From positions 248,001-312,000 of the forward strand of contig NZ_SZVP01000003.1 in assembly GCF_005885605.1 (NCBI RefSeq): a stretch of DNA of 64,000 nt, given 5' to 3'. Below the pieces are notes generated by a model. The model searched no databases. It had not been told where the DNA came from and was given only the letters and a program-made list of their open reading frames with translations. Of the stretch, positions 1 to 64,000 are shown in pieces (within the stretch, counting starts at the first letter, position 1; the number at the start of each line of letters is the position of its first letter). A program made the translations under genes and the position numbers. The stretch is from Colwellia ponticola. GTDB taxonomy: Bacteria > Pseudomonadota > Gammaproteobacteria > Enterobacterales > Alteromonadaceae.

Positions 1-2
1 TT

Positions 3-911
3 ACCAAAGAAACGGGCATTGAGGTGGAATACAATACCTACGAAAGTAATGAAGTCATGTATTCCAAGTTGAAACTGCAAAATGGCAAAGGTTACGACAT
101 TATTGTGCCCTCAGCCTATTTTATTGCAAAAATGTCAAAAGAAGGTTTGTTATACCCTATTGATACTAAAAAACTCGCCAATTTTAGTTTGTTAGAGTCA
201 ACCTTATTAGATAAAGATTATGATCCCAAAAATAAGTACAGTGTGCCATACGTATGGGGCAGCACTGCTATAGGTATTAATAGCAACGACATTGATCGAC
301 AAAGTATTACTGCTTGGCAGGATCTTTGGGATAAAAAATGGCGTAATAGTTTATTATTAACTGATGATGTACGTGAAGTTTTTCATATGGCATTAAGAGT
401 CAATGGTCACTCGACCAACTCGACCTCAGAAACTGAAATTAAGCAAGCTTATGAACTATTACTAAAATTGATGCCTAATGTCTTAGTTTTTAATTCAGAT
501 GCACCAAGAGAGCCCTTTTTAGCCGGTGATGTTAGTTTGGGGATGATATGGAACGGTGAAGTTATCATGGCGCAAGAAGAAGACAGCGCTATTGAGTATA
601 TTTATCCAAAAGAAGGGGCGGCAATTTGGGTCGACAGTTTTGCTATACCTGTTGGCGCTAAAAATAAAGACAATGCCCATAAATTCATTGACTTTATGTT
701 ACGTCCTGAGGTTGCCAAACGTACAGTTGAATACCTAGGTTATGCAACACCTAATACCGCTGGTATCGCCCTGTTAGATGAAGCACTACGTAATAATAAA
801 ACTATTTTTCCACCTAAAGAGATTGTCGAACAAGGTGAGTTTTTTAGTGACGTAGGTGAAGCCAATAAACTATATAACAAGTATTGGGAAATGCTAAAAG
901 CTGGTCAATAA
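3..911 (+). CDS. potD: Spermidine/putrescine ABC transporter substrate-binding protein (5' partial)
   Basis: This is the periplasmic polyamine-binding subunit of a PotABCD-type importer. The reading frame is open to the left edge, so the signal peptide and roughly the first 40 residues lie outside the window; about 303 of an expected 340-350 residues are visible. The visible protein has the family's early TGIEVEYNTYESNE block, the VPYVWGSTAIGIN segment and the late PVGAKNKDNAHKFIDFML segment of bacterial PotD/PotF proteins. A GTG at 24 is only an internal codon. The gene is probably last in its operon, because a hairpin follows and the next gene is on the opposite strand. PotD and PotF cannot be separated with certainty from this part. 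Confidence 0.88.
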   Translation, partial: TKETGIEVEYNTYESNEVMYSKLKLQNGKGYDIIVPSAYFIAKMSKEGLLYPIDTKKLANFSLLESTLLDKDYDPKNKYSVPYVWGSTAIGINSNDIDRQSITAWQDLWDKKWRNSLLLTDDVREVFHMALRVNGHSTNSTSETEIKQAYELLLKLMPNVLVFNSDAPREPFLAGDVSLGMIWNGEVIMAQEEDSAIEYIYPKEGAAIWVDSFAIPVGAKNKDNAHKFIDFMLRPEVAKRTVEYLGYATPNTAGIALLDEALRNNKTIFPPKEIVEQGEFFSDVGEANKLYNKYWEMLKAGQ

Positions 912-934
912 GCTAGTTAAATAAAGAGAGATTA

Positions 935-971
935 GGGATAAAGCTGTGCTTGTCGACGCCTTTATCCCTAC
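935..971. terminator. Inverted repeat between convergent potD and MaoC-like gene
   Basis: The arms AGGGATAAAG and CTTTATCCCT flank a loop of about 16 bases, lying between two convergent genes. There is no strong T-run on either side, so termination is plausible but not certain. Confidence 0.45.
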
Positions 972-973
972 GC

Positions 974-1660
974 TTAAAAATATATCCGTAATACCGTTTC
1001 AGCAACACAGGCTAAACGTTTACTGTTTTCAACTTCAATACTGACTTCGTTCACCAATTCAATACTGCGTTTCATCGGTACTAGTTTCACTAGTTTGATA
1101 CTGGCTCTAACACGGGTGCCTGATTTAATCGGATAAGGAAAGCGCACCTGATTTAAACCAAAGTTAATAACCATTTTTGCTTCAGGGTAAGGGTTACTTT
1201 CTAAACTCACTGAGTTAGTTAATTTAGGAATGAGTGATAACGTTAAAAACCCGTGTGCTATGGTTGCTTTAAAAGGTGATTCTTTTGCGGCGCGTATAGG
1301 GTCGGTATGGATCCACTGTTTATCACCAGTGACTTCGGCAAATTGGTCAATGCACTCTTGCTCTACCGAATGCCACTCTCCGATAAAAGTCACGGTATCT
1401 AATTGTTCAAGCAAACTGTTATAGGTTTTTTCAGCCTCAGGGACTTGTATTAACACTTCCTCTGGCTTACTTTCTTCGACGTCAACAGGGCTAAATTGTG
1501 AGAACCACGGATTATTGAGCGTATTTTTAAAAGGCATACTGATTTTATGAGTAAACAAATCCGACAAGTTTTTAAATTTAGGCTCTAATTTAGCGATAAA
1601 TTGATCATTTTGATGTTGTAAATTTCTTTTTTTTTCTCTAATAAACGCAATAACTTTCAT
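974..1660 (-). CDS. MaoC-like (hot-dog fold) dehydratase/hydratase
   Basis: This 228-residue protein has a C-terminal MaoC-type hot-dog domain (about residues 90-228) behind a charged, probably helical N-terminal extension of about 85 residues. The hydratase-2 style motif is visible as VTGDKQWIHTD, with the Asp and His expected of R-specific enoyl-CoA hydratases, followed by ATIAHGFLTLSLIP. It probably hydrates an enoyl-CoA or acts on a related thioester; the substrate is unknown. The ATG is preceded by an AAGG ribosome-binding site. It sits alone downstream of rimO, separated by a long hairpin, so it need not be co-transcribed. It lies 35 kb from the steroid cluster, and no link can be shown. 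Confidence 0.8.
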   Translation of the reverse strand: MKVIAFIREKKRNLQHQNDQFIAKLEPKFKNLSDLFTHKISMPFKNTLNNPWFSQFSPVDVEESKPEEVLIQVPEAEKTYNSLLEQLDTVTFIGEWHSVEQECIDQFAEVTGDKQWIHTDPIRAAKESPFKATIAHGFLTLSLIPKLTNSVSLESNPYPEAKMVINFGLNQVRFPYPIKSGTRVRASIKLVKLVPMKRSIELVNEVSIEVENSKRLACVAETVLRIYF

Positions 1661-1740
1661 ACTGAAACCTTATAAACATTCTGCTAGCTAAAGATATAGC
1701 TTTTTACTCGTGAGGTTTAACTGGGGAAGATAATGTTAAG

Positions 1741-1778
1741 TAAGGTGTTAATTAGCGTTACAGCTAATTAACACCTTA
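1741..1778 (-). terminator. Perfect 16-bp inverted repeat downstream of rimO
   Basis: Two perfect 16-base arms (1741-1756 and 1763-1778) flank a 6-base loop, 20 bases past the rimO stop. The U-tract is weak, so it is either a terminator or an mRNA 3'-end stabilising hairpin. Confidence 0.6.
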
Positions 1779-1798
1779 TAAAAGAGTCGCTAAACCTA

Positions 1799-3244
1799 TT
1801 AATCTTCTACGCGAACGCCCCAAACATCATGCTCATCGGCATGAATAATTTGTACCCAAAGCTTGTCGCCTGGCTTAGCATCAAAATCATCTGATAAATA
1901 CACTTTACCATCTACTTCTGGCGCATCCATGTAAGAGCGCCCAACAATACCAAGGTCGTTCACTTCATCCACAAGAATAAGATACTCTTGACCAATACGG
2001 GCTTGTAGTTTGTCGCTACTTATTTTCGCCTGTACCGCCATAAAACGTTGCAGTCTATCTTCCATCACCTCATCTGAAACATGATCAGGCAATGCGTTTG
2101 CAGTAGCGCCTTCAACGGGTGAATATTTAAAACAACCAACGCGGTCTAATTGTGCTTCTTCTAAAAAGTCTAATAGCTCTTCAAACTCTTCTTCTGTTTC
2201 ACCGGGGAAACCAACAATAAACGTTGAACGAATAACTAGCTCAGGACAAATTTCACGCCATGCAGCAATGCGCTCTAATACCTTATCTGAGCTACCAGGA
2301 CGTTTCATTAATTTTAAAATGCGTTTATTAGCATGCTGAAAAGGAATATCTAAATACGGTAGTATTTTACCTTGTGCCATCAATGGAATAATTTTATCTA
2401 CGTGCGGATAAGGATAAACATAATGCAAACGGATCCAAACGCCCTGCTTAGCTAACTCTTCACATAACTGCTGCATATGTGTTTTAACGGGCATACCATC
2501 CCAAAAATCTGTTTTGTGTTTAACATCAACACCGTAAGCAGAAGTGTCTTGCGAGATAACCAATAACTCTTTAACGCCAGCATCAACTAAACGTTTAGCT
2601 TCACCTAACACATCACCAATAGGACGAGAGTCTAAATCGCCACGCATAGAAGGAATAATACAGAAGGTACAACGGTGGTTACACCCTTCTGATATTTTCA
2701 AATACGCATAATGCTTAGGCGTTAATTTAATACCCTGCGCTGGCACTAAATCAATAAACGGATTATGTACTGGTTTAGCGACATGCTTATGTACTTGCGT
2801 TAAGACTTCATCGTAAGCATGCGGGCCTGTAACACCTAACACATTAGGATGCAGTTCAATAATTTCGTCTTTTTTAACGCCTAAACAACCAGTAACAAGC
2901 ACTTTGCCATTTGCCGCTAACGCTTCACCTATCGTATCAAGGGACTCTTGTACGGCTGAATCAATAAAACCACAGGTATTTACAATAACAAGTTCTGCAT
3001 CATCGTAACTGTTAGTAACATCATAACCTTCAGTACGAAGTTGAGTAAGTATGCGCTCACTATCTACTAAGTTCTTTGGACAACCTAGACTGACGAAGCC
3101 TACCTTTGCAGCGCGATTTGCTTCTGGATGTGAGGTAACAACTTCTTGGTGTTGCTCTTCAATCATTTTAGAGGGAATGTCTAACGTGGTTGTTTGGCTT
3201 GCGGCTGAATTGCTTGTGCTTGGGTCGAATTGTTCTACGGTCAT
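1799..3244 (-). CDS. rimO: Ribosomal protein uS12 methylthiotransferase RimO
   Basis: RimO is a radical-SAM enzyme that beta-methylthiolates a conserved aspartate of ribosomal protein S12. The UPF0004 domain carries the three cluster ligands Cys55, Cys91 and Cys120. The radical-SAM motif CNHRCTFC gives Cys188, Cys192 and Cys195, and a TRAM domain closes the protein (about 400-475). It is 481 residues against about 440 in E. coli; the excess is a Ser/Thr/Gln-rich N-terminal stretch of about 40 residues, so an internal start such as Met27 is possible. The Shine-Dalgarno sequence before the annotated ATG is weak. YcaO, reported to assist this modification, is encoded in the same window as an OsmC-YcaO fusion at 18078-20264. 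Confidence 0.95.
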
Positions 3245-3912
3245 ATGTGTCTCAACTTACTCTTATCGTGTAACTGGTGCTTTTTCTAATGAAGAGCAGC
3301 GTCATAAATGGTGGTTTTAACGCCTTTATTGCAAACTCAGGAGCTTTACTAAGGCGATTGTTTAATGCGTGAGATTATACAGGAATGTTGTTAAGGGTGG
3401 TAGTAAATGGAACAGGCCTGTTGTTCATTAGGTTTAAATCTAGAAATGGCACAAATCACTTAATCGAAAAGTAACTTGCGCTAATATGTAATCTTGACAG
3501 GTTGTTTTTATAGTAAGCAACAGCCTATTAAGAGTGCCTTTTCGCCTCTCTAACACTTTGCTATGCAGCTTTTATTCACAATTTTTTATTCGGTACTTTA
3601 TTAAATACTTTATAGATAAGACTACTGGTGCTTTGGCTTGATTTTATAAGCAAATAACAATGTCGTAAATGATGATTTAACAGCCTTTATTGAAAATTAA
3701 ATACGTTACTGAGGACAAGCGCTAACACTGTTTTACTGTTAAAGGTGATTCAACTGTCTGATTACTTTACAGACTTTGATAAACACAATTTTAAAAACAC
3801 CTTAAGTATTTGAACTAAAAGACTTTATATTTACTGGCTCACTTTATGCTTAACCTTAAAAAATAAAAATAATTTACTATATTTAACAAAGTGTATTACA
3901 AAGGAATTCAAT
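3245..3912. other. Intergenic region with an imperfect internal duplication
   Basis: This 668-base gap lies between divergent rimO and the PEP-CTERM gene and has no convincing ORF. Two stretches, about 3273-3334 and 3624-3696, share ACTGGTGCTTT at the left and a diverged GTC-TAAATG-TG block ending in GCCTTTATTG at the right. This suggests an old duplication or two degenerate copies of a small element. No RNA gene was recognised. Confidence 0.4.
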
Positions 3913-4431
3913 ATGAACATAAAAGTGTTAAAAGCAGCTTTGGCTGGTTTAGTTCTATCTATAAGTGGTTTTGCTAATGCAGGGCTTATTTTCGTAGACT
4001 CTTGGCATGTCGGTGATGGCGCTAAGTGGGGTGACCAAACACAAATAGCTTATTCTGGACAAGAAGCTGCAGCTTTTCTTTTTGGTGGTAATGCCGAAGA
4101 TTATGTTATCTCTACTATATCAAATGTAGTAGATGACATAAATTTTAAAGCATGGATGGATGAATATGGCTTAGGAATGACTTCCATACCTTATGCACAA
4201 GACTTTAAAAATGGTGACTTTTATATTTCAGGCGTTAAATCAGCACTTATCTTAGATAATTCATGTAGTGATAGATACAGCAACATGAACGCATCATGTG
4301 TTGACCAGTATGTAAATTATGCATTTATTGATGATGGTATAAATACTGTAGCTGTACCTGAGCCGACCACCGCTGCAATATTAGTATTAGCTCTTATGGG
4401 TTTAGTCTCTCGTACATTCAAAAAACGCTAA
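3913..4431 (+). CDS. PEP-CTERM sorting-domain protein
   Basis: This 172-residue secreted protein is of unknown function. The N-terminus is a signal peptide (about 1-23, cleavage near ANA). The C-terminus is a PEP-CTERM tripartite signal: VPEPTTAAI, a hydrophobic helix, then a short basic tail ending FKKR. Such proteins are processed by an exosortase and often associate with exopolysaccharide outside the cell; no exosortase is visible here. The mature middle region (about 24-150) is acidic, contains two cysteines near its C-terminal half (about residues 116 and 127), and matches no domain I recognise. A GGA-containing ribosome-binding site precedes the ATG. The gene stands alone and is followed by a strong terminator. 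Confidence 0.85.
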   Translation: MNIKVLKAALAGLVLSISGFANAGLIFVDSWHVGDGAKWGDQTQIAYSGQEAAAFLFGGNAEDYVISTISNVVDDINFKAWMDEYGLGMTSIPYAQDFKNGDFYISGVKSALILDNSCSDRYSNMNASCVDQYVNYAFIDDGINTVAVPEPTTAAILVLALMGLVSRTFKKR

Positions 4432-4459
4432 CCTAATCAATCTAGCTAATCTAAACAAC

Positions 4460-4514
4460 AATGACTTATTAACAATAAGTCATTCCTAAAGCACCATAGA
4501 CTAGGTGCTTTTTT
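4460..4514 (+). terminator. Tandem hairpins after the PEP-CTERM gene
   Basis: A perfect 11-bp hairpin (4460-4484, AATGACTTATT arms) is followed by a classical intrinsic terminator (4488-4514, AAAGCACC/GGTGCTTT stem with a T-run). Confidence 0.75.
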
Positions 4515-4618
4515 ATTGCCTTAACTTTATCATTATGAACATTTAACTAGACACTCATTTTAATGCTTAAAAATATCGAACACTTGCCCCTAAAGTAAGG
4601 TGAGCTATTAAAGAATAG

Positions 4619-4660
4619 TAACGACAGCTACCCTAGCACTAGAGTAACTGTCGTTATTTT
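4619..4660. terminator. Bidirectional terminator downstream of the BCCT transporter
   Basis: The arms TAACGACAG and CTGTCGTTA are followed by TTTT on the + strand. The hairpin lies 18 bases past the stop of the minus-strand transporter gene. Confidence 0.6.
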
Positions 4661-4673
4661 GAGCGATTAAAGG

Positions 4674-6653
4674 TTAACGCAGCAAATGTAAAAAATGCAA
4701 ATGTTTGTGGTATTGATCAATAATATCATTAATTACCGCAGTCTTTGACCAGCCCATAATGTCATAATCTTGGCCACCTTCAACTAAGTGAACTTCAGCA
4801 CGATAATAACTTTGCTCATCATCATTTTCTTCATTCGCATAATCAGGTTGTGAATATTTTCGCGCCAATACTCGGTAAACAAACGCTTGGTCTTCACCAT
4901 GATCAATAACTAAACTCAGCCCATTGTTATCTGAAATTTCAACATTGATATCGTTTTCTCTTAACTCTTTAGCTACTGAATCAAGCGCAGGTGTCACTAT
5001 TTTGCTAATAAATTTATTAACATTGCTCTTGTTTGGAAAATCAACCACGTTCTTTAAACGGTTTTGCCAGCTATCATTATTGTCTCCCCCTGAATGCGGT
5101 ATTGGGGTTATTAACTGACTTTCTTGTTTAAACCCCTCAACTTTTAAGGCTTTAATCAGTCCCACAATTGCTAGTAGTAAAACGACAGTAAAAGGTAAGG
5201 CACTAGCAATAGTCATAGTTTGTAAGGCGCTAAGTCCACCAACAAGTAATAATATTCCCGCTACGATGCCTATGCCAACCGCCCAATAAACACGTTGCCA
5301 TAGCGGTGTGTTATTACTGCCGTGTGAACAGAGCATATCAACCACCATTGCACCAGAATCACATGAGGTGACAAAGAAGATGATAATCATTAACACACTG
5401 AAAAATGATAACACTGAGGTTAATGGGAAGTTTTCCAAAAAGACAAATAATGCCACTGATGAGTCTTTACTTACCATTTCACCTAGCTCAACCACGCCTT
5501 GGCTGTGCACTAAATCAATGGCGCTATTACCGAAAATAGTCATCCAAAATAAGGTGAATACTGTTGGTATCAACATCACGCCAATAATAAACTCTCTAAT
5601 TGTACGACCACGAGATATTCTGGCAATAAACAAACCAACAAAAGGTGCCCAAGCAAGCCACCAGCCCCAGTAAAATATAGTCCAACCGCCTATCCAATCA
5701 GTTTTCTTATAAGCAAATAAGTTAAAGGTGTTGTGAACTATATCTGCTAAGTAGTCACCGATATTTTGTAAATAAGCTTGCAATAAAAATACCGTTGGGC
5801 CAAGTACAAAAATAAGTAACAACAAAATAATCGCTAAAGCCATATTGGTTTCAGATAAAATTTTAATACCTTTATCTAATCCCGTAGCCACCGATATAAC
5901 CGCCAACCCAGTGATCACACACATTATTATTATTTGGTTAGTGGTCGATACCTCAATACCGAACAAGTAACCAAAACCAGCATTAACCTGTGATGCTCCT
6001 AAGCCAAGTGATGTTGCTACACCAAAAACCGTGCTGACTACAGCAAAAACATCGACTATATGTCCTGGCCATTGATAAATTCTATCGCCAATTAACGGAT
6101 ATAAAGCAGAGCGTAACGTCAACGGTAAGTTATGGCGATAGCTAAAATACGCTAATACTAAGGCAACAACGGCATAAATAGCCCAGGCATGAAGTCCCCA
6201 GTGAAAGAACGTCATCTTCATCGCCTCTCTAACCGCCTCAACGGTACCCGTTTGTGCGGTTGGTGGTGATAAATAGTGCATTAATGGCTCTGCAACGCCA
6301 AAGAACATTAAACCGATGCCCATCCCTGCGGCAAATAACATAGAGATCCACGAGCCTAATGAATAGTCGGGAGTCGAATGATCAGGTCCTAGGCGAATAT
6401 CGCCATAACGAGAGAGGCCTAAAAAGGCGACAAAAAAGAAGATAAAGGCAACGGTAAGTACATAAAACCAACTACCATTTTCAATAATGTTCGATTGAAT
6501 AAGATTAAAAAGGCTTTGTGCTTGTTTAGGTAGTAAAGCGGTATAAAGTAACAGCGCGATAATAATGGATGAAGCGCTAAAAAATACGTTCTTGTTTAGC
6601 TGATTCTTGTTTGATTGGTTTTCATTTAATGGACTATTGACAACTGCAGGCAA
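4674..6653 (-). CDS. BCCT-family choline/glycine-betaine transporter, BetT-like
   Basis: This 659-residue secondary transporter belongs to the betaine/choline/carnitine family, which imports osmoprotectants. Twelve hydrophobic segments are visible, with family motifs GMGIGLMFFGVAEPL in TM3 and the tryptophan-rich WTIFYWGWWLAWAP of TM8. The long cytoplasmic C-terminal domain (about 520-659, ending YHKHLHFLHLLR) is characteristic of BetT-type proteins, where it tunes osmotic regulation. The start is TTG: GGGG stands six bases upstream, and the nearby ATG is out of frame. No betaine-synthesis genes (betAB) are adjacent, so it may take up choline or betaine for direct accumulation. Substrate specificity cannot be read from the sequence. 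Confidence 0.9.
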   Translation of the reverse strand: MPAVVNSPLNENQSNKNQLNKNVFFSASSIIIALLLYTALLPKQAQSLFNLIQSNIIENGSWFYVLTVAFIFFFVAFLGLSRYGDIRLGPDHSTPDYSLGSWISMLFAAGMGIGLMFFGVAEPLMHYLSPPTAQTGTVEAVREAMKMTFFHWGLHAWAIYAVVALVLAYFSYRHNLPLTLRSALYPLIGDRIYQWPGHIVDVFAVVSTVFGVATSLGLGASQVNAGFGYLFGIEVSTTNQIIIMCVITGLAVISVATGLDKGIKILSETNMALAIILLLLIFVLGPTVFLLQAYLQNIGDYLADIVHNTFNLFAYKKTDWIGGWTIFYWGWWLAWAPFVGLFIARISRGRTIREFIIGVMLIPTVFTLFWMTIFGNSAIDLVHSQGVVELGEMVSKDSSVALFVFLENFPLTSVLSFFSVLMIIIFFVTSCDSGAMVVDMLCSHGSNNTPLWQRVYWAVGIGIVAGILLLVGGLSALQTMTIASALPFTVVLLLAIVGLIKALKVEGFKQESQLITPIPHSGGDNNDSWQNRLKNVVDFPNKSNVNKFISKIVTPALDSVAKELRENDINVEISDNNGLSLVIDHGEDQAFVYRVLARKYSQPDYANEENDDEQSYYRAEVHLVEGGQDYDIMGWSKTAVINDIIDQYHKHLHFLHLLR

Positions 6654-6943
6654 AATATTCCCCTAGATTAATTAGTATTGATATTATATCGACTTCAATA
6701 CCTCTGTAAACAGTATCCTCGGTAAAGCTACTTTTTATAGGTATTATCTAAAATTTTTTTATCTTGCATTTATTTTGTGACCTTATGAATTTATACCTAT
6801 CTAACTAATGATCAGCTCATCTTTACATTTTAAAAAAAACAGTTAACGAAGTTACTATTAATAACAAGCGCCCAAAGGGCGAGTAACTATTTGCTAGACT
6901 GCTTTTTTCTTGTCATAAAACGACTTAACGATAAAATTGTAGC

Positions 6944-8317
6944 TTACAACTTTATATGTTGCTTAAAAATTGATAAATACTCATCTTTGCGATGACTGAC
7001 TAATAACATGGTGCTGTGTTGTTGCTCAGCCAAATGCTCTAAGAAGTTTAACACTCTATGTCGGTTAAGTTCATCTAACCCCTGTGTCGGTTCGTCTAAA
7101 ATTAATAAATAAGGTGATTTAACCAAAGCTCTAGCGATTAAGGCTAGTCGCTGCTCTCCATAACTTAAACTTCTAAAAGTGCTATGTTGTTGGTCTAACA
7201 GGCCTATTTTTTCTAGCCACTGTTTAGCAATATCGACTTGCTGTTTTTCCGGTTGTTGATAAAGACCAATGGAGTCATAAAAGCCAGACAGTACTACTGA
7301 TAACAAATCACCATTAACGCGGTATTGGCGATGCAGCTCGGCACTAACAATGCCCATGTCTTTTTTAAGTTCCCAAATGCTTTCGCCAGAGCCGCGTTTA
7401 AAACCTAACACATGGATATCATTGCTATAACATTGGGTACAATCGCCGGTAATTAACTGCATTAACGTCGATTTACCGCTACCATTAGGACCAGTTATTA
7501 AGGTATGTTGCAATGGTTTGATATGAACATCTAAATTTTCAAAAACACTAACACCTTTATACTGTACCTTCCCTTGAGTTAATTTGACTAAGTGCTCATG
7601 TTTATAGTCGCATAGTTCTTGTAGGTTAGTAGGCCAACTTACCTGGTCAGACATTGGCGTTAGTAACGCATCAAGTTGGCGCTTAGTTTCATCACTGTCA
7701 AGCTTACCAAGAACATCAAGCTGACCTCGTTCAATAAAAGCAATATTCTCACACCATGTTGGAATATCTTGTCGGTTATTTAGCAGCAGCAACACGCTAA
7801 TACCTGTTTTAGATAATCGCGCTAGTGCGTCGGATAAGGCAAGACAAGAGGCTTCATCTAAACTGTCAAAAGGATTGTCGCACACCAACAACTCTACACC
7901 ATTAAATATCGCCTGTAGCATTAATAGCTTTCTGCCTTCGCCAGTACTTAACTGACGATAACCACTTTCAAGTCGGTGACTTAAACCAAACTCGCTAATA
8001 AGCGCGTCATTAAGCTTATCTGCCGGTAAAAAATCTTTAGCTTTAGTACCAATAGGAGCGGCATAATCAGCCGCATTAACTTGTAATTCATGCTCATAAA
8101 CATCTTGTTGGCTTTCAAAAGAAACCATACCCACTTTATCGACGTGGGGTAGTTTACAATCGCCAACGGAACCAGGTAATAAAGTACCAGTTAACAACTG
8201 TTCAAGGTATTGCTTTCCAGAGCCATTTCGCCCCAGAATGCACCAGCTTTCGTTGTTAAGTACTTGCCAGTTTTTAATGGTTAACTTGGGGTGTTCAAAA
8301 TGGGTAATGTTTATCAT
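6944..8317 (-). CDS. modF: ModF-like protein with two ABC ATPase domains
   Basis: This 457-residue cytoplasmic protein has two fused ABC ATPase modules, matching E. coli ModF along its length (for example YSNDIHVLGFKRGSGESIW). The first module (about 1-205) has a Walker A at 29-36 reading GRNGSGKQ, where the usual Ser/Thr that helps hold magnesium is Gln. Its signature is LSTGEGRK. The second module (about 240-457) is intact: GPNGSGKST, LSYGEQRLALIARAL, LLILDEPTQGLD. ModF is linked to molybdate transport by operon position in enterics, but no modABC gene is near here, and its real role is unclear. The altered first site suggests asymmetric ATP use. Confidence 0.82.
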   Translation of the reverse strand: MINITHFEHPKLTIKNWQVLNNESWCILGRNGSGKQYLEQLLTGTLLPGSVGDCKLPHVDKVGMVSFESQQDVYEHELQVNAADYAAPIGTKAKDFLPADKLNDALISEFGLSHRLESGYRQLSTGEGRKLLMLQAIFNGVELLVCDNPFDSLDEASCLALSDALARLSKTGISVLLLLNNRQDIPTWCENIAFIERGQLDVLGKLDSDETKRQLDALLTPMSDQVSWPTNLQELCDYKHEHLVKLTQGKVQYKGVSVFENLDVHIKPLQHTLITGPNGSGKSTLMQLITGDCTQCYSNDIHVLGFKRGSGESIWELKKDMGIVSAELHRQYRVNGDLLSVVLSGFYDSIGLYQQPEKQQVDIAKQWLEKIGLLDQQHSTFRSLSYGEQRLALIARALVKSPYLLILDEPTQGLDELNRHRVLNFLEHLAEQQHSTMLLVSHRKDEYLSIFKQHIKL

Positions 8318-8482
8318 AAGATGGGAAAGCTCAGTGGTAGTTCAATAAAGGAGTTATATGACATTAAATATAATGATATAGGTTATGATAACCTTGCTTT
8401 ATAGGCGCTATCAACCGCTTTATTTTATTCGGTATACTCTTTATCTAAAGCGTTGTCCCTGATATAGAATGAACCTATTAAA

Positions 8483-8521
8483 AGCAACATCACTGTCGAT
8501 AATTCTTCAGGTGATGTTGCT
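8483..8521 (-). terminator. Inverted repeat downstream of the CPA2 antiporter
   Basis: Perfect 11-base arms AGCAACATCAC and GTGATGTTGCT are separated by a 17-base loop. On the minus strand they are followed by TTTTAATAG, consistent with termination of the antiporter transcript. Confidence 0.55.
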
Positions 8522-8570
8522 AATCTAAAAATATTAGCTGCTCCTTAATTTCAAATACTATTCAGCTAAT

Positions 8571-10169
8571 TCAAGACATACTCTGCTTCACTAAGAGTAC
8601 GGCTGTTTCATGTTGCGCATGAACGAAAGATTTAATATTAATATCTGCTAGGGCAAGCTTTTCTTCAAGTGAATTAACTTTAACCACTAAGTTGGCACTG
8701 GGATAATAGTCCAACACAGCTTCACAGATTATTTGTTTATTTTTCAAAGTGTTCACTGTAACAATAATACTACGAGTCTGCTCAACGTTAAGTGATTCTA
8801 ATACCGGACGCTTATCTAAATGGCCAAAGTAAGCATCAAAACCTCGCTTTCTCGCCAATAACACATGCTGTAAGTTATCTGAAATAATTAAAAATTTAAC
8901 GTCACGTTGTGTAAGCTCAGTAGCGACAATTCTACCTAAAGTAGCAAATCCACAAATGATGGTATGATTTTTTCTATTTACCGTAGCTATCTTATCTGCT
9001 TCAAAAAATTCGACGACAAAAAGTGATGCTATTTTATAAATATTGTTCACCATAAAAGGCGTTAAAATCATTGATAATACGGTGATCAAAATAAGAAAAC
9101 TACCTAACTCACTAGTAATAATACTTTGATTAATTGCCAGTGCAAAAATAGCGAATGAGAATTCCCCTACTTGACATAAAGCGATAGCAGACTTTATTGA
9201 GTCACTTTTATTGCCTTGTGTTTTCATCAAACTATATACAATGATGGCTTTTACTAGCATAACAAGTACTAAAATACCTAGCACCCAATGTAGGTTATTA
9301 ATAAAGTATTCAATGTTTATTTTAGTGCCAATGGAAAAGAAAAACGCGCCTAAGAATAAATCTTTATAAGAAGCGATATCTGATTCTACTTTAATATGAA
9401 ACTTAGTTTCAGCAATAATCATACCTGCTATAAATGCCCCTAATGAATAGGTAAAACCCATTTGATGAGCAAGTAATGATGTCCCTAAAACAATGGTAAA
9501 TACCGAACTTAAAAATAACTCCTCCATTCGAGCATTTGATGAAAAATGCAGTAACCAAGCGATAATTTTTTTACCTAAGGTAAACATGAAAATAATAATA
9601 CCACTCGCATACAAAAACGTTTTAAATAATACATCGGTTAGTGATAGTTCATTATTTGCTAGGAAGCTCATCAATAATAAAATAGGGATCACCGCTAAAT
9701 CTTGAAAAACTAAAATAGCGACTGATTTTGTCCCATAAGGAGTGACAATATCTTTTGATTTTTTCAGGTAAGGTAATACGATGGCTGTTGAAGATAAACT
9801 GAATGAAAGCGAAATAACTAATGATGATATGGCATCAAGACTAAAAGCATAATAGGCCATAATAAAGATAGTTAACGAGCTAAGTAATACTTGTATAGAG
9901 CCATTAAAAAATATTAGTTTTTTCATTTTACCTAACTTAGAAAAAGACATTTCTAAACCAATGGTAAACATGAGAAAAACAATACCAAATTCTCCAATAA
10001 GCTCTAAAGAATCAAGATTTTTACTACCATTAAAATCAAAAAGAGTACTCACGACAGTACCCGTAATAATGTAGCCAATAATATGTGAAATGGATAATTT
10101 GGTTAATAAAATATTTATCACACTAGCAATAGCCAGCGAGATGGCAATGATGACAAGAATTGAATCCAT
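8571..10169 (-). CDS. CPA2-family cation:proton antiporter with TrkA-N domain
   Basis: This 532-residue inner-membrane protein has about 12 hydrophobic segments (residues 1-380). The family block GEFGIVFLMFTIGLEMSF and the helix pair around ALCQVGEFSFAIFALAI mark the KefB/RosB-type sodium- or potassium-proton exchangers. The C-terminal part (about 400-525) is a Rossmann TrkA-N/RCK domain starting HTIICGFATLGRIVATEL, which usually binds NAD(H) and gates transport. A strong AGGAG ribosome-binding site precedes the ATG. The gene is alone, with a terminator on its 3' side. It could be potassium efflux (Kef-like) or Na+/H+ exchange. No KefF/KefG-type ancillary protein is next to it. Confidence 0.86.
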   Translation of the reverse strand: MDSILVIIAISLAIASVINILLTKLSISHIIGYIITGTVVSTLFDFNGSKNLDSLELIGEFGIVFLMFTIGLEMSFSKLGKMKKLIFFNGSIQVLLSSLTIFIMAYYAFSLDAISSLVISLSFSLSSTAIVLPYLKKSKDIVTPYGTKSVAILVFQDLAVIPILLLMSFLANNELSLTDVLFKTFLYASGIIIFMFTLGKKIIAWLLHFSSNARMEELFLSSVFTIVLGTSLLAHQMGFTYSLGAFIAGMIIAETKFHIKVESDIASYKDLFLGAFFFSIGTKINIEYFINNLHWVLGILVLVMLVKAIIVYSLMKTQGNKSDSIKSAIALCQVGEFSFAIFALAINQSIITSELGSFLILITVLSMILTPFMVNNIYKIASLFVVEFFEADKIATVNRKNHTIICGFATLGRIVATELTQRDVKFLIISDNLQHVLLARKRGFDAYFGHLDKRPVLESLNVEQTRSIIVTVNTLKNKQIICEAVLDYYPSANLVVKVNSLEEKLALADINIKSFVHAQHETAVLLVKQSMS

Positions 10170-10480
10170 TATATCTCCTAAAAAACGTTCTAAAAATGAG
10201 CTAGCTTAACAATAAAATAAACAGTAAAAATATGGTGATGTTTTCACTAAACAGCATTAATGAAAACATTACAATACCTAAAATGCATATATCATGCCAA
10301 CAACAACTTAAGCGAACGCCAACAGAAATAAAAAATAAACCTTTTAATTCAAATGCTTAAAGTGTAAATATTCATGGTAAAAATAGTTTTAAAAAAGGAT
10401 AGTGATTACGTGTTTATTTTGATGCACATGCACCTTTATAGTGCAATTACACGGTTGTTTCGCCCGACGTTATTACGCAA
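10170..10480. other. Intergenic region upstream of the antiporter
   Basis: The gap of about 310 bases before the terminator is very AT-rich. It must hold the antiporter promoter. A + strand frame from 10374 lacks a ribosome-binding site and runs through the terminator, so it is not called. Nothing else was recognised. Confidence 0.3.
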
Positions 10481-10511
10481 AAAAAAACCTGCCTATTCAG
10501 CAGGTTTTATT
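10481..10511 (-). terminator. Intrinsic terminator of the choice-of-anchor-I gene
   Basis: A stem AAAACCTGC/GCAGGTTTT with a 7-base loop and a long T-run on the minus strand lies about 45 bases past the stop. Confidence 0.75.
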
Positions 10512-10555
10512 TGCCATGATAGCAAATCTATAACGATCCAAATTGTTATAGTGCT

Positions 10556-12418
10556 TTATTGCTCAGTCACTTGATAAACCGTCACAGTTCCCGAGACTTC
10601 ATTACCAATAATTAATAGCGGTTTATTCGTTGGGCTATTTATAGCAGATATAAACTTAATACTTTCAGGGCCTAAATCACCTGCCATATTGACCTGACTA
10701 CAATTCATACCGGCGTTAATATCACAAGGGTCAGCTAAACCATCATCCATCTTATAATCAATGGTAAAGTCACGGTTATTATAGTGTGTGACAAACGCAG
10801 TATTAAATGGGTTAGTGATGTCGTAAACAAATAGGTCGCCAGCACGCTCTTGAGCAATAAACGCATAGGTTCTGCCATTTATTGTGCCAATGTCAATGGC
10901 TTCAGGTTCTCCACCTTTATCATCCGAGCGATTATCGCCTTTATTTTCAGTGTGTGCCGCGTTAAAATTATTACCTAGAATAGAGGCTGAAATTTTGCCA
11001 AAATCATCTCCTGAATCAAACACCAAGTTAATATTTTTATCCCAAATAGAGAATGAACGCGCGCCATAAGCAAATAATTGTTCAAACTCACTATCATTAT
11101 CGGCATCACCTAACGCAGTGGTTACTTTCAAGCGACCTAAGTAATCTTTGCCTCCTGACTGATCATATTGCTGTTGTAACTCAACTGATAAGGTTTTATT
11201 GAGCTCAGCCGGATCAATAATATCTTTAACCCGCACTTCTTCAGAATAACCGGCGTAATCTCTAGCGTCACCTTCGTTAGCAGAGATAATAAAGGTCGCC
11301 CCGTTCCAGGTATACGAGGCAATGGTATCGGGTTGATACATGCCATAAAGTCCCTTAATGCTTTTAAACTCAGGTACTGCATCTTTGTTAGTAAAATCTA
11401 ATTGATACTTGCCCCAGTCTTTATAACCTAAGGCTTTAACTTCGATGGTAAGATTGTCAAGATTAATAATACCAATGGCATTGTTTTCTTGCAGCGAAAC
11501 GTAAGCCATTTTACTGTTCTCTGAAACCGTTATGTATTCAGGCTCTAAATCCTTAGCGACGGTGTTACCAACAGGTCCAGCAAATTTAACCCCTGACGTT
11601 GTTAAAATCGCCATACGCTTGCCATCCGTATCAATATCTGTGGCGCTTAAATTGTCATCGCTAAAAGTGATATCCGTGGTTAAATTAATAGTCGTTGCCG
11701 TATTGGCTGGCACCGCCTCAGCAACGGCAATAACCGAGATAGAGCCTTCAGGATCATTTGAGTAATCGGCGTTTGGCTCGCCTTCATTCGCAACTAAAGC
11801 TTTAGTACCGTCAGGAGTAAAGGTCACCATGTCAGGTAACGCGCCGACTTCTACCGCTTTAATAAACGTGCCTTCACCTAGCGCGCTTAAATGATAAAAC
11901 AATATAGCACCATTGTTTTGTTTTACTTGTCCTTCCACAGCAATGGCTAATAAGTCATCTTTAATCGCAATAGAGTTCACCGCACCTAAAGCAATAGTTT
12001 TTTCTAAGCCGACAAGATCAGTTACTGTCACTGTAAGCGGGAAAGTAAAAGCGTTGGACCGTAAACTTTCATCGGCGACCGGGTTACCCACCTCAGTAGT
12101 AGAAAGGTTAGTTAAGCTAATAACTTCGATATGATTATCCGCGCCATTAATAGCAAAGGCCGAGTTAGATGTTTTATGAAACTGCACAATTTCAGCAGCA
12201 CTTTTTCCGTAAGTACCGGTAGCAAAACGGCCAACCACTTCAACATTAAGTGCGCGCGGTAAGCTTTTACCATCAGCGCCATTACTCCCTGAAACACCTT
12301 GCGCACCATCATCGGCATCAAATTCACAGCCAGTAATAACCAAAGACAGTGCCAAGGACATAGCGACTGTTAATAATCTTAATTTACCATTGTGTTTACC
12401 ATTGTACTTTTTTAACAT
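10556..12418 (-). CDS. Choice-of-anchor-I domain lipoprotein
   Basis: This 620-residue predicted lipoprotein has a basic start, a hydrophobic segment, and lipobox ITGC at about residues 28-31. Directly after it come five Gly-X-Y triplets (GAQ GVS GSN GAD GKS), a short collagen-like linker. The rest (about 55-620) is a beta-propeller-like domain of the choice-of-anchor-I type, seen in FATGTYGKSAAEIVQFH, LPDMVTFTPDGTKALVANEGEPN and the closing GPESIKFISAINSPTNKPLLIIGNEVSGTV. Related domains occur with surface phosphatases and esterases, but no catalytic site can be named here. It probably sits at the outer membrane facing outward. It is monocistronic with its own terminator. Confidence 0.8.
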   Translation of the reverse strand: MLKKYNGKHNGKLRLLTVAMSLALSLVITGCEFDADDGAQGVSGSNGADGKSLPRALNVEVVGRFATGTYGKSAAEIVQFHKTSNSAFAINGADNHIEVISLTNLSTTEVGNPVADESLRSNAFTFPLTVTVTDLVGLEKTIALGAVNSIAIKDDLLAIAVEGQVKQNNGAILFYHLSALGEGTFIKAVEVGALPDMVTFTPDGTKALVANEGEPNADYSNDPEGSISVIAVAEAVPANTATTINLTTDITFSDDNLSATDIDTDGKRMAILTTSGVKFAGPVGNTVAKDLEPEYITVSENSKMAYVSLQENNAIGIINLDNLTIEVKALGYKDWGKYQLDFTNKDAVPEFKSIKGLYGMYQPDTIASYTWNGATFIISANEGDARDYAGYSEEVRVKDIIDPAELNKTLSVELQQQYDQSGGKDYLGRLKVTTALGDADNDSEFEQLFAYGARSFSIWDKNINLVFDSGDDFGKISASILGNNFNAAHTENKGDNRSDDKGGEPEAIDIGTINGRTYAFIAQERAGDLFVYDITNPFNTAFVTHYNNRDFTIDYKMDDGLADPCDINAGMNCSQVNMAGDLGPESIKFISAINSPTNKPLLIIGNEVSGTVTVYQVTEQ

Positions 12419-12795
12419 TATTTAGCCTTAATTTTGTGTTGTTACGTAAAATGACGACACATTAGGCCCTTAATATGGCAAATTAATGACTAAAACATGA
12501 AAGTATGGTTACAGCGTGATGCCATTCCCTTTGCAGGTAAGTGTTAAGGTGTTTGCATCAATGCAATTAAATGAGATAATTACCGCTTAAATTGATATTA
12601 ATAATTTACTAGATGAAGCGTACTGGTCACGTTCATACTTTCACTTTCATACTATAAGAAGCAGTCCCCCCCTTAAATTATCAAATGACACTAAAATATC
12701 AATTTTAACGAATATAACTACAACTATTGCGATTAATCCCCATCTGAGACTCTCTCAATCATGATTAATTACAAGCATAAGGTGCGAATATAAAA
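12419..12795. other. Divergent intergenic region 10556/12796
   Basis: This 377-base AT-rich spacer lies between two divergent genes and must contain both promoters. It includes a C-tract near 12667. No repeat, RNA or ORF was recognised. Confidence 0.3.
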
Positions 12796-13968
12796 ATGAA
12801 GTCCGTTATATCAGTGGTTGATGCCAACACTACTCAACATAAAAATCGACTTGCCTCAATCGACATTCTCAGAGGCCTAGTTATGTTATTGATGTTAGTA
12901 GACCATGTTCGAGAACGTTTTTATTATCATCAAAATGTGTCTGATCCAATGGATATTAATACAACAAGCACAGAGTTATTTTTTACGCGTATAACCGCTC
13001 ACTTTTGTGCGCCAGTTTTTGTTTTTTTAACCGGGCTTTCCGCATGGTTATACGCTAACCCTGTAAATAAACCTCAACGTTCAGCACAAGAATTTTTACT
13101 TAAACGTGGATTATTTATCATTTTTATTGAAGTAACATTAATCAATTTTTCTTGGTTCGGTGATTACAACGCGCTTTATTTACAAGTTATGTGGGCAATT
13201 GGCTTGAGTATGATCACACTCGCTTTTGTCACTAAGCTTCCGCATTGGTTAATTGGTTTTTTAGGGTTTACTATTGTTTTTGGTCACAATGCCTTGGAAT
13301 TTATAAGTTTTCAGCCACAAGAAGCAGGTTATACACTCTGGACCATTTTACACGACAGAGGGCTTATTTACGTTAGCGATACTTTCAAGGTAAAAGCCTC
13401 ATATCCTTTATTGCCATGGATTGGCGTGATTTTACTAGGCTATTTTATTGCACCGATCTTCTCGCACTCAACGCCTGCTAATAAGAGGAAGAAAATACTA
13501 ATAACTATTGGAATAGGCTCTATAGCAATACTGTTAGTATTAAGGGGATTTAATATCTATGGTGAAACACTCCCTTGGTTAACCAGTAACCATTGGCTCA
13601 CCTCTGTTAAGTCTTTTATTAATTATACAAAGTACCCTCCTTCCCTTGATTTTTTACTTTTCACATTGGGCATTGCATTACTTGTTTTAGCCGCACTGGA
13701 AGGTGTGAATAATAGATTCTCAAAGGTGATAGAACGTTTTGGCTCAGCTCCAATGTTTTTCTACATTGTTCACTTATATGTACTGTTAGTGTCTTATCGA
13801 GCATTAGTTAATGTGTTTGGTGCCACTAAAGGCGATTACTGGGGAGTAGATGATGTCTGGCAAGTATGGGCGATTGCTTTTTTACTGGCAATATTACTTT
13901 ATTGGCCTACTAAAATGTTTTCTCGTTTTAAACAGAGGACACGTTTACCTTGGGTTAGATATCTATAA
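12796..13968 (+). CDS. DUF1624 / HGSNAT-type membrane acyltransferase-like protein
   Basis: This 390-residue membrane protein has about ten hydrophobic segments. It begins with the family block RLASIDILRGLVMLLMLVDHVRERFY, in which the conserved Asp-Arg and Asp-His pairs resemble the heparan-alpha-glucosaminide N-acetyltransferase catalytic domain (DUF1624). Later conserved pieces include PLLPWIGVILLGYF and the histidine-containing FFYIVHLYVLL. Such proteins are thought to move acetyl groups across a membrane to sugars; the acceptor here is unknown. The gene is monocistronic and is followed by an inverted repeat. Assignment to the family is firm, function is not. Confidence 0.78.
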   Translation: MKSVISVVDANTTQHKNRLASIDILRGLVMLLMLVDHVRERFYYHQNVSDPMDINTTSTELFFTRITAHFCAPVFVFLTGLSAWLYANPVNKPQRSAQEFLLKRGLFIIFIEVTLINFSWFGDYNALYLQVMWAIGLSMITLAFVTKLPHWLIGFLGFTIVFGHNALEFISFQPQEAGYTLWTILHDRGLIYVSDTFKVKASYPLLPWIGVILLGYFIAPIFSHSTPANKRKKILITIGIGSIAILLVLRGFNIYGETLPWLTSNHWLTSVKSFINYTKYPPSLDFLLFTLGIALLVLAALEGVNNRFSKVIERFGSAPMFFYIVHLYVLLVSYRALVNVFGATKGDYWGVDDVWQVWAIAFLLAILLYWPTKMFSRFKQRTRLPWVRYL

Positions 13969-13999
13969 AAATCGTCAGTGTACCCAATATTTATTGTGA

Positions 14000-14032
14000 A
14001 TAAAGTGTACGTATTTAATGAGTACACTTTAT
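14000..14032 (+). terminator. Inverted repeat after the DUF1624 gene
   Basis: Perfect 11-base arms ATAAAGTGTAC and GTACACTTTAT are separated by 11 bases, 32 bases past the stop. The T-run is weak. Confidence 0.5.
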
Positions 14033-14128
14033 ACAAAATTTAAAAATCAATATGCCCTATATGGAATGCTCTAACCTCTAATCGGTAGTTAGGTACAGAG
14101 TTCTTAAAGGTGATGTTCAACACAATAG

Positions 14129-14485
14129 TTAGATATTGTTATCTTCAGTCCACTCTTTTAGTCTCTCTAAAATATCTAATGCGGTGCGGCCAAAGTCTGT
14201 TATGTCATAGGCAACAGCAATAGGGCGATCGCTAATCACTTCTCGCGTAACTAAACCTTGTGCTTCTAATTCCTTCAGTCGTTGATCAACCATTTTCTTA
14301 CTTGCACCACCTAGCATGCGAGATAATTCGTTAAAACGTACAGGGCCATCTTTTAGATGCCAGAGAATAGACGCTTTCCATTTTCCTCCTAAAACTCGCA
14401 TACCTCGTTCAATGAGGCAAGGTTGCTCACAGCTTTCTACATTTATTTTTTTTACACTACTGTTTGTTTTTGTTGTACTTTTCAT
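14129..14485 (-). CDS. HxlR-family winged-helix regulator
   Basis: This 118-residue DNA-binding protein has the HxlR core RGMRVLGGKWKASILWHL followed by the recognition region GASKKMVDQRLKELEAQGLV and the wing. Cys19 and Cys23 stand in the SCEQPC segment, in the position where HxlR-type sensors such as HypR and YodB carry a redox- or aldehyde-reactive cysteine; the family normally has at least one there. The gene is divergent from an aldehyde dehydrogenase, with a 148-base shared promoter region, so it probably controls that gene. The inducer is unknown; a reactive aldehyde or quinone is a reasonable guess from family behaviour. Confidence 0.88.
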   Translation of the reverse strand: MKSTTKTNSSVKKINVESCEQPCLIERGMRVLGGKWKASILWHLKDGPVRFNELSRMLGGASKKMVDQRLKELEAQGLVTREVISDRPIAVAYDITDFGRTALDILERLKEWTEDNNI

Positions 14486-14633
14486 TTTATTTACATTGTA
14501 ATTATAGTGGTTACTAAAAGTATACTAGTTGCTTTAATCAACCACTCTAGCATAATACAGCCATATAACCAATTCTCACTTTGTGATGCATGTAAACTCA
14601 CCTTAGTTTAATGCGATTTTAGGAAACTATATT

Positions 14634-15965
14634 ATGTCAACGCTCACCTCTTATGATCCTATTAATAGAAAGCCGCTGGGCAATGTGCCCATTACTGAAC
14701 CAGCCGAGATGCCCGCGGTTGTTTTACGGGCAAAGAATGCACAAAAATCTTGGTCTGCTTTATCTCTTGGTGAACGCCAACAACAAGTAGTTAAGGCTTA
14801 CGAAGGGCTTACCGTAGTAGATGATGAGCTAACATTATTGATCAGTAAAGAAATGGGGAAAGATTATCGAAGAGCGAGTTATGAAGTGGGCGGTACTATT
14901 CAGAACACCGCCTATTTTGCTCAAGAAATAGCACAAGCTCTACAGAGTGAATCAATGGGACGTGAGGGTGAAATGCAATATCGCCCTTTAGGCGTAGTGG
15001 CTGTTATTTCTCCGTGGAATTATCCTCTGGCGATGGCGAATAATTTATTATTACCGGCGCTTATTGCAGGTAATAGTGTCGTGTTAAAACCTTCAGAAGA
15101 AACCCCTTTGGTTGCTGAACTTTTTGTTAACACGTTAAATCAGGTATTACCTGAAAATGTATTACAAATAGCACATGGTGATGCACAAACAGGTAAAGCC
15201 TTGGTTAATGCCGACATTAACATGGTCGCTTTCACCGGTTCACTCGCTGCAGGCAAGCATATTATGGCAAGTGCCGCGTCAGGGCTAAAGCGTTTAGTGA
15301 TGGAGTTGGGCGGGAATGATCCACTTATCGTTATGACCAGTGCGGATATAGATAAAGCGGTTCAATTTGCCGTCGCTAGCTCCTTTGAAAATACCGGTCA
15401 AATGTGCACATCTACCGAGCGTATTTATGTTGATGAGCGTATTGCCGATGAGTTTGAGCAGAAAGTGGTTGCCTTAGCACGTCGCTATCAAGCAGGCCCT
15501 TGGGATCAACACAATGTCAATATTGGACCCATTGTTAACCCTAAGCAACATGCTAATATTTTGTCTCAATTAGAAGATGCTAACGCTAAAGGCGCGAAGT
15601 TTTTACTCGGTAAACCTCATTACGAATTACCTTATATACAACCCACTGTTGTGACGGGTATCACGCCCAATATGAGGTTAGAGCAAGATGAAACTTTTGG
15701 GCCCGTAGTGGCTATTAGTCGGTTTAATCATTTGTCTGAAGCCATTGAAAGAGCTAACGCTAGCCCATACGGCTTAGGTGCTGTGGTATTTGGTGGCGCT
15801 GGCGCAAATGATGTTGCCGAGCAAATGCAAGCTGGCATGGTGGCAATTAATAAGGGCGCTGGAGGTCTTGGACCTTGGGTTGGTGCTAAGCAAAGTGGTT
15901 TCGGTTTTCATGGTACTGCTGCCGGTCATCGCCAGTTTTCTCAAGTGAGAGTTATCAATAAATAA
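14634..15965 (+). CDS. NAD(P)-dependent aldehyde dehydrogenase (succinate-semialdehyde type)
   Basis: This 443-residue soluble enzyme oxidises an aldehyde to the acid. The family residues are all present: Asn129 in SPWNY, Lys152 in LKPSEETP, the general base Glu224 in MELGG, and the nucleophile Cys258 in NTGQMCTS. It is about 40 residues shorter than typical 480-490 residue ALDHs, mostly at the N-terminus, like the short Sad/YneI group of succinate-semialdehyde dehydrogenases. The ATG has an AGGAAAC ribosome-binding site. It is likely regulated by the divergent HxlR repressor. The substrate cannot be fixed from sequence. Confidence 0.88.
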   Translation: MSTLTSYDPINRKPLGNVPITEPAEMPAVVLRAKNAQKSWSALSLGERQQQVVKAYEGLTVVDDELTLLISKEMGKDYRRASYEVGGTIQNTAYFAQEIAQALQSESMGREGEMQYRPLGVVAVISPWNYPLAMANNLLLPALIAGNSVVLKPSEETPLVAELFVNTLNQVLPENVLQIAHGDAQTGKALVNADINMVAFTGSLAAGKHIMASAASGLKRLVMELGGNDPLIVMTSADIDKAVQFAVASSFENTGQMCTSTERIYVDERIADEFEQKVVALARRYQAGPWDQHNVNIGPIVNPKQHANILSQLEDANAKGAKFLLGKPHYELPYIQPTVVTGITPNMRLEQDETFGPVVAISRFNHLSEAIERANASPYGLGAVVFGGAGANDVAEQMQAGMVAINKGAGGLGPWVGAKQSGFGFHGTAAGHRQFSQVRVINK

Positions 15966-16054
15966 GTCGCTGATTCCATTTGATTGCAACTTGAGTGCCA
16001 CTTGAAAAATAATTGAAACATAAACTTAGCCGTCATTTTTAATGACTGCTAAGT

Positions 16055-16322
16055 AATACCAAGTCTATTAAGTTATTTCCCACTCAGCCAGAATTAAAAG
16101 GCTTAGAGGCAAGGCATTGATTGCAGAGAATGGTTATTCCCTTGTCAAAATCAATAACGCCGGCTATAAGCCTTTTAAACTGGCCCTTGGGAGCTTATTA
16201 GCAAACTGATAACCGCACAAAATTGATGAAATATAGACTAACTATACTTAACCAATTTTGCTTGTTCTAAGCTCGCTAATATAGCGCTGAGTTGGGAATA
16301 AATTTAATAGAATTGGTATAAA
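16055..16322. repeat. Full-length MITE-like element (copy A) with terminal inverted repeats
   Basis: The element starts ATACCAAGTCTATTAAGT at 16056, and its right end (about 16286-16320) is the reverse complement of that start with few mismatches, over roughly 30 bases. Inside are nested palindromes: AAAAGGCTTA at 16097 pairs with TAAGCCTTTT at 16166, and ATTGATT pairs with AATCAAT. There is no ORF. Shorter relatives lie at 24556-24712, 52972-53055 and 53085-53187. The target-site duplication is unclear. Its right end is 17 bases from the next start codon. Confidence 0.75.
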
Positions 16323-16336
16323 ATATAGAGAAAGAT

Positions 16337-17122
16337 ATGAACCAAAAAATAGATACAGTAGATGATTTTTTTATTGCCGCTTTAGAGCCAGGAGCTGAGC
16401 ATCCGGCGTTACCTGCATGGGGTAACCGTAAGGTAAACCCTGCAAACTTGAACCAACATGTTGATGTAAGCAATATTGAGCGACAAGAGTTAACGCAAGT
16501 GCCCGGAGCCTTTCAGTTATTGAACGTATTGACAAAAGAAGAGTGTGAAAAGCTAGTTAGTATTAGCGAACAGTTGGGTTTTTTACCTGATGCCGCGGTT
16601 TCTCTGCCACGCAGTGTTCGCCATAATGATAGCTTAACGTGGATAGTTGATGAACAAACTGATGGTATTATTTGGCAACGTATTGCGCACTTAATGGATG
16701 ACAGACAAGCTATTTTTGCTGGCAGTAAAGCGTTGGGGATCAATGCTCGTTTTCGTTTTTATCGTTATAACCCCAAGGACTACTTCAAACCACACTCAGA
16801 TGGGTCTTGGCCGGGTAGTCGTGTTATTAATGATGATTTGATTACTAATGCTTACCCTGATCGTTATAGCCAAATGACATTTTTAATTTTCTTAACTGAA
16901 AACTTTCACGGTGGCGAAACACGCTTCTTAGTCAATGCTGATGATTCGACTCAACCAGCAACAAACAATGACAAGGTTAAAAATGTAGATATTAGAACCC
17001 CTGCTGGCGGCATATTATGTTTCCCTCACGGCATGCACCCTCTACATTGTATCCATAGTTCGCTACCTATTACTGACGGGGTTAAATATATCATCCGTAG
17101 TGATGTTTTGTTTGAGTTGTGA
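16337..17122 (+). CDS. 2-oxoglutarate/Fe(II)-dependent oxygenase, prolyl-4-hydroxylase-like
   Basis: This 261-residue soluble protein has a double-stranded beta-helix domain (about 125-258). The iron triad appears as His153 and Asp155 in KPHSDGSW and His240. Lys250 or Arg254 in KYIIRSDV would bind 2-oxoglutarate. The N-terminal 120 residues resemble the lid seen in P4Hc-type enzymes. It would hydroxylate a protein or small-molecule substrate that is not identifiable here. The upstream region is entirely the MITE-like repeat, whose right end forms a TATAAA-like box just before an AGAGAAAG ribosome-binding site. Expression may therefore depend on the repeat. Confidence 0.83.
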   Translation: MNQKIDTVDDFFIAALEPGAEHPALPAWGNRKVNPANLNQHVDVSNIERQELTQVPGAFQLLNVLTKEECEKLVSISEQLGFLPDAAVSLPRSVRHNDSLTWIVDEQTDGIIWQRIAHLMDDRQAIFAGSKALGINARFRFYRYNPKDYFKPHSDGSWPGSRVINDDLITNAYPDRYSQMTFLIFLTENFHGGETRFLVNADDSTQPATNNDKVKNVDIRTPAGGILCFPHGMHPLHCIHSSLPITDGVKYIIRSDVLFEL

Positions 17123-17285
17123 ACCTTTTTTCAGGTAATGAGGATAGGTCATTATCTGCAACAGTTTTCACCTGGTCATGTTGGCTATAAAGTTATACCT
17201 TCACTTGCTTTGGTGGTATGGATGCCAGATACCGTAAATGACTCTAGCATTTTATAAGAAGATAGTCATAGCGTTCGAAAGGCGA

Positions 17286-17322
17286 AAAAAAACCAATGTT
17301 AACTAAAGACATTGGTTTTTTT
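17286..17322. terminator. Bidirectional terminator between oxygenase and ridA-like gene
   Basis: A 14-bp stem with A-run and T-run (ACCAATGT / ACATTGGT core) and a 9-base loop lies between convergent genes. Confidence 0.85.
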
Positions 17323-17395
17323 CTTAAAATAGACAGTTAAGTAAAAGTTTAAAGCTGTTGTTAATTTACTTGTAAATAATACGTCATCTGTCTAT

Positions 17396-17743
17396 TTATA
17401 ATGCTGCGGTAATTGTCACTTCAACTAAAACCACATCACGCGCCATCGTTGATTGTACACATGAACGCGCTGGCGCTTGACCTGCAGGTAGCCACTCATT
17501 CCATAACTCATTAAATAATGGTACGTCTTTATTATCTTTAACATGGATAAGTGCTGATAATATTTTTGAGTTATCTGTGCCCGCTTCGGCTAAATGCTCG
17601 TCGATACGTGCAAAAACTGATTTAGTTTGACCGGCCATATCTTCGGTTACATCCAAAGCAACTTGGCCACATAAATAGACAGTGTCGTTGTGAATGACAA
17701 TACGGCTAACTTTTTCACTGTTACGTTTACGAATAATGGTCAT
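17396..17743 (-). CDS. RidA-family reactive-intermediate (imine) deaminase-like protein
   Basis: This 115-residue protein belongs to the RidA/YjgF/UK114 family, which forms trimers that hydrolyse reactive enamines and imines. It is slightly shorter than E. coli RidA (128 residues), missing a few N-terminal residues. The signature PARSCVQSTMARDVVLVEVTI retains the active-site arginine (in PARS) and the late glutamate. The variant N-terminus (RKRNSEKVSRIVIHNDTVYLCGQV) places it in a RidA subgroup rather than the canonical enteric clade, so deaminase activity is likely but its substrate is open. It is monocistronic between two terminators. Confidence 0.88.
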   Translation of the reverse strand: MTIIRKRNSEKVSRIVIHNDTVYLCGQVALDVTEDMAGQTKSVFARIDEHLAEAGTDNSKILSALIHVKDNKDVPLFNELWNEWLPAGQAPARSCVQSTMARDVVLVEVTITAAL

Positions 17744-18077
17744 AAATACATTCCTATAAAATTGAATTAGCTCAAACGTTCACTAAAAACGTTACTATTA
17801 TGTTCTCGACTATTAGTGATAGTGGTTACTTAGTGATAACTATTTGCTTCGTTTGAGACTGAGGCATAGTGTATTGATACGATAAACAAAGATCTAGAAA
17901 TAACCTTAAATTACATTTCAGATGCCGAAATGTAATAATAAAAATGAAAAAGCCGGTACTTATTTAATAAATACCGGCTTATTACCTAAACTTGTAATGA
18001 GTCATCTGAGCTTGTTTATCTATTAATACCGCTCTTTGTTGTAAAGTACAGCGCTGTAAACAAGACGAGTTAAACGA
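17744..18077 (-). terminator. Gap with intrinsic terminator of the OsmC-YcaO gene
   Basis: Within this 334-base gap, 17950-17980 forms a perfect 9-bp stem (AAGCCGGTA/TACCGGCTT) with a T-run on the minus strand. The rest must carry the ridA-like promoter; nothing else was recognised. Confidence 0.65.
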
Positions 18078-20264
18078 TTACATTTGAGCAGCAAGTTTAC
18101 GTGCTTGATGTAGTTTTTTATAACTTTCAATCAATCTTAAATGCTTATCTAAACCTTCAAGTTTCATGCTAGTGGGGGTTAAACCATAGAATTTTACCTC
18201 ACCAAATACCGATCCAACCACTTGTTCCATATTGTCTGCGCCAAACATACGGTTAAAATTAACTAAGTAATCGTCAAGATCTAGCTCTTCATCTAACGTG
18301 ACTTCAAGCACCGCATGAACCGCTTGATAAAATAAACCACGTTCTACTGTGTTATCGTTGTATTGTAAAAATTCACCGACTAATTCAATCGCTTCTTCTA
18401 GCGCGCCCAATGCTAAATAAATAAGAATCTTCAATTCAAGAATGGTGAGCTGACCCCAAACGGTGTTCTCATCAAACTCAATACCAATTAAGGTTCTAAT
18501 ATCAATGTAGTTATCTTGCTGACTGTCTTCTAGTCGCTCAACCAAGGCCACTAATTGCTCTTCACTTAACCTATGTAAGTTTAAGATATCTTCACGATAA
18601 TCTAATGACTTATTAGTATTGTCCCAAATAAGATCTTCAACGGGATACACTTCTGAATAATCAGGAACCAAAATACGACAAGCCGTTGCGCCCAATTGAT
18701 TAAATTCAGCAATATATACTTCTTTGTCTAGGTCTTTGAGAATACTCATTAAGCCTTCATTTTCTTGTTCATTGCTGCCTGAAAAATCCCATTCAACAAA
18801 ATCAAAGTCATTTTTATCACTAAAGAAGCGCCAGGAAATAACACCTGTAGAGTCAATAAAGTGATCAACCGCATTTTCTGGCTCTGTTACTGCCATGGTG
18901 TTAAAGGTTGGTTTAGGTACGTCATTTAAACCTTCAAAGCTTCGCCCTTGCAATAACTCAGTTAAACTACGCTCTAATGCCACTTCAAAACTGGGGTGTG
19001 CGCCAAATGAGGCAAAAACACCACCGGTTTTTGGGTTCATTAAGGTGACACACATTACCGGAAATTGACCGCCTAACGAGGCATCTTTGACTACTACAGG
19101 AAAACCCTGTGCTTCTAAACCTTCAATACCAGCTAAAATACTCGGGTACTTAGCAATAACGTCTTTGGGTACGTCAGGTAAAATAATTTCTTCGGTAATA
19201 ATTTTTCTTTTCACCGCGCGTTCAAAAATTTCAGATAAACACTGTACTTTTGCTTCAGCCAAGTTATTACCCGCGCTCATGCCATTACTTAAGAATAAAT
19301 TCTCAATAAGGTTTGAGGGAAAGTAAACCGTTTCACCATCAGATTGGCGTACATAAGGAATAGCACAAATACCACGCTCGCTCATGCCTGAGTTAGTATC
19401 AATAAGGTTTGAGCCACGTAGTTCATCATCTGGATTATAAAGCGCTAAGCAGTAGTCATCTAAAATACCATTTGGTAATTCATCATTAGCACCTGGTTTG
19501 AACCACTTTTCATTGGGGTAATGAACAAAGTCACTATTGGCAATATCAGTACCAAAAAACTGATCGTTATAAAAGAAGTTACAGTTAAGGCGTTCAATAA
19601 ATTCACCTAATGCTGAAGCAAGTGCACTCTCTTTGGTGGCGCCTTTACCGTTGGTAAAACACATTGGCGAGGCAGCATCACGAATATGCAGTGACCACAC
19701 ATTAGGAACAATATTACGCCATGACGATATTTCAATTTTCATACCAAGGTCTGCCAAAAGACCAGACATATTGGCAATAGTTTTTTCAAGTGGTAAATCT
19801 TTACCTAAAATAAAAGTACTAGCACTATCATCCGGTTGCTGCATCAGCATAGCCTGAGCATCCTCTTCAAGGCTTTCAACCAAATCAACTTTAAACTCAG
19901 GTCCGGTTTGAATGACTTTTTTCACGGTACAGCGTTCTATCGAACGTAAAATACCTTGGCGGTCTTTATCAGAAATACTTTCTGGTAATTCCACCTGAAT
20001 TTGAAAAATTTGGTTATATCGGTCTTCAGGGTCAACGATATTATTTTGCGATAACCTGATATTGTCAGTCGAAATATCACGTGCATTACAATACACTTTG
20101 ACAAAATAAGCAGCACAAAGCGCTGACGAGGCTAAAAAATAATCAAACGGTCCCGGTGCTGAACCATCGCCTTTATAACGAATAGGTTGATCAGCGATGA
20201 CACTAAAATCGTCAAACTTGGCTTCAAGTCTGAGGTTGTCGAGAAAGTTAACTTTGATTTCCAT
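18078..20264 (-). CDS. ycaO: OsmC-YcaO fusion protein (putative RimO accessory factor)
   Basis: This 728-residue two-part protein starts with an OsmC-like domain (about 1-135). Its two conserved cysteines sit in FLASSALCAAYF and ERCTVKKVIQ, typical of peroxide-reducing OsmC/Ohr folds. A YcaO ATP-using domain (about 165-590) follows, with conserved acidic segments LGEFIERLNCNFF and LSEIFERAVKRK, and a helical C-terminal part (about 590-728). YcaO proteins activate amide backbones with ATP; the E. coli protein is reported to promote RimO-dependent S12 methylthiolation, and rimO lies 15 kb away. No peptide substrate gene or partner dehydrogenase for azoline synthesis is adjacent, arguing against an RiPP role. 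Confidence 0.88.
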   Translation of the reverse strand: MEIKVNFLDNLRLEAKFDDFSVIADQPIRYKGDGSAPGPFDYFLASSALCAAYFVKVYCNARDISTDNIRLSQNNIVDPEDRYNQIFQIQVELPESISDKDRQGILRSIERCTVKKVIQTGPEFKVDLVESLEEDAQAMLMQQPDDSASTFILGKDLPLEKTIANMSGLLADLGMKIEISSWRNIVPNVWSLHIRDAASPMCFTNGKGATKESALASALGEFIERLNCNFFYNDQFFGTDIANSDFVHYPNEKWFKPGANDELPNGILDDYCLALYNPDDELRGSNLIDTNSGMSERGICAIPYVRQSDGETVYFPSNLIENLFLSNGMSAGNNLAEAKVQCLSEIFERAVKRKIITEEIILPDVPKDVIAKYPSILAGIEGLEAQGFPVVVKDASLGGQFPVMCVTLMNPKTGGVFASFGAHPSFEVALERSLTELLQGRSFEGLNDVPKPTFNTMAVTEPENAVDHFIDSTGVISWRFFSDKNDFDFVEWDFSGSNEQENEGLMSILKDLDKEVYIAEFNQLGATACRILVPDYSEVYPVEDLIWDNTNKSLDYREDILNLHRLSEEQLVALVERLEDSQQDNYIDIRTLIGIEFDENTVWGQLTILELKILIYLALGALEEAIELVGEFLQYNDNTVERGLFYQAVHAVLEVTLDEELDLDDYLVNFNRMFGADNMEQVVGSVFGEVKFYGLTPTSMKLEGLDKHLRLIESYKKLHQARKLAAQM

Positions 20265-20582
20265 TGAGTAATGTCCAGTGTTGTATACGTGAATCGGCGC
20301 AATAATGACCTATTGCTATAAACTAAAAGCACGACCCACGACCATTACTATTTATTGAAAGTACTTGGCAAATATTAATAATCGCGTGCTCATAATCGAA
20401 TTTTTTATCGTAATTTTTTACAATAATAACCTTAGCAAAATAACGTAAATTTGATCAGGTAATGTGTGGTTAGCATATTAACACGCTTACCTTTGATAAT
20501 CTTGCTTTGAGCCTTGACTGATTAAACAAAAAAGCCCCCGCCATCAGGAGCTTTAGCTTAGTTACTCGTTTTAGGGGTATAG
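20265..20582 (-). terminator. Gap with terminator downstream of sulP-like gene
   Basis: In this 318-base gap, 20528-20555 holds an imperfect GC-rich stem (AGCTCC/GGGGGCT on the minus strand) followed by TTTTTT, about 30 bases past the SulP gene stop. No other element was seen; the OsmC-YcaO promoter must be at the right. Confidence 0.5.
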
Positions 20583-22205
20583 CTATATCGGTTGATTACT
20601 CTTCAAATAAGTAAGCGCCTCTAACCGAGTCGCAAAAATATGCTTTGGCGCAATTCTATCAAGTACTTTGAGTTTATTAAAATCGTTTCTTACCCGTTCG
20701 CAAACACTTGATAATAAAATATCGCGTCCCTGATTTTGATAACTGATAATAATTTCTTCAATGGCAATAGTACTGGTTACACCAACAAAATTAGCGTCGG
20801 TTAAGTCGATTAATAGCGCTTTATTTTGATCAGACTCTGAAACACTTTGCTTTAACCCGCGCGCCACACCAAAACCAATTGGTCCTGAGATATTAAGCAG
20901 TAAGACGCTGTCATCCATAGCTTGTAATAGCTCCATTTCAGCTGGTGATAAATGTTCAGCGTTTTTAGCTGTGTATAATTTAATATTATCAAGCTGGATT
21001 TCTGACAAACGACGAATAGTCACTAGATTCGCTAAGAACACACCAATAAGTACCGCGGTCACTAAATCAAAGGCAACTGACATCACCATAGTCGAGATCA
21101 TTAAGCCGACACTAAATAACGGTATTTGATGAATTCTTTTTAGAAAATTCCAATCGATAATACTAATACCAACATGTGTCAAAATTGCCGCTAACACTGC
21201 AATGGGAATATAAGCGGTGTACTCCCCTGCCCATAAAACAATGGCTAAAATGAACAGCGCGTGAAGAATACCTGATAAAGGCGTAGTACCACCGGCTCTT
21301 AAATTAGTTACCGTGCGCATCGTTGCGCCGCCACCTGGCAATGCACCAAATAAACCGGCAACAATATTACCGACACCTTGGCCCACTAACTCTTGGTCTG
21401 AATCATGTAATTCGTTAGTAATACTATCAACGGTTAATGAGGTCATTAAGGAGTCTAAAGTACTTAACGTCGCAATTAATAGCGCCGAGTTAATCATTTC
21501 ACTGGCTAAGGCATTATCCCAAACGGGCATATTAAAAGAAGGTAATTCACTAGAAATTGCGCCAACAACCTCCATATCTACCCCTGAGAAAACGTAAAAC
21601 ATTGTCGCCCCTGCTACCGCAATAATACTCGCTGGCACCACACGACTAAGCTTTTGTGGCCAGACAAAAAGCACTAATAAACATGCTAGCCCTAATAAGG
21701 TGTTAGTGCTGGTTAAGGTGTTAGTTAACTCACTTAATGACCATTGTAATTGAGGTAGAGGCTGTCCAAATAAAGGTTCAATTTGAGAGAGAATAATCAA
21801 CACGCCAATGCCGGAGGTAAAACCTGAAATGACTGGGTATGACACTAAAATAAAATATTTTCCCAACTTAAAAAAGCCGAACAACATTTGAAATAGCCCC
21901 GCTAAGCTAACTACAGTAAATGCCGCGGCAATACCATTCTCTGGAGACTGCGCAACAAAACTGGTTAAGATGGCAACCATAGCTACAGTTAACCCCGTAT
22001 TAGGACCTGAGATCTGTTGGTTGGTACCACCAAATAAAGAGGCAAATAACCCCGTTAAAATGGCACAATAAATACCTGCACTTGCACCAGCTCCCGAAGT
22101 AACGCCGAAAGCTAAAGCAAAAGGTAAGGCAACGATTGTTGATGTTAGCGCACCAAAAATGTCACCTTTGATGGTTTTTCGATTAAAATGAGATAATAAA
22201 AGCAT
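20583..22205 (-). CDS. SulP-family inorganic anion transporter with STAS domain
   Basis: This 540-residue inner-membrane protein has the SulP signature region: the early GDIFGALTSTIVALPFALAFG, the anion-site stretch ISGPNTGLTVAMVAI, and GALPGGGATMRTVTNLRAGG. The C-terminal STAS domain (about 440-540; LLIDLTDANFVGVTSTIAIEEI) resembles anti-sigma antagonists and regulates transport. SulP members move sulfate, bicarbonate, dicarboxylates or other anions, often with sodium or protons. With no carbonic anhydrase or sulfate-assimilation gene next to it, the anion cannot be named. It is monocistronic. Confidence 0.88.
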   Translation of the reverse strand: MLLLSHFNRKTIKGDIFGALTSTIVALPFALAFGVTSGAGASAGIYCAILTGLFASLFGGTNQQISGPNTGLTVAMVAILTSFVAQSPENGIAAAFTVVSLAGLFQMLFGFFKLGKYFILVSYPVISGFTSGIGVLIILSQIEPLFGQPLPQLQWSLSELTNTLTSTNTLLGLACLLVLFVWPQKLSRVVPASIIAVAGATMFYVFSGVDMEVVGAISSELPSFNMPVWDNALASEMINSALLIATLSTLDSLMTSLTVDSITNELHDSDQELVGQGVGNIVAGLFGALPGGGATMRTVTNLRAGGTTPLSGILHALFILAIVLWAGEYTAYIPIAVLAAILTHVGISIIDWNFLKRIHQIPLFSVGLMISTMVMSVAFDLVTAVLIGVFLANLVTIRRLSEIQLDNIKLYTAKNAEHLSPAEMELLQAMDDSVLLLNISGPIGFGVARGLKQSVSESDQNKALLIDLTDANFVGVTSTIAIEEIIISYQNQGRDILLSSVCERVRNDFNKLKVLDRIAPKHIFATRLEALTYLKSNQPI

Positions 22206-22928
22206 GGCTACCTAAATTAATTTATTGATGGTTGGTTTGTTGGTGATGTACCACTCGGTTGATAATACCTTATTTCATTCTCATTGATTTCTCGTTTCGC
22301 TCTAGCTACCTTAGCAAAAAACTAATAATATATTTTAAATCAATACATTAGATTGCCTTAAACTTGTATTTAACATGAGCTCAACTGCATAGAATAAAGT
22401 ACGTCTACGGTGGACTATAAATGGACTATATACTAAAAAACCATTTCTTGACACTATTGACAAGTTTTCTATTTTAAGTATAGGATTAAGCCGCTAATCG
22501 TAGAATAGGGATATTAATACCTGTAAATTTTTCATGACTATAATAAGTGATTTGGCACACGATAATAAAATGTTGACTGCGTTTAATGGGGAATCAGTTA
22601 CGTTAAAAAAACGTTCAAAAAAGCTTAACTGAGTGCCACTTAACGTTAACTTTATTCGCTATATTTTCACTTGATAGTATTAACAAGATATTTTACTTCG
22701 TCGTTTTTTACTTGTTGATGTGTGTTTTATTTAGGTATTAATAGGTTAGTACGTAGAAATAGGTCATTAAAAGTACCTACTTCATTAACAACCGCTGCTA
22801 TAATCGGTGTTATCGATATTAAAGCAAAAAAACTAAGGCCAAATTTTTAAAAATTATTACCAGCAGGTCAAACTTTAAAAAATATAAATAAACGACCTAG
22901 AACATAAATCAACGAGAGAACTGTAGTT
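22206..22928. other. Long divergent intergenic region (SulP / NCS2 permease)
   Basis: This 723-base AT-rich region has no ORF that I would call. A good sigma-70-like promoter on the + strand reads TTGACA (22457-22462), 16 bases, then TATAGG (22479-22484). That is 445 bases before the permease start, so either the permease has a long leader or an unannotated small RNA starts here. I looked for a purine riboswitch core before the permease and did not find one. Confidence 0.3.
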
Positions 22929-24377
22929 ATGGAAAAAACGAGTCAATCTTGCGAGAAAACAGCTGAAGTCCCTACAAAAGGCACAAGTCTTTTAGAGCGC
23001 CTTTTTAAACTAACAAAACATAATACCTCTGTTAAAACTGAGATCATGGCAGGTCTTACTACCTTCGTGACCATGTCTTACGTTATGTTTTTAAATCCTA
23101 TTATCATGTCTAAAACCGGCATGCCATTTGATGGACTATTCCTAGCCACCTGTTTGGGCGCTGCTATTGCGACCATCTTTATGGGTATGTATGCTAACTG
23201 GCCTGTTGGTCTTGCACCAGGTATGGGCTTAAACGCCTTTTTCACCTTTTCAGTGGTCGGTAGTATGGGCTACAGTTGGCAAATAGCCTTAGGAGCGGTA
23301 TTCCTTTCGGGTGTTATCTTCGTCTTAATGAGTGTCACCAAAATGAGGGAATGGATGCTAGATAGCATTCCCTTAAGTTTACGACTAGCCATGACAGCAG
23401 GGGTAGGTTTATTCTTAGGCTTCCTCGGGTTACGCTTTACCGGTATTGTTGTTCCTGATCCTGATAATGTGGTTGCTTTAGCTGATATGACTCATTTTGG
23501 TTTTGGTGCTTTTGGTCCTGAAGCCCCAGCATTAGGCTTTTTAAGTTTCTTACTTATCTCTGTTCTTAGTTACCGTAACGTATTTGGTGCAGTATTAATT
23601 GGTATAGCGGTTACTACCTTCGTTGCTTTTGCGATGACCTGGTTACTACCCACTGACTTTTTCGTGGTAGCTGAAGCGGCTAAATCATTTGCCCCCGCTT
23701 CTGGGTTTGTTACGTATAATGGCTTATTAGCGGTACCTGAATTTTCTGCACTTGAGCCTATTTTCTGGAAAGCAGATATTGTTGGTGCGTTTGAAGTTGC
23801 ATTAATTCCTGTCATTGTTACTTTTTTGTTTGTTAACATTTTTGATACTGCAGGTACCTTAATGGGCGTTGCCGAGCGTGCTAACTTACAAGACGAAAAT
23901 GGTAAAATTGAAGGGCTAAGTAAGTCGTTAAAAGCTGATTCTATGTCATCAGTATTAGGCACTGCCTTTGGTTGTCCGCCAGTTACTTCCTATGTTGAGT
24001 CTGCTGCAGGTGTTGCTGTGGGTGGTCGCACTGGACTTACTGCGGTAACCATTGGTTTATTATTTGCAGCTGGCATGTTTTTTCTACCACTAGCGCAAAT
24101 GTTACCTGGCTTTGCTGTTGATGGTGCGCTTATTTATGTGGCTATGTTAATGATGAGCTCACTTCGTGGTTTAGATTGGGACGATTTAACTGAGTACGCA
24201 CCTGCGGTTTGTACTACAGTAATGATGGCGTTTACTTTCTCTATTGCTAACGGTATTGCTTTTGGTTTTATTACTTACACCGTATTAAAAGTCGGTTCTG
24301 GTAAAGCCAATCAAATATCTAACGGTGTTTGGGCGTTAACAGTTTTATTTATTGCTAAGTTTATTTTCTTAACCTAA
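22929..24377 (+). CDS. NCS2-family purine (hypoxanthine/guanine/adenine) permease
   Basis: This 482-residue permease is of the AzgA-like branch of nucleobase-cation symporters. Typical blocks are the start LLERLFKLTKHNTSVKTE, then TTFVTMSYVMFLNP, APGMGLNAFFTFSVV with its conserved asparagine, NIFDTAGTLMGVAERA, and CPPVTSYVESAAGVAVGGRTGL. About 12-14 membrane segments are visible. It imports purine bases with protons. The next gene on the same strand is hypoxanthine phosphoribosyltransferase, so together they form a purine uptake and salvage pair. A strong terminator and a repeat separate them, so they are probably separate transcripts. Confidence 0.9.
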   Translation: MEKTSQSCEKTAEVPTKGTSLLERLFKLTKHNTSVKTEIMAGLTTFVTMSYVMFLNPIIMSKTGMPFDGLFLATCLGAAIATIFMGMYANWPVGLAPGMGLNAFFTFSVVGSMGYSWQIALGAVFLSGVIFVLMSVTKMREWMLDSIPLSLRLAMTAGVGLFLGFLGLRFTGIVVPDPDNVVALADMTHFGFGAFGPEAPALGFLSFLLISVLSYRNVFGAVLIGIAVTTFVAFAMTWLLPTDFFVVAEAAKSFAPASGFVTYNGLLAVPEFSALEPIFWKADIVGAFEVALIPVIVTFLFVNIFDTAGTLMGVAERANLQDENGKIEGLSKSLKADSMSSVLGTAFGCPPVTSYVESAAGVAVGGRTGLTAVTIGLLFAAGMFFLPLAQMLPGFAVDGALIYVAMLMMSSLRGLDWDDLTEYAPAVCTTVMMAFTFSIANGIAFGFITYTVLKVGSGKANQISNGVWALTVLFIAKFIFLT

Positions 24378-24489
24378 TAGGCTTTACGTAACTCACTTAG
24401 CTAATATAACTATAGTATTGATTAGTCAATGAAAGACCTAAATTAAACTGACTTAGCTAAGTGAAATTAACGATAGTATTAGCAATTCC

Positions 24490-24520
24490 AAAAAAGCCTT
24501 TGCGAGCAAAGGCTTTTTTT
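24490..24520 (+). terminator. Intrinsic terminator of the NCS2 permease
   Basis: A perfect stem AAGCCTTTG/CAAAGGCTT with A-rich left flank and an 8-base T-run lies about 110 bases past the stop. Confidence 0.85.
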
Positions 24521-24555
24521 TGTCTCAGTATCCTTTATAATAAACAACGCTGAAT

Positions 24556-24712
24556 ATACCAAGTCTCTTAAGTTATTTCCCTCAACGAGAATGAAAAGAC
24601 TTAGGAACAAGGTATTAATTACAGAGAATAGTTACTCAAAAGAGTCGCAGCTGCATTCTCTACATAAGCCACCTCCGTGTAGCGCCCTTGTCAAAATCAA
24701 TAACAGCACAAC
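24556..24712. repeat. MITE-like repeat copy B (right end missing, internal insertion)
   Basis: The left end ATACCAAGTCTCTTAAGT matches copy A, as do the GAGAATGAAAAGACTTAG block and the closing CCCTTGTCAAAATCAATAA. Between GTTACTC and CCCTTGTC there are about 45 extra bases not present in copies A or D. No right terminal inverted repeat follows. Confidence 0.65.
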
Positions 24713-24754
24713 ACTAAGCAAAGATAGATTCACTAACTAGCAAGAACCAACACT

Positions 24755-25285
24755 ATGAAACATACTATTGAGGTTATGATCTCAGAAGAAGAAATTAAAG
24801 CACGAGTAGAACAACTAGGCCAACAAATCAGTGAACATTACCAACACAGCGATAATTTAGTGATGGTCGGTTTATTGCGTGGTTCATTTGTTTTCATGGC
24901 TGATTTAGCCAGAGCTATTACCGTTAATCATAGCGTTGACTTTATGACGGCATCAAGTTACGGCAATAGCATGCAAAGCTCGCGTGATGTTCATATCTTA
25001 AAAGATCTTGATGATAATATTGAAGGTAAAGATGTATTATTAGTAGAAGATATTATTGATACCGGTAACACCTTAAGTAAAGTATTACAGATTTTAAATT
25101 TACGTGGCCCTAACTCTATTCAAATTTGTACCTTATTAGATAAACCGATTCGCCGTGAAGAAGATGTCGATGTAAAGTGGGTTGGCTTTGCCATTCCAGA
25201 TGAGTTTGTTGTTGGAGTGGGTATCGATTATGCACAAAAATATCGCCACTTACCTTATATTGGTAAAGTCATTCCGAGTGAATAA
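24755..25285 (+). CDS. hpt: Hypoxanthine phosphoribosyltransferase
   Basis: This 176-residue cytoplasmic enzyme converts hypoxanthine (and less well guanine) with PRPP to IMP (GMP). The PRPP-binding loop is [13 protein letters not shown] (about residues 92-104), with the two acidic residues expected. The flexible loop is ASSYGNS, the purine-contact region is [15 protein letters not shown], and the C-terminal [10 protein letters not shown] is typical. Length is that of E. coli Hpt (178-182). It follows a purine permease on the same strand, pointing to a salvage role, and is closed by a strong bidirectional terminator. Confidence 0.95.
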
Positions 25286-25313
25286 ACGCAGTAGTCACAG
25301 AGTATAACAAGCA

Positions 25314-25350
25314 CCATAAAAAATCCGACACTAGGTCGGATTTTTTATGG
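25314..25350. terminator. Perfect 16-bp bidirectional terminator
   Basis: Arms 25314-25329 and 25335-25350 are perfectly complementary (AAAAAATCCGAC / GTCGGATTTTTT core) with a 5-base loop, between convergent hpt and the CpxP-like gene. Confidence 0.9.
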
Positions 25351-25420
25351 TTATTTTATCGCTGAGCGTATCATTTTTATTATTGACAATTTAGCGCTCT
25401 TCCTACTATTAATATCTCTA

Positions 25421-25894
25421 TCAATGATGACGTTTATTTGAATCGGAGCGTTTCTTTTTCATTGTGTTATATGTCGCTAATTGCGTTTCGGTTAACACAC
25501 TCTTTATGGCAAATTTATTTTTTGCTCTCGCCAATGCCATCGAAGTAAAAGTCGCTTGGTTATTAACACGTAATTCAATAAAAGCTTGTTCATCAAAACG
25601 CTCTGCTGACATTAATATGCTCATTTGCTCACGAAAATCATCCATCACTGGTTTTAATGCATCCATCTCTGCTTTATTTTCACTATTTAGCTTTTTAATC
25701 TCGTTTTGTTGCTGTTCTGATAAGTCTAATCTACGCGTCAGTTTAGCTAACTTCCTTTCAGTCATTTGATGATAGCCTTTGTCATGACCACGGTGATAAC
25801 TTGAGCTATCACTACCTGCAAAACTTAACGGTGCTAACACTAATACGGAACAAAGTGACGTTGCTATTGCTAAAGTTTTTAATTTAATTTTCAT
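25421..25894 (-). CDS. Spy/CpxP-family periplasmic chaperone
   Basis: This 157-residue protein has a signal peptide (about 1-27) and then an all-helical, charged LTXXQ-domain. The two family repeats appear as LDLSEQQQNEIKKL (about 56-70) and VLTETQLATYNTM (about 134-146). Spy and CpxP bind misfolded periplasmic proteins, and CpxP also restrains the sensor CpxA. It is divergent from cpxR-cpxA across a region with a perfect Cpx box, the classical cpxP arrangement, so autoregulated stress induction is expected. An AAGGA ribosome-binding site precedes the ATG. The histidine-rich start and end of the mature protein might bind metals; that is conjecture. Confidence 0.87.
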   Translation of the reverse strand: MKIKLKTLAIATSLCSVLVLAPLSFAGSDSSSYHRGHDKGYHQMTERKLAKLTRRLDLSEQQQNEIKKLNSENKAEMDALKPVMDDFREQMSILMSAERFDEQAFIELRVNNQATFTSMALARAKNKFAIKSVLTETQLATYNTMKKKRSDSNKRHH

Positions 25895-26019
25895 TGGGTT
25901 ATTCCTTGTTAACGGCTTTTATATATCAGCAAATATTTATAGATAGTAGCGAAGTTATCGCTTTTGCTTTGAAGACAACCACAGTATATCGAGTCTTTTG
26001 CAAAACAGTGCAAGGCTAT

Positions 26020-26034
26020 GTAAAGCTATGTAAA
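26020..26034. promoter_or_regulatory. Perfect CpxR-binding box in the divergent cpxP-like/cpxR promoter region
   Basis: GTAAA, five bases (GCTAT), then GTAAA matches the known CpxR consensus exactly. A third weaker copy (GCAAGGCTAT) stands one 10-base turn to the left, so the site is a three-fold 10-base repeat (about 26010-26039). It lies 126 bases from the chaperone start and 95 from the cpxR start. Confidence 0.75.
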
Positions 26035-26128
26035 GTTGTTCTATGGCTTAAGAAGATCACGTAAACTAGCGGCTAGTAAACCGATAAAGTAAGGCTAAAT
26101 AAAGCAATGTACTTAGGCAACCACTTAT

Positions 26129-26857
26129 ATGACAACCTCTCAAATGCAAACTAAACATATTCTATTAATTGATGATGACGCTGAACTCGCTGAACTCTTA
26201 ACGGAGTACCTTGCCAGTGAAAATTTTAAAGTAACCTCTTGTTTAGATGGCGCTAGTGGGCTAGCAAAAGCCTCTGATGAATGTTTTGATTTAATTTTAC
26301 TTGATGTAATGATGCCAATATTAAATGGTTTTGAGGTATTAAAAGCGCTAGGAGGTAATCATAAAACCCCTATTTTAATGTTAACAGCTAAAGGCGATGA
26401 TAATGATCGTATTTTAGGACTTGAATTAGGGGCTGACGACTATTTAGCCAAGCCCTTTAAACACAGAGAATTATTAGCGCGTATTAAAGCGATACTAAGA
26501 CGTATATCTATTGTAAAAGCACAAAATAAAGCACAACTAAATAAAGCAACCTATCAGTTAGCGATTAATCAGGTGAACGTTAACCAAGCAACCCGTGAAA
26601 TAAGCTGTCGAGGTCATTTACTTGATTTAACAGGGACTGAATATTTAATCTTGACTTATATGCTTGATCGCCACGGTGAAGTTATTAGCAAAGCCGATAT
26701 ATCTGAGCAAGTATTGCAACGTAAACTCAGTTTGTATGATAGAACCGTTGATGTCCATGTTGGTAATGTTCGCAGAAAACTGCTGGCTATTGACCCTGTC
26801 GATAAAATAAAAACAGTGCGTGGTGCTGGCTATGTCTTTTTAGCAGGAGAGCAATAA
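26129..26857 (+). CDS. cpxR: OmpR-family response regulator, CpxR-like
   Basis: This 242-residue two-component regulator has a receiver domain (about 8-122) with acidic pocket Asp15-Asp17, phosphoacceptor Asp59 in LLDVMMP and the conserved Lys in LAKPFKHREL. An OmpR-type winged helix (about 145-240) follows, with DRTVDVHVGNVRRKL and IKTVRGAGYVF. It is followed after two bases by the histidine kinase, with the kinase ribosome-binding site inside its end. Neighbouring CpxP-like chaperone and the Cpx box identify it as the envelope-stress regulator. The ATG has a poor ribosome-binding site; Met6 is an alternative. Confidence 0.92.
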   Translation: MTTSQMQTKHILLIDDDAELAELLTEYLASENFKVTSCLDGASGLAKASDECFDLILLDVMMPILNGFEVLKALGGNHKTPILMLTAKGDDNDRILGLELGADDYLAKPFKHRELLARIKAILRRISIVKAQNKAQLNKATYQLAINQVNVNQATREISCRGHLLDLTGTEYLILTYMLDRHGEVISKADISEQVLQRKLSLYDRTVDVHVGNVRRKLLAIDPVDKIKTVRGAGYVFLAGEQ

Positions 26858-26859
26858 CC

Positions 26860-28257
26860 ATGGTCACATTAACTGATAGGCAACCTAACAGGTTTTCATT
26901 AGGTATTAGTTTAAAGTTATTTTTTGCTTTTTGGTTAGTTATATTAACCTCTGTGCTGGTTAGCTATCTTGTTACCATGCAATTTAGGCACAGCCCTACC
27001 CAAGAGCAAGCTGATACTGAGCAACTAGCGTTACTTAATTTATACCGACAACAATTAGCGGGTCAACAACAGCTCAAGCTAAACGCCCTACAAAAAGAGT
27101 TTTTCCACACACATCAGCAATACTTACTTATCAAAAAAATCCGTAACAACAATATTTATACCCCCAGAAGACGTTACTGGTCAGAAGTCAGGGACTATTT
27201 AAAAAAACATTCGCTTGATAATCCCGTTAGTATTGATTTTGATTTTGTCAAAGTAACCTCTTCTCAAACCATCACTATCAATGGCGAGCCTATGCAATTA
27301 TTCATTGCCAGTAAGCTACACCATAAACGCATTGTCAGTTGGGTTAATCAACTGCCCATAGCGATACGAATATTCATGCTCTTAGCGGTAAGTTTTTTAT
27401 GTTGTTGGTTGCTTGCTAAAAGCTTTACCAACCCGTTAATTGCCATACAAAAAGCCAGTAAAAATATAGGGGAAGGCAAGTTATCGACCCGCATTACCCG
27501 TTTTGCTCAACGCTCTGATGAATTTGGCGCACTGGCTCGTAGTTTTAACAACATGGCTGAACAATTAGAGAGTAATATTACCGCTCACCAGCGTTTATTA
27601 GCCGATGTATCTCATGAATTAAGGTCGCCCTTAACGCGTTTACAACTTGCGGTTGCCTTAGCAGAAAAAAATATCGGTAATGATAGTGAGCAACAAAAGC
27701 ATTTACGCCGCTGTGAAACCGAAGTAGAACGATTAGACGAAATGATAGCCGATGTGCTTACGCTATCAAGACTAGAGCATAATCAAAATGCTTTTACCGC
27801 TGATGATATTGATCTCAATACGTTAGTAGAACAAGTTATTGACGATTGCCAATACTTTGCTAGCAGTAAAAAGGTAACGATTGAGTTAATATCCACCGTT
27901 AACTGCCCACTTTTAGCTGATAGTAAACTACTGGCTAGTGCTATTAGTAATGTCATTAATAACGCGGTAAAATACTCACCAAGCGGCCAAGTAGTTACCG
28001 TAGAATTAAATAATCACAATGAAAAAATACTGTTAAGCGTCGCTGATACAGGCTCTGGCGTACCAGTTGATATGCTAGAAAAACTCTTTAGCCCCTTTTT
28101 TCGTGTTGCCGATGGGAGGGAAAGACGTAGTGGCGGTACTGGGTTAGGCTTAGCCATAGCGCAACAAGCCATATTGCTTCATCAAGGCAGTATTGTCGCG
28201 CACAACAGACAGCCTAATGGCTTAAAGGTTACTATAACACTCCCTTGTAAGCATTAG
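26860..28257 (+). CDS. cpxA: Sensor histidine kinase, CpxA-like
   Basis: This 465-residue inner-membrane kinase has TM1 (about 15-40), a periplasmic sensor region (about 41-165) rich in Gln, His and Arg, and TM2 (about 168-187). A HAMP domain (about 188-240) follows, then the phosphoacceptor His252 in VSHELRSPL and an ATPase domain with N-box NVINNAVKYS, G1 DTGSGVP and G2 GGTGLGLAIA. It would phosphorylate the CpxR-like protein just upstream. The periplasmic domain has only moderate resemblance to enteric CpxA, so the signal sensed may differ. AGGAGA precedes the start. Confidence 0.9.
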   Translation: MVTLTDRQPNRFSLGISLKLFFAFWLVILTSVLVSYLVTMQFRHSPTQEQADTEQLALLNLYRQQLAGQQQLKLNALQKEFFHTHQQYLLIKKIRNNNIYTPRRRYWSEVRDYLKKHSLDNPVSIDFDFVKVTSSQTITINGEPMQLFIASKLHHKRIVSWVNQLPIAIRIFMLLAVSFLCCWLLAKSFTNPLIAIQKASKNIGEGKLSTRITRFAQRSDEFGALARSFNNMAEQLESNITAHQRLLADVSHELRSPLTRLQLAVALAEKNIGNDSEQQKHLRRCETEVERLDEMIADVLTLSRLEHNQNAFTADDIDLNTLVEQVIDDCQYFASSKKVTIELISTVNCPLLADSKLLASAISNVINNAVKYSPSGQVVTVELNNHNEKILLSVADTGSGVPVDMLEKLFSPFFRVADGRERRSGGTGLGLAIAQQAILLHQGSIVAHNRQPNGLKVTITLPCKH

Positions 28258-28314
28258 TCAAACTAGCTATTAGCTTAAAGAATTTCAGTGATAGCACGAC
28301 ACCTATGGATAAAT

Positions 28315-28896
28315 ATGGATAAACATTCCCCTTGCTTGATAACAGCTTGGCCGTTAGCTAAACCGAGAGTAAAAAAACATCTGATAACGTTATTGGTGAT
28401 AAGCGTATCTATCGTTATTCAAGGCTGTACATCGTCGCCTTTCTATCAAAAAGAGTCGCCAAATTTTAGCTCAATCACTGACCGTAATTTACAAGACAGA
28501 CAAACCAAATTACTTGCTATATATCAACAATGGCAAGGCACGCCTTATCGCTTAGGTGGTAATTCATTAGCAGGCGTTGATTGCTCCGCTTTTGTTCAGC
28601 ATGCCTATCAAGTCATATCCCCTTATAGATTGCCAAGAACAACGAAATCGCAAGTATTACTTGGTACCGCCGTGAATAAGCAACCAATGATTACTGGCGA
28701 TCTGGTGTTTTTTAAAATAAAGGGGCAAACTCGTCACGTGGGTATTTATATTAATGATAAGCAGTTTTTACATGCTTCAACAAGTCAGGGCGTTACTATC
28801 TCTTCGCTAACGAATAGTTACTGGAAAAAACATTACTGGCAAACAAGGCGTATTCTTTCCAAACAAAATAACGTAGCTAATATTGCCCCGTATTGA
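28315..28896 (+). CDS. NlpC/P60-family lipoprotein endopeptidase (MepS/Spr-like)
   Basis: This predicted 193-residue peptidoglycan endopeptidase cuts cross-links between stem peptides. I chose the ATG at 28315; an earlier in-frame GTG at 28288 would add nine unlikely residues. A hydrophobic helix ends in VIQGC, a plausible lipobox. The NlpC/P60 domain shows the catalytic Cys in GVDCSAFVQHAY, His in RHVGIYIND and the third polar residue in FLHASTS. The gene lies 30-57 bases after cpxA on the same strand and may be in its operon, which fits envelope maintenance under Cpx control. Confidence 0.85.
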   Translation: MDKHSPCLITAWPLAKPRVKKHLITLLVISVSIVIQGCTSSPFYQKESPNFSSITDRNLQDRQTKLLAIYQQWQGTPYRLGGNSLAGVDCSAFVQHAYQVISPYRLPRTTKSQVLLGTAVNKQPMITGDLVFFKIKGQTRHVGIYINDKQFLHASTSQGVTISSLTNSYWKKHYWQTRRILSKQNNVANIAPY

Positions 28897-28957
28897 ACTG
28901 CTAATAATGAGGTTAACGCTAAATTAAAGTTAATTAAAGTTTAAGTTAACTTCACTA

Positions 28958-31222
28958 CTAAGCGCTTAAACTACGCTGTAACAGGTTATGTTTATGCCAT
29001 TTAACATAATCATCTTTCATCATAGGCTTAGCAATCAAATAACCTTGAATTGAATCAATATTCATGGCTTTTAGCGCTTCAAGTTGTGCTAACGATTCAA
29101 CCCCTTCAGCAACCACTGGTATATTAAGGCTTTTTGCTAAACTAATGATAGTGTTAACAATACTTTTCCCTGCCTCATCATCTAAAACGTTATCAATAAA
29201 ACTTTTATCAATCTTTAATTCTTTCACTGGAAACGCGCTTAAATGAGTTAAACAAGAGTATCCTGTACCAAAATCATCTATTGATAATATAAAACCATCC
29301 TCTTTTAGCTCTTGCATTTGTTGTATCGCATTATCTATATCACCAGATAACATCGACTCAGTAATTTCTAGCTTAATTTGGGATGTTGAAATACTAAAGT
29401 CATTCAAAGTAGTTAATAACTCAGTCTTTAACTTCGCTGAGTTAAACTGACATTGGCTGATATTAATTGAAACGTTAAAAGTATCATCAATAACATGACT
29501 GGCGGTAAGTTGCTCTATTAAAATACACACATCGCGTAGTACTATATTTTGTAAGGCTTGAATCAATCCGTATTGCTCAGCAATCGCTATAAAATCAGCG
29601 GGGACGATCAGCCCTTTCGTCGGATGATTCCAGCGGATTAATGCCTCAGCACCAACCACATAGCCTAACGCACATGTTTTAGGCTGAAAGTAGGTACAAA
29701 ACTCATCAGCAGCAATTGCCCTAACAATGTCTATTTCAAGTTCAATGTGGTTTTCTAGCAGCGTTTGTAATGTAGGCTCGTAAAAGCTATAAGCATTACC
29801 CCCTTTCTTTTTAGAGCGGTACATTGCAGTATCTGCATATTTTAATATGTTTTCTGCTACGGGGTTATTATCATCGATTAAACAAATACCAATACTGCAG
29901 CTTACTTGAAATGCTAACCCTTCTATCTCAAATTTTTCATTAAATACGCCATGTATTTTTTGAGCCACTCTTTCAGACTCTACGCTAGCTTGGCTATTAT
30001 CTTCACCCACATATTCTAATAATATAATAAACTCATCACCGCCAACTCTCGCTAAGGTATCAGAAGTTCGGATGACAGAGCTGAGACGCTCAGACAAAGC
30101 AACAAGTAATTTATCACCAGCGCCGTGACCTAAAGAGTCATTAATTCGTTTAAACTTATCTAAATCTAAGAATAATAAAGCACCGGTTTTATGACTGCGT
30201 TTTATTCTTTCTACACACATTGTTAAACGCTCATTAAGCATTCTTCTATTGGGCAAGTTAGTTAATGGATCAAAAAAAGCTAATTGTTCTACTGCTTGTT
30301 CGGCTATTCTTCTAGCCGTAACATCTCTAGCCATCCATATTACGTGCCTTTGGGACAAGTTATTTGATTGATAGTGCTTAATGGCTGCTGTTCTTCCTTC
30401 AAAAATAACCTTACCGCTTTGCACTTCAAGTTCATATTCAAAATTTTGTACTTTATTAGTCGCTAGCGTTTTCTCAATCACCGCCATAATCGGTTTTGAA
30501 TCTTTTTCTGGTAATACCTGTCTGATATTTTTATTCATCAGTTGACTTAGCCTGTTATATAACAACTCATCCGCTGAACCATAAATGTCAGTGTAATCGC
30601 CCTCTTCTGTTAAAATTAACGTTAAATCGGGCATCACGTCAGTAAACGCTTTAAATTTTTCATTACTGTGTTGTAAATCAATGATCAATTGCTCTATTTT
30701 AAGTGACTCGGCATTTTTTTCTAATGCGATACTCGAAAAATGAACAAAGTGATCAATAAGCTCTAAGTCTTGGGTTGAAGGCACTTTAGGCTCCGCGTGG
30801 TAGATAGCGAAAGTACCAAGAATACTTGCCTTTGAAGAGAAAATAGGGGTTGACCAGCATGATCTAAGATCAGCACCTAAAGCAAGTTCTTTAAAGTTTT
30901 TCCATAAAGGCGAGCTGGCTATATTTTCAACAATCACACGTGATTTTTGATAGGCTGCCGTTCCACATGAGCCGGCGTTTTTACTTATTTTTACGCCATT
31001 TATCTGCTGGCAATAATGAGCATCTATATTAGGCGCAGCGCAGTGAAACAATTGATCGCCCTTTAATGACAATATGGAACATTTTGCTGAGCCATCATCA
31101 ATAATATCTTCAATAGAAATACAAATGTCGGTCAAAATATCACTTAACGGGGTACCTAATGCAATGTTAGATAATATCTTTTGTTGGTGACACAATAATT
31201 GCTTTAATCTAACTGTATCCAT
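28958..31222 (-). CDS. GAF-PAS-GGDEF-EAL cyclic-di-GMP protein
   Basis: This 754-residue cytoplasmic signalling protein has a GAF domain (about 17-170) with several cysteines, a PAS domain (about 190-305), and a GGDEF domain (about 315-480) with the intact motif at 394-398. An EAL domain (about 495-745) follows, with Glu-Ala-Leu at 526-528 and the later DDFGTGYS loop. Both catalytic signatures are kept, so it may make and break c-di-GMP, with the GAF/PAS part choosing the direction. It starts 78 bases after the stop of the CHASE-containing GGDEF-EAL gene and is probably co-transcribed with it. Confidence 0.92.
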   Translation of the reverse strand: MDTVRLKQLLCHQQKILSNIALGTPLSDILTDICISIEDIIDDGSAKCSILSLKGDQLFHCAAPNIDAHYCQQINGVKISKNAGSCGTAAYQKSRVIVENIASSPLWKNFKELALGADLRSCWSTPIFSSKASILGTFAIYHAEPKVPSTQDLELIDHFVHFSSIALEKNAESLKIEQLIIDLQHSNEKFKAFTDVMPDLTLILTEEGDYTDIYGSADELLYNRLSQLMNKNIRQVLPEKDSKPIMAVIEKTLATNKVQNFEYELEVQSGKVIFEGRTAAIKHYQSNNLSQRHVIWMARDVTARRIAEQAVEQLAFFDPLTNLPNRRMLNERLTMCVERIKRSHKTGALLFLDLDKFKRINDSLGHGAGDKLLVALSERLSSVIRTSDTLARVGGDEFIILLEYVGEDNSQASVESERVAQKIHGVFNEKFEIEGLAFQVSCSIGICLIDDNNPVAENILKYADTAMYRSKKKGGNAYSFYEPTLQTLLENHIELEIDIVRAIAADEFCTYFQPKTCALGYVVGAEALIRWNHPTKGLIVPADFIAIAEQYGLIQALQNIVLRDVCILIEQLTASHVIDDTFNVSINISQCQFNSAKLKTELLTTLNDFSISTSQIKLEITESMLSGDIDNAIQQMQELKEDGFILSIDDFGTGYSCLTHLSAFPVKELKIDKSFIDNVLDDEAGKSIVNTIISLAKSLNIPVVAEGVESLAQLEALKAMNIDSIQGYLIAKPMMKDDYVKWHKHNLLQRSLSA

Positions 31223-31300
31223 ACTTCACCGTAGGTTTTAATTATTTATTGATAAAAAAGCACGTTAGTTGCTATTTAGCTGTTGAAAATATAAGCATTA

Positions 31301-34300
31301 TTAATCGTTAATATTACGCGTTAACTGCGCATTACTTCTTGTATACGCCTTCCAATTTTCATCAGGTTGCCAATCATCAATCCATGCTGGAATATCATCA
31401 CCTGGCATGGGACGAGCAATACCATAACCTTGAGCTAAATTACAGCCTAATTGTAATAACGCTGTACCATGCTCAATGGTTTCTACCCCTTCAGCAATCA
31501 CCTCTCGCTTAAATGAATTGGCTAACGCTATCACCCCTTCAACAATGGCATAATCATCGGCATCATGTAACATGTCTCGTACAAAGCTCTGATCTATCTT
31601 AATTAGGTTTGCTGGTAAGCGCCTAAGGTAAGTTAGTGAAGAATAGCCTGTACCAAAATCATCTAAAGCAAAACTCACGCCTAACGCAATGCAATCAATC
31701 ATTGTGTTTGAAACATTATTAACGTCTTTTAAGGCGCTTGTTTCTAGTACTTCTAGCTCTAAATAGTGTGGTGCCACATCAGGCTGACTCGCTAATAATG
31801 TGGTTAATCGTTCAGTAAAATTAGGCTGTTGCAATTGTATCGCGGCAATATTTACACTTACCTTTAACGCTAAGTTACCCTCAAGAGTTTGCCATTGGCT
31901 AATTTGCTTTAATGCAGTACTAATAACCCACTCACCTATTTCCATCATCATAGGGTTGTTTTCAATAGCAGGTAAAAATTCAAATGGTCCTAACAACCCG
32001 CGTTCTGGATGTTGCCAACGAATAAGTGCTTCAACCCCAATGACTCGGCCTGTTTTCATATTAACTTTAGGCTGATAGTGCAGTACAAATTCATGATTAT
32101 CTAACGCATGACGAATCGCCTCAAGACTTTCTCGGTGTACTTTAATGGCATCATCTTGAGCCGTATCAAATAAATGATAACAATTTTTACCTGAAGCCTT
32201 CGCTATATACATTGCTTGGTCAGCATGACGCATTAATTGGTCCGCATCGGCATTATCTTGCGGATAAAACGTTACCCCAATACTCGCCGATACATTTAAC
32301 AGTAGACTACCTATCGTAACCGGTGCTGACGAAGCCTCTAAAAATCGTTCAAGTATGGGCTCGCAATCTTCTATTTTAGTTAAGTCCGTTAATACGGCAA
32401 CAAATTCATCACCACCAATGCGCGCTAAACTATCACCTTCTCGTAATACGCCATGTATACGCTCTGACAAGGCAATCAGTAATTCATCGCCAACACTATG
32501 ACCGTAAGCATCATTAACGCTTTTAAAACTATCTAAATCAACAAAGACTACCGCCAATGATTTTTGATGGCGACGACACTGCAACATAGCTTGCGATATT
32601 CTATCGGCTAGTAACACTCGGTTAGGTAAGTTGGTCAGTAAGTCATAATGCGCCATGCGACTGAGCTGTTCTTGTTGTCGTTTACTATGGGTAATATCGG
32701 TGAACATCCCCACATAATTAACAACCTCATCATTGTCGTTTTTTATCACTGAAATAGTCAGTAATTCTGCGTAAAGCTCACCATCTTTTTTACAGTTCCA
32801 TACTTCGCCCTGCCAATGACCTTTTTTATCAATTTCTTGCCACATATTACTATAAACTGAAGCATCTTGTTTATTAGAGCTGAGCATATTGGGATTTTTA
32901 CCAATAGCCTCTTGATAGCTATAACCAGTAATGCGGCAAAAAGCAGGATTAACATCAACAATACGGTTATTGGTATCGGTTATAATAATACCTTCATGGG
33001 TATCTCTAAAAACTTGTGATGATAGTTTTAATTGTTCTTCTGCTAATTTTCGCTCGGTAATATCAATTGCGACCCCAAGCATGGTCGTTGCAACGCCGTT
33101 ATCATCACGAAGTACACTGCCTTTTTGATTAAGCCAATGTATATTACCATTGGGCAAAACAACGCGGTGGTCAACATCATACGGTGCGCCTGATTCAACA
33201 CTTTTTTCTATCGCGGCAATAACAGCGTCCCTGTCATCAATATGAATGCTTTTTATATAATGTTCATAACTACTACTTAACTGATCCGATGAACTGGCAA
33301 TAAGCTTTGAAACCTGCTTAGTCCAACAAACAACATTGGTTTTAATATTCCATTCCCAAGTACCAATACCGCCCACTTGCTGACTTAAACTTAATCGTCT
33401 TTCACTTTCTGTGAGTCGCTCTATATTATATTGTAGCGCTTGCGTTCTTTCTTTAACGGTTGTTTCTAAGCGGGCATGACTTAGCTGTAAACGTACTAAT
33501 AAAAAAGAGGCAAAAGTGCTTAACGAGATAAATAGCAGCGCTAAAAAAAATCCTAACACGAGTATGGAATAGTCTCGCCAACCTTCTAGCGGGTAGGCTT
33601 TAAAGGTCCAATAGCCATTAGGAATGCTAATATAAAACTCTTCAGCATCATCAATGAGTACAGTATTTGAGCTTGCAATCACAAATTTTTCACCCGTATC
33701 AGGGTCATGTCGAGATAGTTGATAACCTATACCCGCTTCAACAAGTGAAGGTAAATCAATAGGAATTAACACCTCAGGAAAGCGAATTAATGCCGTAGAA
33801 AAGCCCCAAAATCTCTTACCTTCTTCAGTGTCTAAATAAATAGGTAAACGTGCTGCTGCGCCCATACCACCTTGCATTAAATTAAAAGGACCTGCCAGCG
33901 TTAATTTACCGGTATCTCGTGCAAGAAACGCCTCTTTCGTTCTTTCTGGGTGAAGCAGTACGTTATTACCTATTGAACTTTCATTACCTTCCATCGGTAC
34001 AACGTGTTTGAGGATACCATCGGGATGAAGTTGCAATGCAGCAAGCCCTGGGTATAAATAAAGCATTTCGGTTGCTAATTCAGTGAAACCAGATACATCA
34101 CCATTTTGAGTACGAATTAACGCGCCTATAGGATAAGAAGCTGATAAGGCTTGGTTAAGATCGCTTCTGATATGACTGGCATAACTACCAGCAACTTTTT
34201 GAACTTCTGTATGTTTTTTTTGTGCACTATACCCATCAAGCCAGAACAAACCATAGATAGAAAGTACTAGGGAAAAAGCAAAGGTAACCGGTATGAATAT

Positions 34301-34315
34301 TGATTTATCAAGCAT
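31301..34315 (-). CDS. CHASE-PAS-PAS-GGDEF-EAL membrane cyclic-di-GMP protein
   Basis: This 1004-residue inner-membrane protein has TM1 (about 7-27), a periplasmic CHASE domain (about 40-235; LAALQLHPDGIL, LTLAGPFNLMQGG), TM2 (about 252-277) and a short coiled linker. Two PAS domains (about 305-425 and 430-550) precede GGDEF (about 560-725, intact ARIGGDEF) and EAL (about 735-985, intact VEALIRW and DDFGTGYS). CHASE domains bind small extracellular ligands. The ATG lacks a visible Shine-Dalgarno sequence and overlaps the stop of a small upstream ORF by eight bases. Its translation may therefore depend on that leader, which contains a 15-base minisatellite. Confidence 0.92.
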   Translation of the reverse strand: MLDKSIFIPVTFAFSLVLSIYGLFWLDGYSAQKKHTEVQKVAGSYASHIRSDLNQALSASYPIGALIRTQNGDVSGFTELATEMLYLYPGLAALQLHPDGILKHVVPMEGNESSIGNNVLLHPERTKEAFLARDTGKLTLAGPFNLMQGGMGAAARLPIYLDTEEGKRFWGFSTALIRFPEVLIPIDLPSLVEAGIGYQLSRHDPDTGEKFVIASSNTVLIDDAEEFYISIPNGYWTFKAYPLEGWRDYSILVLGFFLALLFISLSTFASFLLVRLQLSHARLETTVKERTQALQYNIERLTESERRLSLSQQVGGIGTWEWNIKTNVVCWTKQVSKLIASSSDQLSSSYEHYIKSIHIDDRDAVIAAIEKSVESGAPYDVDHRVVLPNGNIHWLNQKGSVLRDDNGVATTMLGVAIDITERKLAEEQLKLSSQVFRDTHEGIIITDTNNRIVDVNPAFCRITGYSYQEAIGKNPNMLSSNKQDASVYSNMWQEIDKKGHWQGEVWNCKKDGELYAELLTISVIKNDNDEVVNYVGMFTDITHSKRQQEQLSRMAHYDLLTNLPNRVLLADRISQAMLQCRRHQKSLAVVFVDLDSFKSVNDAYGHSVGDELLIALSERIHGVLREGDSLARIGGDEFVAVLTDLTKIEDCEPILERFLEASSAPVTIGSLLLNVSASIGVTFYPQDNADADQLMRHADQAMYIAKASGKNCYHLFDTAQDDAIKVHRESLEAIRHALDNHEFVLHYQPKVNMKTGRVIGVEALIRWQHPERGLLGPFEFLPAIENNPMMMEIGEWVISTALKQISQWQTLEGNLALKVSVNIAAIQLQQPNFTERLTTLLASQPDVAPHYLELEVLETSALKDVNNVSNTMIDCIALGVSFALDDFGTGYSSLTYLRRLPANLIKIDQSFVRDMLHDADDYAIVEGVIALANSFKREVIAEGVETIEHGTALLQLGCNLAQGYGIARPMPGDDIPAWIDDWQPDENWKAYTRSNAQLTRNIND

Positions 34316-34511
34316 ATTTGCTATCTAACTTAATCATTAAAACAAGTTTATTGATGGCACTAGTTAACGCTGCTCGGCTCAAGGCTGCGTTAGTTAAAAC
34401 GGTGCTAGTTAACAATATGCTAGTTAACGCGGTACTAGTTAACAATATGCTAGTTAACGCGGTACTAGTGAAAGTAGTGATAAAGTCAATATTGGTCATT
34501 TGGGCTTTCAT
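34308..34511 (-). CDS. Small repeat-encoded leader ORF (pentapeptide-like), possible translational coupler
   Basis: This is a candidate 67-residue protein. Residues about 14-52 are built of five-residue units of the form x-x-Leu-Thr-Ser (TALTS, ILLTS, TVLTN, AALSR), resembling pentapeptide-repeat periodicity but without the usual Asp/Asn before the central Leu. AAGGA stands just before its ATG (spacing slightly short), and a second AGGAGGTAA lies 19 bases upstream. Its TGA overlaps the ATG of the CHASE GGDEF-EAL gene, which has no ribosome-binding site of its own. The 15-base unit keeps the frame when units are gained or lost. It could equally be non-coding repeat DNA. Confidence 0.4.
   Translation of the reverse strand: MKAQMTNIDFITTFTSTALTSILLTSTALTSILLTSTVLTNAALSRAALTSAINKLVLMIKLDSKYA
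34360..34479. repeat. 15-bp minisatellite, eight units
   Basis: Eight units of 15 bases run head to tail. Units 4-7 alternate perfectly between CTAGTTAACAATATG and CTAGTTAACGCGGTA, giving an exact 30-base higher-order repeat (34405-34464). Units 1-3 and 8 are diverged. It lies 45 bases before the start of the CHASE GGDEF-EAL gene. Confidence 0.9.
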
Positions 34512-34646
34512 ATATCCTTATGTTAGAAAATTACCTCCTGTAATTTACTACATCGACAGCCTTATTGACAAGCGGTAAATGCTTAGGGATTTAGCGAGCT
34601 AATGAGCCTGAGTACTGACGATAAGTAATCAATTGGCACGATTAAA

Positions 34647-35267
34647 TTACTTGTTTAAAAGCGCTTTAACAATAAATAAGGCTTCACTAGACGTGACAAC
34701 TTCGCCTTGCACTAAGCACTGCCCTTTAACAATTATTTTATTATCTCGCTCTAAGCTTATCCATGCTTGAAATTCAAGCGCTTCAAATAATGGTGTTGGC
34801 TTGTGATAATCAATATTAAGGTAAGCGGTAGGGCCTGCTTTCCCAGTTGCCATGCCAGCTATAGCCATTAATTGATCATAAACACCCGCAATAATAGCGC
34901 CGTGAACGCAATTAGGAGGCCCCTCATAGGCGCGACCATACTTTACACGTCCTATTAACTTGTCTTGTTGTTGCTCAAATTTGATTGGTGCTGCCAACGC
35001 ATTATAATGCCCGCTTACCGCGCTATACGGCTGAATATCATTAAGATCACCACGAACGTTAGGGTTGTAATACTCTAACGCTCTTTTATCAGTAACATAA
35101 GGCTGCATGATGGTTTCAATAGTAGCGAGTTGCTTATTAATATCAGTTATTACTTTATCAGGTGCATTTAACACAATCGATTGCTCAATAATATTACGTA
35201 AATGCCCTGATAATTTTTTCAGTACTTGACGATGCTCATCGCTAGCGTCGCTGTTAGTATTATGCAT
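34647..35267 (-). CDS. PaaI-family hot-dog thioesterase
   Basis: This 206-residue protein has a single hot-dog domain at its C-terminal two thirds (about 75-205). The family helix segment GPPNCVHGAIIAGVYDQLM carries the Asn and His-Gly that position water for thioester hydrolysis in PaaI enzymes. The N-terminal 70 residues are helical and not recognised. It would cleave an acyl-CoA or aryl-CoA. It lies 1 kb before the steroid cluster on the opposite strand, so a role in releasing CoA there is possible but unsupported. Confidence 0.82.
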   Translation of the reverse strand: MHNTNSDASDEHRQVLKKLSGHLRNIIEQSIVLNAPDKVITDINKQLATIETIMQPYVTDKRALEYYNPNVRGDLNDIQPYSAVSGHYNALAAPIKFEQQQDKLIGRVKYGRAYEGPPNCVHGAIIAGVYDQLMAIAGMATGKAGPTAYLNIDYHKPTPLFEALEFQAWISLERDNKIIVKGQCLVQGEVVTSSEALFIVKALLNK

Positions 35268-35365
35268 AAAGGTATCGCACCTTGGGTTATTATTAAAACA
35301 TATAGTCCGTTAACTTAGTTAAGTGCCCAGACTGACAAAATATCTTATTAAGAATGACTAAGTAA

Positions 35366-35968
35366 CTAGTCAACTAGCTCAATCCCTAAACTTTCAAGTA
35401 AACTAACCGCTTCTAATCGACAAAATTTGGCATTTTTAATCTGGTTTTGGTAAACGTCAATATAGTAATGGGTGGCATCGGTAAAGTTAGCCTCGTTTAA
35501 ATTAGTGTTACCAAACATGCTATGAGTAAAGTCGGTAAAAGTGAAGTTGCCTTGACAAAAATCAGCTTCCCTAAAATCAACACCATGAGCTTTACACTCC
35601 TCCATAACGAATCCTGGTAACGTTAGTTTAAAGAAAGATGAATTATTAAGCAGACATTGAATAAACTTTATCGGCGCTGTTAACATCAACCCTGGCCAAT
35701 AAGCATTAGTCCAGTCAACGCCAATTAATTTACATTTTTCAAAAACAACCTCTCTAAATTGGCTATAGTTCAATTTAACCAAACTCAAATTACAATTAAT
35801 AAAATGACAATCAGTAAATTTACAATTTTTTAATGTCGCCTCAGTAAAATCACATGCTTCAAAAGTACAGTCGTCAAATTCCTTTGCAGACAACTCTTCT
35901 CCTACTAAAGCTAATCCTGTAAATTTTTTAGAGATAAACTCTGCTTGTTGATCATCGAAAGTGTGCAT
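35366..35968 (-). CDS. Qnr-like pentapeptide-repeat protein
   Basis: This 200-residue protein is made of about 30 pentapeptide repeats A(D/N)Lxx or variants, for example CDFTEATLKNCKFTDCHF and CKLIGVDWTNAYW, predicted to form a right-handed quadrilateral beta helix. The length, the central break (about 90-120) and the closing LLESLGIELVD resemble Qnr proteins, whose C-terminus has LLEPLG followed by hydrophobic residues. Qnr proteins mimic DNA and protect gyrase from quinolones. Overall identity looks low, so it may be a distant housekeeping relative (McbG/Qnr-like) rather than a resistance gene. It is monocistronic. Confidence 0.8.
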   Translation of the reverse strand: MHTFDDQQAEFISKKFTGLALVGEELSAKEFDDCTFEACDFTEATLKNCKFTDCHFINCNLSLVKLNYSQFREVVFEKCKLIGVDWTNAYWPGLMLTAPIKFIQCLLNNSSFFKLTLPGFVMEECKAHGVDFREADFCQGNFTFTDFTHSMFGNTNLNEANFTDATHYYIDVYQNQIKNAKFCRLEAVSLLESLGIELVD

Positions 35969-36304
35969 TGTCTGGAAATACTCTTTGAATAAGCCGGCGA
36001 CTTTTGATGATATATAAATTTAATTTTAATAACCACATCAATGCAGACTATATCCCCAAATCACATGCGAAATAGCAGCTGCACACTGCTAACTTTCCAT
36101 AACGTCATTATTTATCAGCTTACCTACCTCAAATGGTCGATGTTCAACCCCACTCAATAAGTGTTAATGAGCTTAAGGCAAAGTTTATACCTGTTCCACT
36201 TGCGAAGGAAACATTGAGCTAGAACGGGTATGTTCCGCCATTATTGCCTACCAACCTATTAATCATGTGAGTGCCGATGCACTTCTAACAAGTAAGGAAT
36301 AATC
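35969..36304. other. Divergent region before the catabolic cluster
   Basis: This 336-base gap lies between the pentapeptide gene and the thiolase. An imperfect inverted repeat, TGTTCC then GGAAACA (about 36191-36212), with another TGTTCC near 36230, could be an operator for the cluster. No regulator gene is near. An AAGGAATAATC ribosome-binding site precedes the thiolase. Confidence 0.3.
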
Positions 36305-37510
36305 ATGCGTGAAGCAGTTATAGTATCTACCGCCAGAACCCCAATGGGGAAAGCCTTTCGTGGTGCCTTTAATGATACTGAAGCACCGGCACTATCAGGT
36401 CATGCGGTTGAGCAGGCCGTCAAGCGCGCGGGTATTGAAGGTGCAGAAGTTGATGATGTGATCATTGGTTGTGCTGCACAGCAAGGTACCCAAGGCTATA
36501 ACCTAGGTCGGTTAACGGCAACGGCTGCCGGACTTCCAAACTCAGTACCAGGCATGACGCTAGATCGTCAGTGTTCCTCTGGGTTAATGAGTATCGCTTT
36601 TGCCGCACAAAACATTATGCTTGGCTCAATGAATACCGTGGTTGCTGGTGGTGTTGAGTCAATCTCTATGGTGCAAAACAAGCACAAAAATACCTATCGC
36701 AATATTTCAAAAAAGGTGTTGTCAAAATCACAACATGCTTATATGCAAATGATTGAAACAGCAGAAGTGGTAGCAAAGCGCTATAACATTTCACGTTTAG
36801 CACAAGATGAATACAGCCTGCAATCCCAACAACGCATTGCTGCAGCGCAACGAGATGGCTTGTTCATTGACGAAATAGTCCCTATGGCCTCGACTAAATC
36901 AATATTTAATCGTGATACCAAAGAAGTAAGCTTTGAAGAGGTATTATTAGCTAAAGATGAAGGTAATCGCCCCTCAACAACACTGGAAAGTTTACAGGCG
37001 CTAGAGCCTGTTTGGAAAGATGGTCGTGTTGTTGAACAAGGCGAGTTCATTACGGCTGGTAATGCTAGCCAATTGTCTGATGGTGCCTCCGCTTGTGTGG
37101 TGATGGACTCACAATTAGCGGCGCAAAAAGGTTTATCGCCTATGGGGATATTTAGAGGCATGGCCGTTGCCGGTTGTGAGCCCGATGAAATGGGTATTGG
37201 TCCGGTTTACGCTATTCCTAAGCTATTAAAACAACATGGATTATCGATTGACGATATTGGTCTTTGGGAAATTAATGAAGCCTTTGCCTGTCAATTAATT
37301 TACTCGCGCGATTATTTAGCTATTGATAATAATAAGCTTAACGTCAATGGTGGCGCAATAGCTATTGGTCACCCCTTTGGTATGAGTGGTGCTCGTATGG
37401 TCGGTCATGCGCTTATTGAGGGTAAGCGTCGTGGTGTTAAATATGTGGTCGTCAGTATGTGTATTGGTGGAGGAATGGGCGCTGCAGGTTTATTTGAAGT
37501 TTGCCTGTAA
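36305..37510 (+). CDS. Acetyl-CoA C-acyltransferase (thiolase), steroid cluster
   Basis: This 401-residue thiolase would cleave a 3-ketoacyl-CoA with CoA in the final step of a beta-oxidation cycle. The catalytic residues are present: nucleophile Cys in [10 protein letters not shown] (about residue 90), His in NEAFACQ with [14 protein letters not shown], and the second Cys in [12 protein letters not shown]. Relatives in steroid catabolism (FadA5/FadA6 types) remove side-chain or ring-derived acetyl or propionyl units. It is followed after 82 bases by an SDR with its own AAGGA site; the two are probably co-transcribed. Base composition looks less AT-rich than in the flanking genes. Confidence 0.9.
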
Positions 37511-37592
37511 CGCACACCTATACTGACACTCATTACGGCAAACATAATAATAACTTGGATTATTTTAATCTAACTTACCTAAGGAATAACAA

Positions 37593-38399
37593 ATGCTTAA
37601 TATTTTAGATCGCTTTCGCTTAGATGGCCAAGTCGCCATAGTAACCGGCTCAGGTCGTGGTATTGGTGCTGCAACAGCTATCGCACTAGCCGATGCAGGT
37701 GCCGATGTCGTAGTTACCGCCAGAACTATCGAAGATATCGAACATACCGCAACACAAATACGCCAACGTGGTCGACGTGCATTAGCCGTTGCTTGTGATG
37801 TGCTTGATGAACAGCAACGACAAGCCTTGCTTGAACAAACTATTGAACACTTTGGCCGACTTGATATTTTAGTGAATAACGTCGGCGGCTCAGGTGCGAT
37901 AAAGCCAACACTAATGACCACAGAAGAGGAGTTAGAGGCTTGCTTTAAACTCAATACCAGCACTGCCTTTGCTATGTCTCGTCTTAGTGCGCCATTAATG
38001 GTAAAAACAACAGGGCAAGGAGCCATTGTTAATATTTCATCCGTTGCAGGACACCTAGCCCAACCTGGTTTTATTAGTTACGGTATTGGTAAAGCTGCAT
38101 TGAATTTTATGACGCTTAATTTAGCGCAAGATTTTGCCCCCAAGGTAAGGGTTAACGCTATTAGTGTAGGTTCAACATTGACTGATGCCTTAAAAGGCGT
38201 CATGAGTGATGAAATTGAACAAGCCATCGTTAAGCGTACGCCAATGGCACGATTAGGCCAACCTGAAGATATTGCTGCTTGTGCCTTATTCTTAGCATCA
38301 CCTGCGGCTAGCTATATTACTGGTGAGATATACGGTGTTAATGGCGGGCTAACTGACGCGCCAATGGTAATGCCACGCAGTAGTTTTAATACTGACTAA
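37593..38399 (+). CDS. SDR oxidoreductase resembling 7alpha-hydroxysteroid dehydrogenase
   Basis: This 268-residue short-chain dehydrogenase has the cofactor loop TGSGRGIG (about 19-26), NNVGG (about 95), catalytic Ser in VNISSVAG, and YGIGK giving Tyr and Lys. The C-terminal half closely tracks E. coli HdhA: TDALKGVMSDEIEQ, TPMARLGQPEDIAA and ALFLASPAASYI. That makes a hydroxysteroid or hydroxyacyl substrate credible, and the neighbourhood supports it. The arginine after the first strand (TARTIED) hints at NADP(H) or NAD(H) ambiguity. It might instead act on a hydroxyacyl-CoA formed during ring degradation. Confidence 0.85.
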   Translation: MLNILDRFRLDGQVAIVTGSGRGIGAATAIALADAGADVVVTARTIEDIEHTATQIRQRGRRALAVACDVLDEQQRQALLEQTIEHFGRLDILVNNVGGSGAIKPTLMTTEEELEACFKLNTSTAFAMSRLSAPLMVKTTGQGAIVNISSVAGHLAQPGFISYGIGKAALNFMTLNLAQDFAPKVRVNAISVGSTLTDALKGVMSDEIEQAIVKRTPMARLGQPEDIAACALFLASPAASYITGEIYGVNGGLTDAPMVMPRSSFNTD

Positions 38400-38403
38400 T
38401 TCA

Positions 38404-38437
38404 ATAGCGACTAACTTACTACAAGGAAGTCGCTTAT
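38404..38437 (+). terminator. Inverted repeat after the SDR gene
   Basis: The arms AGCGACT and AGTCGCT with flanking AAT/ATT lie a few bases past the SDR stop. It is a weak terminator candidate with TTATTT after it. Confidence 0.4.
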
Positions 38438-38561
38438 TTAGACAACGCCGGAGCACATTGTCTTGTACACATTGTCTTTTACAACGAGCTATTAAAATAA
38501 AGACCTTGTATTTTGCCTTTTTTCTCTACGTATAAAATAGACCACTTAATTAATGAAATTG

Positions 38562-38601
38562 CTAACAAGGCGTTTTTCACACAAGAACAACGCCTTGTTA
38601 G
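38562..38601. repeat. Perfect 13-bp inverted repeat resembling integron attC ends
   Basis: CTAACAAGGCGTT (38562-38574) and AACGCCTTGTTAG (38589-38601) are perfect reverse complements around a 14-base loop. No T-run follows on either strand, so it is not a standard terminator. The arm sequences look like the outer ends of marine integron attC sites, but the centre is far too short and the arms lack the unpaired base. Confidence 0.7.
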
Positions 38602-38684
38602 TGACTTGAAAATAGCAAAAAACATACGGATACGATAAGCGTACCAGAAGAAAATAATGACGTTAACCACAGAGGAAGATATTT

Positions 38685-38891
38685 ATGGCACACAAAACCG
38701 TTATTCAGTTAGCAAGTGTCTCTAATCAGCCGTATAAAAAACATAACACTGAGGTGTTAACTATCAATACGCTACTGGATAACTCATCTGCTCCTTTTAC
38801 GGGTCATATAGATGACACTATAGCTAAAAACACAACTAACCATTTTACTTATTCCTTAGTGCCCTACCCTGACATGTTACTGGTTTTATAA
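38685..38891 (+). CDS. Hypothetical 68-residue protein
   Basis: This small ORF of unknown function has GAGG eight bases before its ATG. The protein is polar, with Thr, Asn and His in excess, a possible short hydrophobic end (PDMLLVL), no cysteine and no domain I recognise. It stands alone in the gap between the SDR and the LeuB-like gene, just after the 13-bp inverted repeat, and is followed by a hairpin. It may be real or chance; the ribosome-binding site and the absence of any overlapping gene favour reality slightly. Confidence 0.35.
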   Translation: MAHKTVIQLASVSNQPYKKHNTEVLTINTLLDNSSAPFTGHIDDTIAKNTTNHFTYSLVPYPDMLLVL

Positions 38892-38913
38892 TCCTTTATT
38901 GGCACAGTAAGCA

Positions 38914-38953
38914 TAGTGAAGACTAAGGGCTTGCAACCCCTTAGCCTTCACTA
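38914..38953. terminator. Hairpin downstream of the LeuB-like gene
   Basis: Sixteen-base arms (38914-38929 and 38938-38953) pair with one mismatch around an 8-base loop, 17 bases past the LeuB-like stop. It likely ends the seven-gene minus-strand run. Confidence 0.6.
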
Positions 38954-38969
38954 CCCATCACAACTATTG

Positions 38970-40067
38970 TTATAAATTTTTTAATATTTCAACAACTTTA
39001 TCACCAAAGTCACTCGTCGTTAGTATGGTAAGTTCATCAGCTGAATGAGACAGTTCAGCGGTAGAATAGCCTTGCACAAAAACATTCTCCATTGCTTGCC
39101 AGATTTTTTTTGACTCTTCAATCATACCAAAACTGTATTCTAACATCATAGCCACAGAGCCAATCATTGAATAAGGGTTCGCTATATTTTTTCCGGCAAT
39201 ATCAGGAGCAGAGCCATGCGATGGTTCATAATAAGCAATATCATCACTTAAACAAGCAGAAGGCATTAACCCTAATGAGCCTAAAATACCACCTGCTTGA
39301 TCACTTAAAATATCACCGAACATATTTTCCATCACCATAACATCGAACATAGTCGGGTTTAAACAAAGGAAGGTAGCGGCAGAATCAACAAGTTGGTGTT
39401 TTACTTCTACTTCAGGAAATTCTATTGCAACTTCCGCTAGTACTTCATTCCAAAGTACGCTCGATTTCAACACATTGCTTTTATGAATATTATGCAAAAC
39501 TTTCTTGCGCTTCATCGCTATGTTAAAAGCAACTAAGAGTATTTGTTTAATTTGGTCTTCATCATATTCAAGGGTTTCTTTAACGTAACGCTTACCAGAT
39601 TTTGTTAAGCCGACTTCTTTATTACCAAAATATAAACCACCAACAAGCTCTCTAACCATAACAATATCAATGCCGTCTTTAATAATTTCAGCTTTTAAAG
39701 GGGAAAAGTTATTTAATGTTTTAGGCAAATAAACGGGGCGTATATTGGCATAAGTATTTAAAAATGTTCTTAAAGGTAAAATAGCGCCTCGTTCAGGTTG
39801 TTGATCTACTGGTATCTTTTGAGTCTCTTCATACCCTAAACCTACAGGCCCTTTTAAAATAGCATCCGCGGCAGCACAAATACGTTTGGTTGCTTGAGGA
39901 AACGAGTCGCCACACTTAAAATAAGCATTTGCTCCAAAATCTGCTTGGGTCAAAGTAAAGCGTACCTTTGATAGTGACTCTACGACGTTAAGCACTTTAA
40001 TCGCTTCTTTCATTATTTCTGGACCAATACCATCACCGGAAAGGATGGCAATATTATAATTTTTCAT
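38970..40067 (-). CDS. LeuB-like beta-decarboxylating dehydrogenase
   Basis: This 365-residue enzyme is of the isocitrate/isopropylmalate dehydrogenase family. It follows LeuB in QPERGAILPLRTF, NIRPVYL, MVRELVGGLYFG, KSNVLKSSVLWNEV, NMFGDILSDQAGGILGSLGLMPSA and HGSAPDIAGKNIANP. The catalytic Lys is kept, but the usual Asp before it (IDKANVL in E. coli) is His (IHKSNVL). No leuA, leuC or leuD is near; it is the last gene of a steroid-type run, after a 119-base gap. It could be a second leuB, or act on another 2-hydroxyacid with a 3-carboxylate. The gene looks more AT-rich than the cluster genes upstream of it. Confidence 0.78.
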   Translation of the reverse strand: MKNYNIAILSGDGIGPEIMKEAIKVLNVVESLSKVRFTLTQADFGANAYFKCGDSFPQATKRICAAADAILKGPVGLGYEETQKIPVDQQPERGAILPLRTFLNTYANIRPVYLPKTLNNFSPLKAEIIKDGIDIVMVRELVGGLYFGNKEVGLTKSGKRYVKETLEYDEDQIKQILLVAFNIAMKRKKVLHNIHKSNVLKSSVLWNEVLAEVAIEFPEVEVKHQLVDSAATFLCLNPTMFDVMVMENMFGDILSDQAGGILGSLGLMPSACLSDDIAYYEPSHGSAPDIAGKNIANPYSMIGSVAMMLEYSFGMIEESKKIWQAMENVFVQGYSTAELSHSADELTILTTSDFGDKVVEILKNL

Positions 40068-40186
40068 GCAAGAATAACCTTTATTTGTAATCGTTAAGTT
40101 TTTAATGACTGGGGCTAAAGAGTGGAATAAATATTCTTAACTAAAGACCGACATAAAAATCTAAAGTAAAGATGAGATAAAAGCCG

Positions 40187-41383
40187 CTAATTCATTTGAA
40201 TTTTGGGCTCTTTGGGCATGCCTAAACCACGTTCAGCAATAATGTTTCGCTGTATTTCATTAGTGCCACCGTAAATAGTGTCCGAGCGGACAAATAAATA
40301 CATCGCTTGTAAGCGCGTTAAATTATATGGCGCTGACGCTAAAATTTCAGCTTCTGGTCCCATAACATCCATGGCAAGTTCACCTAAATCTCGATGCCAA
40401 GTAGACCAGTACAACTTATAAATTAACGCTTCTTTTTTCAGGCCACCATCGCCCTCATCAGACAGCATACGCATGCTGTTATAGCGCATGATTTTCAAAC
40501 GAACATGTGCCTCGGCAATACGTTGGCGAATAATGGGGTCTTTATCGTTGCCATTAGCTTTAGCAATAGCGATCACTTGATTAAGTTCATTGTGAAACTG
40601 CATCTGCTGTCCCAACGTTGAAACGCCACGCTCAAAACCAAGCAATCCCATGGCAATCGCCCAACCTTCACCGGGTTTACCAACAATATCATCGGCGTCA
40701 CATTCAGCTTGGTCAAAAAAAACTTCATTAAATTCTGACGTGCCTGTTAACTGCTTAATACCTCGTACTTCAATGCCAGGCTGGTCCATTTTCATCAAGA
40801 AAAAGCCAAGACCTTTATGCGCAATCGAGTCAGGGTTTGTACGCGCAATGACAAAAATATAATCAGACTCATGAGCTAATGATGTCCAAACTTTTTGACC
40901 GCTAATAATCCATTTCCCTTTAGCTTCGTCAAAATATGCTTTAGTTTTAACATTCGCTAAATCAGATCCTGCACCAGGCTCAGAGTAACCTTGGCACCAC
41001 AATTCAGTACCGGCAACAATACCAGGTAAATATTTTTGTTTTTGTGCTTCGCTACCAAAGGCAATAAGCGTTGGTCCCGCTAGGCCTTCACCGATATGAC
41101 CCACATGTCCGGGTGCTCCAGCACGAGCGTACTCTTCGTTAAAAATAACCTGTTGTTCAATTGAACAGCCTCGACCACCATATTCTTTTGGCCAACCGAT
41201 ACAAGTCCAGCCGTCTTGAGCGAGTTTTTGTTCCCACTTTTTACGCGCTTGGGGAAACATATGCTCATCTCCGGGACCGCCGCGAAACTTAAGCTGCTCA
41301 AATTCACCGACTAAGTTTTGTGTTAGCCACTGCGCCACTTCAGCGCGAAATTTTTCGTCTTCGGGACTAAAACTTATTTTCAT
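40187..41383 (-). CDS. Acyl-CoA dehydrogenase, likely catalytic subunit of a heteromeric enzyme
   Basis: This 398-residue flavoprotein has the family blocks CQGYSEPGAGSDLAN and WIISGQKVWTSLAHESDY and the C-terminal GGTNEIQRNIIAERGLG. The usual medium-chain catalytic Glu of YEGT is Gly372 here (YGGT). A Glu at about 251 in LLGFERG occupies the alternative helix position used by isovaleryl- and long-chain-type enzymes. The preceding gene, 21 bases away, encodes a second acyl-CoA dehydrogenase lacking either Glu. Paired subunits like this form alpha2beta2 enzymes in steroid side-chain or ring degradation (the ChsE/FadE pattern). Its CoA substrate would be a steroid-derived acyl-CoA. Confidence 0.88.
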   Translation of the reverse strand: MKISFSPEDEKFRAEVAQWLTQNLVGEFEQLKFRGGPGDEHMFPQARKKWEQKLAQDGWTCIGWPKEYGGRGCSIEQQVIFNEEYARAGAPGHVGHIGEGLAGPTLIAFGSEAQKQKYLPGIVAGTELWCQGYSEPGAGSDLANVKTKAYFDEAKGKWIISGQKVWTSLAHESDYIFVIARTNPDSIAHKGLGFFLMKMDQPGIEVRGIKQLTGTSEFNEVFFDQAECDADDIVGKPGEGWAIAMGLLGFERGVSTLGQQMQFHNELNQVIAIAKANGNDKDPIIRQRIAEAHVRLKIMRYNSMRMLSDEGDGGLKKEALIYKLYWSTWHRDLGELAMDVMGPEAEILASAPYNLTRLQAMYLFVRSDTIYGGTNEIQRNIIAERGLGMPKEPKIQMN

Positions 41384-41404
41384 TGGTGCTACCCTATTAA
41401 CCGA

Positions 41405-42562
41405 TTAATCTAATAATATTTGTGCGATAAGTTCGCGATGATAGGCGCTATTGCCTAAAAATAGTTCAGAAGACTTGGCACGTTTGAAATACAGGTGAAC
41501 ATCGTACTCCCAAGTAAAACCAACGCCACCATGAAGCTGAATGGCATCACTGGCATTGCTAAAATATCCCTGTGAACAATACGATTTAGCAACACTGGCC
41601 GCTTCTGCTAGTTCATTAGCTAACGGACCGCCATTAAGGGCTTCTTCTGCGACACAAGCAGCATAATAAACCGCTGACTTGGCAACTTCAGCACGTAACA
41701 TCATGTCTGCCGCTTGGTGTTTAACTGCTTGAAAACCTGCAACAGGGCGACCAAACTGAACACGCTCTTGGGTATATTCGACCGTTAAATCTAGCGTCTG
41801 CTGAGCACCACCGGCTTGCTCTGCCGCAACGGCTACCGTAGCTAACTGAATAATTTTATTCAATTGAGGCCAAGCCTTACCTTGCTCACCCATTAAATCT
41901 GCTTTAGTAACACAGACCTGGTCTAAGGTAATTTCAGCTTGCTTACGGGTTTCATCCATGGTCGGTAACCAAGAGCGCTTTACGCCTGGCGTGTTCGCAT
42001 CAAGAGCAAATAAACTAATGCCATCGACGCCAGTACTCCCTTCGTCACGCACTGCAAAGATAATTAACCCTGCGCTATGGCCATCGGGTACATAGCGATA
42101 GCGACCATTAAGTAAATAGTGATCACCATCAGTGGTCACTGTTGCCTGTACTGCGTCAGCATCCCACCGTCCGTTGTTACCGGTATAAGCCAGTGTAGCG
42201 GTTAGGCTACCTTGACAAATTTGGCTTAAATATTGCTGTTTTTGCGCTGCTGTGCCTGCAACAATTAAGGCATTGGTCCCTAAACATACTGTCGAGAAAA
42301 ACGGCGAACATAACAAGTAGCGCCCCATTTCTTCAAGCATGATAACGAGCTCAACATAACCAAGCCCCATACCGCCATATTCTTCAGGTATATGAATGGC
42401 TTGCCAGTACATTTCAGTACAAATACGTTGCCAGATTTGTGTTTCAAACCCTTGTTCACTGGCCATAGCATTACGTATTGCGCTTGATGATGAAACGTCA
42501 GCTAAAAAGGCTTGCGCAGTATCGCGGATCATCTTCTGCTCTTGTGTAAATGAAAACTCCAA
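41405..42562 (-). CDS. Acyl-CoA dehydrogenase-like subunit without a visible catalytic base
   Basis: This 385-residue acyl-CoA dehydrogenase fold has N-terminal EEYGGMGLGYVELVIMLEEMG, the middle barrel and the C-terminal QLHGGVGFTWEYDVHLYFKRA. The end reads LFLGNSAYHRELIA, with no YEGT-like Glu. The helix that carries the alternative Glu in its partner reads IIQLATVAVAAEQ instead. It is therefore probably a non-catalytic partner in a heterotetramer with the next gene. The start is TTG, chosen because acyl-CoA dehydrogenases normally begin MEF/MDF and GGGG lies upstream. Spacing to the FadD3-like gene is 30 bases. Confidence 0.85.
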   Translation of the reverse strand: MEFSFTQEQKMIRDTAQAFLADVSSSSAIRNAMASEQGFETQIWQRICTEMYWQAIHIPEEYGGMGLGYVELVIMLEEMGRYLLCSPFFSTVCLGTNALIVAGTAAQKQQYLSQICQGSLTATLAYTGNNGRWDADAVQATVTTDGDHYLLNGRYRYVPDGHSAGLIIFAVRDEGSTGVDGISLFALDANTPGVKRSWLPTMDETRKQAEITLDQVCVTKADLMGEQGKAWPQLNKIIQLATVAVAAEQAGGAQQTLDLTVEYTQERVQFGRPVAGFQAVKHQAADMMLRAEVAKSAVYYAACVAEEALNGGPLANELAEAASVAKSYCSQGYFSNASDAIQLHGGVGFTWEYDVHLYFKRAKSSELFLGNSAYHRELIAQILLD

Positions 42563-42592
42563 AATCTTTGCCCCTTTTAGCCTAGCTCGTAT

Positions 42593-44197
42593 TTATGCAA
42601 CGGTTTTAGCCAACTCTGCTTTAACAATTTTGTTAGACGCATTGACTGGCATTGCCTTAATTATTTTCACTTTCTTAGGAACACGGTAATTAGCCATACG
42701 TTCTCGACACCAAGCAATAAGTGCTGGCTCATCAAGTGAATGCTCTGATTTTAAAGTGATAAAAGCACAGCCGACTTCTCCCATGCGCTCATCTTTTATG
42801 CCAAGAACGGCTGATTGCGCAATGGCTGGATGTTCTGTTAAAACAGCTTCAATTTCAGCTGGATAACAATTAAAACCGCCCGAGATATACATATCTTTTA
42901 ATCGATCGGTAATACTAAGATAGCCTTTATCATTTAGATGACCAACATCGCCAGTATGTAACCAGTTATCTGCATCAATAGCTTCAGCGGTGGCTGCTGG
43001 TTGTTCAAAGTAACCTTTCATAACATGGAAGCCACGAATACAAATTTCGCCGGTTTCACCTGCTGGCAATATTTCGCCTTGTGCTGACATAATAGCAATT
43101 TCGGTACCTTCAATAGCACGGCCGCTAGTTGAAGCAATCGTTTCATTATCGGTATCGGTATCGCAGATAGTCGCTAAGCCGCCACACTCAGTTAAGCCAT
43201 AAGCGGTTGTCACCACTTGAAAGCCTAGCTGATTACGCATACGTTCAATAAGTACGGGCGGAATTGTTGCAGCACCTGTAACGGCAACACGTAAGCTGGT
43301 TAAATCAGCGCTGTCAAGGCTTGGGTGTGCCAGTAATGATAAATACAACGTTGGCGGCCCAGGTAATACGGTAATTTTGTCTTTATTAATTCGGTCAAAG
43401 ACTTCATCGGCGTCAAATACCGCTTGCGGTAAAATAGTAGCGCCCGCTAACAAACAGCTAACCCAACCCGCTTTGTAGCCAAATGAGTGAAAAAACGGAT
43501 TAACCACCAAGTAACGATCGCCAGGAATAAGACCAATGGTTTTGACATAACCGCTAAAAGCTCGGATCATACCACCGTGGCGGCTCATAACACCTTTAGG
43601 CTTACCTGTAGTACCAGAGGTGAACATCAAATCAGCAAGATCGTCGCCGCCAATGCTGTTAGCAATGTCACGAGCACTGGCTTCGCTCACGCTTTCACTT
43701 TTTTGTAAAAATGTTTGCCAATCGCAACATGACTCGATATCGCCACCTTGTCGAGGTGTTAACGTCACGATAGATAGGGCTGTGGGTGTAAACAATTTAG
43801 CTAAATCGGCTGGGTAATCACTTTTAAGAAAATCGCCAACACTAAAAACAAGCTTTGCACCGCTGCGATTAATAATGTCAGCAGCCTCAACGGCTTTCAT
43901 TCGGGTATTAATAGGTACTAATACCGCCCCCGCCATTTGAAGACCAATAGCGGCAAGTACCCAAAGACCAGAATTAGCTCCCCAAATAGCGACCCTATCG
44001 CCGGGGCGAATACCAGAGGCAATCAAGGCTCGACACACGGCTAAGCTTCGATTGGGTAGCTCACGGTAACTTACCCTCAGCTCTGCATCTTCAATAGCAG
44101 TAAGATCGCCATAACGCTCTGCGCCAGCAAATACTAGCTTAGGAATACTGTCGATGATGGTATTATCGTTAGGTTGTAATATATTGCTCATGCTCAT
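42593..44197 (-). CDS. FadD3-like acyl-CoA ligase
   Basis: This 534-residue ATP-dependent CoA ligase has an intact phosphate loop MFTSGTTGKPKGVMSRHG, AYGLTECGGLATICDTD, the HTGDVGHL hinge region, LSITDRLKDMYISGGFNCYPAEIE, and the late lysine in NASNKIVKAEL. The closest named relatives by pattern are FadD3 enzymes, which activate the C/D-ring propanoate left after steroid ring A/B removal; this is inferred from similarity and neighbourhood. It starts 13 bases after the KstD-like stop and is followed by the acyl-CoA dehydrogenase pair. The two candidate ATGs (44197, 44191) share a weak ribosome-binding site. Confidence 0.83.
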   Translation of the reverse strand: MSMSNILQPNDNTIIDSIPKLVFAGAERYGDLTAIEDAELRVSYRELPNRSLAVCRALIASGIRPGDRVAIWGANSGLWVLAAIGLQMAGAVLVPINTRMKAVEAADIINRSGAKLVFSVGDFLKSDYPADLAKLFTPTALSIVTLTPRQGGDIESCCDWQTFLQKSESVSEASARDIANSIGGDDLADLMFTSGTTGKPKGVMSRHGGMIRAFSGYVKTIGLIPGDRYLVVNPFFHSFGYKAGWVSCLLAGATILPQAVFDADEVFDRINKDKITVLPGPPTLYLSLLAHPSLDSADLTSLRVAVTGAATIPPVLIERMRNQLGFQVVTTAYGLTECGGLATICDTDTDNETIASTSGRAIEGTEIAIMSAQGEILPAGETGEICIRGFHVMKGYFEQPAATAEAIDADNWLHTGDVGHLNDKGYLSITDRLKDMYISGGFNCYPAEIEAVLTEHPAIAQSAVLGIKDERMGEVGCAFITLKSEHSLDEPALIAWCRERMANYRVPKKVKIIKAMPVNASNKIVKAELAKTVA

Positions 44198-44210
44198 ATA
44201 AACTCTCTAT

Positions 44211-45932
44211 CTAATCCGTTGTTGCTGTTCGGTTTACAGTAATATGATTGGCAGCAATATAACCAAAAGTCATTGCGGGCCCTAGCGTTGCGCCTGCACC
44301 CGGATAGCTTGTTCCCATCACAGAAGATGAACAGTTACCAATGGCATAAAGTCCAGCAATGGGGTCACCAGAAGGACGTACTACTTGACCGAAGTCGTTA
44401 GTCAATAAGCCACCTTTAGTCCCTATATCACCTGGATGAATTTTCATCGCGTAAAATGGCCCTTTTTCAATCGGCGCTAAACAAGGGTTTGGTTTTACAC
44501 TTGCATCACCATAATAGCGGTCAAACACATTACCACCACGTTGAAAGTCTTCATCAACGCCTGTTTTTGCATAGCCATTCATGGTGGTTACCGTTTGAGC
44601 TAAACCTGCGGCATCAACATTGATCAGTTGTGCGAGTTCATCAAGAGTATCGGCCTTCCAATAAACTGAATCTCGCCATGCTTTCGGCGCTCTGCTATCT
44701 GGCATGATTTTTCCTGGCATCAAAGGACCCATGGCGTATTCCTGACGAAAATGGCTGTCAAAAACCACCCATGATGGAATGGAATTACCGGCTTTTTGAT
44801 GATTACGGTACATGGCATCACCAAACTCTAAATAAGGGGCGGCTTCGTTAAAGAAACGTTTACCTAAGCCATCAACGACAATGGCACCAGGGAAAGCGCG
44901 CTCGGCAAATAACCCTCGAGCACTCTGTTCTTTAGGTACTTTTAAGGTTGGTGCCCACCAGCACCAATCGAGTAAATCGGTTGCCGCACCAATTTTTTGT
45001 CCTGCTTCGAGTCCTGCTCCGGTATTACCATCTTTTGGTGTTGCGCTCCACGCTTGCTCTGTTGGTTGTGGCAGATATTTTTCACGCAATTGTTGATTTT
45101 GTTCAAAACCACCGCTACCCATAATAACGCCATGACGAGCATTTAGTGTCAGCGTTTGACCATCGCGTATAACCTTAATGCCGGTCACTTTATCGCCGGT
45201 CATAACAAAGTCGGTAAACTCTGTACTGCGCCATAATGGAATATTACGATCGAGTAATGAATGTCTTAATGAGGCAACCAAACTGCCGCCTAAACCTGCA
45301 CGTCGGTCACGACGACCTTTTTTACGTTGTTTAAAATCAAGCTTATAACGTAACATTAAGCCGATAATCATCAGCATCCAACCACGCTCTTTAGCAACCG
45401 CTTTATGTGCCTGTCGAGCGGTCCACGCCATTTTTCCCATTAACAAGGTATTACCCGATGCCGGTTGCTGGTGCTCAATTTCATCCCCCAACCCTGTGGT
45501 ATCAAATAGTTCAGGATCCATGCTACGCCCAGCGGGTAAAGAGCCGTCAAGATGTTGATAATAATCAGGGTATTTTTCAGCCACCGCATACTTTACTCGG
45601 CTATTAGCTTGTAATTCTCGGATCATTTTGGGGGCGTTATCTAAATAAGCGCGGATCCGCGATTCATCGACACTACCAGCACTAGCCGCTTTGATATACG
45701 TCAATGCGCTTTCATAAGAGTCAGTGCCACCGAGGGCCTTAAATTCATCATTATTGGGTATCCAGATACCACCACCAGATATTGCTGACGTACCACCATA
45801 TTTATCGCTTTTTTCAACAACAAGCACTGAATTCCCCTGATCTGCTGCGAAAATAGCAGCTGTCATGGCGCCTGCTCCCGAACCCACGATAATGACATCG
45901 TATTGGTTTTCAGTATCATTGGTTGTGGTCAT
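44211..45932 (-). CDS. kstD: 3-ketosteroid delta1-dehydrogenase-like flavoprotein
   Basis: This roughly 573-residue FAD enzyme would insert the 1,2-double bond into ring A of 3-ketosteroids. The N-terminal dinucleotide fold reads VIIVGSGAGAMTAAIFAA, then VVEKSDKYGGTSAISGGGIWIPNN. The C-terminal SYPGAGATLGPAMTFGYIAA supplies the tyrosine (about 543) and glycine (about 547) that correspond to the Rhodococcus KstD Tyr487/Gly491 pair. I start at ATG 45932, with AAGGAG seven bases upstream, rather than the TTG at 45950. Related delta4-dehydrogenases (5alpha/5beta-reducing side) cannot be fully excluded. Confidence 0.86.
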   Translation of the reverse strand: MTTTNDTENQYDVIIVGSGAGAMTAAIFAADQGNSVLVVEKSDKYGGTSAISGGGIWIPNNDEFKALGGTDSYESALTYIKAASAGSVDESRIRAYLDNAPKMIRELQANSRVKYAVAEKYPDYYQHLDGSLPAGRSMDPELFDTTGLGDEIEHQQPASGNTLLMGKMAWTARQAHKAVAKERGWMLMIIGLMLRYKLDFKQRKKGRRDRRAGLGGSLVASLRHSLLDRNIPLWRSTEFTDFVMTGDKVTGIKVIRDGQTLTLNARHGVIMGSGGFEQNQQLREKYLPQPTEQAWSATPKDGNTGAGLEAGQKIGAATDLLDWCWWAPTLKVPKEQSARGLFAERAFPGAIVVDGLGKRFFNEAAPYLEFGDAMYRNHQKAGNSIPSWVVFDSHFRQEYAMGPLMPGKIMPDSRAPKAWRDSVYWKADTLDELAQLINVDAAGLAQTVTTMNGYAKTGVDEDFQRGGNVFDRYYGDASVKPNPCLAPIEKGPFYAMKIHPGDIGTKGGLLTNDFGQVVRPSGDPIAGLYAIGNCSSSVMGTSYPGAGATLGPAMTFGYIAANHITVNRTATTD

Positions 45933-46022
45933 CGATCTACTCCTTTTCAAAACGTTATGCGTGATTAACTCATTTAGTAACCTAGTTATTACTGTATTTA
46001 TTCATGTATACGGTAAGTTAAA

Positions 46023-47720
46023 TTAGGGATAAAATTCTTTTTTCAGTTTATTTCTTAATAACTTACCTGCAGGATTACGCGGGAGTTTTTCGTTAGTGAT
46101 ATGAATTTTTGTCGGTATTTTATATTTAGCCAGTCGCTGTGCTACGTGTGCTAACAAAACCTTTTCATCGACAGAATCATCTTTTAATAAACACACCACG
46201 GCAACAACGGCCTCGCCCGTTTCTTCGTCCGGAATACCAAAAACAGCGACTTCTCCCACTGCCGCTTGCTCAAGTAAGCAAGATTCAACTTCAGCCGACG
46301 TAATATTTTCACCGGCACGATTAATCACATCTTTAATACGATCAACAATATATAAAAAGCCTGCTTCATCAAGATAACCAAGATCGCCGGTGTGTAACCA
46401 ACCTGAACGTATTGCATCTCGCGTAGCACTGGTGTTACCGACATAACCATCCATAATACAAACACCACGCATACAAACCTCGCCGACACTATTGGCAGGC
46501 AAAGGCTGACCATCGCGTCCGCAAATTTTCACCTCCATAATGGGTGAAACAAGCCCTGAACTTTTAGGCGCATAGCGAAACACATCCCCTGACGCCGCTG
46601 CGCCTACGCCATTGCTTTCGGTCATACCAAAACCAGCACCGATCATTTGCTCAGGTAACTTTGATAATGCTTGGTCAATTAAAGTGGCAGGTAAACCGGC
46701 TCCGCCAAAACCAAGGCCACTAAAAGATTTCATGACCTCAGCGCTATGAAAACTAGGTTCACGCAACAATTGCATCACCATAGACGGCGCGCCATTAAAC
46801 TGTGTTACCTGCTCTTTTTTAATTAACTTAATCGCATCAACGGGATCCCATTTATGGGTAAAAATCAATCGGCGACCTCCCCGTAAAGCAGCCAGTAGCT
46901 GTGCATGTAAACCACTGACGTGAAATAATGGTACGGCGGTTAAAATCGTAGGGACAAGCGCTTTTTCCATAATGCGAGCTAACGCATCAGGAGAAGTCAT
47001 TACGGATATTGCCCCAATAAAATCGATATTATAAAGTGCCTGACATACAGCGAGATGACTTGAAAAAACCGCTTTAGCGACACTGGTTGCGCCTGAAGTA
47101 AATAATACTAAGGCTGGGTCTGTGTCTTCTATTTGTGGTAGTTCAAGTGGTATTGCTTGATGATGTAATGCAACCGATAAATCAGTGACTGTTGGCTGGT
47201 TTACAAAACTGCTTGATGCGCTATCATTTAGCACTAAGGTCTCACTAGACCATGCCTCACTTTGATTAATTCGTTGCCACCTAGCGCTATCACAAATTAA
47301 TAACTTAGGTTTTATAGCGGTTAATGCTGACAATAACTCTTGCGCTAAGCCAAAACTATTAAGCGGCGCAGGCACAGCACCAATAAGCGCTGTCGCACAA
47401 AAAGCTACCACCCACTCAGGATTATTACGCATAGCTATTGCTACGTGTTCGCCTTTACCAATGCCTTTTTGATGCATATAGGTGGCTAAACTATCAACTT
47501 TTTTAAAAAATGTTTTGTAGCTCCAACGTTGCTGTTGATAAACCAAAAAATTTTGTTCATCTGTACGACGTGAATCATTAATGACCTGCGCTAAATTGAT
47601 TGGTGCATTACGATACACTGGCAATGTTTGGCCATTCACTTGCTTACTCTCAAGCTCAAATGGTGCACCAGGTGCCATCAATTGAGATTGAGCATCAGCA
47701 ACTAATTTAAGTAAGTTCAT
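46023..47720 (-). CDS. Class I adenylate-forming enzyme (acyl/steroid-CoA ligase) with altered P-loop
   Basis: This 565-residue AMP-forming ligase has FNGAPSMVMQLL, GFGMTESNGVGAA, HTGDLGYLDEAGFLYIVDRIKDV and the catalytic lysine in PAGKLLRNKL. The phosphate loop reads LFTSGATSVAKAV, departing from the usual TSGTTGxPKG at three positions including the Pro and Gly. It probably activates a steroid acid side chain, since it shares an operon with KstD. It overlaps the MBL hydrolase gene by four bases, so they are translationally coupled, and has a strong AGGAGG site. It resembles long-chain FadD proteins of steroid clusters more than enteric FadD. Confidence 0.83.
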   Translation of the reverse strand: MNLLKLVADAQSQLMAPGAPFELESKQVNGQTLPVYRNAPINLAQVINDSRRTDEQNFLVYQQQRWSYKTFFKKVDSLATYMHQKGIGKGEHVAIAMRNNPEWVVAFCATALIGAVPAPLNSFGLAQELLSALTAIKPKLLICDSARWQRINQSEAWSSETLVLNDSASSSFVNQPTVTDLSVALHHQAIPLELPQIEDTDPALVLFTSGATSVAKAVFSSHLAVCQALYNIDFIGAISVMTSPDALARIMEKALVPTILTAVPLFHVSGLHAQLLAALRGGRRLIFTHKWDPVDAIKLIKKEQVTQFNGAPSMVMQLLREPSFHSAEVMKSFSGLGFGGAGLPATLIDQALSKLPEQMIGAGFGMTESNGVGAAASGDVFRYAPKSSGLVSPIMEVKICGRDGQPLPANSVGEVCMRGVCIMDGYVGNTSATRDAIRSGWLHTGDLGYLDEAGFLYIVDRIKDVINRAGENITSAEVESCLLEQAAVGEVAVFGIPDEETGEAVVAVVCLLKDDSVDEKVLLAHVAQRLAKYKIPTKIHITNEKLPRNPAGKLLRNKLKKEFYP

Positions 47721-48868
47721 AGAGTACCTCCTGTCTTTTTTATTATAGGGGTGGGTAAATAGGTATTAATGCCTGAATCGTTCATAGACTGGCAAATTAA
47801 ATCACCGTTATCTTCAAGCCAATTAAGGTGTGCTAAGGTTTCACCCAAAGCCATCATACTTTCAATAGGCGCAAGTGAACGCGAACGTTTAAATAAATAT
47901 TTCATCGCCTGATAAGTATTGAATTCTTTCTGTTGCAAGGCAAAGGATTTTAACAGCGATAACTGTTCTACATGATGGTCAATTAATTGCTGCACGCGTA
48001 AATGCATTTGCCTAAATACGGGGCCATGAGCAGGTAGCACTAACGTATTTATATCAAGTGTTTGTAATTGCTCAAGAGAGCGTAACCAGTGCTTAAGTGG
48101 CTGACCTTGAGGTTCCATTTCATTAACTAAAATATTGGAGCTAATCGAGGGTAATAACTGATCGCCCGACAGCAATAGCTTATCTTCTTCACAATAAAGA
48201 CAAGCGTGCTCAGGTGAGTGTCCTTCACCAATAATAATCTGCCAACGACGCTGCCCTATCGTTAACACATCACCTCCTCGAAGCCGAGTAAATGATTCAG
48301 GACTATGTTTTATAAAAGGATCATTACGACAACTATCCATCATAGCGTCAACTTCACTACGTGGGGTACCGGTGCGATGATAAAAGGCTAATTGATGTTT
48401 ATTACCTAAGGTATCAACACTGCGACTAATCGTGTTGAGCATATAAAATTCACCATAAGTCATATATAACGGCACGTTAAATGTTTGCGTTAACCAGCTA
48501 GTAAGTCCGCTGTGATCATAGTGGAAATGAGTACAAATAATGCCCTTAATCATTTTTTTTTGGCAATGCTGCTCTATTACTTGGAGCCATAACTGACGTG
48601 TTTTTTCTGTGTTCAGGCCAGTATCGACAATGTACCAGCCATCAACATCTTTGAGTAAATAAACATTGATATGATCTAGCGCCATAGGCATAGGCATACG
48701 CAACCACAAAATACCATTAGCGATCTCCACCACAGAACCATTAGCCTGCGGTGGCGTCATGGGATATTCTAAAAGACCGTATTGTTGATGATTATCTCGC
48801 TCATCAGGTAACACCATAGCTTTCATTAGGTCTCCAAAAATAAATGTTTGGTTCATCGTTAATATCAT
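47717..48868 (-). CDS. MBL-fold metallo-hydrolase
   Basis: This protein of up to 383 residues has the metal motif CTHFHYDHSGLT (HxHxDH), a later His in GEGHSPEHACL, Asp in LLSGDQLL and His in LVLPAHGPVF, together giving a two-metal glyoxalase-II-like centre. Such enzymes in steroid and aromatic clusters hydrolyse thioesters, lactones or similar bonds; the substrate here is unknown. Two starts are plausible: ATG 48868 with GAGG five bases before it, or ATG 48826 (Met15) with GGAG seven bases before it. It is the first gene of the minus-strand run, divergent from the MFS gene. Confidence 0.82.
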   Translation of the reverse strand: MILTMNQTFIFGDLMKAMVLPDERDNHQQYGLLEYPMTPPQANGSVVEIANGILWLRMPMPMALDHINVYLLKDVDGWYIVDTGLNTEKTRQLWLQVIEQHCQKKMIKGIICTHFHYDHSGLTSWLTQTFNVPLYMTYGEFYMLNTISRSVDTLGNKHQLAFYHRTGTPRSEVDAMMDSCRNDPFIKHSPESFTRLRGGDVLTIGQRRWQIIIGEGHSPEHACLYCEEDKLLLSGDQLLPSISSNILVNEMEPQGQPLKHWLRSLEQLQTLDINTLVLPAHGPVFRQMHLRVQQLIDHHVEQLSLLKSFALQQKEFNTYQAMKYLFKRSRSLAPIESMMALGETLAHLNWLEDNGDLICQSMNDSGINTYLPTPIIKKTGGTL

Positions 48869-49009
48869 TATGCCTCAGGATATGCTTCAACATATGCTTG
48901 CACTAATAAGAAGCCATTTGAAGATAATGTAATACGTCCAAAAGGACGATGCCCTATTTTTCAGCAAAGTTAATGTAGATGAAAACTTGTTTAAAATAGA
49001 GAGCGGTAA
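48869..49009. promoter_or_regulatory. Divergent promoter region of the steroid cluster
   Basis: This 141-base interval separates the MBL-led operon from the MFS-KshA operon, so it must contain both promoters. It is a natural place for an operator; ACGTCCAAAAGGACG (about 48932-48946) is a near-palindrome with 6-base arms CGTCC/GGACG and is the best operator candidate. Confidence 0.45.
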
Positions 49010-50368
49010 ATGCAATCAGATAAAAGTCCACTAAGTGCAAACAGAACTCGACTGACGTTGTTATTACTATCTGTAATTTACGTTTTTTCGTTCATCGACC
49101 GTAACTTAATTGCTATTGTGCTCGAGCCAATCAAGCAAGAGTTTGATGTATCAGATACGGTAATGGGGGCGGTCAGCGGACTCGCTTTTGCTGTTTTATA
49201 TTCAGCGGTTAGCTTTCCACTCAGTCGTATGGCCGATCGAGGCACTAACCGCAGAAATATCATTGCGGTTTGTTGTGGCTTGTGGAGTTTAGCGACCATG
49301 GCTAGTGGTGTTGTTACTCAATTTTGGCAATTTACCCTCGCTCGTATGACGGTAGCTATCGGTGAGGCTGGCGGAACCTCTCCATCTGTTTCTATGGTGT
49401 CTGATTTATACCCTCCCGATAAGCGCTCATTCGCGATTAGCTTATATATGATAGGACCTCATGTCGGTTTATTAGCAGCAATGGCGCTAGGAGGCTGGAT
49501 AGCGCAAGAACATGGTTGGCGTGCAGTATTTATCTTTTTTGGTGCACCCGGTTTATTACTCGCATTACTGTTATATGTGTTAGGTAGAGACCCTGGTCTT
49601 GGCGTATACGATACCGAAGCAGAGCATAAAGCTCGTCAACTACCCCAAGGCAAGTTTTTTAGTGATGTGTTTACCATCATGCGCATCAAAGGTTTTTTTC
49701 TTATCTGCATGGGAACAGCCGTCGCTGGCATGGTCGGCTATGGTTACGGTATTTGGGCACCTACTTTTATGGTGCGAAATTTTGATATGCCACTTGCTCA
49801 AGCAGGTCTTACTTTTGGTCTTGCTAGTGGCATATTTGCCGCCGCGGGTTCAATGTTTAGCGGTTATTATTGTGACAAACTCAATACTACAGATAACCGC
49901 TGGCAATTACGTATGCCTGCTTTAGGTGTATTAATTAGTATGCCGTTTGGCTTCGCTTTTTTACTCTGGCCTGCCGATGCTTTTTGGCTCTTAGGTAGCA
50001 TAAAAATACCACACGCTATTATGTTTGCCGCCGGCTTTAGTTTTTTTAATAGTTGGTGGGCAACACTTGCCTACGCCGCTATTAGTCACTTAGTAAGTAG
50101 TAGCCAACGAGCAACGAGCATAGCGTTACTTAGCCTATTTCTAACCTTATTTGGCGCAGGCTTTGGTCCATTATTAACGGGCGCTTTAAGTGATGTATTT
50201 GCCTCTACCAACCCTGGCGAAGGTCTGCAATATGCCATCGTCGTCATGATCAGTTTATTACTACTATCTACTTGGTTTTATTACCGAGCAATATCACCTT
50301 ATCAGCAACAGATAATGGCTAAAACACTAAGTACACAACATCGTGAAGAAAATCTAATACGTCCATAA
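49010..50368 (+). CDS. MFS transporter of the spinster-like type
   Basis: This 452-residue inner-membrane transporter has twelve hydrophobic segments. The loop-2 motif FPLSRMADRGTNRRNIIAVC matches the MFS signature, and FIDRNLIAIVLEPIKQEF in TM1 and GEAGGTSPSVSMVSDLYPPDKR are typical of spinster/NarK-like bacterial members found beside catabolic genes. It probably imports the steroid or bile acid degraded by the cluster; direction and substrate are inferred from context only. It ends 22 bases before the KshA-like ATG and is likely co-transcribed with it. Confidence 0.85.
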   Translation: MQSDKSPLSANRTRLTLLLLSVIYVFSFIDRNLIAIVLEPIKQEFDVSDTVMGAVSGLAFAVLYSAVSFPLSRMADRGTNRRNIIAVCCGLWSLATMASGVVTQFWQFTLARMTVAIGEAGGTSPSVSMVSDLYPPDKRSFAISLYMIGPHVGLLAAMALGGWIAQEHGWRAVFIFFGAPGLLLALLLYVLGRDPGLGVYDTEAEHKARQLPQGKFFSDVFTIMRIKGFFLICMGTAVAGMVGYGYGIWAPTFMVRNFDMPLAQAGLTFGLASGIFAAAGSMFSGYYCDKLNTTDNRWQLRMPALGVLISMPFGFAFLLWPADAFWLLGSIKIPHAIMFAAGFSFFNSWWATLAYAAISHLVSSSQRATSIALLSLFLTLFGAGFGPLLTGALSDVFASTNPGEGLQYAIVVMISLLLLSTWFYYRAISPYQQQIMAKTLSTQHREENLIRP

Positions 50369-50390
50369 CTAAATAGAAGGAGTGCATCAT

Positions 50391-51491
50391 ATGGCCACTA
50401 CACAAGACTATCGCCTTGGCGATCATACGTTTCCAAGAGGTTGGTTCATGATAGCTACGGCTGAAGAAATCAACACTCACAAGCCTGTAGCAGTACGTTT
50501 TTTTGGTCGCGATTTTGCATTATATCGTGGCAGAGCAACTGGTCGAGTAGTATTACTTGATGCTTATTGCCCTCATATGAAAACCCACTTAGCTGCCAAA
50601 AATGATACCTCTTACGTTATTATTGATGGCGGTGGTACTAACATTGAAGGTGATAGTATTCGCTGCCCTTATCATGCGTGGCGCTTTGGTCCGGATGGCC
50701 AATGTGATGATATTCCTTATCATGAAGGACCGATACCCAAATCAGCCTGCATTAAAGCATGGCCTGTCGCTGAAAGTATGGGCGCAATATGGATATGGCA
50801 TGATCCTGAAAATGGTGAGCCAGAGTGGGACCACCCAAGTTTGCCGCAATGGGATGATGAGTCTTGGGTACAATGGCGTTTTGATGATTTAGGTATTCTT
50901 GAACAACATCCACAAGAAGTTATTGATAACATTTGTGATTATGGCCACTTAAGTCCAATACATGGCTCTACCGTGGAGCGCTATGAAAATGAATTTAGTG
51001 GTCATTACGCCATACAGCGTCAATGTGGTCCTCATCGCACCTTAGTTGGTGACGATGGTGTTAGCCCTGTGCTACATACCATTACTAAGTATCACGGTCC
51101 TGGTGTATTGATTTCTCACCTAACGGGCTATTATGAATCATATTTGATGATTACTCATACGCCAGTAGAAGATGGCTCGGTACGTGTTTGGCACGCCTTA
51201 TTGGTTAAGTCACCTGGTGGTAACGCGGTAGCAACAGTAGAAGATGGTGTTGCGGCACGTCAATTTCAGGATGCAAGTAAATTTGCTTTCATGCAAGACT
51301 TCCAGGTTTGGACTAATAAAGCCCCTTGCCTTAATGGTTTATTTATACCTAGCGACGGTCCGTTTATGAAAGCGAGAATTTGGTATAAACAATTCTTTAA
51401 CCCTAGAGAGCGTAAAGATGAGTTTTTAAGTAAAGTGGAAGGAGTTTATGTACCTAAAGGTATTCCACCATACACAGAGCAAGATCAATGA
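50391..51491 (+). CDS. kshA: Rieske oxygenase resembling 3-ketosteroid 9alpha-monooxygenase KshA
   Basis: This 366-residue terminal oxygenase would, with KstD, hydroxylate C9 and trigger ring-B opening. The Rieske cluster ligands are Cys60 and His62 (YCPHM) and Cys92 and His95 (CPYHAW). The mononuclear iron site is His186 and His191 (YGHLSPIHG) with Asp303 in MQDFQVWTNK, the same spacing as in mycobacterial KshA. The C-terminal RIWYKQFFNP also matches. ATG 50391 with AAGGAG eight bases before is preferred over the GTG at 50382. No KshB-type reductase is adjacent, so electrons must come from elsewhere in the genome. Confidence 0.87.
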   Translation: MATTQDYRLGDHTFPRGWFMIATAEEINTHKPVAVRFFGRDFALYRGRATGRVVLLDAYCPHMKTHLAAKNDTSYVIIDGGGTNIEGDSIRCPYHAWRFGPDGQCDDIPYHEGPIPKSACIKAWPVAESMGAIWIWHDPENGEPEWDHPSLPQWDDESWVQWRFDDLGILEQHPQEVIDNICDYGHLSPIHGSTVERYENEFSGHYAIQRQCGPHRTLVGDDGVSPVLHTITKYHGPGVLISHLTGYYESYLMITHTPVEDGSVRVWHALLVKSPGGNAVATVEDGVAARQFQDASKFAFMQDFQVWTNKAPCLNGLFIPSDGPFMKARIWYKQFFNPRERKDEFLSKVEGVYVPKGIPPYTEQDQ

Positions 51492-51550
51492 TTGATTGTT
51501 GATAAGCGCAGTATAGCTGCACCAATATAACAACGCTATTGATATACGTT

Positions 51551-51575
51551 AAAAAGCAGCCTAGCGCTGCTTTTT
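51551..51575. terminator. Bidirectional intrinsic terminator after kshA
   Basis: A stem AAAAAGCAGC/GCTGCTTTTT with a 5-base loop lies 60 bases past the stop. The remainder of the 311-base gap to 51802 shows nothing else. Confidence 0.85.
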
Positions 51576-51802
51576 AGTGGCTGGTTATAAATAACATATA
51601 ACTTTTACTGCCACCTATGTGCCGCCATTCAATATCCTACAAGGCCCTTTTAACACCTTAGTACTCGTTAGATACTATCTTATAGCAATCGATTTAATTA
51701 GCTGTATTGCTTGCGAACTACATGACAGCTTATACCTTGATACACGCTGAAAACCTTCTTGATTAGAGTCAATTAACTTATAAATAAAGAGGGCTTACAC
51801 CA

Positions 51803-52783
51803 CTACAGTTCGTTAAAATAAATAACTAAACTTCCACCACTTAAATTACTACCAACATTTATGTTTAAGCCGATACCAATATTATCAACTAGGTTAGTTA
51901 CTTTTTGAGTATTTAATAAAACACCTAAACCAAATTCATAATAATGAGACGTGCCTAAAGAAGGTGAAATATCTCCTCCAATATCCACCCTTTGTATTTT
52001 GGCAAAAAGAGATTCAGCATGAGATAACCCTTTGTAGAGTCGGTAATGTGCTTTTATCTCATTAGATACTTGCCAACCTTCAGGGGTTACCCCTCTATTA
52101 TAGCTAGGTCCCGCAAAGCCCCAACCATAAAAATAGTTATAGTCACTACTAAACTCCCAACGTCCCCAAGACTCCATTTTATGGTAAGCAAAACGAATAT
52201 TAGGCTCCATAATATAGGCATTACTATCTACATTGAAAATTAACTCATCAAATAGCGCACTAATTGATACTAATTCTGGGCTATTATAATCATGCTTATT
52301 CCGATGGTGTGTCAGGTAATTACCAAAACGAGTACGTAACAACCAATGTGTGCTTAAGCGCCAATGACGAGAAAAGGCAGCATAACCGGTAAAGTTTCTG
52401 TTGATATTATTATCTTGAGGCTCAAAACCAAAATCAACATTATGTGATTGCTCCATAAACGCAATAGAAAAGTTGATTGCATCACTATAGTTAACGTTAT
52501 TACCAGCTAACTCAATATTATAAGGTAGGTTGATGACTTTAAGTTGATTACGGTTTTGAATTGTTTCAGACTCAATTTTTGAGTCTGTTTGAGATGAGTG
52601 GTGATTCCTGGGGTCTAAATATTTAGGATCAAAGTTAGCAAAACCAAAAGTCATTACTTCACTATTGCTAAGAAAAACAGATAAAGCATAAATCTGCTCA
52701 TAATATTTGTTTACCGAATTGGCCGAAACAATACTGGTAAAAAAACAAACTAAACACAGACTTGAACTATACTTTATTTTCAT
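51803..52783 (-). CDS. Outer-membrane beta-barrel protein (solitary autotransporter-barrel type)
   Basis: This 326-residue protein has a signal peptide (about 1-21, cleavage near VSA-NS). After an N-terminal polar region (about 22-100), alternating hydrophobic/aromatic strands run to the end, for example RWEFSSDYNYFYGWGFAG and NIGIGLNINVGSNLSGGSLVIYF. The C-terminal aromatic-containing strand fits recognition by the Bam complex. The pattern recalls the solitary outer-membrane autotransporter-barrel family of vibrios and relatives, whose function is unknown. It could be a steroid-uptake porin by position, but it is on the opposite strand, behind a terminator and without operon partners. Confidence 0.65.
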   Translation of the reverse strand: MKIKYSSSLCLVCFFTSIVSANSVNKYYEQIYALSVFLSNSEVMTFGFANFDPKYLDPRNHHSSQTDSKIESETIQNRNQLKVINLPYNIELAGNNVNYSDAINFSIAFMEQSHNVDFGFEPQDNNINRNFTGYAAFSRHWRLSTHWLLRTRFGNYLTHHRNKHDYNSPELVSISALFDELIFNVDSNAYIMEPNIRFAYHKMESWGRWEFSSDYNYFYGWGFAGPSYNRGVTPEGWQVSNEIKAHYRLYKGLSHAESLFAKIQRVDIGGDISPSLGTSHYYEFGLGVLLNTQKVTNLVDNIGIGLNINVGSNLSGGSLVIYFNEL

Positions 52784-52971
52784 TTATCAACACCTTAAGC
52801 TAGATTGACAATGTTTTTCTAATTCTTATATCGATATAGCAGTGCTTATTTAGGGAAATTTAACCACGCGAGGTTGGTATTAATTACTAAGAATTGTGAA
52901 TGCCAATGATTACTCTATCACTATCGCTCACAATGGTTAGCCAATACACTATGCTCCAACACCCTTCAATA

Positions 52972-53055
52972 ATACCACGTTGATTAAGTGCTTTGCCACT
53001 CCCCGAGAATTAAAAGCTTTAGAGGCAAGACTTTGATTGGAAAGAATGATTATTC
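52972..53055. repeat. MITE-like repeat copy C (fragment)
   Basis: The segment starts ATACCACGTTGATTAAGT, then GAGAATTAAAAGCTTTAGAGGCAAG and TTTGATTG, aligning with the left half of copy A with mismatches. The right half is missing. Confidence 0.55.
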
Positions 53056-53084
53056 AAAGAAATAGGCCTCTGTATTACCTAATA

Positions 53085-53187
53085 ATACCAATCTGCATAA
53101 GAAAGTGATCTCTTAGCCAGAATTTAAAGGCTTAGAGGCAAGGCATTGATTGTAGGCAAGGGTTGTTCCCTTGTCAAAATCAATAAA
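53085..53187. repeat. MITE-like repeat copy D (left part and central hairpin)
   Basis: It starts ATACCAATCTGCATAAG and shares GGCTTAGAGGCAAGGCATTGATTG and CCCTTGTCAAAATCAATAA with copy A. Its centre makes a clear two-step hairpin: ATTGATT/AATCAAT outside and CAAGGG/CCCTTG inside around TTGTT. Confidence 0.65.
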
Positions 53188-53248
53188 AGACTTATCTCGA
53201 ATATCATCGAAGCGCTTAAATGGGGCTTTAACATATAAAAATTACCCA

Positions 53249-53280
53249 AAAAAAAGCCGATTCATCACGAATCGGCCTTT
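53249..53280 (-). terminator. Intrinsic terminator after tRNA-Leu
   Basis: A stem GCCGATT/AATCGGC with a 7-base loop and an A-run on the + strand gives a T-run for minus-strand transcripts. It lies 25 bases past the tRNA 3' end and ends the tpiA-secG-tRNA unit. Confidence 0.8.
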
Positions 53281-53304
53281 AGCTATCTATTGTATTAAGT
53301 TAAG

Positions 53305-53389
53305 TGGTGCGGATGGGGGGACTTGAACCCCCACGACCTAAGTCACCAGCCCCTCAAGCTGGCGCGTCTACCAATTCCGCCACATCCGC
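53305..53389 (-). tRNA. tRNA-Leu (anticodon GAG)
   Basis: This 85-base tRNA includes an encoded CCA end. The acceptor stem GCGGATG pairs with CATCCGC. The D-arm has TGGTAGACGC, the anticodon loop CTTGAGG holds GAG at 53353-53355, the long variable arm is typical of leucine tRNAs, and the T-arm has GGTTCAAGTCC. It sits directly downstream of secG, as in many gammaproteobacteria. Confidence 0.96.
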
Positions 53390-53489
53390 GCAATACTTAA
53401 CTTGTAAACTCTTTTAGTTATCTCTAGCTATCTAAGTTGAGGCTTAGTTAGCTATATTATCATTATCGAAATAAATTATCGAAGTAACT

Positions 53490-53894
53490 TTATTCTGGAA
53501 CCTTGCTATTGTCTGCTTCATTAACAGGCTCGTCAGATGCAGGTACATCACTATTATTAACAGCCGGTAGTGTCATTGTTTCAATGCTTTCAGTTGGAAT
53601 AGCATCAATCGCCTCTTCAGCAGGCACTGCTAGGTTATTCCACTCATCAACCGCTTTCGTTTTATTAGCGGTTAAGTTACCTAATATTAAGCTAATAACA
53701 AAAAATGCCACGGCTAAGTAAGTTGTTGCTGAAGTTAAAAAATTACCTGAACCACCTGAACCAAAAACGGTTGCAGAAGAGCCAGCGCCAAAAGATGCGC
53801 CCATATCTGCGCCTTTACCTTGTTGAATTAATACTAAGCCAATAAGGGCTAACGCAATAAGTACATAGACGATAATTAATACTTGATACAACAT
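53490..53894 (-). CDS. secG: Preprotein translocase subunit SecG
   Basis: This 134-residue subunit of SecYEG helps the SecA-driven export channel. Two membrane helices (about 3-24 and 54-74) flank the conserved cytoplasmic loop LIQQGKGADMGASFGAGSSATVFGSGGSGNFL. The tail from about 80 on is acidic and low-complexity, longer than in E. coli (110 residues). It starts one base after the tpiA stop with an AAAGGA site, so tpiA and secG are co-transcribed and then run into tRNA-Leu. Confidence 0.95.
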   Translation of the reverse strand: MLYQVLIIVYVLIALALIGLVLIQQGKGADMGASFGAGSSATVFGSGGSGNFLTSATTYLAVAFFVISLILGNLTANKTKAVDEWNNLAVPAEEAIDAIPTESIETMTLPAVNNSDVPASDEPVNEADNSKVPE

Positions 53895-53895
53895 T

Positions 53896-54666
53896 CTATT
53901 TTCCTTTAGCTGCTAAACAAATTGTTTTAAATTGTTCGGCTTTTAAACTAGCACCACCAATAAGACCACCGTCTATATCAGCTTGTGCAAATAATTCTTC
54001 ACAGTTAGCTGCATTAACGCTGCCACCGTAGAGCAAGGGTACTTTATTCGCTACTTGCTCATTATGTTGAGCTAAAAATTGACGAATAAACTGATGTGTT
54101 TCTTGTGCCATAGCACTTGATGCTGTTTTACCTGTTCCTATGGCCCAAACTGGCTCATAAGCAATAACAACATCATTAAATTTGTTTATACCAATTTCAT
54201 CGATAACTGGCTGAATCTGTGCTGATAATACAGATTCGGTTTGTCCGTTTGCTCGTTCTGCTTCACTTTCACCAATACATAATATCGGTGTTAATCCAGC
54301 ATTTAATGCGACATGAACTTTTTTAGCTACCTGTAACGATGTTTCATTATATAAGCTTCTACGCTCAGAATGTCCCAAGATAACATAATGAATAGCTAAA
54401 TCTTGTAATATAGCTGTAGATACCTCACCAGTGTAAGCACCACTGTCATGTTCACTGACATTTTGAGAGCCTACCTGAATAGCGTCATTTAAGTTAGCCG
54501 CTGTTATTTTCTGATTAAGTTCAGATAAATAAGGAAAGCTTGGACAAATAACCACATCTACATGAGATGGTAAGTTAATGCTTGCTAACGCTGAAACCAT
54601 AGAGCTAACTAGGGCTGAGTCTCCGTTCATTTTCCAATTTGCGGCTACAATTGCTTGTCTAGTCAT
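53896..54666 (-). CDS. tpiA: Triosephosphate isomerase
   Basis: This 256-residue glycolytic enzyme interconverts dihydroxyacetone phosphate and glyceraldehyde 3-phosphate. The expected residues are there: Asn-Trp-Lys in AANWKMNGD, His in ILGHSERR, and the catalytic Glu with loop 6 in VIAYEPVWAIGTGKTAS, followed by LLYGGSVNAAN. Length is normal (255). It precedes secG by one base. The gene is 247 bases from glmM, in the same direction. Confidence 0.97.
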   Translation of the reverse strand: MTRQAIVAANWKMNGDSALVSSMVSALASINLPSHVDVVICPSFPYLSELNQKITAANLNDAIQVGSQNVSEHDSGAYTGEVSTAILQDLAIHYVILGHSERRSLYNETSLQVAKKVHVALNAGLTPILCIGESEAERANGQTESVLSAQIQPVIDEIGINKFNDVVIAYEPVWAIGTGKTASSAMAQETHQFIRQFLAQHNEQVANKVPLLYGGSVNAANCEELFAQADIDGGLIGGASLKAEQFKTICLAAKGK

Positions 54667-54913
54667 TTATACCTCAGAACCTATAATATTATTTTTAACG
54701 TCGATAAATGTTATCTTTTGACATCAATAAAAAAGTTAACTGAGGCCATTGCTAAAATGAAGCCGCGAGATAGTAACTAACCTAGACAAAAGATACAAGT
54801 GTTTAACACAGTTCTTTTACTGGTTGCAGTTTTTTTATACTTAATCGCGGCATTTTATTACTACGCTATAACTAAGAGTCGCTGTGACTAGCATTAATAA
54901 CCACTAACCTTAA

Positions 54914-56251
54914 TTATTTAACACACTTCACTACATCAGCAATTTTGTTAGCAAGTAAAGTGACTTCATCAAGATCTGGACCTTCAACCATAACTCGAAT
55001 AAGTGGCTCAGTACCCGATTTACGTAGTAATACTCTACCTCGACCGGTCAGTATTTCATTAACTTCAGCAACAGCGGCTAATACATCGGCATCTTTTAAT
55101 GGATTATTCTCACCAGAAAAACGTACATTAACCAATAGTTGCGGTAGCATTGTAATACCTTGGCGCAATGCATGTAAGGATTTTTTCTGTTTAGTTACTG
55201 CAGTAAGTACATTAAGGGCTGCAATTATACCATCACCTGTAGAGGTATGATTAAGGTTAATAACATGACCTGAGTTTTCTGCGCCAAGCTGCCATCCTTT
55301 TTCTCGTAATAGCTCCATCACATGACGATCACCCACTTTACTACGGGCAAACTCAATATCGAGCGCTTCAAAGGCTAACTCTAAGCCCATGTTGCTCATT
55401 AACGTACCCACTACTCCACCGTCTTTACGGCCAGATGTTAGATCATTACAAGCAATAATATAAATAATTTCATCGCCATCAATTACATAGCCTGTATGGT
55501 CTACCATCATAATACGATCGCCATCACCATCAAGGGCAATACCTAAGTCAGCATTATGCTCAACAACAGCTTTGCTGATCGCATCCATCGATGTTGCGCC
55601 ACAACCATCATTAATATTGGTACCGTTAGGTGCTGTGCCTATTTCGATAACCGTCGCACCTAGTTCACGAAATACGTTGGGTGCTATATGGTAAGTTGCT
55701 CCATGTGCGCAATCAACCACTATGGTTAACTCTTTCAATGAGCTTTGGCTAGGAAAATTACTTTTACAAAATTCTATATAACGCCCTGCAGCATCGTTGA
55801 TACGCGTGGCTTTACCTAATTTTGCTGAATCAACACAGCCCATTGGTTTATCTAGTTGCGCTTCTATCGCTTGCTCAACATCATCGGGAAGTTTTTCGCC
55901 GCTATTAGAGAAGAATTTAATACCATTATCATAAAACGGATTATGTGAAGCGCTAATCACAACACCCGCTTCTGCTCTAAAGGTTTTAGTTAAATAAGCT
56001 ATCCCAGGTGTTGGCATAGGACCAAGCAGTCCTACGTCGATACCAGCCGCTGAAAAGCCAGCTTCAAGGGCTGATTCAAGCATATAACCTGAAATTCGTG
56101 TGTCTTTGCCAATAAGTACCTTTTTAGTACCTTGTCCTGCTAATACTTTACCTGCGGCATAACCTAGTTTCATCACAAAATCAGGGGTTATTGGGTATTG
56201 TCCCACTAAACCGCGTATTCCATCGGTACCAAAATATTTACGTTCTGACAT
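54914..56251 (-). CDS. glmM: Phosphoglucosamine mutase
   Basis: This 445-residue enzyme converts glucosamine-6-phosphate to glucosamine-1-phosphate for UDP-GlcNAc and hence peptidoglycan and LPS. The N-terminus YFGTDGIRG, the phosphoserine loop [15 protein letters not shown], the metal loop [11 protein letters not shown] and the phosphate-binding [12 protein letters not shown] are all intact. Length equals E. coli GlmM. AAGGA precedes the ATG. It follows folP by about 107 bases in the standard folP-glmM order. Confidence 0.97.
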
Positions 56252-56358
56252 ATCTTTCCTTATATACTTATTTTTATAGCTTTAGTCATTGCAGCGCTAT
56301 TGATTATCTATCAGTTAGGTTTGCGTAACTTTATCTATTTTTATGCTACAACTGCACC

Positions 56359-57213
56359 TCATTGGTACTGAGCGGTTATCGATAACACGTTTAGCGCATC
56401 AACGGTTTCTTTAACATCATGGACACGAATAATATGTGCATTTTGCTGTGCTGCTATTATAGCGGTAGTTAAACTACCTGCAAGACGTTCATTAACATTG
56501 CGCGTTAATAAATTACCAATCATTGATTTCCTCGAGGTTCCTGATAACAAAGGTAAACCGAGATCTTGAAATTGGCTTAATTGGGCAAGTAATTGATAAT
56601 TTTGTTCTAAGGTTTTACCAAAACCAAAACCGGGGTCTAAAATGAGTCGATTTCGGTTAATACCCGCTTGCTCACACACCTTAATGCGCTCGATAAAAAA
56701 CTGTTTAACTTCGCTAATAACTTCATCATAGTGAGGGTTTTCTTGCATCGAACGAGGTAAGCCTTGCATATGCATTAAACATACGGGAGTATCGCTTTGT
56801 GCTAATACGGCTAAACAACCTTCATTTTGTAATGCCCTGACATCATTAATAATATCGGCGCCATAAGCAATGGCTTCAGCCATAACTACGGCCTTACTAG
56901 TATCAATAGAGACTTTGATATTAAGCCTTGCTTTAATCGCTTTAAGTAACGGAATAACCCGCGCCAACTCTTCTGCTTCACTTACCGCATCTGCGCCAGG
57001 GCGTGTTGACTCACCACCAATATCAATAATATCAACGCCGTCGACGATCATTTGTTCCACTTGCGCTAACGCGTTATCAAAGTTAGCAAACTTTCCACCA
57101 TCAGAGAACGAATCAGGGGTTACATTTAAAATCCCCATCACTTGTGGCTTAATAAATTTACCTTGCTGTTCGCTGTGCGATGGATTTGCTAAACGTACTT
57201 TATTTTGTGTCAT
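56359..57213 (-). CDS. folP: Dihydropteroate synthase
   Basis: This 284-residue TIM-barrel enzyme condenses p-aminobenzoate with dihydropterin pyrophosphate in folate synthesis; it is the sulfonamide target. Signature blocks: VMGILNVTPDSFSDGGKF, DIGGESTRPGAD, LILDPGFGFGK, and SGTSRKSMIG with the loop Ser/Arg/Lys. Length is normal. It is downstream of ftsH, but a strong terminator (57271-57307) separates the two, so it likely has its own promoter or receives read-through. Confidence 0.96.
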   Translation of the reverse strand: MTQNKVRLANPSHSEQQGKFIKPQVMGILNVTPDSFSDGGKFANFDNALAQVEQMIVDGVDIIDIGGESTRPGADAVSEAEELARVIPLLKAIKARLNIKVSIDTSKAVVMAEAIAYGADIINDVRALQNEGCLAVLAQSDTPVCLMHMQGLPRSMQENPHYDEVISEVKQFFIERIKVCEQAGINRNRLILDPGFGFGKTLEQNYQLLAQLSQFQDLGLPLLSGTSRKSMIGNLLTRNVNERLAGSLTTAIIAAQQNAHIIRVHDVKETVDALNVLSITAQYQ

Positions 57214-57270
57214 GAATTAATCTTTTTTTAATTGATTTAAACTATGTTGTTATGACTAACTTATAGCTAA

Positions 57271-57307
57271 AAAAAACCTCGATACTTGCGGTAAATATCG
57301 AGGTTTT
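57271..57307 (-). terminator. Terminator between ftsH and folP
   Basis: A stem ACCTCGATA/TATCGAGGT with an 11-base loop and an A-run on the + strand gives a U-tract for minus-strand transcripts, about 60 bases past the ftsH stop. Confidence 0.8.
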
Positions 57308-57364
57308 ATTATTAAAGCTATTTATTAACAAGCTAGATATGCTACCTAAGGTAACAAGCCTATA

Positions 57365-59347
57365 TTAATTTGACGGTGTTTCGCCATTTGGCTTACTCGT
57401 ATCAGGCTTTGCCTCTGTAGACTGCTCAGCCTCTTCTGTAGGCTTACTGGTTTTTTCAACGTCAGGCGCTTTATTACCTTTATTACCCTTATTCTTGTCA
57501 GAGTTAGTACTGGAACTGTCGTTATCTGCCCAACCTGCTGGTGCACGAACGGTTGTTCTTGCCATTAAATCATCAATTTGTAAAGCGTCAATAGTCTCAT
57601 ACTTCATTAAACAATCTTTCATGGCATGTAAAATATCCATGTTTTCTTTAATTAAGTTTTCTGCACGCTGGTAATTACGATGAATAACGTCTTTGATTTC
57701 GTTATCAATATCTTTAGCTGTTTCATCAGACATATGCAGTGATTTTGCCGACGTACGACCTAAGAACACTTCACCTTCTTCTTCAGCAAATAGCATAGGA
57801 CCCATTTTTTCAGATAGACCCCATTGCGTTACCATTTTACGGGCAATATTAGTGGCTCGCTCAATATCGTTTGAAGCGCCAGTAGACACTTTGTCACTAC
57901 CGTAAATAAGGTCTTCAGCAACACGACCACCATATAAAGAAGAAATATTACTTTCTAGATGCTGCTTAGAATGACTAAATCTATCTTGCTCTGGTAAGTA
58001 CATAGTTACCCCAAGAGCACGACCACGAGGAATAATACTCACTTTATAAACAGGGTCATGATCAGGCACCAAACGGCCAATAATAGCGTGACCTGCTTCA
58101 TGGTATGCGGTCATTTCTCTTTCAGATTCACTCATCACCATAGACTTACGTTCTGAGCCCATCATAATTTTATCTTTAGCCGCATCAAATTCTTTCATAC
58201 TCACCAAGCGAAGTTCACCACGAGCAGCACATAAGGCCGCTTCGTTCACTAAGTTTGCTAAGTCTGCACCTGAGAAACCAGGCGTACCACGGGCAATAAC
58301 TTCAGCTTTAACATCATCACCTAATGGCACTTTGCGCATATGTACTTTAAGAATTTGTTCACGACCTTTAATGTCAGGTAAACCAACAGTTACTTGACGA
58401 TCAAAACGACCAGGGCGAAGTAATGCTGGGTCTAATACGTCTGGACGGTTAGTTGCAGCAATAACAATAACGCCTTCATTACCTTCAAAACCATCCATCT
58501 CTACTAACATTTGGTTTAATGTTTGCTCACGTTCATCGTGTCCACCACCCATGCCTGCACCACGTTGACGACCTACGGCATCTATTTCATCAATAAAGAT
58601 GATACAAGGGGCTGCTTTTTTAGCTTGTTCGAACATGTCACGAACACGCGAGGCACCAACACCCACAAACATTTCAACAAAATCTGAACCTGAAATAGTA
58701 AAGAACGGTACTTTTGCTTCACCAGCAATCGCTTTGGCGAGTAATGTTTTACCTGTACCAGGTTGACCAACCAGTAAAATACCAGAAGGAATACGTCCAC
58801 CGAGTTTTTGAAAGCGACTAGGCTCACGCAAATAATCGACTAATTCAGCAACATCTTCTTTAGCTTCGTCACAACCAGCAACATCAGCGAAAGTTGTTTT
58901 AATCTGCTCTTCGGTCAATTGACGTGCTTTTGACTTACCAAAAGACATAGCGCCTTTACCGCCACCGCCTTGCATTTGACGCATGAAGAAAATCCATACA
59001 CCAATAAGTAATATCATCGGGAACCAAGAAACAAAGATAGTAGTTAAGAAGCTGGTTTCTTCAGGTAATTTACCTTGCGCACGTACACCTTGCTTAACAA
59101 GGTCATTAATTAAATCGCGGTCATAACCACCTGGCACCACTGTTTTATAGGCTTCACCACTACGTTTTTCACCGGTAATTACGCCATTTCTATCGACATT
59201 TGCATCTCGAATTTGCCCTTGACGAACATCCTGAATAAAGCGGGTATAGTCCATTGCTTTATCTTGAGAAGAATCCGGAGAGAAACTCTGAAATACACTC
59301 ATCAAAACAACTGCAATCACTAACCATAGAATAAGATTTTTTGCCAT
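57365..59347 (-). CDS. ftsH: ATP-dependent zinc metalloprotease FtsH
   Basis: This 660-residue inner-membrane AAA+ protease degrades damaged membrane and regulatory proteins. TM1 (about 4-24), a periplasmic domain and TM2 (about 97-117) precede the AAA domain with Walker A GQPGTGKT, Walker [14 protein letters not shown] and the second region homology [17 protein letters not shown]. The zinc motif is HEAGH. The start is ATG 59347 (MAKNLILW, identical to E. coli) with GAG upstream, not the TTG at 59356. The C-terminal tail (about 605-660) is Lys/Asn/Thr-rich and diverged. It is normally right after rlmE; here a GlcG/HbpS-like gene separates them. Confidence 0.97.
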
Positions 59348-59356
59348 ATCGCTCAA

Positions 59357-59690
59357 CTTATTGACCTCTTGTAATATTTAATATCTTTATTAGAATGAAT
59401 CTTTACTAGTTTATTGTGCCTAACTTACTACAATTCAAGGCTAGTCGCTATTTAACTTTAATCGTAAGTAACAACTAGTTACATTAAACAGTTAAATAGT
59501 CTCTTTGGCTATGACTTATTTACCTTTTGTATGTGGTAATTAATAGTCAATCAACTATTGCCAACTCGCAGATAAGGACTTAATAAATTATTAAGTCTAT
59601 TAGTTTATCATTTAAATACCAACAGAGGTAAAACAGTGTGCACTCTTTGTCATCACTGTATTTATACTGAGTAAGGTGCTTTACTTACTT
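59357..59690 (-). promoter_or_regulatory. ftsH: ftsH upstream region with candidate heat-shock promoter
   Basis: In this 334-base gap the minus strand has CTTGAA (59434-59439), 15 bases, then CACAATAA (59411-59418), about 65 bases before the ftsH start. The -35 half fits sigma-32 well, the -10 half poorly. ftsH is heat-shock controlled in E. coli. Nothing else was recognised. Confidence 0.25.
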
Positions 59691-60227
59691 CTACTTTAAA
59701 GCCATTAAGCCAGCTTTTGCAATGCGTACATCCTCACTGCCATGCGCACCGCCAACACCAATACCGCCAACGACCGTACCGTTAATATAAATAGGCACAC
59801 CACCATCAAGCAGTAGAATATTTTCATCTAAATATCGTAAATCTTCAGGAATAGTACCGTCTTTAATCCCCTTTGCAATAACCGCTGTTTCTCTTTTTTG
59901 TGAGTTAGCGGTGTAGGCTTTTTTATAACTTGCTCTAATAGTATGCACACCGGCTTTATGATCTCTTAACACGGCTAATGTTTGACCAGAGCTGTCAACA
60001 ACCGTTATCGATACGGCTAACTTATCTTTATGAGCTTGTAGGGCTGCTAAATTAACAATATTCTGCGCCATAGACCCTGTCAATACAGGAGTCATTACCA
60101 CGCCGTTAATGACACTTGCCATCTCATCACTTGCCTCTTTGTTTTGCGTTACGTCTGCTGAGTTGGCATAGGCACTCGTTGAAACAAGTGCTGCGAACAA
60201 TAGCGCAGACCTTAATTTTTTTTTCAT
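59691..60227 (-). CDS. Secreted GlcG/HbpS-family heme-binding-like protein
   Basis: This 178-residue exported protein has a signal peptide (about 1-21, ending AYA-NS) and then a GlcG/HbpS (DUF336) domain. Conserved pieces include [66 protein letters not shown]. HbpS proteins bind heme or corrinoids and can sense redox stress; other members are of unknown function. Its place between rlmE and ftsH is unusual. It has gaps of 114 bases to rlmE and 334 to ftsH, so it is probably its own unit. Confidence 0.85.
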
Positions 60228-60341
60228 TATTACACCCTGGTAATTGTTAGATTATAAGTACTGCTTCTTAACTAATTAACTAATTAACTAACTAAGTTGC
60301 TATAGAGCTCTGCTTTGTTCACTATTATCGACAACCTACCA

Positions 60342-60974
60342 CTAGTTGCCCTCGTAGCCCGTGGCAACTAAATAAACCTCGCGCGAACGAGCCCTTGATG
60401 ACTCGGGTTTACGGGTTTTGACTGTGGTAAATACGCTGCGAACTTCTTTCATAAATTGCTCGAAACCAGCACCTTGGAAAACTTTCACTACGAATGCACC
60501 ATTAGTTTTTAGCACTTCTCTACACATTTCTAATGCAAGTTCGACCAAATACATACTACGCGCTGAGTCAGCACTTTCATTACCAGTCATATTCGCTGCC
60601 ATATCTGACATCACCACATCAATATTTTTACCGCCGATACGATTTAGCAGTGCTTCTAGTACAGCCTCCTCACGAAAGTCTCCTTCAAGAAAGTCAACAC
60701 CAACGATGGCATCCATTGGCAGAATATCACAGGCAACAACTAAGCCTTTATCGCCAACGGCTTTAACCGCGTATTCAGACCAACCACCAGGCGCTGCGCC
60801 TAAATCAACCACTTTCATTCCAGGTTTTATCAGCTTGTCTTTATTATTGATTTCTTCTAATTTAAACACAGCCCGTGAACGTAACCCCAAACGTTGTGCT
60901 TTTTTTACATATTCATCATCAAAATGCTCATCTAACCACTTTTGACTGCTGCCTTTGTGCTTTTTATTTGCCAT
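60342..60974 (-). CDS. rlmE: 23S rRNA 2'-O-ribose methyltransferase RlmE (FtsJ)
   Basis: This 210-residue SAM-dependent enzyme methylates U2552 of 23S rRNA late in 50S assembly. The SAM site is [16 protein letters not shown]. The catalytic tetrad lies around [11 protein letters not shown] (Lys), [10 protein letters not shown] (Asp), [10 protein letters not shown] (Lys) and [11 protein letters not shown] (Glu). Length is that of E. coli (209). It is divergent from yhbY, the usual arrangement in this group. Confidence 0.97.
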
Positions 60975-61143
60975 GTATATTTACCATGTATTTGCTTACT
61001 GATAATAACCGCTTTACTTGAAGATGCAGAATTCAAGTGAAGCGGATATAAAGAATATTGAGTTATTTAACTATTAGTATTAATCATCACAAGATAAGGG
61101 TAAAATGATAGCAATTCAAGGCAACAAATAACGAAACTTAGTA

Positions 61144-61440
61144 ATGAGCTTAAACAAAAAACAAATTCAACACCTTAAAGGTGTAGCGCACCCATTAAAA
61201 CCAGTCGTTTTATTGGGCAATAATGGTTTAACTGAAGCGGTTGTAGCAGAAATTGATTATGCGCTAAGTCACCATGAATTAATTAAAGTGAAAATCCCTA
61301 CCGATGACAAAGAAACGAAAGCATTAATCGTTGAAGCTATTTGTCGTGAAACGAAATCGACTCAAGTGCAAGTGATTGGCAAAACTTTAGTCATCTATCG
61401 TGAAAGTGCTGAAAAGAAAATTAGAATCCCTAAAGCTTAA
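61144..61440 (+). CDS. yhbY: YhbY-family RNA-binding protein (CRM domain)
   Basis: This 98-residue protein with a single CRM domain binds pre-50S ribosomal particles. It shows LNKKQIQHLKGVAHPLKPVV, the loop LLGNNGLTEAVV that carries the family GxxG-like element, and HHELIKVKIP. Length is as in E. coli (97). It is divergent from rlmE and convergent with greA across a bidirectional terminator. The ribosome-binding site is weak. Confidence 0.95.
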   Translation: MSLNKKQIQHLKGVAHPLKPVVLLGNNGLTEAVVAEIDYALSHHELIKVKIPTDDKETKALIVEAICRETKSTQVQVIGKTLVIYRESAEKKIRIPKA

Positions 61441-61475
61441 TCAACCTTTGATTTATCCTTTTGCACTAAGCAAAC

Positions 61476-61505
61476 AAAAAATGACCACAATCGTGGTCAT
61501 TTTTA
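61476..61505. terminator. Bidirectional terminator between yhbY and greA
   Basis: A perfect stem AAAATGACCAC/GTGGTCATTTT with a 4-base loop, with A-run and T-run. Confidence 0.88.
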
Positions 61506-61550
61506 TTTCCGCTATCACCCCTATCTTATGATATACGGTAGGTAATGATA

Positions 61551-62027
61551 TTAAATATGTTCAACGGCAACAATTTCATATTCAACAATACCACCAGGGA
61601 TAGTTATTTCTATTTCACTATCGACTTCTTTACCAATTAACCCACGTGCAATGGGTGAGTTAAATGAAATACGACCTGTTTTAAAGTCTGCTTCATCATC
61701 GCCAACAATTTGATAAGTTACTTCAACTTCAGTATCAATATTTAATAACGTCACTGTCGTCCCAAAAATAACTTTACCGTGATTAGGTATTGTCGTTACA
61801 TCAATGACTTGTGCATTACATAGTCGACCTTCAATATCTTGTATACGGCCTTCACAAAAACCTTGCTCTTCTTTGGCAGCATGGTATTCAGCATTTTCTT
61901 TTAAATCACCGTGCTCACGGGCTTCGGCAATATCTTTTACAATACGCGGACGTTTCTCTGTTTTTAATACTCTCAGCTCTTCTTTCAATAGCTCAGCACC
62001 ACGAAGGGTCATTGGATATTTAGTCAT
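61551..62027 (-). CDS. greA: Transcription elongation factor GreA
   Basis: This 158-residue factor enters the RNA polymerase secondary channel and stimulates cleavage of backtracked RNA. The N-terminal coiled coil (about 1-75) has the tip acidic pair in [20 protein letters not shown]. The C-terminal globular domain has [21 protein letters not shown]. Length matches E. coli (158). A GAGAAG site precedes the ATG. It lies downstream of carB, separated by a hairpin. Confidence 0.97.
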
Positions 62028-62048
62028 TATTAACTTCTCTTTATAACA

Positions 62049-62097
62049 ATAAAGGCGGTTAACTCCCCTATGAATAGGAGATAACCACCTTTATATT
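62049..62097 (-). terminator. Hairpin between carB and greA
   Basis: Long imperfect arms (AAAGGCGGTTA...CTCC and GGAG...TAACCACCTTT) lie about 50 bases past the carB stop. The U-tract is weak, so it may attenuate rather than end transcription into greA. Confidence 0.55.
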
Positions 62098-62146
62098 TTA
62101 AATAAGCCTACATTCACATTGAAATAAAGGCTTGCTGTAGTATTTT

Positions 62147-64000
62147 TTACAAGGTTTTATGTAGCTCTTGTATGGTACGTACTGTTGTTATCTCATCAGC
62201 AGCATGCGCCATGCAAGTAGCAAAGGCTGCATTTAATGTTGTTGTGTAAGCAACTTTATAACGTAAGGCTCCGCCACGTAACACTTTTGAGTCTTCAATG
62301 GCTTTACGCCCCTCAGTGGTATTAATGATGTAGCTGTATTCACTATTTTTGATTCTATCAAGAATATGTGGACGACCTTCATGAACTTTATTAACACGTC
62401 GAACAGGAATGCCTGCTTCACGTAAAATCAGTTCAGTACCGTGAGTTGCATCAATATCATAGCCTAAATCAATCATAATTTTTGCTAATTCTAATACGCG
62501 TACTTTATCACTATTTCGTACTGAAATTAAAGCACGACCTGTTTTAGGCACAGAAACACCCGCGCCTAAACACGCTTTAGCATAAGCTTCTTCAAACGTA
62601 TCACCCACGCCCATAACCTCACCCGTTGAGCGCATTTCTGGGCCAACTAATGGATCACTACCATGAAACTTGTTAAACGGTATCACCACTTCTTTAACAG
62701 AGAAGTACGTTGGAATAACTTCCTTAGTAATGCCCTGCTCTTTTAGTGATTTGCCTGCCATGACTCTAGCGCCGACTTTAGCCAGTGGTACTGAGGTTGC
62801 TTTTGATACAAAAGGCACTGTACGTGCTGCACGCGGGTTAACTTCAATGATATAAACTTGATTGTTTTTAACCGCCATTTGCGTATTCATTAAACCGACC
62901 ACACCTAGCTCAAAAGCTAAATCGGTTACTTGCTTGCGCATCACATCTTGAATTTCTTGGCTTAAGCTATAAGCAGGTAATGAACAAGCACTATCGCCTG
63001 AGTGAACACCCGCTTGCTCAATATGCTGCATAATGCCACCAATAACTACGTCTGTACCATCACAAACAACGTCAATATCCACTTCAATGGCATCATCAAG
63101 GAAGCGGTCAAGTAATACTGGTGAGTCATTAGACACGCTTACCGCTTCAGTCATGTAGCGACGTAAGTCGTCTAGGTCATAAACAATTTCCATCGCACGA
63201 CCACCTAAAACATAAGATGGGCGAACCACTAATGGGAAGCCAATACTGTCTGCTTTAAGCATAGCTTCTTCTAATGACGTAACCGTGGCATTTTCAGGTT
63301 GTAATAAACCTAAACGCTCTACCGCTTGTTGGAAGCGCTCTCTATCTTCTGCTCGGTCAATAGCATCAGGAGAAGTACCGATAATAGGTACACCAGCAGC
63401 TTCTAAAGCACGGGCCAATTTAAGTGGTGTTTGACCACCGTATTGCACGATAACGCCTTTAGGTTTTTCAATACGAACAATTTCAAGCACGTCTTCAAAG
63501 GTAATAGATTCAAAGTATAAGCGGTCTGACGTATCGTAATCGGTAGAAACCGTTTCAGGGTTACAGTTAACCATAATAGTTTCATAGCCATCTTCACGTA
63601 GTGCTAATGCCGCATGAACACAACAATAGTCAAACTCAATACCTTGACCAATACGGTTTGGACCACCACCTAAAATCATAATAGATTCTTTGTCAGTTGG
63701 GTTTGATTCACACTCTTCATCGTACGTTGAGTACATATAAGCAGTGTCAGAGCTAAACTCTGCTGCACAGGTATCAACACGTTTATACACTGGATATATA
63801 TTAGCGTTATGACGTTTTTTACGTGTTTCTGCTTCAGATACACCAATAAGGGCAGCTAAACGTGAATCAGCAAAACCTTTACGTTTAAGTTGACGTAAGT
63901 ATTCTGGGGTTAATATTTTTAAACCACCTTCGCTAACTTTTGCTTCTTCTAAAACGATATCTTCAATTTGCACTAAGAACCAACGATCAATCATTGTCAT
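62147..64000 (-). CDS. carB: Carbamoyl-phosphate synthase large chain (5' part cut by window edge)
   Basis: These are the last 617 of about 1,070 residues; the first methionine shown is internal. CarB makes carbamoyl phosphate for arginine and pyrimidines from bicarbonate, ATP and glutamine-derived ammonia. Visible are the end of the oligomerisation domain, the second ATP-grasp half starting [69 protein letters not shown], and the C-terminal allosteric MGS-like domain (about 480-617). Gene order carB-greA is common in this group; carA should lie just beyond the window. Confidence 0.96.

Follow-up and report, generated by a model that had tools for sequence, protein, structure and literature searches.

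The genes at positions 36305-51491 of the Colwellia ponticola window (the whole stretch of 64,000 nucleotides that was analysed), together with those of a second chromosomal region, very probably code for bile-acid degradation by the aerobic 9,10-seco route already known from proteobacteria. The window cluster is partial only locally, as contig C109 supplies the steps that it lacks: reciprocal best hits and domains placed orthologues of KstD, KshA/KshB, TesA-D and the HIP genes all within this one genome. Judged by its gene content, degradation of steroids, probably bile acids, is well supported for a host that is probably marine. The presence, order and orthology of the pathway genes, detailed below, are direct observations. 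The process itself is not new, the route being known in Comamonas and predicted for related marine bacteria; what the present case offers is a good further example. With both regions taken together, what looked like an incomplete cluster becomes a pathway that is nearly complete and can be tested, and the predicted bile-acid degraders gain a lineage in which the trait is unevenly distributed.

The window cluster and its counterpart on C109

The cluster consists of 11 non-overlapping genes (Table 1). A first-pass annotation of the same DNA had named nine protein types for ten of them, all of which proved to be long open reading frames with scores far from chance, while the eleventh, the LeuB-like gene, had gone unmentioned. 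The catalytic residues it had reported for the KshA- and KstD-like enzymes were also located directly as motifs; the functional roles of the motif residues in these two proteins, the MBL hydrolase and the thiolase are our assumption. KshA scored 195.6 bits for KshA_C PF19298 (cut-off 23.3, E 1.3e-57) and 59.9 for Rieske PF00355 (cut-off 20.3), and its alignment to 4qdc and 2zyl and a motif search revealed the motifs of the Rieske ligands (CxH/CxxH from residue 63) and of the 2-His-1-carboxylate iron site (D-x2-H-x4-H from 186; Asp306 in QDFQVW). Its start is probably ATG 50391 rather than GTG 50382, since the alignments of most relatives begin at residue 3 or 4. KstD has 7p18, which we take to be AcmB, as its nearest solved relative (E 1.8e-216 over residues 14-573), shows tyrosine-bearing stretches at 129, 371 and 497 in addition to a FAD motif at 23, and stays below the curated NCBIfam cut-offs of NF009478, NF005882 and NF009479 (569.7 vs 789, 559.8 vs 788 and 417.6 vs 793, respectively). 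Besides, the FadD3/ScdA-type ligase exceeds the NF005801 FadD3-family cut-off (674.7 vs 657 bits), the thiolase has Cys90, the His motif and the second Cys motif, and the MBL hydrolase has the motif HFHYDH at 114. The acyl-CoA dehydrogenase at 40187 has Tcur3483 and 4x28 as nearest solved structures, both presumably acting on steroid C17 side chains and not HIP enzymes.

Table 1. Features of the window cluster, the adjoining tRNA gene and three side-chain genes of the second region.
Feature	Position	Strand	Basis
Thiolase, orthologue of C. testosteroni ORF33 (HIP thiolase)	36305..37510	+	70% reciprocal best hit to NFYY023; Thiolase_N/C
SDR, orthologue of the SDR beside Sad (CtCNB1_1310 by gene order)	37593..38399	+	47% reciprocal best hit
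LeuB-like isocitrate/isopropylmalate dehydrogenase	38970..40067	-	TIGR00169 360.8 bits, cut-off 353.2
Acyl-CoA dehydrogenase, ScdC2 orthologue (HIP side chain)	40187..41383	-	55% reciprocal best hit
Acyl-CoA dehydrogenase, ScdC1 orthologue; start may be ATG 42532	41405..42562	-	38% reciprocal best hit
FadD3/ScdA-type HIP-CoA ligase	42593..44197	-	NF005801; 52% reciprocal best hit to ScdA
KstD, 3-ketosteroid Delta1-dehydrogenase, AcmB/TesH type	44211..45950	-	7p18 match; 49% reciprocal best hit to TesH
Steroid CoA ligase, StdA1 type (C5 side chain)	46023..47720	-	53% reciprocal best hit, C. testosteroni StdA1-position ligase
MBL-fold metallo-hydrolase	47717..48868	-	47% reciprocal best hit; HxHxDH motif
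MFS transporter, orthologue of CtCNB1_1308 by gene order	49010..50368	+	49% reciprocal best hit; PF07690
KshA, Rieske oxygenase of 3-ketosteroid 9alpha-hydroxylase; start probably ATG 50391	50382..51491	+	PF19298; 64% reciprocal best hit, C. testosteroni KshA
tRNA-Leu(GAG), adjoins the island	53305..53389	-	
Sal1	C109:238536		64% reciprocal best hit
Sal2	C109:223063		80% reciprocal best hit
Sad	C109:276329		54% reciprocal best hit

It had been noted at first pass that KshB, HsaA-D and a regulator are lacking, which is right for 36305-51491, and a split over the genome or a novel partial route had been offered as explanations. The search of the rest of the genome proposed there for KshB, HsaA-D/TesA-D and HIP genes bore out the split and left no place for the novel route: C109 carries, in three blocks between 206.9 and 277.8 kb separated by low-GC DNA, homologues of HsaA-D, a KshB candidate, TesE-F-G and HIP genes, as well as Sad, the genes of both side-chain cycles including the aldolases, an Old-Yellow-Enzyme (OYE) homologue of 5beta-KSTD and 12-hydroxyl genes. 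HsaA, HsaC and HsaD are the best NCBIfam models of the respective C109 proteins, at scores below the equivalog cut-offs (367.1 vs 450, 284.7 vs 450 and 183.1 vs 400) and, for HsaD, with a lead of just 0.9 bits over the biphenyl hydrolase model. The protein following HsaA carries KshB-type domains, and C109:211855-212940 (50% reciprocal best hit to ORF17) is our candidate for the reductase partner of KshA.

The breadth of the match became apparent from Comamonas testosteroni NFYY023, for which 48 of 49 cluster genes found reciprocal best hits in the window plus C109:181-300 kb, ten of them in the window; TesI was the sole absentee. The 49 queries comprise all 46 C. testosteroni entries in Table 1 of PMC8399759 and three neighbours. 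Gene names were moved from CNB-2/TA441 to NFYY023 via gene order and product instead of accession, the name ORF33 for the thiolase likewise coming from gene order set against that table, and genes in GC-rich genomes were called by GC-position scoring and tblastn. In this count ORF25 and ORF26 both score as reciprocal with a single amidase, and the C. testosteroni SDR segment extends beyond its stop.

Predicted route and substrate

The genes predict the reactions that follow, and with them the substrate and growth of C. ponticola on bile acids. The amidase may release conjugated bile acids, and ring A would be oxidised by a 3alpha-HSD, the OYE-type 5beta-Delta4-KSTD and the window's KstD. On the side chain, the StdA1 ligase (window), Scd1AB, Shy1 and the aldolase Sal1 would release acetyl-CoA and leave an aldehyde for oxidation by Sad, while StdA2, Scd2AB, Shy2 and Sal2 would remove propionyl-CoA. 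C9 hydroxylation by KshA (window) and KshB (C109) would open ring B, TesA1A2, TesB and TesD would open and remove ring A, and the fragment released from it would pass to TesE-F-G, named jointly here because the assignment of functions to TesF and TesG in Table 1 of PMC8399759 does not suit the present gene order. Degradation of the C/D rings would fall to the ScdA ligase, ScdC1C2 and the ORF33 thiolase in the window together with ScdD, E, G, K, Y, N, L1L2, F and ORF21/22 on C109, and homologues of SteA, SteB, Hsh1 and Sor1 may handle the 12-hydroxyl. Least secure are the 5beta and amidase steps, given that three OYE homologues of 5beta-KSTD (P. stutzeri and Sphingobium among the sources) were inactive in vitro as reported in PMC8044976, and that the C. 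testosteroni block with the 5beta-KSTD gene and ORF25/ORF26 (amidases) is counted as not pathway-associated in PMC4810484. The C. ponticola homologue at C109:231691 is itself a 52% reciprocal best hit.

At first pass, bile acids had been suggested on account of an HdhA-like SDR. While 7alpha-HSDHs are indeed the nearest solved relatives of this protein, it falls short of the curated cut-offs for HdhA 7alpha-hydroxysteroid dehydrogenase (NF049979, 198 vs 350 bits; PRK06113, 242.8 vs 367) and exceeds those of PRK07814 (378 vs 346) and PRK07231 (238.7 vs 215). We thus rejected that argument as weak; the bile-acid substrate remains probable on better evidence, namely the two side-chain cycles including the C5 side-chain genes and aldolases Sal1 and Sal2, the aldehyde dehydrogenase Sad, the OYE-type 5beta-KSTD homologue and the homologues of SteA, SteB, Hsh1 and Sor1. 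Orthologues of CtCNB1_1308, 1309, 1310, ORF6, ORF7, 1347 and 1348, identified by gene order and product, are likewise present and correspond to genes described as cholate-only (PMC4810484).

This gene set also bears on whether the substrate could be a steroid that lacks a carboxylic side chain, of the C19 type or another (testosterone or androstanes, for instance), with bile acids incidental. KstD, KshA/B, HsaA-D and the HIP genes would serve any 3-ketosteroid, and Shewanella pealeana transforms testosterone as well (PMC4810484). However, StdA1, Scd1AB, Shy1, Sal1, Sad, StdA2, Scd2AB, Shy2, Sal2, SteA/B, Hsh1, Sor1 and the 5beta-KSTD homologue have all been retained, and a degrader of testosterone alone needs none of these side-chain, 12-hydroxyl and 5beta genes, so that we consider such a substrate unlikely.

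A variant compatible with bile-acid degradation is that the pathway has decayed, with TesI lost, a LeuB-like gene in its stead and the locus split, leaving a partial steroid transformation only. No orthologue of TesI (5alpha-Delta4-ketosteroid dehydrogenase) was found in the C. ponticola genome, where the best match was KstD at 27%, nor any convincing remnant in window positions 36001-42000 (best tblastn E 0.061). The LeuB-like gene at the TesI position deviates in GC content (36.3% vs 43.5-44.5% around it), its product is at most 43% identical to LeuB-type proteins of its own and five other genomes, and it seems to stand outside the pathway as far as can be told; the low-GC DNA between the C109 blocks fits decay too. 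Yet the other 48 orthologues are in open frames, and a 5alpha dehydrogenase is described as unnecessary for 5beta bile acids (PMC8399759), which makes decay quite improbable.

A placement of KshA or KstD among enzymes for non-steroid substrates, named at first pass as speaking against steroids, was not seen in a tree of KshA or in the best hits of KstD. The best hits of KstD are 7p18 and TesH. In a tree of 38 rows that included 28 of the 80 loci and omitted four short Rieske rows, KshA groups with its C. testosteroni counterpart and is separated from four other Rieske oxygenases with 93/90 support, a value under the tool's star mark from an unsettled bootstrap with several long branches. KshA_C proteins gave one match in the C. 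ponticola genome and in 10 of 12 others searched, a second, weak match appearing in C. testosteroni (25.9 bits) and in one further genome (20.9 bits). Among the bacteria with KshA relatives of 70-81% identity are Aromatoleum, Thauera and Polynucleobacter; several KshA-bearing relatives, Polynucleobacter for example, are to our knowledge not classical steroid degraders, and 63 of the 80 fetched KshA loci (at most 10 kb each side, some shorter) showed no KstD at ≥45% identity. That the true target is a non-steroid polycyclic or alicyclic compound (e.g. a diterpenoid or naphthenic acid), KshA and KstD being homologues with another role, could draw on these relatives and on matches of KstD and the acyl-CoA dehydrogenases to the alicyclic-acid models ChcC1/ChcC2 and PimC below cut-off, but is hardly credible against the tree placement and the gene-by-gene match to the C. 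testosteroni steroid cluster, and a non-steroid role for KshA was dropped once all 13 genomes had shown KshA_C in one copy or close to it.

Genomic setting and acquisition

The two regions of the predicted bile-acid pathway lie at least about 172 kb apart, and the pathway was found in one of 39 genomes of the genus, C. ponticola included. Four congeners retain secG-tRNA-Leu with differing content downstream, and secG is all that their stretches have in common with each other and the window. Horizontal acquisition is the best reading of this single occurrence in the genus, the raised GC content and the variable tRNA-Leu site adjoining the cluster. We considered and rejected insertion at the tRNA with an att repeat: none of the 20 repeat families listed for window positions 30000-54000, out of at least 60, covers tRNA-Leu, and the variable neighbourhood is the one feature of this kind that came to light.

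Across the 80 loci, the MBL gene adjoins the StdA1 ligase on the same strand in 35 of the 40 having both, and this predicted hydrolase is thus conserved beside the ligase without an assigned step. We tentatively suggest, with doubt slightly outweighing belief, that in marine gammaproteobacteria the whole bile-acid pathway is a travelling module whose MBL hydrolase, next to the C24-CoA ligase, performs an unassigned side-chain step, e.g. the hydrolysis of stalled steroid-CoA esters. This metallo-hydrolase, and a 5beta route kept where the 5alpha dehydrogenase is missing, are smaller points open to testing.

Relation to known degraders

Compared with Comamonas testosteroni (TA441, CNB-2; NFYY023 in our alignments), the order TesB-ScdL1-L2-N-K-Y-ORF21-22-ScdF is identical on C109, whereas C. 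ponticola has two regions instead of one cluster (~115 kb), places the StdA1 ligase and MBL genes next to KstD and KshA, lacks TesI and has one amidase instead of two. Via the C. testosteroni orthologues, the aldolytic side-chain route with Sal1, Sad and Sal2 also resembles the cholate pathway of Pseudomonas stutzeri Chol1, compared through Table 1 of PMC8399759. The split organisation is reminiscent of another cold-marine gammaproteobacterium, Pseudoalteromonas haloplanktis, a likeness drawn from the description in PMC8399759, by which its bile-acid genes occupy several clusters.

Two sister plasmids of 176 and 221 kb also carry KshA, HsaC and KstD, alongside a 174-kb plasmid of Vibrio alfacsensis from turbot gut (NZ_CP140104.1) with 44 of 49 reciprocal best hits, a count in which the annotated MaoC gene at 133988-134410 was dropped by the ORF filter and scored as a miss. 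The latter plasmid orders the FadD3-type ligase, KstD, second ligase, MBL, MFS and KshA genes exactly as the window does; unlike in C. ponticola, the genes are plasmid-borne, and ScdC1, ScdC2, TesI and the CtCNB1_1310-type SDR were not found there. Such a fish-gut plasmid points to a way in which the trait could spread among marine bacteria exposed to vertebrate bile.

Steroid or bile-acid degradation has already been predicted for marine Glaciecola, Shewanella and Marinobacterium, and Shewanella pealeana, from one of these genera, metabolised cholate and testosterone (PMC4810484). The steroid loci of Glaciecola and Aliiglaciecola share the local gene order with the window, with identities of 89-92% for KshA and 81-84% for KstD. 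In one Glaciecola genome (G142), all 49 genes gave reciprocal best hits inside a single 100-kb stretch, window-type and C109-type genes forming one run, the bile-acid genes spanning ~70 kb in contrast to the two regions of C. ponticola. In Aliiglaciecola (G147), at least 39 of the 49 are joined within 60 kb, a lower bound since 60 kb of its 85-kb contig were compared. Both genomes have TesI between the SDR and the acyl-CoA dehydrogenases, the slot occupied in C. ponticola by the LeuB-like gene.

The window island and its enzymes

The island on the window contig probably corresponds to a steroid or bile-acid degradation cluster, as the first-pass annotation had proposed: apart from small corrections the observed gene content was confirmed, catalytic motifs are present and all named genes were found, with only a LeuB-like gene having been overlooked.

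Features of the window island, listed in gene order down to KshA, and of other regions of the Colwellia ponticola assembly (3.72 Mb, 238 contigs); C109 carries the second pathway region
Feature	Position	Strand	Remark
Island	window 36305-51491		11 genes, none overlapping
Thiolase		+	
SDR		+	
LeuB-like gene	window 38970-40067	-	36.3% GC
Acyl-CoA dehydrogenases (two)		-	
FadD3-like ligase	window 42593	-	clears FadD3 model cut-off
KstD		-	
Second ligase		-	
MBL-fold hydrolase	window 47717-48868	-	HxHxDH motif intact
MFS transporter		+	
KshA		+	
secG-tRNA-Leu(GAG)	window 51803-53490		then different genes in window and each of four congeners
TonB-dependent receptor	C109:206906-209281		edge of second region
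Fic-domain gene	C109:216922-218268		interrupts second region
scdB and scdH candidates	C109:219629 and 218651		at propionyl side-chain block
LeuB-type protein	C1:163396		

In the domain search, the oxygenase KshA matched PF19298 (E 1.3e-57) as well as PF00355; it can be aligned to solved KshA proteins and is the sole KshA_C-domain protein of the genome, whose single further Rieske match lies on contig C1. The dehydrogenase KstD falls below the curated NCBIfam KstD cut-offs, and its nearest solved structure is the 3-oxosteroid 1-dehydrogenase 7p18 (E 1.8e-216), which we take to be AcmB of Sterolibacterium. The SDR had been called HdhA-like; it failed the HdhA cut-offs, even though its nearest solved relatives are 7alpha-HSDHs.

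Among 80 loci, 40 contain both the MBL hydrolase gene and a StdA1-type (side-chain CoA) ligase gene, and in 35 of these the two are neighbours. In Comamonas testosteroni, the hydrolase gene is found between StdA2 and Scd1A, yet it is missing from Table 1 of PMC8399759. A putative metallo-beta-lactamase also figures in a SEDNCHOL steroid gene list (PMC6678751); SEDNCHOL is presumably Sterolibacterium.

A predicted, nearly complete pathway in two regions

The reference for gene-by-gene comparison was a 140-kb stretch of C. testosteroni NFYY023 spanning KshA and TesB, with partners found by tblastn and genes named through their order and product against Table 1 of PMC8399759 and against PMC4810484. 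The resulting list of 49 genes takes in everything that the table gives for C. testosteroni, which makes 46 entries with ORF25 and ORF26 counted separately, plus the MFS, SDR and MBL genes. Reciprocal best hits were obtained for 48 of the 49 in the window and C109:181-300 kb taken together, ten of them in the window, with ORF25 and ORF26 both matched to one amidase; the 5alpha-Delta4 dehydrogenase TesI was the only miss in these stretches. Steroid or bile-acid degradation split over the genome, as suggested from the island, is thus supported, whereas the notion of a partial route is not, the pathway being nearly complete. Confidence is lower for the 5beta step and the amidase step than for the remaining ones. 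PMC4810484 counts neither the C. testosteroni block with the 5beta-KSTD homologue CtCNB1_1320 nor the amidase genes ORF25 and ORF26 as pathway-associated, and three homologues of the 5beta enzyme, originating from P. stutzeri and Sphingobium, showed no activity in vitro, whereas CasH was active (PMC8044976).

The second region, first flagged by an extradiol dioxygenase search of the genome, occupies 206.9-277.8 kb of C109 and holds orthologues of nearly all remaining pathway genes in three blocks (41.9-42.9% GC) with spacers of ~3 and ~13 kb (37.5-39.6% GC). HsaA, HsaC and HsaD were the top model matches of the respective proteins, all below equivalog cut-offs, and for the HsaD-like protein the HsaD model led the biphenyl hydrolase model by only 0.9 bits. 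The 361-aa protein following HsaA has the FAD, NAD and Fer2 domains expected of the reductase KshB, for which it is a candidate, and HsaB-like and acetaldehyde dehydrogenase genes were located by whole-genome family searches. Besides, two 62% tblastn matches to C. testosteroni genes may represent scdB and scdH, lately named genes that adjoin the propionyl side-chain block (PMC13101464). The TonB-dependent receptor has a Glaciecola relative at 60% and might serve as an outer-membrane uptake route.

In a Glaciecola genome (same family) and an Aliiglaciecola genome, window-type genes continue into the aromatic-ring and HIP (C/D-ring) genes, with reciprocal best hits for 49/49 and, within the 60 kb examined, 39/49 list members, respectively. 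Both encode, between SDR and first acyl-CoA dehydrogenase, a 571-572-aa flavoprotein that forms a reciprocal best-hit pair with C. testosteroni TesI (42-45%). No TesI homologue was found in a search of the C. ponticola genome, where the LeuB-like gene occupies this place (window 38400-40186); its product is 41% identical to the genome's own LeuB-type protein, and no close orthologue was detected in five other genomes searched.

Relatives and probable horizontal acquisition of the pathway

The split of the pathway into two regions is real. The island lies ~37 kb from the closer end of its 336,799-base contig (C166, on which the window spans 248001-312000) and the C109 blocks at least 135 kb from the closer end of theirs (413,255 bases), so that, given a shared replicon, at least ~172 kb separate the two regions.

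Several features argue for horizontal acquisition. GC content is 43.5-44.5% in the island vs 37.7-38.7% in its flanks. KshA occurs in one of 39 genomes of the genus, C. ponticola itself, two others giving weak partial Rieske matches (29 and 23 bits); 16 of 147 family genomes matched, four of them, C. ponticola included, strongly and at full length (77-100% identity). Moreover, secG and tRNA-Leu(GAG) are conserved in all four congeners examined (five searched), while in the ~20 kb beyond, only secG is common to any two of the five genomes including the window's (threshold 40% identity over 60% of length), which suggests a variable site. For the outer-membrane protein gene that lies between tRNA and KshA, the four congeners searched gave no match. 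From these sequence features, we read the pathway as probably acquired horizontally, one part into the variable site.

A KshA scan of genome contigs gave 119 relatives, and among the best 80 identity was 87-94% in Thalassotalea, Aliiglaciecola, Glaciecola and Shewanella corallii, 84-86% in Marinobacterium and Vibrio sinensis, 77-81% in Endozoicomonas and 64-81% in betaproteobacteria. Within the surrounding stretch (up to 10 kb per side), KstD was present in 17 of the 80 loci, all gammaproteobacterial by record title. In a tree of 38 rows (28 of the 80 loci used, four short Rieske rows omitted), the window fell into no well supported small set, and its nearest rows by path were Thalassotalea, Aliiglaciecola, Glaciecola and Shewanella. 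A split with 93/90 support, below the tool's mark for firm support, set thirty-four rows, including C. testosteroni KshA, two Rhodococcus, one Novosphingobium and one Planktothrix Rieske protein, apart from four further Rieske rows, with bootstrap unsettled and several branches very long.

Endozoicomonas and Vibrio sinensis carry the same ScdA-KstD-StdA1-MBL-MFS-KshA run as the window. KshA relatives at 71-74% identity were seen in the freshwater groups Polynucleobacter, Limnohabitans and Rhodoferax, and a 2.0-Mb Polynucleobacter genome with one also has glyoxalase-family ORFs of extradiol-dioxygenase size.

Comparison with known systems

Three Vibrio alfacsensis plasmids (NZ_CP140104.1, NZ_AP024168.1, NZ_CP032095.1) each carry KshA (84%), HsaC (71%) and KstD (66%); the stated source is fish for two, with none given for the third. 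NZ_CP140104.1 (174,147 bases, from the intestine of a diseased turbot), the sole plasmid examined in full, has reciprocal best hits for 44 of the 49 C. testosteroni bile-acid genes. According to PMC4810484, such genes were absent from the 186 genomes of marine Vibrio that it covered. Among the matches listed, no title or abstract opening described a steroid-degradation or kshA plasmid in Vibrio, none on V. alfacsensis plasmids described steroid genes, and Thalassotalea was absent from those on bile acid or steroid degradation.

A cholesterol-degrading Colwellia isolate came from a sponge (PMC5790920), Pseudoalteromonas haloplanktis has several bile-acid clusters (PMC8399759), and marine Glaciecola, Shewanella and Marinobacterium are predicted bile-acid degraders (PMC4810484). 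Because these sources describe comparable cases, the predicted C. ponticola pathway is a further example of an already known kind.
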